Positions 1 to 64,000 of a stretch of DNA of 64,000 bases are shown one piece after another. Below the pieces are notes generated by a model. That model was not told the DNA's origin. It was given only the letters and a program-made list of their open reading frames with translations, and made no database searches. Within the stretch, counting starts at the first letter, position 1; every line of letters starts with the position of its first letter. The position numbers and the translations under genes were made by a program. Origin of the DNA: Pisaster brevispinus (taxonomy: Eukaryota > Echinodermata > Asteroidea > Forcipulatida > Asteriidae); the NCBI GenBank assembly GCA_023634235.1, contig JAMKCF010000013.1, positions 124,001 through 188,000 on the forward strand, given 5' to 3'.

Positions 1-89
1 TCTGTCCCCCATGGGAAATTAATATGAGTTGAAGGAGATTGTTTCAAAAGAGGACGCTATCAGCAGAAGTTTGTACACGGGGGGACAGA
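1..89. mobile_element. Short MITE copy, TCTGTCCCCC ends
   Basis: Begins tctgtccccc and ends ggggggacaga, an inverted pair. A second copy with the same interior (agaagtttgtaca) is at 37727-37844. Confidence 0.6.
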
Positions 90-469
90 AATCTCCGACA
101 GAATCTCCTGCCACACCGGATTTTGCACCACCGCAGGTACGCGGGTTTGGGTGGACCCAGCGTTGTACTCCTTGAAAAAGAATGGTCTTAGTATAGCGAC
201 CCGCCAGGGAATCATTAACGTCAGAATTAGTCCTGGTAAGACATCAGTGTCTGTAGCAACGGAGGAGTCAAACTTGGGCTAAGTCAGAATGTGTTTCGGC
301 AAATTGCTACCGAACACCAGTTCCCGGTTTGCCCCCCCCCCCAAAAAAAAAAAAAAAAGACTCCCCAAAATAGCTTCAAAATCGCATTTTGGTTTCTCGA
401 TATGACAAAGATGAAATGTCTGGGATTTAATTGTTGTACTCACGATAATTTGTTGAGCTCCGGATTGAT

Positions 470-1310
470 GTTTTAGGTCCACAATCGGAAAAAACAATCT
501 CGATCATGACCATCATAATGTTTAGCAAAATAGACAGGTGCCCTATCGCCGTTCTGGTGTTCATCTGGTCGACCGCTTGATCGTCCTGTTTCACTACTTG
601 CCGCCATGTAATTAATGTGGCGCCCTCAATTGTCAATACTTAACGGTGAACATTGGATAATGTTACTGTAACGAACACAAATCGTATGCTCAGGAAAGCT
701 TCGCCCCGCCGGGTGCTGGAGGGAGTACCCCCGTTGGATCATGGATCCGAAGAACAGTGCTCTCACACAGGCAGGCTGGACAGAACTTTGTGTGAACTGT
801 TAAGTGATTGGACAAATTACTGCGCGCGTTGGCTGATGTTATTACAAATTGTGTAAATATAAGAGATTATCCAGCAGGTGCGCTGGCAGGATGCGTTCGC
901 TGTGTGTTGGCGCCCTTTTTCTAGCGATGTGTTGTGCATGACAGAACAAATGATGAGTTCAGTGAGTAAGCACTGAATGAGTTGTTCTTGGAAAGTGAAC
1001 AAATCGGTGTGTTTCATAATATGTCTGCGTTTGGCTTCAGAGCAAACAAGGACCCATTGACCAGTACGAAATACATTACACTTCAACTGTTATGCCTGCG
1101 TCCGAAGTTTTGCTTTCGTTTGTCCGGATTTGTTCACATTCTCGACGATCACACAAGTATAATAAAATTATATCTTTGTCAATATTACTATTAATAAAAC
1201 TACTTTTGTTTCTAAATAAATTTCACACTCAGAAAGTCAACGTAATTGTTCGGTTTATATTGTTTCACAATAACGAAATAATGATTTTTATCCACTGCAT
1301 ATTATAACAA
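470..1310. repeat. Repeat copy shared with 30185-31650
   Basis: 470-660 (ccgccatgtaattaatgtgg and neighbours) and 1076-1310 (gtttgtccgga) match 30185-30565 and about 31450-31650 in the same order. Not coding as far as I can see. Confidence 0.6.
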
Positions 1311-1953
1311 TTTTATTTTAAAAAGCATGTTTGTTAGTGAGGCAAAGTGATGACCTGAAAAGTTTTGTTTGTATTAGAACCCAATATCACTTAAAGTGAC
1401 CACCGTAATGTGAATTGCTTGCTTGGTAAAAATTTTACTTACAAACAAATCATAATTATTACCTGTTGCAAAAAGGACTCAATTTCATAAAGCCTGTCAG
1501 CAGAAGAACTTGCCAAGCTCAGAAAAACCTTGCTTAGCAGAAACTGGCTACCAGCCAACATTCCATAAAGTTTACATTGTTGCAACCGGTGTCCCATTCC
1601 CATGTTTTGCTTAAAACAAGAGATTTTCTAAGCAGTATATTCAAGGAATAGTATAAGCAATAACAAAGTGACACAGCTTGGATCCCTAAAACAAGCTCTG
1701 ACCTTTTTGCAAATGCATCGTTGTAAAGAAATCCTAAAAACAATGCTATAGGTTAGCAAATTATATACATACAACTGGATTACATTGTTCCATTTCCAAA
1801 ATAATGCATAAAAATTATATTCCTTTACAAAATGTCTGAGCATTAAAACAGAAAATAAATACAATTTCTGAGTATTAACAAAATAAAATACTTTGGCACT
1901 TTCATTGTTATTTCAGATTTTTGTTCTGTGGGCCTATACAATTTTCTTTCAAA
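1311..1953. other. Non-coding flank
   Basis: AT-rich, no splice-consistent exon seen on either strand apart from the degenerate MITE at 1480-1650. Confidence 0.5.
1480..1650. mobile_element. Degenerate MITE of the CATAGAGCTGCTTAAGCA family
   Basis: Shares caatttcata, the TGCTTAGCAG ends and the internal 'ggctaccagccaa' block with copies at 44499 and 61924. Confidence 0.4.
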
Positions 1954-2720
1954 TTTATTCAAGACTTGCCATTAAATGTATCACATACTCTGAACTCTGG
2001 TTACCATTTTAATTACAGGCATAACAAAGCTATTAGGCATAGTTCTAGGTACTGTTTACAAAAATACGTATAGACCATTCACATTCTGATACCTTATACG
2101 TATTAATTTATTCCAATCTCCAAGTTATAAGTTCAAACAAAAGTATCATATAACCAACATGTGAAAAATTCATCAAATTTGGTTTTAAATCAAGGTTTTT
2201 TTTTCTCATTCGAATTGGTATTGCTGCAACCAAAACACGCAATGGTAACTTAGGGTCACATAACAATATTTCTCAGTTTAAAAGACATTTTAAAGGCAAA
2301 GTGCAATATTGGTATTCATTATTGGCATGCACTTTCCAATCTATGAGTTTAAAACTACTAAAATAATTAACGTTTCTTATAAATATACCGGCAAACTTTT
2401 CTTTGTCAAAACATCGAAACCTCTTTGTGCCATTGGTGATCATCAGGCATCCACTGACATGTGACAGAAGTGAACCATTTCTGTCAAACGATTTTCCCCA
2501 ACAGCAGAAATGATCCAGTTATTGAGGTCACAACAAAATCAGTCGAAATAATTCTATCATCACTTCACAATATTTGCAATACTTTCCGCCTGCATACAAT
2601 GAATTTAAACAAAAACAAATTTTGAGTACAACGGAATTACAAAATAGACCACCTGTTATAATTTTTGAATGCATCGACTGGTTACGTTAGCTTCAACAAT
2701 TACCTGTTGATGAGGATTTT
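1954..2720 (-). other. Probable 3' UTR of the RPTP gene
   Basis: After the stop at 2721 the first AATAAA signals on the minus strand are at 2107-2112 and 1954-1959. The mRNA probably ends just beyond one of them. Transcript data would be needed to choose. Confidence 0.4.
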
Positions 2721-2792
2721 CTACACTACTGCATACACGACGTCAACGTCCAAATACATATGTAAGGCTTCGTAGATCAACTTGTACTGCTC
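2721..2792 (-). CDS. RPTP exon 32: C-terminus
   Basis: [20 protein letters not shown], then AVV and TAG (2721-2723). EQY.. is the standard last helix of a PTP domain, so the protein ends just after D2. Acceptor tgttcag. Confidence 0.93.
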   Translation of the reverse strand, partial: EQYKLIYEALHMYLDVDVVYAVV

Positions 2793-5700
2793 CTGAACAA
2801 ACCAAAACGGGACAATGCATTATTTTGTTTTTCATTTGTAACTCATTCTCCAGTCCTCTGAATGGAGAATATTTCAATCTGGTTGTACATTTGTTGTTTA
2901 CACGATTTTACATGCACTGGTTGCAATGTCTGGTACTGACCGGCACATCATGATAATAAACCCTTCAGAGATCAAAGCCTGCTCTGATCATGACAGAGCC
3001 CCTTTAAGCTTATGCTCTTTGAAAAATCAAGCACAGAGCACAGTTTCATAAATCTGTATAGCAGAAAATGTTGCTTAAATTTGCACCGGGATACCAGTTG
3101 CAGATGGTACTTACCAAGGCTTACTTTGGTAAGGTAACCTTATTCAGGCAAGCAAAATTGCGCCATGGTCTCCGCGGTTGCCAGGTGGGTTTTAGGAACA
3201 GAGTCCCAGTCATATAGATTAACCGCATATAAAACAATTGTGTTGCTAAAGTAATACCATGCTCGGCATGATGTCCTCACAGTAAAGTCAGCTTACCAGT
3301 GACTGCACCAATCCATGACGTGAGACTCTGAGTTTCTTGACTGCCTGGAAGACATCCACCACATTCTCAACACCCAGTCTCTCTATGACATTAAGGAGAG
3401 CGCAGAAAGTTCCACTGGCGCCCTCACCGTCGCTGTCAAACACAAAATCATAAAATCATTTTTATTAATTTTTTTGACAGTGGTTTACATAGAAAAAGCT
3501 TTTCATTTCTTTTGTCGGTAGTTAAAACACAAATATTTCTTTCGCTTATGTTTTTGGTCCATATTCTTAAAATACATTGAAAATATTTCAGATGTTTCTT
3601 ATCTGCTTATATCTGAACAAGAAAGTACCATTGGATGAGCAATAGAATAATACTTTTTGTCAATTGAACTGTATGCAAAGATACCAACATAGGCCTACAA
3701 ATAGTTGTTTCGATCAAGGCTTCGTAAATTTGAGGAGTGAGACTGATATGATCGTCATCTATACACAAGTTAACCATTTGAACTAGCCGTCATTGATAAC
3801 TTGTTTGAAAAATAGTTCAACCCCCAAAAATTACCAAATTACTGTCACTGCAGACCACAAAAGTTACTAAAGTGCTTTTTTAGGTTACTGCAATAAGCAT
3901 AACATTTTGATAAGAATGTGCATATGAGTCAACCAAAACTTGATGAAACTTTTCAGAATTTGGTTAGATTGTGCTTGTATTAAACTAGCAAAAGGAAATG
4001 ACCAAACACCTTACATGCATTGAATTGTAATTCGGTCGTCTTTATGCTCATGTTGCCACTCTTTAACAGCTGCGACCAACTCCACGATGGATTTCGGTGA
4101 TGATGGTACGCCACCATCAGGCCAGTTCAGTAATTGAAAGTGACAAATCAGACGGGATTCCTGAGTTCCAATGACAAGAATGAAACACAAATTTACAGCT
4201 TCGTGCTAATTCTAGATCTTGTACGCAGTTAGTGCTACGACACAATGCAAATCCGTTGTGAATGCGCCATTGCACTGTCAAATTTTCTGGATTGTTTGCG
4301 AAATAATTATTATATTTTGCTTATGTAGTTTTCTGCTATTGACATATTTATGAAGTTGACCCATAGATGTTGGACTCACTGAGGCTGTGTGCTGCCTAAG
4401 TACTCCAGGCCTAGATTCTCATCTTTGAATGGGTGAGGTCATTTTCAATTTTTCAAAGGGCACTTCAATGGAAAAATCTTAAAGTCTAAACGAAACTTTT
4501 GAAGGGGCACCAAGGAGAAGACCATGAGCAACATAGACCTTGATCTTCTTGGCCTCCCTGTAATTCCAGGCCTGGTACTCTGTGGGAGTATCTCCTCCAG
4601 GGAGGCTCTAAAGGCTGTTAACCTCCACACCTGAGGCCATGTCTGAATTAGCGGCTACGGCTACATGAACAAACATTGAAGCATTTGATACCCAAAGCAA
4701 CACCATTAGCAATAGCTACAGCCGGAGCCGCAGTGACCAATTCAGACAGTCTTAGTTTCTAGGCTGTTTCTCCACCATGCAAGGTTTCAATTATTAATCT
4801 AGCTTCATACCTGATCGTCATCTTTAACCAGGGATAGGTAACGTATGGCGACGTTTGGTCTCACTTTATCAATAGACTGTGTAGTGACTGTCAGACTGCC
4901 ATATCTTGAAGACCCTCTCTCTGGCCAGTACTTGACACATGTCTGTGGGAAGAAAAACAGGTAATACTCAATAACGTTTTTTCTCACTATCTAACCATGT
5001 TGATGGACAAATTAAGTTAGCACCAATGTTAACACAATTCAGGTGTACATGTAAATTAAGCTTAGTAAATCTTGGATTAAGTTTGTTTCAAATAAATTAA
5101 AAGTGAACAATTTTAAATAAAATACAATACATTTTTAAAAGTGCACATTTTAGTAATACATGTTCAAAATTGATTTTCAAAGGCCACCACACAAATGAAC
5201 AAGTTTCAAGTTCCTACTTACAGGATCGTTTTTATCTAGTGTATTCAACATGACGATACAAGTAGACTTGTAGTCATAGACCATCATCCACATGTCACTG
5301 ATGGTGTGGGGTAAAGGCATCTGGGTGGCAATGTACTTCCCTTTGGAACTTGGACTCTGTCAAATCACAAAGTTGGAAGACAAATTTATGATTTATGAAA
5401 GTGTAGTGAGCTTTAAGGAAAAGCATGTCGTTATTTTTGGAACATACATGTTATTGTAAAAGAGATTTTGAGCATATCAGGCTTATTTTGATTTACAATC
5501 AAAATAAGCAATGGTGATTTACGGGTCTTGGTTTGTTTCTTTTCTTCTTTTGAACTTAGTATTTAATGTGTATTCTTGGGATTGGTATGATATGAACTTT
5601 AGAATCATTGACCTTTGAGGTGGAAATATTTCTCAAGGGGATTGGTACTGGTATAAACTTTAGAATCAGTGAGCTTTCAGAGGGAAATATTTCTCTTGAG

Positions 5701-8700
5701 GATTGGTACTAGTATGAACTTTAGAATCAGTGAGCTTTCAGATGGAAATATTTCTCAAGGGGATTGGTACTGGTATGAACTTTAGAATCAGTGAGCTTTC
5801 AGAGGGAAATATTTCTCTTGAGGATTGGTACTGGTATGAACTTTAGAATCAGTGAGAGTTCACATGGAAATATTTCTCCAGATGGTTGGTTGTAAATAAG
5901 GACTACTCAAAGAAGTCACCCAAGTATTCTGACTTACATTGAGGAAGCAGGCATTGATGTAGTTGTTGAATCTGTCTTTTCCCGATGACATCAAGTGAGG
6001 TCGGAACAGATCAACTTGAAAAATAAAAAGTTAATCGGTGACATTAATTTTACTGTTTAGTGCTTTATCAGATCCTACAAGGAAAGCTTACACAGAGAAT
6101 GCCTAGAGCTGGTTCAACCAAGCTTTAAATCAGTAACAGTGCGGTTCCAGGGTAACTTCCGATAAAAGTCAATTCAAGGAAACACATACAACTACAGTGT
6201 AGGACAAGTCTCTATGCATCTAACCAAAACACTATACATGTGGAAATAGTAATAAAAGTTTATACTTTTTGGGCTAAAAAAAACACACCATTTTGCAGGG
6301 AAAAAAATTGGCTGAAGTACAATACACTAAACTTTTTTCCTGCGAGGTCACTTATAAAATTAACTAAAAAGCCTCACCTGGTAGTTTGTCTTGAAATCTG
6401 TTTTTCTTAACATTTCCTGGTTGCTGACCCCCTTTAAACTTGTCAGGTTTCGGAATATTGGTCACCAAATTCAGATTCTGTATTTGAAGACAATCAAAAC
6501 AAAGTACGATTGAGGGTATGTTAAATGCTTATTTCAGTTGCCATATGACAACATTACAGAAACTGACATCTGCATCTCGCAATCAGGGAGATTTAGTACA
6601 ACAATCCTTATGCCTTGTGCTACAAAAGGAAAAGAACAAATCGGCTTTACATTCGTGCATATTCGTTATAGTTTATGGTTAAACTTCTTTGCCAGATTCA
6701 TTTTTTTTTCATTTGGATTGTATGTCCCTGTAAAGTGTTTGACACATAACGGTGTAACTAGGGTAAAAACAAATAAATAACTTTGTTTTGTCTGATGCAA
6801 TTATGACCTCAATGAAACACTTATCATGAAAAGTTCGTGTACAGTCACCTTAATTTATACTGAAATACAAAACTAATTAACAATAGAAAAATCTTTAAAT
6901 GAGACCGTCACCTCAAACTCTAGCTGCAGTCCTGTCTTCCCACTGGCCTTTTTGACCTTCTTCAAGGCAGTCAGCTTGGAGAGAAGCTTTCCTGGCTTAA
7001 TGCAGGTGTCACCACATAGAAAGAAGTCAATCAAGACATCAAAGATGAACTCATACTGGGCCTGTTTGGATTGAGAAAGAACTTAAGTAGTAGGCCTGGT
7101 ATTTCATATTTGAGAGGGCAAAGCCGTTTTTCATTTTGCAAAGGGCTTTTCCATCGAACATTTTTAAAGCCTTCAGGAAAAAGCACCATGGCAAAGACCA
7201 GGCCATGACCACTGTGTAACTCCAGGCATGTAGTATAGTTGGCAGTCTAGATGCCCATTGTGATGAGGTGCGTTCTGCGTTATTATGCAAAGGGTCAGTA
7301 GGAAAATTGAATTTTTTCTGAAAATTAAGTAACAAGTTTTTAACGTCTTGGTTTTTGGACATTGTGCTACGAAACTTTTAAAACTTCACAGTGAAATCAA
7401 ACACTAAGAGATTAATACCATACTGATGTTTGTTAAATAAAGCTTATGTTTAATTCATTTGCTTTTTATCATTGTCCACCAAATTGTTGTTTTATTTTTT
7501 GTGAACTTTCTCTGATGCAACTGTTTTATTTCTGGTTTTAGGTACTATTCAATAACACTAGACAGAACTTGTACAAATGACTGGAAATAACTTGATGTTT
7601 ATAATTTACCGATGTTTGAATCATCTTCATCCGTTTGTCTCTCATGCCACAAGCAAAGTTCCAGATATCAACTTGACCTTCTGCCTTGGCTTGGTCCAAC
7701 ATGGCGTCCAAAATCAAAAACACCCCGGTGCGGCTGATTCCTGAACTACAAAGTAACATGAACAATTATGGCATGATACCATCATGGAGATTTAAATTTC
7801 TGATGCACCATTTTCAGTCTCTGTCTGATTTGCACCCAGACATAATATTTTTTTATTATTCTTGTATTAATAAGGAAAAAAGAAGAACTATAAAACCAAA
7901 ACAGAACAAAAAAGCAAGAAATATAGGTCTAGCCCTAGAGACATTCAGAATAGCAAAGTGTAAAAAGGATGGTGACAGGAGGGCAACTGATCGGGCATGG
8001 AGAAAAGCAGAATTAGTGACACATGAGAAAATGATAAATGAGTGTATGAAGGGAGCATGCAAGTATGCGATGTCAGTCTGGGGACGGACCAAACAAAACG
8101 ATGCAGGTTAGGGACAACAAAAGTAAACTTAATCACTCTTGCTTGGAAGCATGTTATCCAATACATATAGTCAGACAGGAACTGGCAATAGAAAGACATG
8201 AAAACATGAGGTGGAGGAAGACGAATCACGTTCGTCAATCTGGAAGGATTCAATAAAACCAATATCAGACAGGATTTAAACAGATGGCGTTAAGTTGACT
8301 TATAAATATCGGCAGGGAACAAATTACAGCAGATGTGATGTGGAATGGTGTCTCTGAAGACGAGGGGGCGGCGAGTGAAGTAAAAAGTCTGTGAGAGCAG
8401 AAAGATGGCAGAATGTGAGCGTGTAAAGATGGAGAGGGTAGCGAAGAAACAGAAAACATCTTCGACTCTCCACGCACTAAGCCAAAAAGAATTAGCGTGT
8501 CAAGATTAAGAGGCTACCAATGGCGTACAAAGTGCAGTCACAAAAATACCAACCTGCAATGAATGACCATCGGACCAGCATTCTTGGGGTTGTACTCCTT
8601 TACTGTTTTGACAAAATTCACCACTTTGACGGGATCTTGGGGCAAGCCCATATGAGGCCATGTTATGAAATGATACTGCCGAACCTGTCTAGTCCAATCA

Positions 8701-11700
8701 TCCTAGGGTGTAATGAAAAAAATAAACAGGATTCGAGAATTACTAAACGGGCCTCATCCACAAAATATAGACATTGCAGGTGAGGATAAAAACGTTGTTG
8801 CTTGTGTCTTTACTTACAATTCCATATTTTGAGCATCAGGCTTAGTACAATAGCAGGGCTCGAATTTTACAGTTAACTACAAGCGTGAGAATCAGTTGGA
8901 CCAGTAAACGTGAGGCCATTAGTTTAAGTGTTGGACCAGTAAACTTATGCCCGGACAATAACCATACATGAACTTCACTGTGTTATATCTTGAACAGAAA
9001 CAAATTTGTTCAATGTTGACTTTGAGTTCGATAAATACTTCTCAATTCTAATGAAGTATTCTTAAAACGCAAAAACACAGTCAAGGGCATTTTTACAAGG
9101 ACCTAGAAAGTTGTTCACTCATACATATTCTGGTCTTGTACAAAACTGTCTGGTCAAGTACACGTTTTGAGCTACAAGCCATGCGGTCATGTGGATTCTT
9201 CTCCTAGATTGACCCGATTCAACTGACCTCATCATCGCAATAATCTTGGTTGTACTATTTTGGGAGTCAGTGCCCGCTGGTGTTTCAAAATGTAGTGAGC
9301 ATTTCATGGCCAGGGTTTATATACACATTTACCACAAATTGTACGTGCAATTTGACTCCAAAAATTTCGAGTGTGGCTGACAGTAGCCGTGTGATGTTGC
9401 TGCGAAGAGTCAGGTGCAATAGGTTTAGTGTATACGCATCCAGAATAACTCAGTCGTGTGTGTAGCTTTAAGGCTATATTAAAACAAAAACAAGATAATG
9501 TCTACTTAGCAAAGTTTGTTTGGGTTGGCTTCAACGTAAATAAGCAATTTACTTCATTACCTGCAATTTCAGATTTATCGTAAAATCTCGGACGACGTAA
9601 TCTTCATGTGTTTCCTCCGTTTTCAAAGTGACAACATAATCACCATAGCGTGCTGTTTTGTCTGGCCAATACTTCTCACATTTTTCCTGAAAGTTTAAAA
9701 TGGAATAGAGCAAACAGCAATAACAAAAAATGTTTTAAGTTAAGTGTGTACCTCAAGTTGGTTACAAATTGAGCAATGCAGCTTGAATTACCTTGACTCC
9801 TTCTTGTAGGTTGGTGAGCATGACAATCTTAGCGGTATTCTCCTGCCATACCATCCTCCACATGTCACAAACGGAAGCCTTGTTTGGACCTAAAATTGTG
9901 ATATACATTATTAAAATGATATGGGATGTACAGACAGTGAAGGGCTGGCTGGTTTTAAACCATTGAAAAATCCAGTTATGATCAATAATTATTGTACATT
10001 TCTGGTAATGAAACCAAGGATGCCTCATAAGTGAATAGTAGCTCGCTAGCCTGAGGAAACCTGTAAACGAGGGTGCTCGCAATGTGAACCAGAAACACCT
10101 CGGGGGTTTACCCCCCTACTCTTCAGATATAAGTGTTCTGGGTTCATTTTATGCACACCAATCCCAGTTCATGAACAAAATAATTATGGTAAAGAATCTT
10201 GCTAATGACACAAGTGCCACGACCAGGATTTGAACCAACACTAGAGCTTGAGTCCGATGCTCTTAACCACTCGGCCACGACACGCCACAAAATAATCATG
10301 GAAACATTAGTAGCCAAAGATTTGAGTTCTATTACCTTTTTGTAGTTTAAAGCTCCAAGAAAAGTTGCATAAGTTTGTTTATAATTTGACTCACCTTGGC
10401 TGGCTATGTATTGGTTCGGCTCCTTGAAACCCTGTTTTAGTGAGTAGAAAAGCAAAAACACAGAATACTTTATGTCTGCATTTCTACAGATATCAAAAAC
10501 AGATTTAAAAAACTGTTTTATTTTGTTTTTTTCTCGGGGGGATTAGTTATTGGACTGAAAACAAAGCGGCTTTTTAAAATTCGTTAGTTGAACTCTTTTA
10601 GGAAAACTTTGTTTTCATTTTATAAGCAAACTGTATCTGTGTTAAACTTAATCAACCGTACTTGGTTTAAGTTCACTACTGTTCAGGGGAGTTTCCCGCC
10701 TTTTCCAGTTCTTTCTCAAACTCAAAGTGGTCCATCATGGATTCTTTACAGGCAATTACAGGGACCAGTCAGAACAGAAACAGATCATGATGATTAACTT
10801 ACATCCATGTAACTTGCGTTTACATAATCCGAGTCTGGTTGATCTGGTAGTTTCTCAAGCACAACGCGAGAAAAATCATCTGTGGTAGATTAAAGGTAGA
10901 TTCAAATCACTGCAAGACCATGACATTTAAACATTTCCTAGTTATATGATCATTTCCCAAGGCAACGTGAGAGGAAAATGAAAAAGGGGTAGACAGAGGA
11001 AGAGATGAGAAGAAAACATGTAAGAGTGAACGAACTAGAGTTTGCCAACTCACACAGGGCAGTGGAGAACAGAGAAACATTGAACAAGATTGTTACAAAA
11101 AGAGGGCAGTGGAGGACAGAGAGGCATGGAGAAAGATTGCTACAAACAGAGGGCAGTGGAGGACAGAGAGGCATGGAGAAAGATTGTTACAAACAGAGGG
11201 CAGTGGAGGACAGAGAGGCATGGAGAAAGATTGTTACAAACAGAGGGCAGTGGAGGACAGAGAGGGTTGAGGAAGATTGCTTAAAGTAAAACAGAGGGCA
11301 GTGGAAGACAGAGAGGCATGGAGAAAGATTGTTACAAAAGAGGCATGGAGAAATATTGTTAAAACAGAGGGCAGTAGAGGACTAGAGGCATGGAGAAAGA
11401 TTTATATGAAGTCATCAGTGGCGCCCAATGTTATTTAGCGTGTTAACACCTCATCTGGCATGAGTTGTTAACGGAAAGAGCAATTTCTGATTATTTCGTT
11501 AAGACAAAATGTTGCAATACAAACAAAAATCGTTTTTAACTCACAAGGAATGATGTTAGCATAGCGATTCTTGTCATTGTTTTTGTCATCTTTTCCTCTT
11601 TCACATGAATGATGGTCGGCATCGGGCAAACGCTCAAAGTTGAAAATAAATAAAATGAAACAGATTGTTAATCTTAATAAAAGGGAGGCAATAGACCTTC

Positions 11701-14700
11701 GTAGGGCCTACTAATGACATCACCACTTTGCAGAAGAATGGGAAACCATTCTGTCTCTGTCGGAAATGCAGTACCCAGCTTACAGCATTTCAGCAATGCA
11801 CTAAACCTTGACACCATCAGTACAGGGGTCTTTTAGAGCCACATAGACCCACTGAAGAGCCACTTACATATGGCAGTAAACACATAAATTAGCTTATCAC
11901 ATAAACATCTAGCTCAGCATAATCGTTAGCGTGTGCCCAGGCAGTCAAGTGCACCGTACTCAATATGTAATGTTATTTGGGTAATAATAAAAGGTGCTTT
12001 GAGGCGCCTATTTGGTGTAGAAAGCGCACAATAAATTCACATATTGTTATTATTACAGAACCATCATTATCATGACTCACCTCATAGTCAAACAGAAACC
12101 CATTGCCCTCTTTGTACGTTTCCTCCTTCTTCTTGCTGACATAATCTTTGAGCTCTGACAAAGGAATCGGAAAAGGAGCCGTAAACTGCTTCTTCTTGTT
12201 AACCTGCTTTGGTCTGGCTGGTGCAGCGGCTGGTGCAGTGGCTGGTGCCGTGGCTGGTACAGTGGCTGGTACAGTGGCTGGTGCAGTGGCTGGTGCTGTA
12301 ACCAGTGCATAGTCTTGTATGGTTACATCCATGATTTCATAGGTATCAATGTATGGATTTTCAAGTCCTGCAGAAAGTTTGTTATTGCTTGCTCGAACTT
12401 CTGCTAAAACAAATAAAACGTTCAAGAAATGTTTGGCTGTGATGTTGTCAACAAAAATTACGTGCATAACTTGTTTTTAATGTATGTAATAATTTTGATA
12501 AATCTGTTGTAGTTAAGATGCTCTAACACATCTCAATTTTTTGAAAAGTGCGGTCCAAACTTGACCGTTTTGTTATTACACTCGTTGCATTTCTGGCGTT
12601 GATGGCGTGTTTAATGACACTTTTGCCGTTGATGGCGTGTCAAAATTACAAACTATGACGTCGTCGTGAAGTGTTGCTTTGTATTGCAACAAAGTAGCTT
12701 TACCCAAAAAAAACAGGTTTCTCATGAATGAAATTTACCGAGGAATAAAGTGAGAGAGCTTTTCCTGAATCTTGCTCAAAAGCAGCAGAGAGAAAGGTGT
12801 TCGAAATTGTAACTTTTTACAATATAAAAACTGTTTAAATAATATCATAGTATGATCTAAAACTTGTTTATTAAATGATTTTCGGCAAAGATTGCTTATT
12901 GTTGTAAATATTTGAAACTAACAGCTATATTTTTCGTCAGGCATAACAAAGGGCTGATGAATTCAGCATAAAGTGTGAAACTGAACTTATTCTTTTAGTA
13001 AAACCTACAATTTTTTTTTTTTTTACAAGACAGGTCTCCTAAAGCTTTCGAGCTCATCGATTAAGTTCACTTGTGAGGCATCCTTGGTTTCATAACCATA
13101 AATATAGAATAATAATAACAGGGTGATAAGTTTGACTTACCATTTGAAGCGTTGAAATGTCTTCGGTCCCCTGAGCTTTGGTTAAGCCTTTTGTTTCTCC
13201 TGTCAAAGGTACAGTTACCAGACATAATAAATACAAACTACCCCCATTCAACGAAGATTAATTGCAGTTATTGGTTCATTCGTTAATTTCATTCATAATG
13301 GTTTATCACTACCATGTGTGTCGAAAACACAAGCTTAATTGCACATGAGTTAAAGACAAAACAGTATCCTGCTTAGCTTTGCTAAGCATAATTTTTTGCA
13401 AGCAGCTCTATGATATAGGGCCCCAATTTCATGGAGCTTCTTGAGCACAAGTGTTTGCTAAGCACCACAAAATTATGCTTAGCAAACTAAGGTCACTAGT
13501 CAAAATGGCATTTTACATGTACACTCTGTAACTGACTGTCTGACATCCTGCTTATTTCTGCTTAGTAGAAAATTGATTAGCAACACTTTGAGCCCATTTT
13601 CCCTGTCAATGAGAGTATATCACATGTCACTAATTATGACTGTAATAATTACCTTATTTTGAAGATCAAAGCAGCTATAATACAAATCAAGACAAGCAGC
13701 ATCAATGGAACCACAATCGCAGCCACCTGTGGGCTTGCAATTTGTGGCACTGCAAAACAAAGATTATATTGTTTAAGTTTTTGAACAAAGCGAACTTTTT
13801 TTTTAAATTATCTTTTGATGGTAAAGCTTACATCATTTGTACTGTAAAATTTATGACACTGAAAAAAATTAGTTCAGTATTACAAGTTCAGTTTTAGTCA
13901 AAAATTGGCTGGTCAGTTCATTGTGATTTTTTCCAATCCTTACCAAAAATGTTGTGATAATTGTTTCTGAAACTTTGACAATAATGTGGCTCATAATTTG
14001 ACCTCATTACTACATGATATTTACTGATATGGCGAATGTTAGTGAATGGAAACGGCCAGATTTCACTGAGGGATAATACTCTGTGACAATTTGCACCAAC
14101 AAAAAGCATTCAATAATAACTCACCCGTGAACCCTAATCATTTGAAGAAAAAAAACCACTGTCAATAAATACAAAGCAGACATGGAAACTCGTCTACCCC
14201 ACACACTGAAAATTCTAAAAACACCTAGTAAACAACGTTGACGACTCCATGTAGACAAGCACCGCCCTTGTCAGCTGTGACACATCTACCTTTGACCTTG
14301 CCTCGTTTGGACAAACAAGTGGAAAATGATTGCGTTTTTGGAAATGACGCTATACGAAGCGTCCAAAGTGTCCGATAATTCAATGTAGGGCTCCTATAAT
14401 AGGTTTTGTAGCGTCGCAGCAGTATTCATGAAAAAATAAAGGATGTCACGTGACGCGTGTTCCACCAATCAAATGACACGGATCTGTGAGTCCTATAATG
14501 CACATAATATAGTGCACATTTTTGTCAGGTACCCTAGGAATGATAGTTTTTGTTCTCATTTCACATAAAGGAACCGATTTTGTTTTTGCTTTCTGCCTCA
14601 GTTTGAATAGCCTGGGTTGAATTAAAGTAAAGTTGTCACAATCTGATCAAGGTAAGTTATTGACCGATAAATTACCTTCTACTCTGAGCGGTTCACTCCA

Positions 14701-17700
14701 CTTAATAGCATAAATCTAAGAAAAATGAAGAGAGATGTACAAGACATTTGTTTAGCTTGTATCAATCTGATTTTTATATTCATCCATGTTTTAAATCTTC
14801 ATAATATCTCAAGTACTTCTTTTTTAATAAGAACAATAGCAGCAATAAGCCTCTTGATCGAATTCACCAGACGTCATCATCACAATATTATTGGTAGCTC
14901 TGCTTTATAGTCAATGTACGTGTGCAAAGTGTAGTGTAAACAAGCTAACCATAATTTCCACAAGCATTTTTGACTCCTAAAACAAGCCATTTGCAAGTTA
15001 GATTTGAATGTTGTCTGGTACAATGACTTGCTTTGTCACAAGTTACCACTTAAATTTGAATTCCTCAGACTGCGGAGACGTAAGCAACTATCTCGATAGT
15101 TTGAGTAATTTAAATGTGACCAAGCAAGTCATTGTACCAGACATAATTCAATTCTAACTCGCAAATGGCTTATTGGCAAGCATAGCAGAGAGTATACAGC
15201 CGCACGTTGCGTTAGTTCAAGGGGTTGTTCGTAAAAATATTTATATATTTTAAAAACACACAAGAGATAAAAGACTCACCGATTGAGAAGTCCTACTGAC
15301 TGATCCAAGGTAGATGTCATACTGAGTGTTGCTTTCCAGGGGTTTGTTGTCAAAACTTCCCTGTGTTTCTCCGTCACCCACAGTGAATGTTGCAGGGAGA
15401 TCCTTCTTAGGTAATTCTGCTGCTACATAATCAAGAGTTGGTGCAGTGGATCGTTGGTACCTTGATCCCCTGGTTTCCCTTCTAGTAGTGACTGTCTTAA
15501 CCCGCCGTACACCAACTTGCATCCCTCTAAAATAGTCATTGATGAAGTAGTTAAATTTCTGATTTCATTGGTTCAGTAATAATGTTGCTATTTTCTTGAG
15601 CAAGTTAATTTCTTTCAATACCACACAGAGGCAAATTTTAAAACTAAAAAATTAGGCTTCACTCAACAGCACAAGTTGAACAAGGCAAAGGTGAATGTTG
15701 GTGCAGGATGTTCTGTCGATTGACTTTAAGAATTTAAATTTGAAATGTTTGTCAATCTAAGTAACACAAAATAATTTTGCTGAAAAGGGCTAACCAAGAG
15801 CTAATTTCTTAACTCTTAATCCAGGCCTTGAATGTTACAGGGTAAACATCATTTGCATCCTTTAAACTTACGTCATGTACTTTGACGAGGACGGAAGATT
15901 CAAAGCTATAGTGACTGTGGAAGAAGTCAAATCTGAGATATCTTTTTGGGATAGCATGGTCGGAGCAGAAAGATCTGTAAGGTCAAAGAAAAAAGTACCT
16001 TGGGAACATTCTCTTTCCGAAGAATCATAAGGGAGCATCTTAAAAGTCAGAATGGTTGAAAAGTTGTAATTGGATCGGTTAAGTATTCCAGCAGGCGTAC
16101 ATTGACCAGTCAGTTTGACTGCCAGAATGATCCGTTGGAAAGTTCTAATTGGATCGGTTAAGTATTCCGGCAGGTGTACATTGACTTGTCCGTTTGACTG
16201 CTGAAATTATCTGTTGGAAAGTTTTGATTGGATCGGTTTAGTCATCCAGCAAGCGTAGGACTCCATAAATTCATTTCAACTAAATTATGACAATTGAAAG
16301 CTTTGTCACACAATACCTGTCTCAACTGCAGTAAATGCCTCTAATATTGCTGTCTCTCCAACACCAACACTGTTGAAACCTTTCAGTCGGAAATCATATT
16401 TTGTGGATGGTTCTAAACCGCTAATGTTATTATGCATATCTGATGGTTCTATATCGACCGCTTCGAATGAGTTGATTGGACTAAAGCTGGTATCATAAGG
16501 TTTCTCCAGCACCCTGTATAAAAGCTGTACATTGTTTTTAAAATAGGAAATAAAAAGCCACTGATAATTACTACAAACATTAACACCTGACATCGCTACA
16601 AGTAAATTTAATTGAGGTTACAAATACTGAAATCTTGAATAATTGGACTGGCATAAATATTTGTTTTGATCTAAACAATCTGTTATAAAAACTCACTGTA
16701 TATTTAGTTATAACACCATTTCTTTGACCACAGGGTATTTCACTCCAGCTAACTGTAACACTATGCTTCGTTGATGAAGTACTCTTGAAATCTGTTGGAG
16801 ATCCTGTTGGCTCTAAAATTGTAATTTAAACACAAAACATCCTTATGCTCAAAATTCAATATTTGGGATTAGTCACGATAATGACTAGAAAGTATTAGAA
16901 TCACACTCTGTGCTGAGTTAATAAAACGGTTTGTCTACCTAGTATCTAAACCTGAACATTTCTTCAACATCTTCTCTCTACATAGATAACTTCAGGCCTA
17001 TGTGGCACAGCAGCAGTCACTTTGTAGGGTGCCTTGGTTTCATTACCAGAAAGATTACGAATAACATGAAGATAGAATAAATGAAAAGCACGTTATACTT
17101 TCTCCTGTTAATGGAGAGAGGTTAATGTTTCTAGGTTAATGTTTCTAGAGGTAATTTACATGCAACCAACCAATGTTTCATTTTTCTTGGAAATGTTACC
17201 ATCTTTTAGAAAATGTTTCTATGCTTCCGACGTGTTCCTTTTGCATGCAGTGTAATTGCTTACTTCTAAATTGTCTGCGAAAGTTACCTAGTGTGACACG
17301 GGCCTTAATTACATCACACACGTGCACAAGTTTTTGCTTCTCCCGACTACAAAGCTGGCACCTTTTGCCTGCAATTTTACCTTAAATCACTCATAATAAA
17401 AATGAATTTCTTATGGCAGAAAACTATAAGTCCAAGAGTCATTACAAAACACATGTTAAAGCCAAGTCAAAAGTATTTATAATGGTATCTCCACCTTTTG
17501 GTAACCCCTGGAGTTTTAGATTTCATTGAGCTTTCTGAGAATGGTATCCTCAGAGAACAGTATATTGCCAGAGAAGTCAATCAGAAGACCAAATCGGTAG
17601 AAAATAATGAGTTTTATCACCAGGCAGACATAAAGAAGTCTGAATTCAGACAACAGTCTGGAAGTTCTCATCCCTATAGATACTCCCCTACCAGAAACTT

Positions 17701-19177
17701 ACCATTTTCAGGTGTTGTGTGTGCGATATAAATGTTCTCCTGAGATTCACCAAGCCCTGCCTCATTCCTGGCAAGTACACGAACCTTGTAGATTGAATTG
17801 GGTAATAAACCAGGATGTGATAGACTGGACTGTCTCGCTGTTATGTTGTGAAAAGTTTCAAATTCACCACCCACCTCTTGGCAAAGATCTCTCTTAACCA
17901 GTTGATACTGTACCGCATAATCAATAACAGGACACTTGTTCTGAGGAGCTTTCCATGTAATGGTTCTGCTGGGATCTTGCACAGAGCTGACTTGATAGTC
18001 TACTGATACAGGAACTGAAAAAACAAAAGTAAAATACAAATGATTTGTCCTTAACGAAACTATGAAAATAATACTTTCATAATTGTTTCAATGTCGTAAC
18101 AACCTTGGCAAGTCTTGTGTCCTGGCCAAACGGTCAAGCTCACTGGACTCAAGCTCTGGTATTTCTGACCAGTAGAGTGTGGGTTCGAGTCCCGGTCTTG
18201 ACAGGTGTGTCCGTAACGAAGACACTTAGCCGTTATTGCTTTGTCCTTTGGATGGGACGTAAAGCTAGAGATCTGGGTGGGGTAATGCACGTAAAAGAAC
18301 CCAATTACACTAGCGTTAAGAGAAGGGGGTTCGCCCAAGTCTTTTCTGGTATGGTTGGCTGCAGATTGCACCATAGCATCTTGTAAACCCTAACATGGTG
18401 CTATGTAAATAAATGGGTCTTATAATTCAAGCATATAGCTTCGCATACCTTGAAGAAAAACATACGGAGTGCTTTGAGATGCCCTCGATTGTGATAAAGC
18501 AGTAACTAATTATTGTTGTTACCATTAAGAGTAATTATTGCAGTCAGTGGCGTATAACCAGACATTTTCATTTGGGGGCTAATCTTTTAATCGATCCTTT
18601 TATCTGTGATTATTGTTTATATCTCACTTGGGTGGAGCAAGGTTTTGAGCCCCGCCCCTTCCCCCACCCTTCTGGTTACGCCACCGTAACGTTTACTTCG
18701 GATTGTTAAAATGTTCGTGTATTCTCAAAAAACATGAAATGTCAAATTCATCTTACTCATGCAATTTGTTTGGCGCTTCCTATTATTAAAGAGCTATTTT
18801 CATTGTTGAACTTAATTGTTTTCTTTTGTAAGGGTCTTGCGATAGCAATTGGTATCGTGAACTTCTTGTCACCGAAATAATTAGTTTTATGTAAATAACT
18901 GATATAATTTGGAAAACGTTTTCAAAATAAAAAAGCGTCTAGACTCAATGTTGTTTGCTAATCTTACCGTAACACATTCTGCAGTTTGGATTAAAGCCAA
19001 TCTGACCATACGGACAAGAGTCTGCAAAAAACAGGATGTTTAAAAATACAACAATTAATAAATGAAAACTAATAAGAAAAATCAGCTGCAACAATAGCAA
19101 AATTTCTTCCGTTCTTTTATTCAGTTAATTTAAATTTAAGTAGCTAACAGCTTCTATATGCAGGAGCTATAACCACA

Positions 19178-19213
<36 letters not shown>

Positions 19214-22200
19214 TTAGCACCAACATCAAAAGTTTGCTCTTATGAGCTGAGGCTTAAAATGATGGTTAGTAAGACTGCTGGAACAGGTGAGCTTTGAGGA
19301 CAAATTAAACATTTCACTACCAGTATCATTTCTAAAGAACCAGTGACATCAGACTTCAAAGTATATGCATCATTATTTTTACAGTACAATATTCCGTTTA
19401 CTAACTGACCACTACACCATACACTATGTCAATTTGTAATTATGCCGGATCATTTTCATTATTCGAAGTCCGCTGACATGTTTGGCATTGCTGGTCATTT
19501 GAATAGTTTGTTTGGAAATGCACGACTTAAATTTGTAAATTTATACCAAGAATGAAAGAAAGACAACAAATTTGAGCGGTCAGACTGTTGAATGTATACT
19601 TACTTTGGCAGTGTTCACCTCTAAATCCTCCTTGACAAAGTACACCAGTCGGGCATGCACCAGAAACTCTGTCACAAGCTTCACCACCGGCACAATGACA
19701 CCCCTGGGCACAATTTACTCCGAACCAACCAACAGAACAGTCTGCATAAAGGAATGATCATGCTGGTTAGAGACAATGTTAATGCTGTAAATTTATTTGA
19801 TTAGTATCCATCTAAAGCTTAACAAAAACAATAATGCTCAGATTTTCTGTCCGAACTTATAAATTTGAAGCTAGACTGCAGAGAGAGTATTGCTAAGAAT
19901 ATTTTGTACAACTTCTGGGTGACTTTATAAAAAGAAATATTTTATGATAAAAAGGGATGTCAATTTGTATAAAGTCTAAACTCACCCTCACAGTTCTCTC
20001 CAGTGAAGCTAGATCTGCAATTACTGCCTGAAGTGCAAGTACCAACTGAACTGTTACAGGCTGCAGTTCCACATCGACATTCCAAATTGCAACCTGCACC
20101 ATACATACCATCTCGGCATCCTAAACAAGACAAGTTGCAAGTTTGTATACTCACAATAGAAATTCAAAAATATCAAAGAAACCCGATACAACTTATAAGG
20201 ATCACAGGTTGAAGTAGGATCGAATTTTGATTTTACTGTCGTCTTGGTATTGAAAAGAATTGAAAATCGGACACTTAAGAATTAATTTACAAGAATATTT
20301 TGTATGAGATCAACATAAATAAAACTAAGGTTCCAATACAGTTATCATATCACTGGCAATTTAAATTAATCTGGGAAGCTGAAAGACTTTAATATTTCTG
20401 CCATTTATATGTTATGTCGCCCTCACGCGGGACATCCTGGCGACTCCAATCTTCTCTGTTCTCTATGCACAGGGAGATAAATCTGTTGTGATCTCCGCAC
20501 CAGCCTCGCGCCTGAGGACACCCACATAGCTCGTTCTCTCTCTCTGCCCCTCAGCCTCAATCCATGAGTTGGTTCCCATAGCCATTCAAGTACAATATTT
20601 TCCTTAATTTTGATGATTTATAACAGCAAAAAAAATAATAATACTAAGTTGTTTCTCACTCATTTATTTGTTTTTTTTATGATGTTCAAAAGGATCTGTA
20701 TTCATACTTTGTTTGCAAGTTGAGCCCGTGAAGCCAGCTGCGCACGTACAACCAAACGGACCTGGAAGACACATTAGATTGCCAACGCAACCACTATCAC
20801 TTTTCATGGTGCATGGGATACCACAGTCTTGACCAAAGCAGTTGTGGTTGTGCACTGTGGAAATATTAAAATAGATCGGTTGTCATTTTTTAATGGCTGT
20901 GCACACTATTGGCAACACCCAACAAACTTTTGGAAATAGTCATAACATCGGTAGAAAGATGGATGGAAAGATCCAAAACAGTACCTCAACATAATGTTGT
21001 CTTTTGATAGATGTTGGTTCTTGTGATCCCTTTGTACATTAGACAAAAATAAAACCCTCTTCTTGAAAACTCAATAATTTGGTTCGGCACGACTCTGGTA
21101 CGCACGTTAAAACCATGTAATACACTGTTGTCACTGGCCCGCACGCACACGGTCTGGGGAACTTACCCGAATGACATCGAACACCGCTAAATCCTGGTGC
21201 GCAGATACAGTCGCCAGTCTTGTCGTCACACTGACCGCCGTTATAACAAAATGGACAGTTATTATCGCACGATGGACCCCATTTGTTGGGAGAGCACTCT
21301 GAAAAAGAAATGTATCAAACAGCTTTTTATTACTATCAATTCAAACCTAAACTCTACACTAAGATACATTTTAAAATGGGAAATGAACATCATGGTCATG
21401 CTATCAAGTAATGTTTTTATGGAAGCTTGCAGTTTGGTGTGTAGGGCGAGTGTGTGACTAGACAAACATTACTTGTGGCAGTGGAAGAGACTGGTCTGAC
21501 AAGTTTAAAATCATCCACAGTTGAAATGTTGTAAAAAAAATTGTATTAATTGGATCTAAATATTTAGGTCCTTATCACTTATTATTAATGAGAAAATAGA
21601 AGGCCAACATATATTTTGATCCCAACAATGCCCGTTTTTAAAACATTGTCAACAATCTAATTGTCTAGTCAATCAAATGAAATAAAATGATAAGCAAAAA
21701 TCTCTTCGAACCAATCTGAGAAGGTTGATTTATTTGTCAAGGGCTTATATGGATACATCTGTGACCACAACAGAATAAAGAAGCTCTTTTATTAGAAGAA
21801 TGAGAAAAAGAAATCATCTGGAAACTTACGTCTTACAAGGAGTTTCATGAGTGCATGGTTCTGTAGACGATGTCTACCAGCAATGAAGCATTCATAGATA
21901 CCAGTATGATTGAGTTGGACATTATGGATACTGATGCTTGATCGGCCATTCCATGCAGTGACATCAACACCATTGTGTCTCCATTGAAGCTCAGTCGGTG
22001 ATCCATTATGCTGTGTCATTGTCAATGTTACATCCTCTCCAGCACTCGTAGTCAAGGTGGATGAGGCTGGAGATACGTCACCTACAATCAATAATAAGCT
22101 CAAGTGACGGACCCTTATATAACTGTATCATTGTCAATGCTACTTCCTTACAGCTTTATCTTGAAAAATGTGTCAGAAGAATGCTTCATCAATTTTTCAT

Positions 22201-23606
22201 TATTTGAAACTAGTTTTAGTGACTGTTTACGTACAGTGAAAACAACAAGATTTTGTTTTAAAAGTGGGTTAAGGGCCCTTGAAAATATTCAATAAAACAC
22301 GAATAATAATCTATACCATTATCCTACATTAAAGGAGTACAACATAATCAAGGTGGGTTCTTGAATCAATTTGAAGGGAGAACAGTAACTCTTGCCACTA
22401 ACTATATACATTATGATGATAAAAAACATAATTCACTGACTTTAAAGTAATATGACAGCAGTTACTATTGTGTCCCTTACCATTTTCACGCAAAACAATT
22501 GTTGTTATCTTCACAGAGTCTTGTGAGCCGAAGATACAGTTGTAAGCACCGAATATGCCTGCCCCAATGGAGTCAAGCGGCATGTTATAAAGTCTGGCAC
22601 TGACTCTGGAATGATCTCTCTCATATCCTCCAGTTGGTAGATTACTGCCACTGCCAGTATCTAGGACACGCTCAAAGGAGACGGCTGCGCCAGTGTCACT
22701 ACCACTTTTATAACCACCAATGAAAAGTCGATTTCTTGCATTAGGAGTTACGTCTTTTGCATAAAGTCCTAAATTGAAGCAGGTGAAATCAGGTACTGCT
22801 CCTAGTCACCAACAAACAAACATTAATGAGAATGTTATAATTACTATAATGTTGATTATCTAAAATTTAAGACTCCATGAATTACCTTGAGCTGGGAAAC
22901 CCATAATGGGAAACCATCCACAAAAGCAAACAATATGAATCTTTTGTTCTTTTCAAAAGCTTATACTGAACAGGGTTTTATATTTCACTTCTTTGGAACA
23001 CAGAGAATGCCGGAGCTGCATTGTCAAAGATCAGAATGTGTGTCAACAGTAAGTATGACTCGCCTGTCAGCGTCAAGGCAAAATAAACCAGATCATCAGC
23101 CAATGGGAAAGGTGAACTTTGAAATACAGCCAACAGTTATATCGTCAGCAATTTCACGAAGGGCCAAAAGTCCCCTGCAGCCTAAAATGTATGTTCGGAG
23201 AAAGCTGCGTTCGAAGGCCGAGTAAAAAAAAAACATGTTTAGCGTCCGGGTTTCTAAAAAAAAAGGAAGGAGTAGGGGCTTTTTATTTTATTTTATTTTT
23301 TTCAAGATGGCCGCCATTCTTTTTTAAATTTCAAATATCCGTTGTTTTTCTACTGTTCAAACACACAATACATAAAAGAAACATGTTGGACAAGACATTG
23401 CACATGTCCGGACTTTTTCAAAAAGAGGAGGAGACAGGGCGCTACTATTTACTATTTTCCAATCTTTTGCTATTTTTTCCAAGATGGCCGCCATGCTAAA
23501 CATGGCTGGCCAAGGTATATTTATTTACAGATTTTGTGCTATTTTATTAAAAAGCACAAAACAAATGATTTGTATCATTTTAGTCTATTTTTCCCCTTTT
23601 TTATGG

Positions 23607-23637
<31 letters not shown>

Positions 23638-26038
23638 GGCGGCGGCCAAAAAGGAGGCGGGCGGGGACGCTAAACATGTTGGTTTTTTTACTCGGCCTAC
23701 TGGTTGTTAACCTCCACATGTGAGATAATGTTATTGTTGCATAAAGGTTGAGTTGCATAAAGCCCTAGGTGTTATATACGCGTCATTCGTGGTGTTCCCA
23801 CGGATGACGCAAACCTCGGCATTATCCTATACGTAGACTATTCGTGATTTAATCTTTGAAACTATATATCCCAATATCCGCGGCAAAGAGCAATTTATTT
23901 GTATGTGTTTAATTAACATTTCAATACAACTTTCCCCAAAAACGAAAGAGGAACCAATTATTTTATGTTTATTTTATTATTTTAAACCCTGGTCCTTTTT
24001 TCACGGGTTTTTTCCTGAAGTAGAAAAAGTACTTACTTTTTTTCGTGTATAGCTGTGTAGTAATTGCGTTATAAAGGGTGGTTTCATGAAAATAATAAGC
24101 ATCTATTCCCCCGCCCCATCGGTTTTCAATAATCTGGTAAACACTTCTGTCAGTTAAAATAACCCCACATTTAACAGGTTCATTTTTAATTGCACTTGGG
24201 GGTTTTTTTTTTGGGGGGGGGTTCAAATTTACAGGAGTGAAAGATGTCAATATTAGTCCGAAAAATTGCTATCGAAACAGGATTTTAAAGCAAAACAGTT
24301 TTCGTTTCCCCAAATTATGAAAAACATGCTCCAGATTTTACGAATCCATTAAATTTTTCTAGGCTATCAATTTAAAAATGAATACATTTCAGTTATTTTG
24401 TTATCAATATTACGCACATTTTGTCGTGCGTATGTAAAGATGGACAACACTTCAAAAGAAGATCCATTTTAGGAACAAAAAATTAAAAAAATATTTCCCT
24501 TCCTCTTTCGGGCTATGTTTGAGGAACAAGAGATACAAAAATATATCCTTTCCTCATTTCAGCTTGGTTTGAGGAACAAGGGATACAAAAATCTAGCCCC
24601 TCCTCTTCGTCGGCTGGCTTTTAGAAACAATGGATAAGCTATCCCATTCAATACAATTATTACCACTAAAACCACAAACTTATTTTCTTTTCTTTTTTCA
24701 GCTTTCCCAGTGACGAAGCATACATTGCCAGTAAACAGTGTGCGTATTTCTCTTTTAATGATGCAATGATAAAGTCCCCTGCAGCCCAAAATGTATATGT
24801 TTGGATAAAACTGCGTTACTTTGAAGTTTAAGCTGATTTTGAAATTATTGGTTGTTAACCTCCACCTGTGAGGTAATGTTATTGTACGGTGATAGTGTGG
24901 AGTACAAAATGTGGCAAATTGTTTTGCGTACAAAAAGTTGCATCACTTTCTTACCTTGTTCCTCCGGCAATATTTTATGGAGAAAAACAGCATGACTTGA
25001 AAACAACTTCAAGAAAAGTTGTTATATAATAATAATAGCTTCTTATATAGCGCTCATATCCGTCACTCAGTGACGCTCAAGGCGCTTTAACATTAAGCAT
25101 TTTCCTGCAAGGTATTTGGGGGCTACGTTATAATAAATTACCCAAAAAATGTGAACAATATTGTAGTTAAACATGAACCTGTTATTTATATTATTCTCCA
25201 TGCAAGTTGAGAAATTCGTATTTAAATGTCAATTGAGTCAATTTCCCTTGTGGTTTGTTACTTGATATTTGAAATAAAAATTCGCCCCCCCCCCCCCCCA
25301 AGGAGATCCCTCCGCTGTCACTTCCCATGTCGTAAGGTAAACTTGGGTGAGACCCCTGCCACCACAATTACATACAGGTTGAATCGGATAGCTTCTGACC
25401 GGCACCCCCGAACAAAGATATTGACAAAAGAGGGAGACCGCCAACATAGGGCTAGATAGCTCTCAGTTGGTTGAGCGCCGATGTGGCAGGAGATTACGAA
25501 TTTTTTCAATTTTGTTTAAAAGTGTTCTGTTAAAAAGTGACGGCTGAACAGTGACTGTAAATTGTTTTTGTGTTTTTCATTTTATAACGAGAAAATATCT
25601 AGTCCCCAAGAAATACCGCCGCTCCCCCAAAAGTAAAGGTTCATGTCTGTTCTTGTGTTAGGCCTAGTGGTAATGATCTGGTGTTTAGCATATTTGTAGT
25701 TATTGCAGGTGCACTTCTTGGTAAAAGTGAAAAATATAATTTTTCCAATGATGGCTTCGGACGCATGTAATATAGTCTTGAGCCGCTATAGGCCTACCGC
25801 TATAATGTATACCGATAATTTGGAGTCGCGTGACACCCAATCATTGGAAGACACGCAGATCCAAAAATTCTCAAGCAAGAAAAAAAAACATCAGAAAGAC
25901 AAAAGAAGGTGAAAAACATCCATAGTCAACGAAAAACGTCTTACCCTGTGAAGTGTGTGGTAGAACTAGAAGGACCAGCAGGCCAAGTAAAGCACATCTT
26001 GACGCGGCCGGAGAGTCTTTCATCCCGCGTCGATTCAT
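2721..26038 (-). CDS. Receptor-type tyrosine phosphatase with TIE-like ectodomain (whole gene, 32 exons)
   Basis: Complete gene model joined from 32 exons, all with GT-AG borders and matching phases; total 4401 nt, giving 1466 residues and a TAG stop. Order: signal peptide (1-31), Ig1 (32-138), Ig2 (139-222), four EGF-like modules (223-406), short Cys-rich link (407-424), about three FN3 domains (425-766), membrane span (about 775-796), juxtamembrane with Ala-Pro-Ala-Thr repeats, PTP D1 (about 885-1170) and PTP D2 (about 1215-1466). The ectodomain motifs (two Ig domains, then WGPxC-type EGFs) resemble TIE1/TIE2, which carry a kinase instead. D2 resembles the R2B (kappa/mu) type, where the loop is followed by SGTFCA. 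Predicted role: type I membrane receptor acting on, or binding, phosphotyrosine at the inner face. D1 has WPH for WPD and D2 lacks the loop Arg, so activity may be weak or absent. Introns hold only repeats. No accepted symbol is given because the domain combination does not match a named vertebrate gene. Confidence 0.93.
3297..3432 (-). CDS. RPTP exon 31: PTP D2 loop without Arg
   Basis: With the previous exon reads [20 protein letters not shown]: Ala1403 stands where the phosphate-binding Arg should be. [20 protein letters not shown] is a normal D2 helix, close to the R2B subfamily. Confidence 0.94.
4015..4160 (-). CDS. RPTP exon 30: PTP D2 WPD loop
   Basis: [16 protein letters not shown] keeps the WPD Asp (1364). 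Ends RITIQC: the loop His is Gln, the Cys is kept (1397). Confidence 0.94.
4430..4575 (+). repeat. Interspersed repeat, also at 7097 and 58930
   Basis: 'tcaaagggca...atggaaaaat...ggggcaccaaggagaagacca...ccaggcctg' recurs at 7097-7225 in the same sense and at 58930-59085 inverted. Confidence 0.55.
4811..4942 (-). CDS. RPTP exon 29: PTP D2
   Basis: [19 protein letters not shown] is the C..YWP motif of D2. Confidence 0.93.
5222..5356 (-). CDS. RPTP exon 28: PTP D2
   Basis: [20 protein letters not shown] has M for G in ATQGP; then [12 protein letters not shown]. Confidence 0.93.
5580..5884. repeat. Tandem repeat, 61-bp unit, 5 copies
   Basis: Units start GATTGG at 5580, 5640, 5701, 5762 and 5823. 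Lies in the intron between RPTP exons 28 and 27. Confidence 0.92.
5938..6014 (-). CDS. RPTP exon 27: PTP D2
   Basis: [17 protein letters not shown] matches the YINA.F. motif. Phase 1 to 0. Confidence 0.92.
6378..6477 (-). CDS. RPTP exon 26: PTP D2 start
   Basis: [20 protein letters not shown], then [12 protein letters not shown], the D2 counterpart of KNR....LP. Donor CCAG|GTGAGG. Confidence 0.9.
6912..7061 (-). CDS. RPTP exon 25: end of D1 and D1-D2 linker
   Basis: [20 protein letters not shown] is the final D1 helix (QY.FI...L.E). Then a Lys-rich linker to KTGLQLEFE, matching the L..EF. of D2 entry. Confidence 0.95.
7097..7225 (+). repeat. Interspersed repeat, copy 2
   Basis: Same family as 4430-4575, within the RPTP intron before exon 25. 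Confidence 0.5.
7610..7745 (-). CDS. RPTP exon 24: PTP D1 active-site loop
   Basis: With the previous exon reads [19 protein letters not shown]. Cys1105 and Arg1111 (C-x5-R) are kept, but the usual GVGR is GISR. Continues [20 protein letters not shown], like the D(V/I)..FV..LR..R..MVQT helix. Confidence 0.95.
8554..8702 (-). CDS. RPTP exon 23: PTP D1, WPD loop changed to WPH
   Basis: [15 protein letters not shown]: the general-acid Asp of WPD is His at residue 1073. Ends with PMVIHC, the catalytic Cys at 1105. Acceptor cctag, donor GCAG|GTTGGT. Confidence 0.95.
9561..9686 (-). CDS. RPTP exon 22: PTP D1
   Basis: [19 protein letters not shown] (C..YWP motif) to VVRDFTINL, the R.F.. strand before the WPD loop. 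Confidence 0.95.
9792..9889 (-). CDS. RPTP exon 21: PTP D1, DxWRMVW motif
   Basis: [20 protein letters not shown] is the DFWRMVWEQN...IVMLT signature. Confidence 0.95.
10030..10292 (-). mobile_element. tRNA-derived SINE (family A)
   Basis: The minus strand has an A box (TGGCCGAGTGG) and B box (GGTTCAAATCC), then a body shared with 27650-27915 (gcctgaggaaacctgtaaac). Confidence 0.75.
10395..10431 (-). CDS. RPTP exon 20: PTP D1, 37-nt exon
   Basis: [13 protein letters not shown] matches the (F/Y)IA(T/A)QGP strand. Phase 0 to 1, acceptor aacag, donor CAAG|GTGAGT. Confidence 0.9.
10803..10879 (-). CDS. RPTP exon 19: PTP D1
   Basis: [20 protein letters not shown], then NASYMD; matches the DYINASYI motif of PTPs. 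Confidence 0.92.
11042..11400. repeat. Minisatellite, 47-bp unit
   Basis: Regular units begin at 11092, 11139, 11186 and 11233 (GTTACAAACAGAGGGCAGTG and variants) with degenerate units on both sides. It lies in the RPTP intron between exons 19 and 18. Open reading frames through it are a by-product of the repeat. Confidence 0.92.
11545..11632 (-). CDS. RPTP exon 18: PTP D1, KNRY motif
   Basis: [17 protein letters not shown] then KNRYANIIP, the phosphotyrosine-recognition loop conserved in PTP domains. Acceptor tttgag, donor CCTT|GTGAGT. Confidence 0.92.
11965..12056. mobile_element. SINE tail fragment
   Basis: 'ggtgctttgaggcgcctatt' plus an ATT-rich tail, like the 3' end of the SINE at 18106. 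Confidence 0.45.
12081..12367 (-). CDS. RPTP exon 17: NPxY, APAT repeat, PTP D1 start
   Basis: Residues 819-914. Starts with [12 protein letters not shown], a tyrosine-rich stretch containing NPY, continues with about seven Ala-Pro-Ala-Thr-like units, then [18 protein letters not shown], the helix that precedes D1 in RPTPs (usually P+ ..L..Y+..). Donor GAG|GTGAGT. Confidence 0.93.
12219..12302 (-). repeat. Coding 12-bp minisatellite (Ala-Pro-Ala-Thr)
   Basis: Seven 12-bp units inside RPTP exon 17 encode [20 protein letters not shown] and variants. As a multiple of 3 it can vary in copy number without a frameshift. Confidence 0.9.
13141..13199 (-). CDS. RPTP exon 16: cytoplasmic juxtamembrane
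   Basis: [19 protein letters not shown], basic, directly after the span. Acceptor tgacag, donor AATG|GTAAGT. Confidence 0.87.
13417..13607. mobile_element. MITE, CATAGAGCTGCTTAAGCA family
   Basis: Starts 'ccccaatttcatggagcttc' and ends near 'tgcttagtag...agcaacactttgagccc'; a degenerate copy in the intron between RPTP exons 16 and 15. Confidence 0.5.
13653..13749 (-). CDS. RPTP exon 15: transmembrane segment
   Basis: [20 protein letters not shown] is a single hydrophobic span followed by the stop-transfer IFKIRRNKR (into the next exon). Confidence 0.93.
14676..14715 (-). CDS. RPTP exon 14: 40-nt exon
   Basis: Encodes [13 protein letters not shown]. Found by phase: the neighbours need a phase 0 to phase 1 exon, and acceptor tcttag and donor GAAG|GTAATT fit. 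It closes the FN3-like domain before the membrane span. Confidence 0.8.
14994..15171. mobile_element. Foldback MITE with about 57-bp inverted arms
   Basis: AAGCCATTTGCAAGTTAG... at the left is answered by the inverted ...CTAACTCGCAAATGGCTT at the right, with CTGGTACAATGACTTGC inside both arms. Lies in the intron between RPTP exons 14 and 13. Confidence 0.85.
15280..15526 (-). CDS. RPTP exon 13: membrane-proximal FN3-like region
   Basis: An insertion rich in Arg and Thr (residues about 672-700) followed by [20 protein letters not shown], a typical FN3 F strand. The basic stretch [11 protein letters not shown] looks like a possible proprotein cleavage region as found before the membrane in some RPTPs; this is an inference. 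Confidence 0.88.
15872..15974 (-). CDS. RPTP exon 12: FN3 domain 3, first half
   Basis: [20 protein letters not shown], then VTIALNLP: a diverged FN3 start. Donor ATGAC|GTAAGT, phase 2. Confidence 0.85.
16053..16262. repeat. Tandem repeat, 79-bp unit, about 3 copies
   Basis: TTGGATCGGTTAAGTATTCC recurs every 79 bp (16071, 16150, 16229). Confidence 0.88.
16317..16524 (-). CDS. RPTP exon 11: FN3 domain 2, second half
   Basis: LLYRVLEKP continues strand C', then [18 protein letters not shown] and GVGETA give strands E-G. Acceptor gtacag, donor ACAG|GTATTG. Confidence 0.9.
16697..16812 (-). CDS. RPTP exon 10: FN3 domain 2, first half
   Basis: EPTGSPTDF and [20 protein letters not shown] give FN3 strands A-C. 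Acceptor tttag, donor TACA|GTGAGT in phase 0. Confidence 0.9.
17703..18014 (-). CDS. RPTP exon 9: fibronectin III domain 1
   Basis: A full FN3 in one phase-1 exon: [15 protein letters not shown], and [15 protein letters not shown] match strands B, C and F-G. Confidence 0.92.
18106..18535 (+). mobile_element. tRNA-derived SINE (family A), near full length
   Basis: tRNA-like head with B box GGTTCGAGTCC at 18182, a body (gatgggacgtaaag, gggttcgccc), then a tail 'gtgctttgagatgccctcga' and an ATT-rich end. In the intron between RPTP exons 9 and 8, antisense to the gene. Confidence 0.78.
18968..19021 (-). CDS. RPTP exon 8: short Cys-rich linker
   Basis: 54-nt exon encoding [17 protein letters not shown], a half EGF-like link to the FN3 block. 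In phase with both neighbours (1/1), donor TACG|GTAAGA. Confidence 0.85.
19178..19213. repeat. Microsatellite (ATCA)n
   Basis: About nine perfect 4-bp units. Confidence 0.95.
19604..19741 (-). CDS. RPTP exon 7: EGF-like 4
   Basis: [16 protein letters not shown] and [12 protein letters not shown]: a further EGF of the same type. Vertebrate TIE proteins have three EGFs followed by a third Ig; here a fourth EGF stands where that Ig would be. Confidence 0.9.
19986..20120 (-). CDS. RPTP exon 6: EGF-like 3 (TIE type)
   Basis: [16 protein letters not shown] then [18 protein letters not shown]; aligns with the third TIE EGF. Acceptor tttag, donor GAGG|GTGAGT. Confidence 0.9.
20708..20854 (-). CDS. 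RPTP exon 5: EGF-like 2 (TIE type)
   Basis: Contains [20 protein letters not shown]; the CLPxPxGC motif is diagnostic of the second EGF of TIE receptors (CLPDPYGC in vertebrates). Donor is GTATGA. Confidence 0.9.
21167..21298 (-). CDS. RPTP exon 4: EGF-like 1 (TIE type)
   Basis: One laminin/TIE-type EGF with [14 protein letters not shown] and [14 protein letters not shown], eight Cys in TIE-like spacing. Acceptor tttcag, donor TCGG|GTAAGT. Confidence 0.9.
21830..22081 (-). CDS. RPTP exon 3: Ig2 domain lacking the first Cys
   Basis: Residues 139-222, with strand C Trp in LQWRHNG and the TGIYEC motif. The first Ig cysteine is replaced (VTLTMTQ). TIE1 Ig2 is likewise non-canonical and ends LIVR, as here LLVR. 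Acceptor tgtag, donor AGAC|GTAAGT. Confidence 0.88.
22481..22801 (-). CDS. RPTP exon 2: Ig1 domain, TIE Ig1-like
   Basis: Residues 32-138 form an Ig-like domain with Cys in DFTCFN and GAYNCIF. The spacing and the ending ITTIVLREN resemble the first Ig domain of TIE receptors. Acceptor ctag, donor AATG|GTAAGG, phase 1 at both ends. Confidence 0.87.
23216..23698. mobile_element. TIR element with two ATGGCCGCCAT motifs
   Basis: GGCCGAGTAAAAAA...AAACATGTTTAGCGTCC at the left is inverted at the right (GGACGCTAAACATGTT...TTTTACTCGGCC). Holds CAAGATGGCCGCCAT at two places (near 23303 and 23480) and a poly-A run. Lies in RPTP intron 1. Confidence 0.85.
24768..24900 (+). repeat. Paralogue of the insertion site at 23168/23740
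   Basis: 'agtcccctgcagccc' and 'ggttgttaacctccacctgt' here are about 60-70 bp apart; in the copy at 23168-23740 the same two blocks are split by the TIR element. Confidence 0.75.
25370..25510 (+). mobile_element. tRNA-derived SINE (family B), partial
   Basis: 'gcttctgaccggcacccc...gaacaaag' and 'ccaacatagggctaga' followed by 'cagttggttgagcgcc', a tRNA D-arm. Same family as 46495-46650. Confidence 0.65.
25945..26038 (-). CDS. RPTP exon 1: signal peptide
   Basis: Begins MNRRG, then the hydrophobic core [12 protein letters not shown] and TSQG, a typical cleaved signal peptide. An in-frame upstream Met lies at 26078-26080 and could be the true start; I chose the inner Met because the N-region is shorter. 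Ends CAGG|GTAAGA in phase 1. Confidence 0.82.
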
Positions 26039-26290
26039 CGTAGTTTGTGGTGACACCTTCAATTTATTTGGTGCCAACATTTATTGTCTAGTGGAAAACT
26101 GCAATACTCTCTGTGAACGAAATAAATGAATCTGCGTCAAAAATTCATTCGGTCGTTCGTTCATTCGTCCGTGTGGTCATCCTCCAAATCATCCAAACTA
26201 GCAGGTCCGAAGAGAGCCAGTTAAAAATGTATCGTCAACAAGGGTCGTCAGGCCAGCAGCACCGTTTGGGGTCCAAAGTTTTTGCTCAGG

Positions 26291-26298
26291 TTTATATA
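26291..26298 (-). promoter_or_regulatory. Candidate TATA box of the RPTP gene
   Basis: TATATAAA on the minus strand, 253 nt upstream of the inner ATG. It would put the start site near 26265 and give a 5' UTR of about 0.2 kb. No other clear core-promoter element was seen nearby. Confidence 0.4.
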
Positions 26299-26790
26299 GT
26301 CTAGGGGGTTCTGCACACACAGAAATGAATTCGTCAACAATTCAAAAGCAGACATAAAAAGGTGAATCTTTCTTCACTGGGATGAATTATCAGAATTATT
26401 CAAGTGCATTGCAGAAGGTCTAAAGCAACTCTTCATTTTGTATAACCTTCCTAAGAGAATCTTTCCCGTTGTTAATAGATCTTGAGGCATTACATGGGGA
26501 GGTATATTCGGTTTGCGGTAACACCATGTGTATACAGTATCTACTTTGAATGTGGAGTTGTTCTTTGGGAACTAGGTCTTGCTTTTTATTCTACTGCCGC
26601 GGAGTAGATATCGGAATTCGGGAGGCTACTTAATTCTGAAAAGAACTGTCCTGCTTATTAACAACTGCGTGTGATGGGCGGAAGGTAGGAAATCGGCCGG
26701 AACTATTACGACTTTCGCTTTAGTATATCGATAGGGGACTTCTCGTCATTATAACTTCACTGCCGAAGAGTGAGTTCTCAATTGGTTTCA

Positions 26791-26824
26791 ACGTTTCGTC
26801 TAGCCTGCTCTAGTCATCATCAGG
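26791..26824 (-). ncRNA. Hammerhead-ribozyme-like core
   Basis: Minus strand: CTGATGA, a CTAG/CTAG hairpin stem, then CGAAACG. This is the hammerhead core order (CUGAUGA, stem II, GAAA) seen in Penelope-like retroelements. Cleavage is not shown; stem II has a mismatch. Confidence 0.4.
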
Positions 26825-27649
26825 AGGCTCAAGAGTGTGACACATGATGGTCTATTTATGAGGATTCAGAGGTTTCAGTGAAGAGTCAGTCACTGCTCTG
26901 ATTGGTTCTCAAGTAACGATGAATGACAGAACGATTTAAGTTCCGCATCACCAAAAGTAAAAGTAAAAGATGCAAGTTGAGCTAAGTGACTTGTGATGCA
27001 CTTTATTGACAATGAAAATAATATTAGTAATTGTGTGGAATCTAGAACAAGTCCAATCCTTAGTATCCACTTTTGGAAAGGGATAATCCAACATAAAAGT
27101 TGAATTTGACTTACCTTCCCTCACAAAAGCGTCCACCGTCATCAGAATACAGAAATGCAATGATGGATTTAAACACAATAGGTTCTTACGTTGAAGTTCT
27201 AGTTGGCTACTTACTGGTCCATGTAAATAATTTCAATTGTGTGTGAAACCCCTGATAAAAATTTGGATCTGCACACAGCACATGGAACCGCTGCAGCGCG
27301 CTGGCTGGTGCCAATAATGGAGCTGACAAAGCGGAAACACGCCGAGGCAAATGTTCTCACAGCTCACCCAGAGCTTGCGGATTTTGTTTGTTTAAAAGGT
27401 CATCATTGCTTTTGTCAGATTTCAACATATTCAAAGGTTTGTGCAAGGCACGTGACTACACCAAACCCAATGATTCTAGAGAGTTTCGTTAAATTCGGTC
27501 ACCGATGGTTAATTTCAATGTGAAACTTCACTGATTATAGGAAACCAATGAGAAGTCGAGAAAATGGCATTTTAAGACCCTGGAAAATTTCGATTCTTTA
27601 TTTCAATTGCAGCCATCGAAACCAAGGATACAACATAAGTGGACTCAAT

Positions 27650-27915
27650 CACTGTAGCTCACAAGCCTGAGGAAACCTGTAAACAAGGGTGCTTGCTATG
27701 TGAACCAAAAACACCGGGGTTAACCCTATATCTTCCACGATATGATGTGGGTTCTTTTATACGTGCACTACCAATCCTAGTACACAGGACATGCGGCTTA
27801 GGACAAAGCAATAAACTTCATCAAGGACACCGAGACTCGAACCCACACTCTGCCATGAGAAACACCAGAGCTTGAGTCTGGTGTTCTCAACCGCTCGGCC
27901 ATGTTGAATCACAAA
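27650..27915 (-). mobile_element. tRNA-derived SINE (family A)
   Basis: Same body as 10030-10292 with tRNA-like head (TGGCCGAGCGG and GGTTCGAGTC on the minus strand). Confidence 0.78.
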
Positions 27916-28964
27916 CCTGTAAAATATTAGCTATTTGTTATTGTTCTACCAAAACGGAGCCACCGACCTGTTGAATTGTGTGTTAAAATAAAAATGCAGG
28001 GAGTGATTTTTTTCTTCCAAAAACCAACAATTATTATAACCTTTTAAAAGAATAGTGTTTCTGGCCATCCAGTGCGTAGGTTCTTGAACTTCATATCGAG
28101 AAATTGTTTCTTACAAATATACAATATGGACGGTGTCACTCCAAGGTTTCCATACTTTAATTGTTACCTTTTTATGGCCGAATAGACATCGTAGATACCG
28201 GTTAATAACTATTTTACACTTAAGATTTGCATTTAGCAATAAAGAAATTAAGACAAAAATGCACTTTTCAGCCGAAAGGCAAAAACTGTTTACCTTTGAT
28301 AAAGATAAGCATTGCCCTTTGACGTCATCAGTGGCTACAAACGCACGGTCCGCATTAGAAACACACAAACATAAACGTCTCTTCGCTTGGAAAACACAAC
28401 AAAATCAAGAAGAAACAAAACTTACATTGTACAGTAAAATAATCCGTCTGTCCATCCAGAGTATCCTAAACATACCATTGTTGTAAAATGAAGCCTGCAC
28501 GTTAAGTAGTTTTCCGTAAACAAACTAAAAATTCCAAGGAATTAAAAAAAGCCCCGCAAACCGTGGGCTTGCGGACCAGTGCTGTTTATGGTTTGAATGT
28601 GTGCACCAGCGATGAATATTGCAATGTCAGGGGGAAAACCGTTTTCCCGAGCATGCGCAGAAACGTTAAGTTTTTAGTCAAGGCGTTTGTAACTAGGTGG
28701 GTTTTTTTAAATGCTGAAAACGAGTATTAGCTGTTGCAAACTGCTTACCAAGCAAAAGGACCTATGGTATAAATGCAAAAAAGAAAGTTGTTAGTGGCCT
28801 GACATTTCGACTCTATATAGCAAAGGCTAAAAATGACAAGACTACAAACATAAACATTATACTGGTGGAACAAAAGCAGTCGAGTGGAAATAGATGATAG
28901 AGATGAAAGCACACAGAGAAAGCAGGAGGTTGAAGAGAGAGGAGGGCAACATAAAGGGGATGTT

Positions 28965-29115
28965 TTGTTGGGGTGTTTGATTGTTGGGGTGTTTGTTTGG
29001 TTGTTTGTTTGTTTGTTTATTTGTTTGTTTGTTACTTTGATTGTATGTTTGTTGGGGGTGTTTGCTTGTTTGTTTGTTGGGTTGTTGCGGTGTTTGTTGT
29101 TGTTTTTCGTTTGAT
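28965..29115. repeat. TTTG-rich low-complexity tract
   Basis: Imperfect (GTTT)n over about 150 bp. Reading frames through it give only Val/Cys/Phe/Leu strings. Confidence 0.9.
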
Positions 29116-30184
29116 TGTTTTGCTTTTTATAAGAGGTTTATTACCAATTTGCGCAATGAACTTTTATGTTTACAGTTCTCAAACCGCATTAGTTTGAGTT
29201 TGGGACCGTAACAAATACATAGGCATAATATAGATGACTGTGTCTACAAACCTATTAACTATACAATGAAGAAAGAATAAATTATATTGTGAACGTTGTC
29301 ACACACTTTTTGATTACAGTTTATGTAAATAGTAACCACATGTACACATTTTTATTTCATGAATTAAAGTTGGATGGAAAATTTTTTGAATGGATAAGCG
29401 TACATAAAGCAAGCCGCATTTTCTGCATGTACTCACTTATAATAAGAACTATAATGCGGTATTCTTCTTTTGACTGTTATTAGGCCCCTTTATTGAATTT
29501 CATTGTATTAAAATAAACAATGCTTTATGGCAAAACAGTAAGTGCACTAAATTATGAAGGACGGCGAGCATATGATTTTCACAAATTCTGATGGATAGTG
29601 AAAACCCAACCACAACATATTTCCTTCCGGTGTATTAATTTTAATGAAAGAATAAACTCCATGCTTGGCTTGCTTATGTTAGGGCTATTCGAACTGTAGT
29701 AGGTTTTTCGAACTGTTAGGTTTTTAAACTTCATGGAGAAACATAACACAGAAACTTAGGCTTTTTGTTTCATTGGTTCTAAAACAAATCTAAAACATTG
29801 ATTTGTTAATATATTTTAAACGCACAATGACAAACGAATGATCCAACACCCTTGATAGGCATATTTAGATCAGGCAACTTGAAAAAAAGACATGAAAAGA
29901 TAATGATACAGGTTATAAGGACATGAGTTTCATCCGAAAGCTAAAAATGAAGGTTTGTTTCGTTGTGTCAATTGTTAAACATGTTAATTAGCCCCCGCTG
30001 GACTCATTCGTTTCATGCCATCGTATTGTGTGAGCAACAGAGGTCTTCGAAGGAATGTTTTCACGTAAACTTAGCATTTTTCGCCCCCTCTCATGGCTGT
30101 ACTACATGGACTCTCATCTGTCGCCATTTATTAAGTCATGACTGTTCAAAGACCAGTAAAATACAAACAAAATTGTGCTTCAAA

Positions 30185-31650
30185 AGTTTTTAAGTCCACA
30201 GTTGGAAAAAAACAATGTCCACCCTCATAATATACTTTCAAAATAGACGGGTGCCCCTTCCATTGTCGCGGTACTCATGTGGTCACAGCACACTTCAACT
30301 TCAAGCTCCTTAACTAGCAAAACTTCAACCTTTTGAAAAATTTTAGTGCATTCCGATCCTATTTTTCTTATCCTAATTTTCTTTTCATAAAAATCATATA
30401 CCATCAAAATGTTTTTCTTGGTCACACAGTCATAATTAGGGTCTCAACTCATGACTTGCTTGACCACGACCACATGTAAGATTCCACTCTCTTCCTTCTA
30501 TAAAAACTCAACTTGCCGCCGTGTAATTAATGTGGCGCCCTCAATCGCCAATGCTTAACAGAGAGTTTAGACTGGACAGGCACTTGCCCGAACATCTAAC
30601 GTCACACTTCGAGTCTCGTTAAATAACGCCACCAGCCTTGAGCAACTGCCAGGATCCTGCCAGTTGCTTCGCATCCATTCACACGGCTGAGATTCGTAGT
30701 CTACAGACATACACACGTGTATCCAGATTACATTTTGAATGAAACAACATTACAATTACATACATTATGTATACGCGTGCAGAGCACCAGACGATCGAAA
30801 AGTTCCTATGGTGTAGCTGACAAACACGTCACTTCGGAGTAGACCAATCACAACACAGATATGGAAAGCTTACGTCACAGCATGTTTATCCAATGAATTA
30901 AATCATTGGGTCTCTTAAACCAGTGCATGTCTTTATCCTTGCGGATAAATACAGGGGAGCAGTCTAGACAGGCACCGGTTATACAAACCCAATGGTTTCA
31001 TTGGACAGATTTGCAGTGACGTAAGCTTTCCAAATCTGCTAAATGTATCTCCGTCGGTGTATACGTAGTGATGGAGAGTCATAATATTTAACTTTATTAA
31101 CCATGAAGGAGGAACCACAATGACCATCCCACCTCCATGACCATAGCTGCAAATGCAAACTACAAAACTCAACAGCCGACGAGTAACACGGAGGTATTTT
31201 AATGGTGGAATTGTGGTAGTACCTATAGTATATTCTTTGGTAGTACTTGGATGTAGTGTACAGAGTACAGTACCGGAGGCCTACGTACGTAAACACACAC
31301 ATATCCATGTCCATGATAACTATGACTATGGGAAGCGAGGTCAAATGTACATCTGGCAGGATCCTGCCAGGCGTTCAAGGCCGGTATCTTGCGTTGTTCA
31401 CGCGCCTCGAAGTGTGACGTCAGATGCAGGCTAAACAGAGTAATACGCCACCAGCAGTGAACATTGAATAATGCTACACTTCAATCGTTAAATGCCTATG
31501 TCAGAAGATTTGCTTTTGTTTGTCCGGATGTGTTCCCCCTTTTTCTCGACGTTCACATAAGTACAATATTTATTATCAATAATTATTTTTTTCTAAATAA
31601 ACTTATACTCAGAAACTTAATATGTTAGTTGCTCGGTAGGACCTATAAAA
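30185..31650. repeat. Repeat copy shared with 470-1310
   Basis: Outer parts match 470-660 and 1076-1310; the middle is replaced by the inverted-repeat element 30596-31425. Confidence 0.6.
30596..31425. mobile_element. Nested TIR element, about 0.83 kb
   Basis: Left ACGTCACACTTCGAG...GCCAGGATCCTGCCAG is inverted at the right (CTGGCAGGATCCTGCCAG...CTCGAAGTGTGACGT). A second inner inverted pair (GGAAAGCTTACGTCAC near 30861, GTGACGTAAGCTTTCC near 31015) surrounds the centre. No transposase seen. Confidence 0.8.
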
Positions 31651-32710
31651 TTGTTTTACATACAATGAAAAGACCAATGATAAACTAAACACAGAAAAAT
31701 GTTCTGTTTTACTGTTTTAGGGGAAGGTTCGAAAGTCATGTGGGATACGTTTTCGTCTGTATGTTTGCATGCTTCGCTTTCGTTTTGAGGCTCTATCAGT
31801 CATGGCGTGCACATCTATTGATTGATGGGGAGGTTCATAACACGCAACAGCTGCTTTCTTAAATACTGAAAAGAAAAACCCCAAGTTGATGAAGGGGCGA
31901 AAGATAAACCCTAACAATGACCCCGTCTCTGTTGTGAAGGTTAGGGGTTTATCGCTCCAGATTTATGAGAAGATAATAGACATACTTAGATTTTCCCGTA
32001 ATGGATAAAAGCAAGGTGGATCGAATGTAACTTTAATAGTGCCAGAGAGGGAAGTTGATAAGGAACAGGATTCGACAGTATGCAAAAGAATGTGGACACA
32101 ACCCGGCCATGAGCAGGAAAACTTACTTCCTTACTGTGTATCTTGATGACCCGTTGGGAAGACTACGAGGTCGTTTCCCAGTTCGCTGTCACTTTTGCAG
32201 CACGCGACTTAAATCTTTATTAACCCACTCTGGAAGTGCAGAGGGTCAAGCGCGGGTTCTCATGTACTGTTGTGCAATCTATTGAGTGACTTGAAGCAAG
32301 GTTAATCAAAGCGACGCGCGCACATGGCGCATATTGGCTGAATGATATCCACAGCAGGTTCTCCTGTCGATCAAGATAAACCATGGAAAAACTACCAGCC
32401 TGACGCTAACGCATTTAAGTGATTTATTTCTTCCTGGGTGACAATATTATTCCAGCAACCTGGTGAACACATCATAGTCAACCGACATTCTATACATGTG
32501 ATTTAATAATAATGTATGATCTGTCAAAGTTGTGAATGGAGCTGTGAGTTTGTCAGCGGTATCGTTGCCTAAGAAATTGGCACTCCGGGGAAACTGAAGG
32601 CGGTGTCGAGTGCCCAACGAGGAGGAGTTCGTGGGACGTTTCGAGGCTGCTCCCCCACGGGCTGTGTAAATAAAACCTTGTGGTGGTCGTGTCTACATAT
32701 ACTATTGTTT

Positions 32711-32755
32711 ATGGACACCAAGGCCAAAATGCCATGTCCTGGCTCAGTGTGGTAA
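32711..32755 (+). promoter_or_regulatory. Upstream ORF before SVEP1 start
   Basis: ATG at 32711 (with a second in-frame ATG at 32729) opens a 14-codon ORF that stops 21 nt before the main ATG. If the 5' UTR includes it, it could reduce translation. Confidence 0.35.
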
Positions 32756-32776
32756 CACTATTAAAAACAACTCGGC

Positions 32777-33490
32777 ATGGATGGTGGTAAGGTGAACAGA
32801 TGTTTTGCTCTGGCGGCGGACAAGACGAGAGAAAATACACTACTGAAAGTCATGGTGCCTTTAATTTTATTATTTATATGCAGCTGGATTCCGGGCAGTC
32901 AATCAATGTATATCAACAGTAACATAACCCAAAGTACTGATGCTGAACTTTTAACAAATTCTACACTTGGAAACAACAACCAGAAAAATTCTTTCCCTCG
33001 GTTAAAATATTCAGGTAGAACAGTGAGAGCAACGGATGAAGCATACATTGAGAGTCCTATAGCTGAGGTACGGGAAACAATTGATGTGAATGTTTTGCTG
33101 AGGAGGTCATACGCCGAGGCTAGAGCTGGCTGCTCCAACATGTCCAGTGCGGAGGTCTTGAAGGGCCACGTGGAGAAACTCCGGGGCACGGCCAACGGTA
33201 AGGTCGACCTGGTCTTCCTCGTGGACAGCTCGTCCAGCGTTGGTATCACAAACTTCTTCAACGAACTCAAGTTTGTCCGGAAACTCCTTGCCGGGTTTGA
33301 GGTGGCCGAGTGGGCCACCAGGGTGGCGGTAATTACGTTTGCCTCCCGGCATCGTGTGGTGGTCAACATTGACCACCTGAGCGAACCCAATGTTACCAAG
33401 CATAAATGCTCCTTGCTTGGTGCTGAGCTCCCAAGTATTACGTATGTGGGAGGTGGGACCTTTACTCGAGGCGCTTTTGTACTAGCTGAG
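32777..33490 (+). CDS. SVEP1: SVEP1 exon 1: signal peptide and VWA start
   Basis: Hydrophobic [15 protein letters not shown] near residues 26-40. VWA begins [15 protein letters not shown] with the MIDAS DxSxS at 150-154, and [12 protein letters not shown] holds the MIDAS Thr (228). Vertebrate SVEP1 has very similar YRGGGTYTKGAF. Donor GAG|GTGAGT, phase 0. Confidence 0.93.
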
Positions 33491-36400
33491 GTGAGTGTTA
33501 ATAAACTACTTTACTTAGTTCTCGTTCTCCACTTTCTACCACCATAATTAAACAAGGCTAGTTTACTTCTAAATTTTGACAAAGGGCAGAGAATTTAGAG
33601 AGAGCAAGCCCCCTGAAGACCCACAGTAAACTTATCGCAACGTAGAGTTGTTTCAACAACGCCTCTAAGAGAGCCTATACACACCTCGAATCATTCTTAT
33701 GGAGCTACTTCAAAGTTGTACTATTTGCTCAAATTTATAAATCCAATTCGAGGCTCAAATGTGGAAAAATTAACATTGTCACCCCACCCCACTTCAAGGC
33801 TGCATTTGCATACAAAGAATGTTCCGATCGTATTACTAAATTGAGGACAATAGTTTATCAGTTCTCCTCATTATTTCCCGAAACTCTCACCAAGTTGCCG
33901 CCAAGCCGGATCGTGGTTGCTGGTAGTTCCTGTGAGATATGCTTTCTCTGGCATAAAAACAAACCACAAATTGCACAATATGATCCTGTTTGAAGTGTAC
34001 TGGTTTTAATAAAATAAACTTGTTGTCTCCCTATAAAAACAACTTAATAACCTTCACATGCTAATTTAGATTTTGCAAAAAGTGGTTGAATAACCTCGCG
34101 CTTGCTAAAGACAGCTGGGAAAAACAAGGGTCGAACGCGAGGCATTTGTTATTTATAACTCTTTTGCATTGCACTTTGGTTGGTCCTTTTTTAATGTAGA
34201 TTTTATCATTCACAGTATGCCATTATATGTCATTGCCGGTGTAACACTAAATGCTTCAAAGTTCCCTGTAAACATTTCGCAAATATCAAAACTGAACGGA
34301 AACCGTTGTTTCAGTCCTCGTGCCCATCCAAACCCAAAATGTTTCTTGATATTTTGATTTGAAAAGTATCATAATGCAATAGTTTGGTTGCCTGTAAACA
34401 AGTTTGACAGTGATGGTCCTCGAAGTGTGTTCGGTTCGGTGTCAGAGTTCAAATTTTTAAAGGGTCATTCCTATAGTCACAGCAATCTATAGTTTCAAAC
34501 TGTTATCAAGGCTACAATGAAAATGCTTAAATTTGCCCGAAATAATTTGTAAAGTCGAGTATTTTGCAGACTTGTCATTTTTCAATCTAAAATGGCTTTC
34601 ATTGTAAGTAAGGAACAAATAAATAAAAACACGAACAAAACTGCAATCGTTATTTATATGCCATTGCGTTACATTTGATTACTATTTTGTTTTTTTCTTA
34701 ATTAATTCTTCAACTGAAAAAAAAGTTACATCCACCTGTGCTGGGGACAAAGCATTATCAAAGGACTTATAACTTAACCTTCACATGCAGTAACTTTAAT
34801 CTGTAAAACTATTTTCGTGGTCCGGAGAGTTATGTTTTGAAATTATTCAACAACACTTTGGCATGTCATCGCCTCGTAAACGGAAATGAAATATGCTATA
34901 TTTACAAATTGTACTCGACTTTGATCTGAACCTTGATCTTCTCTTTGTATCTTTGGTAGAATCATGGAGGTAGTAAAACTATATTACAGATTGGTTAAAT
35001 TAACTCAAATGCATTACAGCTGATAGGCCTGTGTTATGTAATTGATATACAAGCATTAAGATTAATTGAAGCTTTGTGGGTATTGTGTGAGTAAGAACTG
35101 AGTTATAGGTTCACGTGTAAGTAAACATTTCTTTTAGGCCTATAAGGTTTGGTTCTGTGAGGAAGTGGGGTTGAAACACCACAACCCGGGTTGTTAAACA
35201 ACCAAAGGCTCTTTACAGAACCAACGGTTCTTCTCATGACCAACGGTTCTTCTCATGACCAACGGTTCCTCTCAGAACCAGCGGTTCTTCTCAGAACCAA
35301 CGGTTCTTCTCAGAACCATCGGTTCTTCTCAGCACCAACGGTTCTTCTCAGAACCACTAAAGGTTCTTCTCGAAACCTACGGTTCTTCTCGAAACCAACG
35401 GTTCTTCTTGAAACCAACGGTTCTTCTCATGACCAACGGTTCTTCTCATGACCAACGGTTCTTCTCAGAACCAACGGTTCTTCTCAGAACCAACGGTTCT
35501 TCTCGAAACCACAGTTCTTTTCAGGACCAACAGTTCTTCTCAGGACCAACGGCTTTTCTCAGAACCAATGGCTCTTCTCAGAACCAGCGGTTCTTATATA
35601 GTGGTACTTTCTAAGGCTTAGATTTCCACACAATGACAAAACAAAATTACTTTTTATGTATTATAAACATTGATTTGGTTGCCTTTTGTGGACGTGGTGT
35701 ACTTGACTTTGTTTTTTCGGATAGACAAGTTTGGACTCATCTTGAGGGATAATCAATATGGTGAAGTCATTTCGATTGGCTCAAAGTACGGCAACTGTGT
35801 CCCGGAAGGCAATAGTCTGACTCCTTTTCCATAAGGGAAACAAGTAGTTATTGCCAGCACACATCAGGGAACACGACAGGTTAAAATGAGAATAATACAC
35901 ATATCTTTTAAAATAAATTTCAAAACTGTAGTCATTCAAAATTAAACCAATGTGTATTTCTCAGTATACTTTTGATCCTATTTCCCACAGAAAGTTTTAA
36001 CTTCCCAATGGGCCCGTCCCAACGCCACCAAGGCGGTATTCCTCATAACGGACGGGTATTCAAACGGTGGTGACCCCCGTCCCATAGCTCAGAACCTTGT
36101 GCGCAATCACGGGGTAGAAATATTCACGTTTGGGATCGAAAATGGGAACGTGAAGGAGCTGCGGGCGATGGCATCCGAGCCCAAGCTACACCATTGCTAC
36201 ATCTTGGACAGCTTTGAGGAGTTTGAAGCACTCGCGAGGAGAGCTTTGCACGAGGGTAAGAGATGTACGGTGGCCATAAACAGCCATTTAGACACGCATT
36301 ATGTCACCTCATGTTCGATACGGTAACAATGACACCGTCATAGTGTAGTAGTCTAAAAAGCGTTAGTACTATGCATGGTTTTTGTTTGTACTGAACTTTT

Positions 36401-39400
36401 AAAGGGACATGTTGCCTTGGATTGGGCGCTTTGGGCCATAAAAAGCGTTTGTTATGAAATGAGTTAGATTGGAAAGATGTTTTAAAAGTAGCAGAAAATG
36501 ATTCACACAAGTATCCCTCAACATTGGGTGGTTTTCCTTTTACTTCGTGAACTAACACGGTCCGCCATTTTGTAGAACCAAATTTTAGACTCCATAAAAT
36601 GGCGGACCGTGTTTGTTCACAAAGTATTCATAGTAATACTTTTCCCAACCATATTCATTTAATAACAAACTCTTTTTATAGCCCAAAGCTCCAATGCAAC
36701 GTGTCCCTTTAATTTTGCCTAAAGCGTCTGCAAACGTAACGCGAATGGGCGTTAGGAAGCTGAGAAAGTACCGTGTGAAGGTGTAACGTCCTCATCGGGG
36801 CAGATCCAAAGTGTTGTCTGTGGGTTGCCGTGCATCCTAAAAACGTTATCGTTTCAAAGTTGGGTGGGTGACGCCCCTGCGCCTTTGATTGACCCGCTAT
36901 ACTCTGCCCCTAAACAGATATATCCAAGACATATAGCCAAGACAGATATCGTATTTACCCACCCAGGACCAACAATTCCATCAGAGAGAACGTCTCTGGC
37001 CGCTCGGACATTGAACTGCCAAGGGGCACTGCCCTGACCTACCGGTACATAATATTGAAATTATTACACGAGTCCTATCTGAACACGATAAGCCAATTAG
37101 TCTGATGTCTAGCCGCCACTTCTGATTGTAGCCTTGAACAAGTACAACTCAGATGTTTGTAATTTGTCTTCAGCCTGCTACTAGTTTCTGTGACGAAATT
37201 ATTGCCGTTAGCCAATAGTTACGTCGAGAACACACATGTAGCCTACATTATGCAGACTCCCCAATTCACTGAAGCTTATTTTGATGGCTGCAATCGAAAT
37301 AAGCCTGATATTTAGTGCACACAATTCACGACAGACCTTCTTTTTTTATTGGCCTAAGCGGTTTTTGTTTTGGGGGGTTTTTTTCACGAAAACTATGTGA
37401 CCACCAAATATGAAACTTTCCGCACATGTTGGTTGTATAAACCTTTCTATTGTTGATAAATTGGTTGGCATGGACGGCCGATTGTTAGCAACTTATATTC
37501 AATATTGTGTTAACAGATTTTGTGACCAAATTCAAACTTTCTGCAAACTTTTAATACAAAATATTTTAAAAAATACATCCTATGATTGGTTGTTTTGTTG
37601 CCAACAAATTCAACACTATTTTTGAATATTATTTTTGTTAACACTGTAACAAACTGTGGCTATCTGTTTTTGCCTTGCATTTATGGCTAGGCCGGTGTCA
37701 TAGGGAAATCCGTCCGCCGGAGACTTTCTGTCCCCCATAATAAATGGGAAATTAACATGGGCTGGAGGAGATTTATTCAAAAGAGGGCGCAATCAGAAGA
37801 AGTTTGTACACAATTCGCCGTATTGGGGGGGGGGGGGACAGAATCTCAGCTTCCCTTAGTTTCCCGACCTTGTTTGGCAGAAACTCAGGCTGTGACGTTG
37901 CAACAGAAAGGTCTACAGTGGGCTAATTGAAGACTAGAGGGTGGGAATTAATCAGCAGAAATTATGATGAAGTTCACTTTTAAGACGGTTTTCAAACCCC
38001 TACCAAGAAGTAAGACCCTGCACGTGCTACTTTTGAACTCAAAATGTCCGGTTGAAAATTATTTCTATGTAAATTGCCGTCTGCTTTTGAGCTGGTAATC
38101 GCTTAAGCTAGTCGTTGAGTGCGATACACATTACGGAGTACCATTTTCTTATTGCTGTTGTGTGACTCGGAATTATAAATAGTCGGGTGCTCAGACGTGT
38201 GCGTTGCGATATTTTATCAATGAGAAAAGGGTACCAAGCACTGTTCAGTTGCGGCGGCTTGTTGATGCGAGTTGTTCATCCCTCTGCTCTCAAAAAAGCA
38301 GGTATCTGTTTACATTTGTATTAATAAAATAACCCTTTTTGCTGGACTTTCTTGTTGTAGAACAATCGAGTAAATAATAGGCCTACTGCCCCCTAATTGC
38401 AAGACAGAGGCGAAAAATATGTTGAAAAGAAGCGGTTCCACAGGTACTGCACGTCCGCCGACCGAGTGCTCACACAGCCAGTCACACAGGACAGACAATC
38501 GAACAAATTACGTTGACATTTTTACGTTTTTGGCCGAAGTTTGAAGTGCGTAAATACCGCATTGGCATTGCACTGTCGAAACATTGGCATCGGATGAATT
38601 GCACCCCGCCTTTTGACGTTTACTAGTTTTATTTTTCTCAGTGTTTATACCATATTTTGGGCTTGCACTCAATGCAGGCTTGCTTTCCCTTTGCTAGTGC
38701 TATTGCAGCAATCGGGGGAAGCAATCAAAATAAGCAACTCTACTGTCTGCAGTGATTTGTTGGGTTTGTGGTTTTAAAGCAACAGTGCACCATTTCCTTG
38801 ACTTTTTGGCAGTATTTCAGTTTGAACTATTCTACTGGGGGTTTGATATGGACTATATTTTTATCAGTGAGCTTTCATCAAGAAACTTATCAAGTAATTA
38901 ATATAATTTTCAACAATACTGTAGGCCTTCTTTGTGTATGCATTGCTATGATTCTCCGCACACATCTGCTTTAAAAAAAAAAGCCCAAATGGTGAAAAAG
39001 ACACAATAAAATACCTGATAAACACTCTATCTTTGATCTTATTAATAACATGTGAAAAATGCATTTAATTGTACTCCTCATGATTGTCTGTGCTCCAAAT
39101 CAATGTTTTTATTAGGACCTAAAATTTCCAGCGATTTCCCAGCTATTTTATCCTGTCTTTTATGTCATTTTTAGGATTTTTTTTAAAGTGGATTTGCGGA
39201 AAACCGTAACAAATCCCAGACTTATGGGGGAGACACATACAATTTTCTGGGGCGCTAAATTGACGGTCAACGTCAACGTTTTACAATGAGGAATAAAGCG
39301 CCCCAGTAATACTGGGTCAAAAGCTTTGTCAAACCCTTGAAAGCTAGTGGAGAAATTATTTGCTGCGAAATGAATATAAACACAGTTTTAAATTTGTTTT

Positions 39401-42400
39401 ATTCGGGAACACATTCTCACCTTACCTTCATATCTTTAATTAACCATTTGACCCAGTAGTAGACAGATCCGGCAATCCCTGTAGTGTTGCTATTTTACCA
39501 TGTTTACTAACCGGTATCCACTTCCAATTGTAACTGGTATCCTTCCTTAATGCTTACATCTTCCTGTTGACGTTTTGACCTTGATGTGTATAGGTGATGT
39601 ACACTGTGTAAATTTATTACAAAACAACACCTGTACATGACCTGTGCATGTGTCGTAACTAGGTTGGGGACACCTCTAAATAAACCAATGCCATAGATTT
39701 GCTCCGGACATACACATTATTAATGTTGTTGAGCAAGTGTACTTTAGTTGGCTTTTTGCCCAGTAAAGCACGCATTCTGTCACGGTGTTTCAGGCCTGAT
39801 GCTTTGTTCTTTGGGCAAACTTGGCAAGGCAGTTTTTACTTTAATAAATGGCGCTTTTATGACAATGAGGGATGTAAATTTACTGGAACATTCCAAGGGC
39901 ACCAAGGCAATGACCAGGGGCATTGATGCAGTTGCCTCCATAGCCTCCATAAAGTATCTGGTCTGGTGATGGACTTACCCGCCTACTCTTGGTGAAATAT
40001 TTCAGTATTAAAGGTGACCAACCATTTAAAACTTTTCAAATGCACTTGTTCTTGTGAGAAGTGCATTAGTGCACAAACTACTCAAATGGGATGTTAAAAC
40101 ACACCGAGGCTCATGGCTAAATTTGTTTACTGAATCGAATGATGCAATATGTAATGTGGTGAATGCATACACAGTACATGGTCAATCCTCCTACTAGCTG
40201 ACCATTCAATATCATCTCTGGCTTGGGATGAAAGCTATGCCAGCCACAGTTCTGTACACAATTGTGCCATCAAACACTCCTTTATAAGTCTATACACTAC
40301 AAGATAGCAGGTTTATGGGTGTGCCTCAACCCCCCCTTGTCCCACACACATCTCAATAAACACTCCTTTTAAAAGAAAATTTCCCTTGCCTTTTACCCCC
40401 CCCCTTTGGTTTCTTCACTGATTGGTACTGTGCAGTTTAAAAAATTGACCTTTTCTCATCACCACATTAGATCTTCATCTCGGAGACTTCATACTTGAGA
40501 ATGAGGGGCTGTGTTCATCGCTGTGTCCCCGTGGAGGATACTGCTGTCATCCAGAAGCTACATGCCGATGTGGGACTACCACCGGTCAGTACGAGTGTAT
40601 ATGCCCGCAAGGTTACCACGGCAGCGGATTGGTGGATGGATGTCACCGTAAGTTAACCAAGTGTTGTGTTTCGGCTCACCACCGAGGGACGGCATTCCAG
40701 CTCTTTATTTTCCTAATATACTGTAAATCCTGAAAGTGAGGCAGTCATCTTGACAACCAGCATGCATTGTACAACACAAGGGAGCTGTGGCTTTACGTCC
40801 CATCTGAAGGACAAAGCAATTTGTAAAAAACTTCTCGTTCAAGGACACAGGTGCTATAACCGGAACCCAAACCCAAACTCTGACAATACCAGGACTTGAG
40901 TCCAGTGCTTTAGACCATTCAGCCCTGACTCTCCTGTCAATACATTTTTCTGAACAGGGGCCAATTTCATAACGCTGCTTATAAACAGTAAACACTACTA
41001 AAAAAATACCCATGTTAGTCTGATAGATAAAACAAGGAAGGTAGTGGTAGAACTTTAAGACTAACTAATTACATACAAAACTGCATGAGCTTTCGTAGAA
41101 ACAACTACTTCATCAACAACTACTTCATCAGATGCAAGCATCTGATGAAGAAGTTGTTGCTACGAAAGCTCATGCAGTTTTTTTATGTAATTAGTTAGTC
41201 TTAAAGTGCTACCACTACCTTCCTTGTTATAAACAGTAAGCAAGCTTTAACTGTAGCAGAAAATTTGCTTTTAAAAGCGTAAGCATGTTTCATAGGTTAG
41301 CAGGAAAATGAGATGGCCAGCTATGGTTCACCATAGATTTGCATTGTTACATCATTCGTTTTCATACAGTAAGCACAGGAAGGTTGCATGCCTTTTCGTG
41401 TGCTTACGGTTAGCAGCGCTATGAAATAGAAACTCGTGCAGTAAGCACAAAAACGGCCGTTAAGCAGCTCTATGAAAGTGATCCTACTTCACACTCTAGT
41501 TTCTAGATTTTCTCACTTTGCAAAATTTCAAAACTTACTGAAAGCGCATCGTGGCCGAGATGTCCTAGGGCGTTGAACTGAAGTTTTAATGCCGAGTCTT
41601 CGGAGTGTGGGTTCGAGTCAAAGGAGTTGAGATGGTTGAATGTTTGATAAGGCGTGGTAATAGTGTAAGGAGCTTTGACACAAAGTAATATGCCCTTTGC
41701 ATTGGCTGCCATCTTTGATGAAACGTGCACACGAGAAAGGCTATTGTTGGCTGAGAGTCGTGCGCAACATGTGCACGTTTCCATTGTTTGTCATCAAAGA
41801 TGGTGGTCAATGACGTCATGTGCAATCAATCCATAGTGCGAGGTGCTTTGATTCAAAATTTTAAAGGGCTGTATAAATCCCTCTGTAATATTTCTAGGTT
41901 TTTCACTAAGCAAAGTTTAAAATCCTACTTATATGATTGTTTATTCTACAGTTTGCCCACCGGGTACGTACAAGCCCCAAGCCATCCCAGGAGGCATTAG
42001 TACGTGTAAATCCTGCCCAGACCCGAACCACACCAGCAGACCCGGAAGCATTAGTCTGGCGGACTGCACTTGTAGGAGTGGATACCAGGAAGAAGTCGGG
42101 AAGCGTGTCTGCCAAAGTAAGTGTCATAAAATCTTAAAAAGCAATTAAACAAAAGTGTCTGGATGTGACCAAGCTGCTTAAGTGTTTCTTACTTTTAGGG
42201 GAAGTGTTGATTTATTTTGGTTTTCGACACATCCTACCATCACTCTTTCAATCATTTTGACCAAACAATAGTATCCTACTTAGGTAAAGATTTCATTCAG
42301 CAATATATAGCATAACAAATTATTCAGACTGAATATGCTTTGTCCACACTGAATGCTAATAACTAAGGAGCAAATGAGACATTTTATTGTAGCTTTTCGC

Positions 42401-45400
42401 TAAGCTTTACAAGAGAAATTGTTCACTGTTACTTTAAACCCCCTTAACAGCATCAAAACTCAATCCTTCAAAATGTAGGATCTCTACTGCCTCAATCCTC
42501 CAAAATCAACCAATATGAGTTTATGTAGGATCCCTACTGCCTCAATCCTCCAAAATCAACCAATATGAGTTTATGTAGGGTCCCTACTGCCTCAATCCTC
42601 CAAAATCAACAACATGAGTTTATGTAGGATCCCTACTGCCTCAATCCTCCAAAATCAACCAATATGAGTTTCTTAAGAGTGCCTACTGCCTCAATCCTCC
42701 AAACCCGAACGATATGAGTTTCGAGTTGTGTTGGATCCCCTATACCTTCATGTAGGTGGATGAATGTCAAACGTGCCTCCATCCACCAAGTTAACCAAAA
42801 TCCTGTGGTTTATCTTGAAGGACTCAGGAAGGTTGAGGTTTTAAATAAGGTTTTATTGTGGGTCAAACCAGATGGAAAAAATGTAGCCTTGACCAAAATG
42901 AATTATCTTTTCATTAAATTTGAGAAAACATGTTTTTGCCGACACAAAGACAAATAAATTTGTAATTGTAAGCGTTTCTGTAGAGACTCATATGAGATAG
43001 CCTGTCCTTCTTTATGGTGGTGAGAATAAAGTTGACCTTGAAGTTTCGTGGATTCGTCTTGGCATGTAGTATCAAAATGTGAGGAGCATATCAACGACGA
43101 CGATGTCAGTTGAAAGTCCGATCTTGTGTTGTTTACAAAACGTTTCCATTATCGTCGCGTGGCAGGATCCTTGGTGGCGTTTGGAAATGCCAGAAAATGT
43201 ACGTTGGGACTTTTCTTAGCAATAGCGATTCTTTAGCATCCGCCAACGACACAAGACGCTGGCATACTGATGACTAGGCACTTTCTACTGCATGTGTAAC
43301 ATAACATCGACTTTCAGGACTTCCAAATTAAAACAAATTCGCGGAGACAAAAAATGAAGCAATCTTGTCACGCAGGTCAAGAAGAAAAGAAGATCGAGTG
43401 TGTGAGCATGTGATCGTGAGTGAGCATATGCACGCGTCCTGTGTGTGGGTTGCTCAGCAAGCCCAACATAAACAGTGCATGCACGCCAGAGTCTTCTAAA
43501 TGTGACGTATGCTCAGAGGTCAACTGCCTCATTTGCATATCGGACGCCTTTACTGAATTGAATAACAACAAAGGCCAAAGCCCCGCATTTTGAGTTGCAT
43601 TTTCTTGGACAATTCAAACTTTGATAAATAAAATAAAAAACTATTTGTTTAATTATTTATAATAAGTAATAAAAAGTCCATATAAGGTATAACAACGAAT
43701 TCTTAGAACCACTCTTTAATGAATGACTGAAAACTTCTGTCTGCATTCAGTGATTTCAGTATCAAGAGGGGGGGGTGGCTGTTGACTGCAGTCAACATGA
43801 CAGTGTGTTGGGTGACAGTCTATTTCCAAAGGTCGTGGTTAGTACACACTTCCTGTAACCTACTAATCTAACCTTAAAACAGTATGGTGTCGCTGACTAA
43901 TGTATTGGCCATGGATGCCTTACATCATGTTAGCGTTTGGCCATGAGTATGCAGGTCAGGGCCTTGTTGCCCGGAATTCAAACGTGTTTTACTTAGAAAC
44001 TATGAAAAAGGGTTTGATCACAGTTCTGTGGAGTGAGATCAGTCCAATAAACAGCATAAAGCTGACCCATAGGAGTTAAGCTGTCATCTGTGTCTGCTGT
44101 GCACGCCCTCTATGTCAGCTTCGGATAGAGTACTAATACCATGTGAATGTATGGCAAAAGTTATCCAGATTAACCAATGGGAAAGCTGAAATTTGCCACA
44201 CGGCTAAAATGGCAGAGTGCATAACTCATAACAAGTACGATAACTGCACACACTGCATTCTCCAGGTTCTACGAATCAGACGTGATACTTTTCCTACATT
44301 AGTCTGATTTCAGATTTATTCGCCCTTGGGAAAAAATCAGTAAAATTCTTAGTAAATAGTCTGAAAAGTCTGTAAAAGCTTCATAGTACTTGTAGGTCAG
44401 CCCTTGTACTCGATCAAATGTTCCTGACACATGTCTTCCAGTGAGCTTACATTGAACCTTCAGGGACCACCCACAAAGTTTTCCTCATCTTGTTGAAAGG
44501 GACCAGTTTCATAGAGCTGCTTAAGCACGAAAAGTAGCTGTAAGCACAATTATGCTTACCAGAATAGGGTTACCAGCCAAAATACCATATCCATTTACCA
44601 TGTGTGACTGGTATCCTGCTTACTTACCAGATTTGTTTTTGAAGAAACATTTTCTGCTTAGGCAGCTCTATGAAATTTGGCCCAGGTATTTTTCTTGCAT
44701 ATAAATCATCATAACACTGAAACTGCCAGCTGCCTAAGAAGTAAACACAAGTAGACGGAACAAGATCTTGGAAGAAATTTGGAAGATAAATATTTTTCAA
44801 ATTTTCCAAGATATCATTTTCCTTGTAGAGGAAATGTACGAATGAGATTAATCATAACAAAAGTGCAGACATGGATAAAGTAACACTAGGGTTAATGGAG
44901 AAATTTATTAGGTAAATATTGACCCAAGATTTTGCTTCTTTACTTTCGTGGTATCGCATACCGCTATAAATCCCAGACAAACACTTGTAATACAGGAAGT
45001 ATAGGCAAGGTAATTTGGCACTGATGCAATGCCTACACACCACCACAGGAAGCAATGGACAAGGGTATGAACTCTCGCTGGGCAGCTGATGGGCTCTAAT
45101 GGTACCCTGCGGTGGCACAGCAACACTTTGGTGACATTGGAAACCAGTTGGCCTTGAGTAACTCGGAATCTGGGGTTGCTCTAGCTCAGGTTTTGTTTTG
45201 GGAATGGTTTCCATAGTAACTTGCATGAAAGTTAAAAGAAAATGTTTTAAAATGTAGACTTGTGTAAATTTGTTTATAATTTTTGTTATGTATTTTTTTT
45301 TTTTTTACCATAGTGGTGAAGTGTCCCGCCTTATCTCCGCCCACTAATGGGTTTTTTGTGTCTGGAGAGTGTAGCAGCATGGTTCACAGTGCATGTGCCA

Positions 45401-48400
45401 TTGGCTGCTCGCCAGGCTTCAAGCTGATTGGTCGACCCATCAGAGAGTGTTTTGAGAATGCTACCTGGAGTGGGGAACCGGTTGTTTGCAAAGGTGATTT
45501 CCTAATTATTCTACAGTTCATTGCAGTTAACGATGGATGCTGAGATCTATTGGTACATCTCAAAAGATGTAATTTACAAAACTAAATTCAAAAGTGAATT
45601 CTACGTAAACTTATTTAGTTTAAATTTATAAGTGTAATTTTAGAGCTCTTTGGATAAAAGACAGCAAATAACCAGATTTCAAACATCAAAAGAATTTGTT
45701 ATGACGAAAACTTTGAGAAGTTTCGTGAACTCAACACTGTGATCTTCTCTTTTGCAGTGAAGACTTGCCCATCCCTTCTGAAGATTCCAAATGGATCCGT
45801 CCACTGCACTAAGGAAGGCTTTGTGTTCGATGCGGAATGTACCACTCTCTGCGATAGGGGGTTTGTCCTAGTGGGATCCAAGATGAGACGGTGCCTGCCA
45901 ATTGCTATGTGGGACGGACTCCCCTCTGCCTGTAGAGGTAAGTTGAAACACTTTTGGTGAAAATGTGGAAGGATTCCTGTATAGATATTTGTTAATGAAA
46001 CAGCTTTGCCATTTCAGCTACCAGTTTATGGTTCCTCATTTAATATGAAACCAAGTATCAAAGGACCTTTGCTGTTTCTTGTTCTTCGGGCCTTCCTGAA
46101 ACAGATCAGCTCCTTAGGAGTATGCAGCACCAGCAGCCAAGGGACGGTCAGGTTGTCAACCATGCAGATCAACAACCTCTACTTTCACTTTTACTCTTTG
46201 ATGATGAGAAGCAAGTGTCTTGCCTAAGGACGTGTGTGTCATGAATGGGATTCGAACCCCTTCTCTAATAAGGTCTAGTGAACGAGACTCAAGTTCTGCG
46301 CAACCTCACTTTTGTATTTTTTTCCAGGTGCTGTATTATGGTTGCTCAGCTTCCGTTAATTCTGAAGAATTAGGCGCCAGGAGTGTTAATTATTATAATT
46401 TTATTCTTAATATCGAGTAATAAACCACAGATCTCTCTGCTGCCGCTGCCCAGGTTGTATCATAAACTTGGTTGTGATCCCTGGCTATATGGCAGTTACA
46501 GGTTGAATGGCTTCTGACTGGCACCCCTGAACAAAGCTATATTGACAAATAGGGAGACTGCCAACATAGGGCTAGAGTGCTTGCACATTAATCCAGAAGT
46601 CACAGGTTCAAGTCTCGCTCCAGTAAATTTGTCTATGCTCAACCCAAAATTATTTTATTCTTAATCTACAAAAACATTTACTTTAGCCATTCTGATCACT
46701 TTTCCCCTCCTCTAGCTGTGACATGCCCCCCTGTAGAGTCTATCCCCCACGCCTCCCTGCTACCCGACGCCTGCAGTTCAGAGAGACAGACGTTTGGGAC
46801 AGAATGCCGCACCATCTGCGATCCAGGTTATCGCCTTTCAGATGAGAGAGAAGATACCCACCAATGCTTAGCGTCGGGGTTGTGGAACCGAAAAGCCAAC
46901 AGAAATAACATTTGCTTGGGTAAATATATCAATGAAACATATGTGCTGATTTGCTCTAACGGCTTTCTAAATATGCTTTAGTCACCAATGAGGGCGCTAA
47001 ATAATTGCGATTTTGTTATTATCCAACAGATGTTACAACTCCTGACATACTTTGTCCGGATGACATCACTATTGACGCAAATCCAAACGACAATGTAGCC
47101 AATGTGTCGTGGTCGGACCCTCTGACTTTGGACAACTCCGGTGAGGTGCCCTCAGTAACCGTCACCCCGTCTGTCCGCTCCCCGTGGCTGTTCACAATCG
47201 GGGAGACATTCATTACGTACTTTGCGACAGACAGGGCCGGGAACAGTGGGAGCTGCAGCTTTGTAATCACAGTTGTTGGTGAGACTAGCTTACATTCACA
47301 TATTATGATGTGGTCTATGTATACCATTTAATCATCCCTTAACCTAAACAAAGAATTAACGTTTTTTTCAAAACGGGACAGTTTTTGTATAAACAGTAAA
47401 CAATTTCAGTGATAGTGGTGCTAGTTTTAAAGTTGATGCTTTGGGTCTTTAATAGTTGAGCTTGTCTGAGTTTATTTTCAAAACTTTATCATTTTAACCC
47501 ACGTAACACTCATTGCTGCATTACAATAACATTCAGTATTTAATAGTATAAACATATTCCCAATAAATTGTATACTGTTAGAAAGAGTACATATTCTTTT
47601 TAACGTATTGTATATTTTGCCATGTATCCCATCTCATATCACTAGTAATGAGAATATAAAGAAAGACACTACCCTGTCCCTGCTCTATGCTTAGTGTTAA
47701 TCTGGATGTTCTTGTTGCCTGTAAGCATATTCAGCTTTTGTGTGCTCTGCAGAATGCCACGCTGTTAGGCTTATATAAATTAACATTTTTACATGTTGTG
47801 TCTTGAAATATTAGCCTGAAACAAAGCAGTACCTTGGATTATGTTTTTGTTTATGTTATTTTATTTTAGCGGTGTGTCAAAATGTGGTTTTATGTATTTT
47901 TATATATTTCTATATAAACTTTTCACACCAGGAAAAGGAATTTCATGTACTTTTTAACAAGACTAACAAACATTTGAATTGAATTGAAAGATCCCAAAAG
48001 TTGTTTGAGATGAACAGAGTTTGCTTTGCTTATACAGTTTTAACTTATTCTGCTAACTCATCAAGCTTGCAAATGGCATAAAATATCAAATACCTCGAAA
48101 GAAGTTTGTGTGCAATGTTTGACTTCTTGACTTTTACAGATAGCCAGCCTCCGGTAATCGAGCGGTGTCGCTCACCGGGAGTTGTCCTCTCCACAGACCA
48201 CGACACCCAGGTCTCTTGGGAGGAGCCACAATTCTCGGATAACTCGGGCAGCCCTGTGACGGTGTCGCGATCCCATAGACCCGGCTTGTCTATGTCCTGG
48301 GGGACCACAAGGGTGGAGTATGTCGCCAGCGACAGCACAGGGAACACTAAGAGTTGTCACATAACTGTGAATGTTCAACGTGAGTGCAAAATGATAAATG

Positions 48401-51400
48401 TATTGAAAATTGGGGTACTCTGTTTTATATCAAGAGCAGGGATGTAATTTATCCGTTTTTTCCGGAAATCCGTTTTTTTTTTCTTTTTTCTTTTTTAACA
48501 CCCCCCCCAAAAAAAAAATAATAATAATAAAAATAATAATAGAAATTTCTTCTTTTTTTTAAGTAAGATCAAATTAATAAAAACATGACGATAAAACCAA
48601 CTAGAACACCCCAGATTGCAGAGTAGGGCTATTAAAACCAAAGCTAAATGTATATGAAGAAGGCTTCGGGCTCGCAAGCTTTTACTCTTGCGCTTACAGT
48701 TTAGGGTATTTTTTTAAACAGCCTATCACATCCCTGATCAAGAGTTTTGTATGATTCTAATAAAAGTTTAAGAACCCCTTTGGTCTTTTCTACCATTATT
48801 CAAGATAATAATGACCATTTTAAAACCATATTTACACTAAGTTAACTTCAATTTATCCAAGATGTTCACATTATTGTTTTGCGTAAACTTACCCACAGAA
48901 AGTGCCTGCACCATGCCAGATAGTCCACAGGGCGGCCGAGCAGATTGTGTGAACTCCAACGGTGGTATAGAGTGCTCCCTGGGGTGTGATGATGGGTACG
49001 CCTTCCCCATCGAGCCAGAGTCTATCTACAGCTGCTCAGGGGATGGACGATGGAGTCCCAGTCACGGCATGCCATGGGAGGACTGTGCAAGTATGACAAA
49101 AGTTTTCTACTTGTTTATTTTTTTTTCTTCCACCATTAATGGGAAGGTATACGTTTGGTAACGAGTCTGAAAAATTAATGGCAATAAAAACTTATTTGGT
49201 AAGAAGTACAGCAGCTTTAGATAGTATAATGCATTTTGAGAAACTTTTCACTCGTACTGCAGTTATGGAAAAATATATCACTTTTTATCCCAAAAATTTG
49301 AATCTGAGAAGCATTACGGCCGTAACGCTTTTCAGAGTGTGTATTCCTATCAAAGGAAATATTCTTCCTGCGTTAAAATATTTGCTCCAGTTTTTCAGTG
49401 ATTTCTCAAAAACGCGACCACCTTTGAAGTGAAATTTTCACAGGTTAGTTTTATTGTACACACCTACATTTATATAGGATTAAAACAATCAAATGGTTCC
49501 AAAAACCAAAGGTATACTTTGCCTTTAAGTCAATAAACCCATGATGAATAAATTCCCGAATTCATCCCTTTGTGTGTTAGGTCCAGCAGAGCTGCCTACT
49601 CTTCCTGATTCTGCAGAAAGTTCCCTGAACAAAAAACAACCATTTCATGTTCTGATGAACAAATTTGAAGATCTCTCCGATTATGGAAACAAAATTATGG
49701 GGAAAAAACGATTATGAAAAAAAAACCACCATTTCATGTTCTGATGAACAAATTTGAAGATCTCTCCGATTATTGAAAACAAAATTATTATCTAAATGTC
49801 TCCCTGGTTGGTGTACAAAATCTCCCTGATTGCAAGATGCAAATGTTGGTAGATCTGATTCAGTCGTGCACAGCTGATGTTTTGTATAGACCTTATGCAT
49901 TGGCATCATCAAGCCGCCATCTTATAGTAAAACGATGATGAAACAATCGAAGTGCACAGATTTGCACACGCGGCTCACAGGATTGGCCAATGAACAACCT
50001 CCTTTTGACCTCCAGGTGAGGGCGCCTTACTGACTGACATCACGTGCATAAGATCTATTGGGCGGCCAAGCAAAGCAACCTCAAAAGAGTCTAACCAACA
50101 ATGTGGATGGTCCACTGTCCATGAGAGACAAATTGTTAATACAATGTAAAGGTTAGAAAACTCTTAAAGGAATTTCAATTTTGATTCTAGAATAATTTGA
50201 TCCACCTTTGTAGAAAAGGAGAATCCCGACAATGCGACGCAGCCAGTGGTGTTCGGATTTCCGGTGAACTACTGCCATCAAGCACTTGCTAATCAGATGG
50301 CCGACAATATCAGAACATCTCAAGATAAAAGGGTACGTTAAATCAAGAAAGAGCACAGAGGGGGTTTGGTTGGTAATTTACTAGTCAAGGCGTCGGTCTA
50401 AATTTAAAAGCAGAGTGTCAAAACTTGATGTGAATTAAAAAAGAAAGGCTTTCTTATGATACTTTTACAAGTGAAAGATGAGTGAACAAATTAAAAATGT
50501 GGTGTTTTGTAATTTTTTGTCCCCTATTTACTCAATTCACTTAACCTCATTACCTCAAAAAATCTTAGCTGCATCATTTTGGGAGACAGTTTCCTTGTGT
50601 AGTCAGTTTTACTGTGTAGTTTGCATTTTTGGCGATGTGCCAATGTTTTCATCCTCGCCATATCTTTCCGTGCAATTTTGACTCCCAAAATGGCAGACCC
50701 TGGGGAGACAGTGTGAGGTCAGTGCGAGGGGTCAATAGACTTTCGGATCGCTCAAAAATAACTTTTCTTCAAAATGTCCAAAACCATGGTCAAGACCCTG
50801 ATGGAGGATAGTGGTGCAGCAACTGCTGATCAACTGAAGATACTGATGATCGAATGGGACTGCTTCCGACATTGTGCTCAATACAAGCGCAACTTGTAGT
50901 CGATCATTGATGATGGTCATGATGAACACAACGGCTGCTGCCAACAGCCATTAGCCAGAGCCATGTCGCAGTTTATTTCTCTCAACTGGTTCAGCCTTTT
51001 TTTCATGATACTTGCAGAGTCATGTAATTTCTCAGGATTGTTTCTGGTTTCAGAATTTTCTTAACCTCTTTCCTTCAGCCTTTAAATGTTCTTGGAAGAA
51101 TTAAAGCAGTTTGGGGTTGAACAAAGAAATTTGACTGGAGTAGGATTTGAACCAACGACCTCCGGTTTAATGTGCCATGGTTAAGAATTAGAGCAGTCAC
51201 TAAATAGAGAAAGAAATAGTCCACATTGTAACCAAACCTGCAGTGTTGTGTTTCTTGTAATTTAAACCAAGAGCATTATAACATCTGGGAGGTTCAGGGT
51301 CTAGAGTAAGAGGGACCCACAACCAAAAGCCATTTTTCATTCAGGAGCTTTTACATTCATCAAATCTCATCCCTGTACGTCGTTTTTGTTGTAATAAAAA

Positions 51401-54400
51401 TTTTATAATAAAAATCTGTGTTTTAGGAGGGAAGTATCTGCAATGGGCCGGTGGATTGCCGATTTGCTGGTGTCAAAGTCAACTGTCGACCAAAAGGTAC
51501 TCTTGTTATGTTTCCTGTTTCCGATAGTATCTGGTTCTTATTTCTAAAAAGGGCCCGCACTATTTGCCTCTGTTTGATAATATTAAAGTATTATTGAAGT
51601 GTTTCTGCTTATTGAAAATTAACAAGCTTACTATTAATAACAAGTTTGTGTTTTTAGAAAGCACACAGATGCATGACAATTGGGCCCCATTTCCTTGCTC
51701 TGCTTACTGTAAGTGAGCAAAATGTGCTTAACGTAAGGCTACTTCACAGGTTAGGAAGGGATTATTTTGTGTGCGTTCTTCCTACTAAGCATTCTTTGCT
51801 TACCCAGCTGAGAAATTCAGCACTTTCACTGTATAAGCGCTGGTATGTAAATCAAATTTAATATTTTTTTCCAAAAGTACCCTCTATCAAGACCTGCTGA
51901 TGGATTCTGTTTGATCCAAAGGTTAGGATTGAGTTGCTCTGAAATAATGTGCTCAGTTTTAAGATGATAGAAAGTGTCTTGTCTGTTCTGCAAGGTATTG
52001 GTGGTTTGGTTGGTGATTCGACATCGATAATCAACTCGCCGTCATCAGGCAGCAACAGGCAGCAGCTACGAGGAGACATTGACCTGAGAAGACAGCACTT
52101 TGAGAAGTTGAAGAGTTTGCCAAGTGTGTATGTTGAGATGAATATTACAGGTCAGTAGGTTCCTGACACCAGGGATTTTAAATTTATTTGTTCATGGCTC
52201 CGCCTATTTCCATTCAATAATCTTTTATTTTCTCCTACCATCTTAAAATTTGTGATCTTTAAATTGCTTCTCACTTTTGTTTTGTTCTGGTCTCGGGAGA
52301 AGAGCATAACTTTAGTTTCTATGCTGTCTTCTCCTGTGAGTTTGTTTCACCTGCATCTGTATTATTTCTTTATATCACATTTTAGTTATTTACTATTACT
52401 AATCGTTAATCTTGATTACTGCTGTTTTATTTAACGCAACTGCAGCATTTTCCAGCAGTCTGGGTGCTCCACCACTGGAGGGATTCATCTCCTCTAGATG
52501 TGACCTCCATTTAGACCCAATTTAGTCTCTATGCTCTTTTATTCTTTCGATTATTTGTTGTTGTACAAATGAAAGTAAGACAAATTTGTTTTTACGAATG
52601 TTTGTGAAATCGCTTTTCTTTCCTCCAGAGAGGGACCTGCTATGGTGTCAACCAACTTTTTCAAATTTTAAAAGCAATCGTCATAACAACATTTTCCTTA
52701 CTTAGCAGGATTTTGTGTTTTAATCTTGAAGGTAAAATCAAGCTTCCAGATGATGTCACTTCAGTGGACGACGATACATACCAAGAGTTTCGCCGCTCCC
52801 TTTCCAGCGCGTCCAACAACATACTGGAAACTATACTAGAGGATGGTAGCGTCCCCCCTGGCATGGGAACGACGCCAGATACTAATTCTATTATCGTCAT
52901 TCCAACCCAACCTATTCCTGTCTGCCGACCGGGGAACATTTTGCTCGGATTGAGCCAATGCTGTGAGTCTTTTTAACTATCCTCAAAGATACTTCTACTG
53001 TAAATAATGTAGCTGGTAATTTATTTGAGTCAATGAAACAACTGTTTTAAATGTGGTTAGTATTTTTTTTTTGTGCATTTAGGCAAACGGAGGCAGATAT
53101 CATAGGATGTTAGCTACTCTTGGTGCTTAAAAACGTGTGCATGTCTTTGGCGTACCAGCGCTGTTGCAGTTTATGTAAGGGGTCTATCCTTTGCAAGACC
53201 TGTCAAAAATGTTTCTGTAAATATTTTCCACCATTAGTGATCATAAACACAAGTCTGCTTACTTCTAATATACTTTCCTGTTTCCACACATTTCCCTATC
53301 TCTCCATCAACAGTAGAGTGTGCAGCTGGTACTTTTCTCAACAGCGTTACAAAAGAGTGCGAACGCTGCCCTCAAGGATCTTACCAAAGCCAACCCGGCC
53401 AGATGGAGTGCGTAACGTGTCCACCCGGTACATCAACAGTCAGTACAAGATCCAAGTCACTTCAGGAATGTAAAGGTAGAACAAAAAATTCCTCCTGAGA
53501 AATCTTATTTTGTCACAATTTGGCCTTGACTGCTTCTGTTACACCAGTAGACTTGTCTATGGGTGTTGTGTGGTCATTGAACCTTCCAAAAAGACTCTGC
53601 TAGGGTTGAGGCAATTTTTAGGTGTTCGTGCAACATGTGCACGAACACCTATTGTTTTTGTTCTGTTTTTTTTTTTTTTTTTTTTTCTTCTCCATCTTCT
53701 TCTTCCCTAGAACTCTTCTCTACAGCATAACTCAACATTGAAACTGAATTGAACCTTGAAACTCATCAGACAGTTGATCCTCAATATGAAGACGGCACAG
53801 TTGTCATGACGTCATGATGACGTCATCAGGTGTCGAATTACAAGGTTTTTAAAGTTGAAAAATGACTATTTTCTATTCACTGTATCTTCGTGAATTTGAA
53901 AGCTAGGATGCTCATAATTGGGCATCTTATAAATCAAGACTGGGCTAACATTTGAAAAGTTAACGCCAAAATCGTACGACCTTTACTTCCGGTCTTAACG
54001 GAAGGTCAAAGTCTGCGTTTTAGGGTCTTTTTTAATTTTGGTCATAACTCAAAATTAAAATTGATTTTAACCTTGAAACTCATCAGACAATTGAACCTTG
54101 ATATGAGGACGACACAGACTTAATGACGTTATGATGACGTCATCGGGTGTCGAATTACAAGGTTTTTAAAGTAAAAAAAGACCTTTTTCTATTTGCTGTA
54201 TCTTCGTAAATTTCAAAGGTATGATGTTCATAATTGGGCATATGATAGATCAAGACTGGGGCATCATTTGAAAAGTTAACGTCAAAATCGTATGACCTTA
54301 ACTTCCGGGTCGTTACCCTGGGTCGAAGTTTGCCTTCGTTGATTTTCCTTTAAAAAATCATGTTTTGGGCTTTTTTACGGCATTACTCAAGATTAAAAGT

Positions 54401-57400
54401 TACCTGAACATTGAAACTCATCGGACACTTAAATCTTAGCATCAAGACGACACAAACTTAATTATGTCATAATGACGTCACCTGGTATTGAATTACATTA
54501 AATCAAAGTTTAATATTTGTAAAAAATCATAACTCATGAACCACATGTCGGATTTTTACAATCTACACATCATCGGATTGGTCGTTAAAAGGTCAACAAA
54601 CGCTACACACAACATGACCCCATTTGACCTTGACTTCCGGTTCAAACCGGAAGTTGAAAATTTCAAAATTCAAATCTCAAAAACTACGGCATATTTTAAC
54701 ATGAATTTAGCATCAGGTTATAAATGAGTTATTCTGCCGAAACTTTTGCACAGAGATTATAGCATTTTAATCTTTGCATCTGGTCAAAACTGGGCGTCAA
54801 AGCGCATGTGTCTGTTGACTTTCATCGTGTGACAACGCATGATAGTGTAGGCCAACACAAACATTCGCCGACACTGTACACAGTAGCTGGCCGTTCCGCT
54901 CCCTTGTTTATAAGGTTCAAAGTCCACGCAGCCTTGCCAGTACATGTACATGTCACATGAGGGCGCTATATCACATGAATGGTCATTATTTACAGAGCTC
55001 AACTAATGATAGTCCGTGTAATAATTGAAAAATTCATAACTCCTTAACCACACGTTGGATTTTCACAATCCAAACGTCGTCTGAACGGTCTTGATAAATC
55101 AAACACGCGCTACACAAAATATGACCCATTTGACCTTAACTTCCGGTTCAACTTCAAGCCGGAAGTTGAAATTTCATGTTTCAAAAAATCATAACTTCTG
55201 AACCACACATTGGATTTGTACAATCTATGCATCATTTGGAAGGTATGAAACGATACACAAAATGTTATGCCATTTGACCTTGACTTCCGGTTCATACCGG
55301 AAGATGAATTTAATAATTAAAAAAGTATAACTCCTCAACCACTCATTGTATTTATATCAAGTAAACGTCATCAGCAAGAGCTCTTTAGACTTAACAAACG
55401 ATACACAGTGTGACCTCGTTTAACACTGACTTCCGGTTCAAACCGGAAGTTAAAAAATAATGTTTCAAAAAATCATAACTTCTCAGGCACACTTTGGTTT
55501 TTTTGCAATCTTTACATCATTGGCAAAGTATTTATCAACTTAAGAAATGACACACAGAATGGGACCCAATTTGACTTTGACTTCTGGTTCAAACCGGATG
55601 ATCAAATTCAATATTTGAAATAATCATAACTCCTGAACCACACATTGCATTTTTATTAACTACACGGCATTACAAAGGGCACAAATCAGGTTGATAAAAT
55701 GAAATATTGTTCAATCATAATTTGATGACATCATCGATCACGAACACCGTGTTTTTGTAGCAAACAAAAATTGAATGTCTAGTTATTTTATTTTTTGTTT
55801 GTGCATTTTTCTGGCCTGTGATGTGTGGTTGGTTTTTACCTGAATTCTGAGTTTAAAATAAAGTATCCTCTGCCTTCTAACTGCCCACCGAGGGAATGGA
55901 GAAATATTTGTTCCCAACACTAGTTTTCCATTGATGGTGGCATAAAGAAGCTTGGATTCCTCTTTTTTGAAAGTTCAGTAATCACCATTTCTACTCCAAG
56001 AGATCACTATTCTTTCAGGGGCCAATTTCGCAAAGATTTAAGATTGATCTCACGATGTGTTTCAATGTTAATTGCTAAGCAAAGTGTGATGTCACAATAC
56101 AAATCACTAGGGTGATATACTGACAACTCATCTTAAGATGAGTTTTATTGCTTTGTGAAATCCAGCCCTGGACTTGTACCTTTGTACAGTCACACTCTTA
56201 CTGTGCTGTTTTGTTCAAGAATTTCCCAAAAGCAAACCAGAACACACCTAAAGAGTGAAAAGTTTCAATGAGTCTGTATGGTTTTGTTTTGGTTTTGGTT
56301 CTAATGACTATGGTGTTTATTTTACAGTGGCAGATATACTAACTACTATCACCAATAATAAGCATTGTATACTCAGTGCTTTCTGAGTCCTGCCTTAGAA
56401 AAATATCCAAAGTCATACTACCTAGGTGGGATTCGAACCCACAAACCCCTGCATTCTACAGCAGATGTCTTAACCACTAGACCACCGATTGTTTGTCTTG
56501 TCCTCTTTAGATGTTTGCAGTCAAGGCAGCTACTCCGATACTGGTCTGGATCAGTGTGAATCCTGCCCCAAAGGGACCTACCAACCCTACTCTGGCAGTC
56601 TGGACTGCATGCCATGCCCAGATGGGACGTCTACTCTCAAGACTGGCTCAATCTCACTGGCTGAGTGCACCGGTTAGTACGCTGGAATCATTACAATGAT
56701 CTATAGACCCCCTTGTATATGATGTCACAATTTCAAACAGCGCCCTCGTTAAGGCAAAAGGAGACAGATCATTGGACGACAGCTGCTCTTGATGCGTAAA
56801 AACGATACTCTTGATGCGCGTTATGCAAGGGGTCTATTGCGGGTCTATGATTTTTTTTTTCCTGCTGTTTAGAATTCTTACAGATCTCTCTGGCCGTCAA
56901 ACTGTCTTGAATGTGCTGTCTTACCATCGATGGAAGGACATAGCCATGTGGGAGCCAAGGCTGTGTCTGACTCAAGTTACTTGGGATACGCTATGGCCGT
57001 TGGCTGCAGCGGCTATGTCTATGGCCATTGGCTGCAGCGGCTATGTCTATGGCCGTTGGCTGCAGCGGCTACGTCTATGGCCATTGGCTGCAGCGGCTAC
57101 GTCTGTGGACTTTGGCTGCAGCCGCTACGTTGAAGAATAAGTCTTTTCAGCAATTCAGACATACACACTGCTAAAGCCACCAAGGCAGACTCGGCCTAAG
57201 TCTCTAAATTTTCATTTAGAGTAAGTTAGAAAGGCTGTCACTTCCTCCAAAATGTAACATCATTGCAGCTCAAGAGGATTTTTCTCTTAACCAAAAGCAA
57301 ACAGAGCTTTTCCTCTTTTTTTTCATTCAGTCTCACCCCTGAACTTCCTTAATTTGTGTTTTGGGGCAAAATGCATGGATGACGTTTGTTTTTATTATTT

Positions 57401-60400
57401 TTATTGCAGAGCCGTGCAAATCTGGTTTTGTCTCAAGGAGTGGTCTGGTGCCCTGCCTCCCATGCCCTGATGGCTATTACCAACCAGGGATTAGTAAGAC
57501 TTCCTGCTATAAGTGCCTTGGTATGATGGCTAACAGCGCTGTCACCACATGGGAGAGCTGTATCGGTGAGTTTGCCCATATGTGACCTGCTTGCCCAATT
57601 AAAGTTTTCGCTTTGCTTTGAACGATTTCGTACTTTTTTTTTTAGCAGAAAGGAGCTTTCCAACAATAACCGTGGCTTTTAAATGTATACATACCGTTGA
57701 CGCTGTATAAAAGCTCATTTGTGAAATTTGTTGGCATAAGCCAAGAGTTATGTTCATATTCAAGAGTTGTTCCATATAAAAAGTTGTCATACAAACAGTA
57801 TATTTACCCCCCCCCCTCAATCTCCATCATTTCACCTATCTTCCTCTATCTCTTCACTTTCTTTTTCAGGAACGGATCTGGATGGTTTCAACATCAGTTC
57901 TTTGGAAGTCGTTCCATTCAACGACTGTTTCTCCGTTCCTTGTTCAAACGGCGCAACATGCCAGGCTGTGTCAGCTGGCTATGTCTGCATATGTGCCCCA
58001 GGATACACAGGTAGGTGTCTAGGAATATCATCAAAATAACTGCCATTAATTAGGCACTTTTAACCCTTAAGAGACCCTAGCGACAGCAAGCGTCTTGTAC
58101 CGAAGTGCCCATAGCGGCTGCAAATGGCTACAGGATTTGATTTACTTCAGCTCAAATAAGAAGGTTAAAGTGGGCGAGTTTGTTGCCTTAATGCATTAAA
58201 GAAATGTACCTGGGCCCGTGGGGAAAAAAGTTTGAATATGCGCAAGACTTGCATGGTCTTCACTGTCTCTTTTTCATCTATAAAGTTGCATGTCTGTTTA
58301 ACATGTGAGGGAAACAAATTTTTGCATTCCAACGAGGCCCAATGTTCAAATACGCTCAAGATTTGATTAGTCTGTTGCTTTGGGTACCCTTTGTTTTTGC
58401 CATTGGTTCATTTGTAAAACTTTGATACATATTTGCAACTGGAAGTCCCATGCCCCTTCAGTGAAAAAGTATGAAGCCTCGGTATTAAATATTTTGCAAT
58501 AATTTGAGTCTCAACCTTTCGAACACCTCCCTCTGGAGTGAAAAAATAAGGGTCAGCATACTAGGTTTGAAAATGTGAAATGTTCGTTTGGTTGCTTTTT
58601 GTTTCCAGGAATAAGGTGTGACATTGAGATCAACGAATGTGAAAACGCACCATGTGAGAATGACGGCAATTGTGTGGATCGCCTGAATGGCTTTACCTGC
58701 ATCTGCAAACCAGGCTTTGCAGGTAAATTCTCTCAAAGTATAGATTTTATAATGTATGGTAAATGTTTGTCCTTATTCTACCTTGCATCGATAGATGGAT
58801 TGGAGCTGGTCTCATCTGTAGGCCAGCCCATTGGTCTAATAGTTTAATTATCTGCTGTAGCATGCAGAAGTTGTTGCGTTTGAATCTCAATTGAATCAAG
58901 ATGCCTCTCGGTACCCGGGAACTCTGAAAAGACAGGCCTGGATTTTATGGTCTCTGTTGCTCCTGGCCTTGGTCTTGGTGTCCCTTCAAAAGTTTCCAAT
59001 AGACTTTTTTTCAATGGATGTGCCCTTTGCAAAATGAAAATGGCCTTGTCCTTTCAAAGATGAAATTCCAGGCCTGACAGAGCTAGTTGGTTTATTCTCA
59101 ACATTTCAACAAGTGCCATAGCTGTAGCAAGGTGCCTTATTATAAACCCTCCTACTGTTGGTAACATTGTCCAGCCCAACCCTGTACTATATAGATGCAT
59201 TCACAGCATGGCATCATATTGCTGGCTGGCATATTTGATCTATAATTCAAAACCTCTGTGGATAATATTGAATGGTCAGACAGTAGGAGGGTTCACCGTG
59301 TACTATACCTATTCACCACATGATACCATATGGCAGGCTGGCATAGTTTATCATTCCTAATCACAGTGGATGATAATGAATGATCAGACAGTAGGAGGGT
59401 TGACTATGCACTTTATAATACTTTTATGTCAACTTATTGCCTTTTTTTTGCTCAGGGGAAACTTGTTCAGTTGATATTGATGAATGTAGACCCTACTCAT
59501 GTGAGAATGAAGGTAGATGTATTGACGGCATAGCCAGCTATCAGTGTGACTGCACCCAGGGTTATTCCGGTAAGAAACCAATCTTCAGGAATCATATCAA
59601 TTGGCCATGTGACCTGTGGCATCACATGTTTACAAAAGAGCCACAGGGCCTGGACTTCCTGCCGGCCAAATCTGTCCAAAGCTCAATGGAGGAAAACATC
59701 AAATCTTTCATTTTATGGAGACTGCAACTTACAACTTTTATCAACTTTATGAAGAATGGGGGCACATCTCAAAACTGGTCCAGGGGTTGATTTCACAAAG
59801 ATAGTCCTAACTATTAAGGACTAGTCCTAGGAGTTAATAAAAACTTAAGGCTTGTCCTAAGTTAGGACGAGTAACTCGTCCTAACTCGAGATAAGACTAG
59901 TCTTAACTCTTTGTGAAATCCACCCCAGCTCTTCTTGTGTTTTTTTTTTAAATTCTTGATTTTATGTGGTAATTATGATATGTGACCCGCTCTGCAAAAA
60001 AGGCCCGTAAGTCGCGCTATGCCTTTTCACGTAATGGGCTCGTCAATGTTGAAAGGGTGATAAATTTTTCGTTGGTGTGATTTTTTTATTATCCCTTTTT
60101 TGACATCGATGATATCCACACTTTCATAATTTGTAAGATTGAATGTTTATTTTGACCAATAAAGATGAAAAAAAAACGTGTTTTGTTGGTGGTTTGCGCG
60201 ATCGGTGTCCGCGGTTTTGGTGGAAAGTTGCGTCATTTTACACATCTGGCAGCACATTATTTGGAACCCCCCTATTATAATTTTGGTATCATCTGAAAGC
60301 TGAGGACGTTGCCTTTCTGTATGTGGACATAGAAAAGGTTAAAGGTCAAATGCAAAACCAAGGCAGGTTAATTTCTGACACGTATACAAAGGGCGCTTGT

Positions 60401-63400
60401 TACTAGGAGCGTGGATTTTTTCGGTCACGTGTATACAGTGTAGTGTAACGATTGGACAATGGGCGCACGGTCGAGCGCGCGCATGCGCCGTGAATGGGAT
60501 TGGTTGTTTATTCATTGTCAGGTGACTGCCATGTGACTGTTTATAGAGTGCGTGCCACGCGAAAACACAGCGCAATACCTGTCAATTCTGTCCAACTCAA
60601 CTACCTTCTCTTGCTCCGAGCGTAAATATTTTCATAATTATTTACTATTTTAGCCAACATATCTTGTTTTAAGCAACAGGTTTTCTATACTGTTTCGTTA
60701 ATTATTTGCTTAAGTATGGGTTTGAAGAATCAGTGTCTGGCTGAAGCTTTGAATGATCTCCGTGAGGAGAAAGACACGATTGGTTTCGTGGAACGGAAGA
60801 TTACTTTGTTAACTGTCGATGTGAAAATGACGGTGTTGAATCAGAAACCGATTTGGAATCTGATTCCACATCGCCATCTTCAGCAGGAGATAACGAAAAG
60901 ATCGACCCTGACAGCAAAATGTTAACCCAAAGATTATTTCAAAATTGATTAATTAACTTTAGTTCGATCTTAGAAGGCAAACCATGTTGACTAGTGCTAG
61001 ATTTAAATTAATAGAAGGAAATATTAAATTTGTAAACTTTTTTTTTTTTACAAAAACTTTAAATTTTTAGCCCAAAAATAGTTTAATCCTGAAAAGTGAG
61101 CTTATTTAAGAGTTTTATTAAACAACTCAAGCTGATAGTTTAAAATTACAAAAAAAATGTGAAATAATTTTTTTTTCCCAAAAAGCTCTTTTCACACAAA
61201 AAATACATAATTTTAATTCATAGGGTTTATACAGCCAGTGTTCATTTGTTTAACTTTAAGAAAAAGCTACTCAATTCACCAAAAAAGGTCTTAACTCTTC
61301 AAAATAATTCTCAAGTGTGTGTTTGCTATTTAAAAATTTGCAAAAAAATAAGAAATAGCACAGTATGCAAATTAATTTTTAAAAATAGCGATATAGTGCA
61401 TTAAATGAAATGCAAAATATGTTGTACTTTAAAAGACATAACAAACACTTGGTGAAAATTTCAGACGAATAGTCAAACGGGAACGTACTCGTTGCTAGGG
61501 ACTTTCACAAGAACTTGGTATTGAAATACTTTAAAATACATCGTAAAGTTTAAAAGGCTGTTTCTCCATAACCTATTTTGACAAAAATGGCAAGTATTTG
61601 TATGCAAATTAGAGTATAACTCTGGATTGCAAAATGCTACAGACTTCTTAAATACACCAAATTAAAGCTGAGAGAAAGACCTTTCCATCCATGTATCTAA
61701 CTCCAAAATTATTTTTTGCGACATAAGGGCCATTTTTGCAGAGCCGGTCACATATGAAGTATGACATTTCTCATGTGACTAGTGTACTATTTGCCTGCCG
61801 AGAAATGACCTGGAATGCACAGGGTCACTTTTTTTGTGAACAAGATGAAATAGTCTGTGAGTTCAATGAGATTGTTGTTATGCAGTAGAGTTGGTGGCCT
61901 CCAAGATTCCTGTAAAAGATGTCAGGACCCAATTTCATAGAGCTGCTTAAACACAAATAGCAGCTATAAAGCACAACAAAATTAAGCTTACCAAAAAAAG
62001 GTTATCAGCCAAAATTTCATGTAGCATGTACCATCTGTGACTGGTATCCTGTTCATTTTTGCTTAGCAGAAAGTTGTTAAGCATCATTTTCAGCTTTATG
62101 AAAGTGGGTCCTGGTGTGACTTGGCCTCACTGTTCGTTTCTTATTGCTGTGTTACTACAGGTGAGTATTGTGAAGAGGAAGTAAATGAATGCCTTTCAAG
62201 CCCTTGCTACAACGAAGCATACTGCGTGGACGGCCTGGCGAGTTTCAGCTGCGACTGTCTGGAAGGGTTCGACGGCTCATTCTGTGAGATGGAAATAAAC
62301 GAGTGTATGAGTGAGCCATGTCTGAACGGAGCCGAGTGTCACGACCTCATCGCTGAGTACAGGTGAGTTGGATTTGACCCCCCAAAACTCATTAGTTGGT
62401 AAGCACTCGTATTAGGCGGGATTCAAACAGGAGTCCACAGGAGCAGTAGATACCGCCAACCTGTGGGATTGTTGTGACCAACTTGTTGTAATTTCCATTC
62501 TGATTGACAAGATATGGAGGTGTGGACTTCAATTGGGTCCCAGTTGGTCCCATAAGATTTTAAGGTAGGGTCATAGATTGGTAAATACTCCAAAATTTGA
62601 TGACCATAAAAACTTAGTTGGTGAGAAGCACTGCAGCTGTTGATAGTTTAAACTACTTTCAGTCAGGATTCCCTTTGAAGTAATATGGTTTGGATAATTG
62701 TTCACCCCCAAACATTTGAATCTGAGGAATGACTCATGCATGAATAGCTTTTTCTCAGATTTTTGAGGGTTGGTGTCCGTTTGCGAATGCTGCAGCCAGA
62801 GATTCGGTTGGTACCCACTGTCACCTCGCTAAGCTTGGATGATTCTATGTTCTTGTGAAGATGTTGTGAAATTTTTTTTTCAGCAAGTAGACACCATTTT
62901 CAACTGAACCTTTCACATGTGACTGCAATTGTATCTTTCTTTATACTTTTGCCTTTAAATAATCATTGCGATGACAAAAACCAATCGATGACCCTACCTC
63001 TTATGTGGCATATCGTCTAAAAACTTCTTTCATTTTTTTCTTCCAGGTGTGACTGTAAGCCTGGCTTCATTGGCACTCACTGTCAGACAGATGTGGATGA
63101 ATGTTTATCCTCACCATGCCACCATGGAGGCTCGTGTCTGGATGCTATCAGTGGCTACCGGTGTGTCTGCCCCCACGGGTACACTGGACCTCTCTGTGAA
63201 GTGGGTGAGTATACAAGAAATGCTGCAAATAAACAACTAGGTGCATTGGTAACAAATTAAGTGTTTAGACACTTTACTGTGAGACCTTGGGACCAGTTTC
63301 TTTGAACATTTCCTTGGTGAACTTGTTTTGCAAGCAAAAATAAGCAGGGGACCAGACTCTAACAACTTATTTCCCATGATGTTTCGATTGGTAAGTTACC

Positions 63401-63898
63401 TAAACATGCTTTACAGCAAAGTTGGTGGCCTTTATATTTAATATGGCACTATTGCTTAACCATGGCTGGTAACTCATTTCTGTTTACCAAGATTTTTATT
63501 TGATTAGCAACTTTTATGAACCTTGGCTCAGGTAAAGAACTTGGGCCAAATTTCATGGTGGTAGCTGACCACAATTTTGCACTAACTGCCTGCAAAAACT
63601 ACTCGCTTTACAGGCTGCAGAATTCTGTGGTCATTAGTGTCATGAAAACAGAACAAATACCTGATGTTGTTTTTCCTTTCTTAGAACTTCCTTGGGATTT
63701 CAGTCTCCTGTTTGATCACTTCAGCACGACGGACTACATCTTGATGAAGGATTTACTACCTGAGATGAGGGAGGTGACCGCCTCCTTTTGGATGCGCACC
63801 ACCGACTCCTTCAACTATGGCTCTCCGTTCTCCTACGGAGCGATGGACAGTCACGGCACTGCCCTGAGCAACGCTTTTACATTCATGGACTATAGCGG
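32777..63898 (+). CDS. SVEP1: SVEP1 orthologue, 5' 23 exons (continues past the window)
   Basis: Exons join in phase to 4565 nt (1521 codons plus 2 nt). Domains in order: signal peptide (about 25-43), VWA (143-325), EGF-like (about 338-385), GCC2-type (386-440), sushi x3 (441-628), HYR x2 (629-791), sushi (792-855), a diverged linker (856-1036), GCC2-type x3 (1037-1207), EGF x6 (about 1215-1450) and the start of the pentraxin/laminin-G-like domain (1451 on). This order and count is that of vertebrate SVEP1, a large secreted matrix protein involved in cell adhesion and lymphatic and vascular development; the missing part should hold the rest of the pentraxin domain and the long sushi array. 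The first Met at 32777 is chosen; an inner Met at 32852 directly precedes the hydrophobic core and is an alternative. Expected to be secreted. Identity rests on domain order and motif matches recalled from the family. Confidence 0.95.
33491..35990. other. SVEP1: SVEP1 intron 1
   Basis: 2.5 kb; the only notable content is the 19-bp palindromic array at 35205-35596. Confidence 0.75.
35205..35596. repeat. SVEP1: Palindromic tandem array, 19-bp unit, about 20 copies
   Basis: Unit ACGGTTCTTCTCAGAACCA. Each unit can form GGTTCT-TCTC-AGAACC, and adjacent units form AGAACC-AAC-GGTTCT, inverted hexamers with a 3-bp gap. Variants (CATGACC, CGAAACC) occur. Confidence 0.95.
35991..36255 (+). CDS. SVEP1: SVEP1 exon 2: VWA end
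   Basis: [20 protein letters not shown] gives the third MIDAS Asp (259). [15 protein letters not shown] matches vertebrate SVEP1 closely. Acceptor cccacag, donor GAGG|GTAAGA. Confidence 0.95.
36398..36712. mobile_element. MITE with TTAAAGGGACA ends
   Basis: TTTAAAGGGACATGTTGCCT at the left is inverted at the right (GCAACGTGTCCCTTTAA). The centre is a palindrome of AACACGGTCCGCCATTTT and its complement. Confidence 0.88.
37727..37844. mobile_element. Short MITE copy, TCTGTCCCCC ends
   Basis: Second copy of the element at 1-89, with a longer run of G before its right end. Confidence 0.6.
40471..40647 (+). CDS. SVEP1: SVEP1 exon 3: EGF-like
   Basis: [19 protein letters not shown], then [20 protein letters not shown]: the Cys-rich module that follows the VWA domain in SVEP1. 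Acceptor cattag, donor CACC|GTAAGT. Confidence 0.92.
40735..40935 (-). mobile_element. tRNA-derived SINE (family A), degenerate
   Basis: 'ggctttacgtcccatctgaa' and 'ggacaaagcaa' are the inverse of the body at 18240; a degenerate tRNA head follows at 40855-40930. Confidence 0.6.
41083..41135 (-). ncRNA. Hammerhead-ribozyme-like core, minus strand
   Basis: Opposite arm: GCAT-CTGATGA-A-GTAG...CTAC-GAAA-GCTC-ATGC, with an intact GTAG/CTAC stem II around a duplicated loop. Matches minimal Penelope-type hammerheads as I recall them. Confidence 0.5.
41138..41175 (+). ncRNA. Hammerhead-ribozyme-like core, plus strand
   Basis: GCAT-CTGATGA...CTA-CGAAA-GCTC-ATGC: stem I GCAU/AUGC, CUGAUGA and GAAA in hammerhead order, with AGCU in place of a long stem III. 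Stem II is poor on this strand. Confidence 0.45.
41540..41640 (+). mobile_element. tRNA-like SINE head
   Basis: 'gtggccgagatgtcctaggg' then 'gtgggttcgagtc' (B box). Confidence 0.55.
41952..42116 (+). CDS. SVEP1: SVEP1 exon 4: GCC2-type (ephrin-receptor-like) repeat
   Basis: [20 protein letters not shown] and [18 protein letters not shown] match CPxGTYKP...GGISSC...CPDENHTSPPGS of vertebrates. Confidence 0.94.
42460..42735. repeat. SVEP1: Tandem repeat, 50-bp unit, 5-6 copies
   Basis: CTCAATCCTCCAAAATCAAC recurs at 42491, 42541, 42591, 42640 and 42690 in SVEP1 intron 4. Confidence 0.93.
44499..44683. mobile_element. MITE, best copy of the CATAGAGCTGCTTAAGCA family
   Basis: GGGACCAGTTTCATAGAGCT at the left, inverted AGCTCTATGAAATTTGGCCC at the right. 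Relatives at 1480, 13417, 40965 and 61924. Confidence 0.85.
45314..45493 (+). CDS. SVEP1: SVEP1 exon 5: sushi 1
   Basis: [13 protein letters not shown] to [10 protein letters not shown]: one complement control (sushi) module per phase-1 exon. Donor AAAG|GTGATT is weaker than its neighbours. Confidence 0.93.
45758..45937 (+). CDS. SVEP1: SVEP1 exon 6: sushi 2
   Basis: [40 protein letters not shown]. Acceptor tttgcag. Confidence 0.94.
46195..46310 (-). mobile_element. tRNA-like SINE fragment
   Basis: B box on the minus strand (GGTTCGAATCCC) in 'atgggattcgaaccccttc'. In SVEP1 intron 6. Confidence 0.5.
46495..46650 (+). mobile_element. tRNA-derived SINE (family B)
   Basis: 'gcttctgactggcacccctg', 'ccaacatagggctagag', then 'ccagaagtcacaggttcaag' (B box). 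Confidence 0.65.
46716..46919 (+). CDS. SVEP1: SVEP1 exon 7: sushi 3
   Basis: [18 protein letters not shown] to [13 protein letters not shown]; longer loops, as in the third SVEP1 sushi. Donor TTGG|GTAAAT. Confidence 0.92.
47030..47278 (+). CDS. SVEP1: SVEP1 exon 8: HYR domain 1
   Basis: [29 protein letters not shown] and [18 protein letters not shown] are hyalin-repeat hallmarks. Confidence 0.94.
48140..48379 (+). CDS. SVEP1: SVEP1 exon 9: HYR domain 2
   Basis: [28 protein letters not shown] and [26 protein letters not shown] is identical to the vertebrate protein as I recall it. Confidence 0.95.
48437..48740. mobile_element. Possible MITE, CAGGGATGT ends
   Basis: 'cagggatgtaatttatcc' near the left and 'cctatcacatccctgat' at the right are an imperfect inverted pair around low-complexity sequence. 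Confidence 0.4.
48899..49090 (+). CDS. SVEP1: SVEP1 exon 10: sushi 4
   Basis: [15 protein letters not shown] to HGMPWEDCA. In vertebrate SVEP1 the same module ends ..TEWPDCA and runs into a KK-rich linker, as the next exon does here. Confidence 0.92.
49137..49529. mobile_element. MITE with AAGGTATAC ends
   Basis: 'ttaatgggaaggtatacgtt' and 'aaaggtatactttgccttta' form inverted ends around about 390 bp in SVEP1 intron 10. Confidence 0.7.
49637..49795. repeat. Local direct duplication
   Basis: 'accatttcatgttctgatga' to 'gatctctccgattat' occurs twice, about 90 bp apart. Confidence 0.9.
50214..50332 (+). CDS. SVEP1: SVEP1 exon 11: linker
   Basis: [20 protein letters not shown], then [16 protein letters not shown]. 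Weakly conserved, but its KK start after DCA and the Cys position fit the vertebrate linker. Acceptor tttgtag, donor AAAAGG|GTACGT. Confidence 0.78.
51427..51496 (+). CDS. SVEP1: SVEP1 exon 12: linker, 70-nt exon
   Basis: [20 protein letters not shown]; the C....VDCR pattern recalls the vertebrate ..DIDCRLEE.. segment. Phase 0 to 1. Confidence 0.78.
51995..52150 (+). CDS. SVEP1: SVEP1 exon 13: linker
   Basis: Ser/Asn-rich start, then [16 protein letters not shown] and [12 protein letters not shown] includes an RGD tripeptide, a possible integrin site (inference only). Acceptor ctgcaag, donor ACAG|GTCAGT. Confidence 0.78.
52732..52962 (+). CDS. SVEP1: SVEP1 exon 14: linker end, GCC2-type start
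   Basis: [20 protein letters not shown] to [14 protein letters not shown]. In vertebrates the linker ends ..FCRPGSVLRGRMC, which fits well. Confidence 0.85.
53314..53475 (+). CDS. SVEP1: SVEP1 exon 15: GCC2-type repeat
   Basis: [20 protein letters not shown] and [18 protein letters not shown]. Confidence 0.94.
53619..55748. mobile_element. Composite repeat block with GGTGTTCGTG inverted ends
   Basis: Opens with a hairpin (TAGGTGTTCGTGCA and its complement, 53619-53651) and closes with CACGAACACC (55739-55748). Inside: two to three units of about 310-350 bp (from 53755, 54065, 54413) with TGACGTCA, then five units of about 150 bp with ACTTCCGGTTC...CCGGAAGT. No ORF of note. Confidence 0.8.
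56017..56170. mobile_element. MITE with CTTTGTGAAATC-type ends
   Basis: 'ggggccaatttcgcaaag' and 'ctttgtgaaatccagccct' are inverted ends; related to 59782-59926. Confidence 0.7.
56420..56491 (-). mobile_element. tRNA-like SINE remnant
   Basis: Minus strand: GGTGGTCTAGTGGTTAAGAC (A box) and GTGGGTTCGAATCCCAC (T arm with a perfect 5-bp stem). The acceptor ends do not pair, so not an intact tRNA. Confidence 0.7.
56511..56672 (+). CDS. SVEP1: SVEP1 exon 16: GCC2-type repeat
   Basis: [20 protein letters not shown] and [20 protein letters not shown]. The acceptor follows a tRNA-like SINE remnant by about 20 nt. Confidence 0.94.
56973..57131. repeat. SVEP1: Tandem repeat, 28-bp unit, 5 copies
   Basis: TGGCTGCAGCGGCTATGTCT recurs at 57001, 57029, 57057, 57085 and 57113. 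Confidence 0.95.
57410..57565 (+). CDS. SVEP1: SVEP1 exon 17: GCC2-type repeat
   Basis: [20 protein letters not shown], then [15 protein letters not shown]; vertebrate SVEP1 has ..FSRSGLMPCHPCP.DYYQPN.. Confidence 0.94.
57870..58010 (+). CDS. SVEP1: SVEP1 exon 18: EGF 1
   Basis: [20 protein letters not shown], then CICAPGYT. The last Cys of each EGF lies in the following exon. Confidence 0.93.
58609..58722 (+). CDS. SVEP1: SVEP1 exon 19: EGF 2 (calcium-binding)
   Basis: [20 protein letters not shown] with the DIxINEC calcium motif, then [11 protein letters not shown]. Confidence 0.94.
58930..59085 (-). repeat. Interspersed repeat, copy 3 (inverted)
   Basis: Inverted copy of the family at 4430-4575, in SVEP1 intron 19. 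Confidence 0.55.
59153..59405. repeat. SVEP1: Two related copies of a 'cagacagtaggagggtt' repeat
   Basis: 'gaatggtcagacagtaggag' and 'gaatgatcagacagtaggag' end two similar blocks of about 115-120 bp; a third relative, inverted, starts with an opposite 'ccctcctactgttgg' at 59153 and another lies near 40140. Confidence 0.7.
59456..59569 (+). CDS. SVEP1: SVEP1 exon 20: EGF 3 (calcium-binding)
   Basis: [18 protein letters not shown] and [10 protein letters not shown]. Confidence 0.94.
59782..59926. mobile_element. MITE with GGGGTTGATTTCACAAAG ends
   Basis: Right end is the inverse (CTTTGTGAAATCCACCCC); the interior is rich in GTCCTAA/TTAGGAC palindromes. Confidence 0.88.
59978..61755. mobile_element. 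Non-autonomous TIR element, 1.78 kb
   Basis: ATATGTGACCCGCTCTGCAA...GGCCCGTAAGTCGC at the left is inverted at the right (GCGACATAAGGGCC...TTGCAGAGCCGGTCACATAT), arms of about 40 bp. A 69-codon ORF at 60716-60925 shows no recognisable domain. Confidence 0.85.
61924..62112. mobile_element. MITE, CATAGAGCTGCTTAAGCA family
   Basis: AGGACCCAATTTCATAGAGC and inverted 'ctttatgaaagtgggtcct'. Ends 48 nt before SVEP1 exon 21. Confidence 0.85.
62161..62362 (+). CDS. SVEP1: SVEP1 exon 21: EGF 4 and start of EGF 5
   Basis: [16 protein letters not shown] and [16 protein letters not shown]: one and a half calcium-binding EGFs; ends in phase 2 (TACAG|GTGAGT). The acceptor lies 48 nt after a MITE. Confidence 0.94.
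62563..62999. mobile_element. MITE with AGGTAGGGTCAT ends
   Basis: AGGTAGGGTCATAGATTGGT and inverted ACCAATCGATGACCCTACCT flank about 400 bp in SVEP1 intron 21. Confidence 0.88.
63047..63204 (+). CDS. SVEP1: SVEP1 exon 22: end of EGF 5 and EGF 6
   Basis: [13 protein letters not shown], then [16 protein letters not shown] and [15 protein letters not shown]. Confidence 0.94.
63685..63898 (+). CDS. SVEP1: SVEP1 exon 23: pentraxin domain start
   Basis: [20 protein letters not shown] and AFTFMDYSG match the vertebrate ..[20 protein letters not shown].. segment. Donor GCGG|GTGAGT, phase 2; the rest is outside the window. Confidence 0.94.
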
Positions 63899-64000
63899 GT
63901 GAGTTGAGTGGCACTGTGAAGGCCAAGATAATATTTACCTTTGCTATTATATCTTGGTCATGTTCCTCGTGTGCTATAGCAATACTGAATACAGATTCTA

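Follow-up and report, generated by a model that had tools for sequence, protein, structure and literature searches.

What does it mean that, in the sea star Pisaster brevispinus, the gene for SVEP1 lies head to head with a gene for a receptor phosphatase (RPTP) with a TIE-like ectodomain? A preliminary description had pointed to binding of Svep1 to Tie1, which is indeed published (PMC10129328; PMC10281526), and had proposed that the two genes, divergent and about 6.7 kb apart, may form a linked ligand–receptor pair that predates the vertebrate partnership of TIE and SVEP1. We analyzed bases 124001–188000 of contig C13 (18.6 Mb; genome 550 Mb in 512 contigs), a stretch of 64,000 nucleotides referred to here as the window, and a splice-site script was used to reconstruct the exons of both genes. 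The geometry was borne out by splice modelling, with SVEP1 on the plus strand (ATG at 32777) and the TIE-type RPTP on the minus strand (ATG at 26080) separated by 6697 bp from ATG to ATG; the limits originally given, 2721 and 63898, are the RPTP stop codon and the end of modelled SVEP1 exon 20, and the gene identities held as well (Pfam; TIE2 match, E = 1.7e-35). What had been missed is that the receptor gene belongs to a tandem array, of which it is the terminal copy. In our judgement, the chances are even that an array of tandem TIE-type RPTP genes comes to its end in the window against SVEP1, with the receptor role and position proposed below. The features of the window are as follows:

2721–26080, minus strand: TIE-type RPTP gene, 30 exons encoding about 1430–1461 aa, the final array copy (splice modelling, Pfam, relatives P0121–P0126)
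2721–6477, minus strand: PTP domain D2 and C-terminus (Pfam, E = 1.5e-64)
6957–11632, minus strand: PTP domain D1 (Pfam, E = 1.1e-78; motif comparison)
13653–13726, minus strand: transmembrane exon (hydrophobic stretch judged by eye)
15280–18014, minus strand: FN3 domains, taken as three (Pfam fn3, Fn3_PTPRU)
18968–21298, minus strand: EGF exons 1–4 and a partial fifth (alignment to the TIE2 EGF repeats within the match of E = 1.7e-35; Pfam EGF below curated cut-offs)
21830–22801, minus strand: two Ig-type exons, 22801–22481 and 22081–21830 (Pfam Ig_3 for the second; the TIE2 alignment begins in the first)
25945–26080, minus strand: coding exon 1, which includes the signal peptide and the ATG at 26080 (copies at C13 2.4, 53.3, 90.1 and 121.3 kb)
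26081–32776, no strand: intergenic region, 6.7 kb (segments of it, as far as about 27.2 kb, are repeated upstream of other copies in the array)
32777–63898, plus strand: SVEP1, exons 1–20 of the 28 modelled (splice model; Pfam; relative P0012 84% identical)
32777–36255, plus strand: SVEP1 signal peptide and VWA domain, exons 1–2 (Pfam VWA, E = 3.9e-30)
41952–49090, plus strand: SVEP1 exons for ephrin-receptor-like, three CCP, two HYR and CCP modules (splice model, Pfam)
57870–63898, plus strand: SVEP1 EGF repeats and first pentraxin exon (Pfam EGF, E = 1.3e-44, and Pentaxin, E = 4.3e-23, over the spliced model)

The SVEP1 model comprises 28 exons and 3265 aa, continues past the window and ends at C13:198312. 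It misses short exons near 50.2–52.1 kb and the true C-terminus, which lies at about C13:199.1 kb; both are revealed by P0012, the closest SVEP1 relative among the best 120 of 884 proteins (84% identical over the CCP region searched). Pfam recognized VWA, Ephrin_rec_like, Sushi, HYR, EGF and Pentaxin domains, and VWA, ephrin-receptor-like, CCP, HYR, EGF, pentraxin and CCP-array modules follow one another in the order that characterizes SVEP1/Polydom. The vertebrate protein has the same plan of VWA, ephrin-receptor-like, three CCP, two HYR, CCP, EGFs, pentraxin, long CCP array and EGF end, and a macaque sequence is 46% identical to the sea-star protein over 717 N-terminal columns; on the other hand, the vertebrate CCP array has no one-to-one match to the sea-star array, and the Tie1-binding VEGA site is not clearly present in the sea star. 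To the right of SVEP1, 9.6 kb (C13:207836–217462) consist of short tandem repeats in which two or more frames are open (WAPAAANCN / GPSCCQLQL), and an ORF at C13:244759–244971, perhaps in a gene right of SVEP1, resembles a ZZ zinc finger as in dystrophin and dystrobrevin. Between SVEP1 and the receptor gene, there are 48 stop-to-stop ORFs of at least 50 aa, and the seven of them that were scanned gave no Pfam match. Pairs driven by a bidirectional promoter have start sites within about 1 kb of each other; with 6697 bp, measured between start codons and not transcription starts, the two genes do not qualify as such a pair.

The receptor model runs on the minus strand from the ATG at 26080 to the stop codon at 2721–2723, one exon (16803–16587) being too long in the model, and it specifies a signal peptide, an Ig-type exon, an Ig domain, EGFs, FN3 domains, a single transmembrane segment and two PTP domains. 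Its ectodomain aligns with the solved ectodomain of TIE2 (E = 1.7e-35) over a span that starts at the end of Ig1 and extends through the EGFs, and the next distinct protein follows at 7e-6. Judged by sequence, it is homologous to that of TIE2 and is referred to as TIE-type. The Ig–EGF–FN3 order and the TIE-type EGFs are common to TIE1, TIE2 (TEK) and the window RPTP; however, the tyrosine kinase domain of the TIE receptors is absent, and Pfam found two tandem Y_phosphatase domains instead. TIE receptors have a third Ig domain located after the EGFs, whereas none is seen at this place in the window RPTP, the EGFs of which number four plus one partial.

The preliminary description had also drawn an analogy with VE-PTP (PTPRB), and this analogy fails. 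When a 125-residue D1 query was compared with solved chains, the best matches were the two-domain RPTPs PTPRA, PTPRE, PTPRS and LAR; PTPRA reached 167 bits, with scores of two-domain chains summing both domains, as against 109 for PTPRK and 79 for PTPRB among single-domain chains. The part of PMC5336234 available describes VE-PTP as a member of subtype R3 with an FN3-only ectodomain and a single PTP domain. Both VE-PTP and the window protein are receptor phosphatases with FN3 domains, but the latter adds Ig and EGF modules, contains two PTP domains, both of them catalytically doubtful (see below), and lacks R3 architecture. The Ig/EGF modules, the two PTP domains and the PTP scores therefore describe a TIE-type ectodomain on a two-domain RPTP and not VE-PTP, and an R3 identity is ruled out by architecture and scores. 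With the two-domain RPTPs (PTPRA/PTPRE, the LAR group and PTPRK/M/T), which provide the best sequence matches of its D1, the window protein shares D1 and D2; it differs from them in its TIE-type ectodomain and in the change of WPD to WPH in D1. NCBI names its close relatives 'T-like'.

The window RPTP is the last, next to SVEP1, of at least five same-strand copies that reach the contig end. Copies of the first coding exon are located at C13 2.4, 53.3, 90.1, 121.3 and 150.1 kb and copies of the last exon at 9.4, 63.5, 95.7 and 126.7 kb; every one of them is in minus-strand orientation, and the leftmost copy has its first exon alone inside C13. Gaps of 7.0, 10.2, 5.5 and 5.4 kb separate the copies, and the 6.7 kb to SVEP1 are therefore ordinary. 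Within the 1.1 kb preceding the window-copy ATG, some pieces recur upstream of other copies (72–89%), and parts of this upstream sequence, as judged from such recurrence, are part of the duplicated unit. A search of 258 kb retrieved one SVEP1 VWA exon, so SVEP1 was not duplicated there together with the receptors. Exons are mostly 69–98% identical among the copies, with lower values for the juxtamembrane exon; this exon (window 12081–12387) contains a repeat of 12 protein letters, and copy 1 has several stretches related to it (C13:33.4–34.4 kb). Both Ig exons and three EGF exons are missing from copy 2, in which a fourth EGF exon matches weakly. In comparison with the window copy, omega was 0.28–0.37 for D1 and D2 (three comparisons), 0.32–0.35 for the EGFs (copies 1 and 3) and 0.48–0.79 for FN3; for the first Ig exon it was 0.47 with copy 1 and 1.10 with copy 3, the highest value, which derives from a single pair and 97 codons. 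Contig C29 carries, close to its start, RPTPs of the window subfamily (85–97% per exon) in opposite orientation, and from this orientation the array may run on from C13 into C29. By hand grouping, C29 contains 15 PTP loci, at least one of them of the window subfamily and one at 44–61% identity. Positions 30001–40000 of the 40.9-kb contig C235 carry a copy of the window RPTP with 97–99% DNA identity, either a haplotype that escaped purging or a duplicate of very recent origin.

In D1 of the window copy, the WPD loop reads WPH (exon 8702–8554) and the P-loop CX5R is retained, split over exons 8702–8554 and 7745–7610; the D2 P-loop is QCIDGEGASG, with Ala in place of Arg. Loss of the WPD-loop aspartate cripples a PTP or turns it into a substrate trap. 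As the general acid of D1 and the P-loop Arg of D2 are lost, catalysis by the window copy appears doubtful. WPH is also found in copy 3 and the C235 copy, copy 2 has WPR, and WPD is intact in copy 1 and in one C29 copy. The D1 P-loop is present in 46 of 47 relatives, and the loop, found by looking upstream of it, reads WPD in 44 of the 46, WKD in one and WEN in one, i.e., the aspartate is kept in 45. This conservation, together with WPD in some copies, indicates that the loss is peculiar to part of the array, and since WPD-intact copies exist, the RPTP family as a whole is probably active. Natural WPD changes have been reported for PTPRQ and relatives (PMC5336234, available part). The model of another TIE-type RPTP, P0126 from Asterias rubens, has no D1 P-loop and retains only a degenerate D2.

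PTP genes are numerous in this genome, with at least 152 PTP-domain matches (150 of 341 first-look candidates were scored, and other PTP types are included). Among the matches listed, hand grouping gave 21 PTP loci in about 15 clusters on C13 and 15 loci on C29. With about 15 clusters on 18.6 Mb and an assumed density of 34 genes per Mb, adopted from Asterias amurensis (16,531 genes in 491.53 Mb in the accessible part of PMC10625585), we estimate that about 5% of the genes on C13 would have a PTP gene next to them.

For other animals, genes were taken to share a contig when their contigs had identical sizes in bp; the lists comprised the best 120 of 884, all 43 and the best 120 of 1024 proteins, and an ectodomain was counted as TIE-type when its match exceeded 150 bits. 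In A. rubens, the SVEP1 protein P0012 resides on a 17,180,802-bp contig with five of the six listed RPTPs, including three of the four listed with TIE-type ectodomain. The 46,651,055-bp contig of Patiria miniata carries SVEP1 (P0045), 13 of 17 listed RPTPs (10 of 14 listed with TIE-type ectodomain) and one of three TIE-type kinases. In the hemichordates, all listed RPTPs accompany SVEP1: three of three, one with TIE-type ectodomain, on a 45,689,849-bp contig of Ptychodera flava (P0005, its species being inferred), and eight of eight, two with TIE-type ectodomain, on a 28,834,500-bp contig of Glandiceps talaboti (P0016, a partial SVEP1 that begins late in the pentraxin). Thus, among the matches listed, SVEP1 shares a contig with RPTPs in all four ambulacrarians placeable on large contigs, two sea stars and two hemichordates; chromosome-scale linkage is therefore not confined to the source species, and linkage on one chromosome is likely old in Ambulacraria. 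A. amurensis, whose SVEP1 is not separately listed, has 12 of 13 listed RPTPs, close relatives of the window array included, on one 21,203,961-bp contig. Linkage on the chromosome scale is supported (four of four, listed), but tight linkage of a functional pair is not. The neighbour of SVEP1 belongs to a series of at least five tandem genes with ordinary spacing, and some of its upstream sequence lies within the duplicated unit; the listed proteins nearest to the window RPTP in A. rubens (P0126) and to its subfamily in Patiria (P0127) are encoded on contigs of 12,346,083 and 42,407,541 bp, respectively, and not on those of SVEP1; and the 886-kb scaffold of P0052, the probable Acanthaster SVEP1, is without any of the eight RPTPs listed for Acanthaster. 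Close SVEP1–RPTP linkage is established for the source genome alone.

Three Patiria proteins (P0138, P0139 and P0142) combine a TIE-type ectodomain with a kinase motif. These sea-star kinases have ectodomains close to those of RPTPs from the same species, the best pair being the kinase P0138 and the phosphatase P0216 (81% over 896 residues, query 9–904), followed by P0139/P0204 (68%) and P0142/P0202 (66% identity, each over the aligned parts). Unlike the RPTPs, they have a cytoplasmic kinase domain, which in P0139 is TIE2-like (E = 1.2e-83 against TIE2; the only higher match is a 678-residue chain labelled EGFR). That the Patiria kinases are annotation chimeras is less likely: compared in stretches of 60 residues, P0138 and P0130 are mostly 68–97% identical and then remain at 47–65% up to the membrane, without a sharp break. 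In an ectodomain tree of 67 rows, the three kinases nest among Patiria phosphatases; the tree has some long branches, and one brittle-star kinase sits on a long phosphatase branch that was flagged as unsafe by the program. The likeness suggests paired kinase/phosphatase receptors as well as ectodomain exchange or gene conversion between kinase and phosphatase genes. In the available part of a proteomic study on A. rubens coelomocytes, the surface markers include a Tie-2-like kinase and an 'RPTP F-like' protein, and a counterbalance of Tie-2-like kinase and RPTP is remarked upon; the word SVEP1 is absent from that part (PMC13409769). The A. rubens protein P0184, named F-like, has a TIE-type ectodomain and is located on the SVEP1 contig. 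Cited titles and a table row of PMC12113024 place sea-urchin Tie1/2 in coelomocytes and axial organ. Among the matches listed from the open-licence literature, which did not include the 2006 survey of sea-urchin phosphatases, no paper addressed TIE-type receptor phosphatases or SVEP1–RPTP linkage.

According to the accessible parts of the binding studies, SVEP1 of zebrafish and human binds TIE1, and TIE2 co-precipitated with SVEP1 in two of four zebrafish experiments and was associated in human co-precipitation, whereas its pull-down was not significant (PMC10129328). Mouse Polydom bound Tie1 with 43 nM and did not bind Tie2, the Tie1 site being Glu2567 and Gly2568 of CCP20, which are conserved in vertebrates (PMC10281526). 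PEAR1, another EGF-repeat receptor, is also bound by SVEP1 (PMC9932102). A CCP20 orthologue could not be named by module order, since the best matches of the sea-star CCP array to that of macaque are not collinear and allow no module-by-module alignment. The best window match to CCP20 reads LEGS...V; its Glu-Gly occurs in three of four sea stars aligned and is absent in Patiria, and Glu-Gly at this position is also found in a second macaque module and in two to three modules in each of three other sequences. The vertebrate Tie1-binding motif thus appears not clearly conserved in sea-star SVEP1. A stretch reading 'CVEGAVLHGSGTI' in a sea-star CCP, whose V-E-G-A ... I spacing agrees with the residue numbering of PMC10281526, was rejected as the Tie1 site because the vertebrate site reads NGFVEGADY... 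and lies elsewhere in the module. SVEP1 is a possible ligand of the window RPTP.

How, then, did the two genes come to lie side by side? The best explanation is that a local RPTP expansion ended beside SVEP1 on a chromosome where both families have long been present. The head-to-head position at 6.7 kb most likely results from the expansion having stopped there, and as the receptor gene is the outermost member of its array, its closeness to SVEP1 is probably local; the adjacency probably marks the edge of this expansion, and the receptor family, like its presence on one chromosome with SVEP1, appears to be old. The receptor would sense ligand while being catalytically weak or dead, as a decoy, scaffold or substrate trap; it would tune TIE-type kinase signalling on coelomocyte-like cells and would compete with TIE-type kinases for the same ligands, given that some of these kinases in sea stars have closely similar ectodomains. 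Two facts count against this explanation, namely the WPD-intact copies in the family and the contig shared in four of four placeable ambulacrarians (listed), which is more than pure accident suggests. The latter also speaks against coincidence proper, i.e., an immune or self-recognition family of RPTPs that expands in sea stars and is unrelated to SVEP1, as the contig is shared in two phyla. We consider such coincidence possible, although not probable: PTP loci are many (at least 152 matches, 21 loci on C13 and 15 on C29 among those listed and hand-grouped), Ig and EGF exons were lost in copy 2 and D1 in P0126, and omega is highest, at 1.10, for the first Ig exon of copy 3 versus the window copy. 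However, this value near 1 stems from 97 codons of a single pair, and copy 1 gives 0.47.

At the other extreme, SVEP1 and the TIE-type RPTP could be an old ligand–receptor pair under selection for linkage, in which SVEP1, through binding to the RPTP ectodomain, would switch phosphatase signalling and from which vertebrates later moved the partnership to TIE1. We regard this as unlikely, even though the window RPTP ectodomain is TIE-type, Svep1–Tie1 binding is published, the contig is shared in A. rubens, Patiria, Ptychodera and Glandiceps (listed matches) and SVEP1 binds PEAR1 as an EGF-repeat receptor (PMC9932102, available part). The solved ectodomain matched here is that of TIE2, whereas mouse Polydom bound Tie1 and not Tie2 (PMC10281526); the CCP20 Glu-Gly site is without a clear sea-star counterpart, the nearest listed relatives P0126 and P0127 are off the SVEP1 contigs, the array spacing is ordinary, and SVEP1, with one VWA exon in 258 kb, was not duplicated with the receptors. 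It is highly improbable that the array or its SVEP1 junction is a misjoin. C13 starts within the array, RPTPs of its subfamily occur in opposite orientation close to the beginning of C29, and C235 carries a copy at 97–99%, so the array is hard to assemble; yet no N occurs in the 258 kb joined, A. amurensis has 12 of 13 listed RPTPs, close array relatives included, on one contig, and the sister pairs P0168/P0170, P0185/P0184 and P0200/P0198 in the tree tie that contig to the SVEP1 contig of A. rubens.

TIE receptors are regarded as kinases that VE-PTP, a separate phosphatase, controls in trans. Here, in echinoderms and hemichordates, phosphatases themselves bear the TIE ectodomain, with a tandem array in the source genome and kinase twins in Patiria, and this TIE ectodomain on phosphatases together with its kinase twins is a stronger finding than the gene neighbourhood. 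Beyond the edge of a local expansion, we tentatively consider, as rather improbable when all its parts are taken jointly, a two-armed TIE system of Ambulacraria, i.e., echinoderms plus hemichordates, in which one ectodomain, homogenized by exchange, would be used on kinases and on tandem-PTP receptors, some of the latter being pseudophosphatases, and SVEP1 on the same chromosome would be the shared ligand. If this were true, the SVEP1–TIE axis would be older than vertebrates and would have begun as a balance of kinase and phosphatase. The origin of TIE signalling and of the SVEP1–TIE1 partnership becomes testable outside the vertebrates, and the sea-star receptors offer a natural case of opposed catalytic domains on one ligand-binding design.
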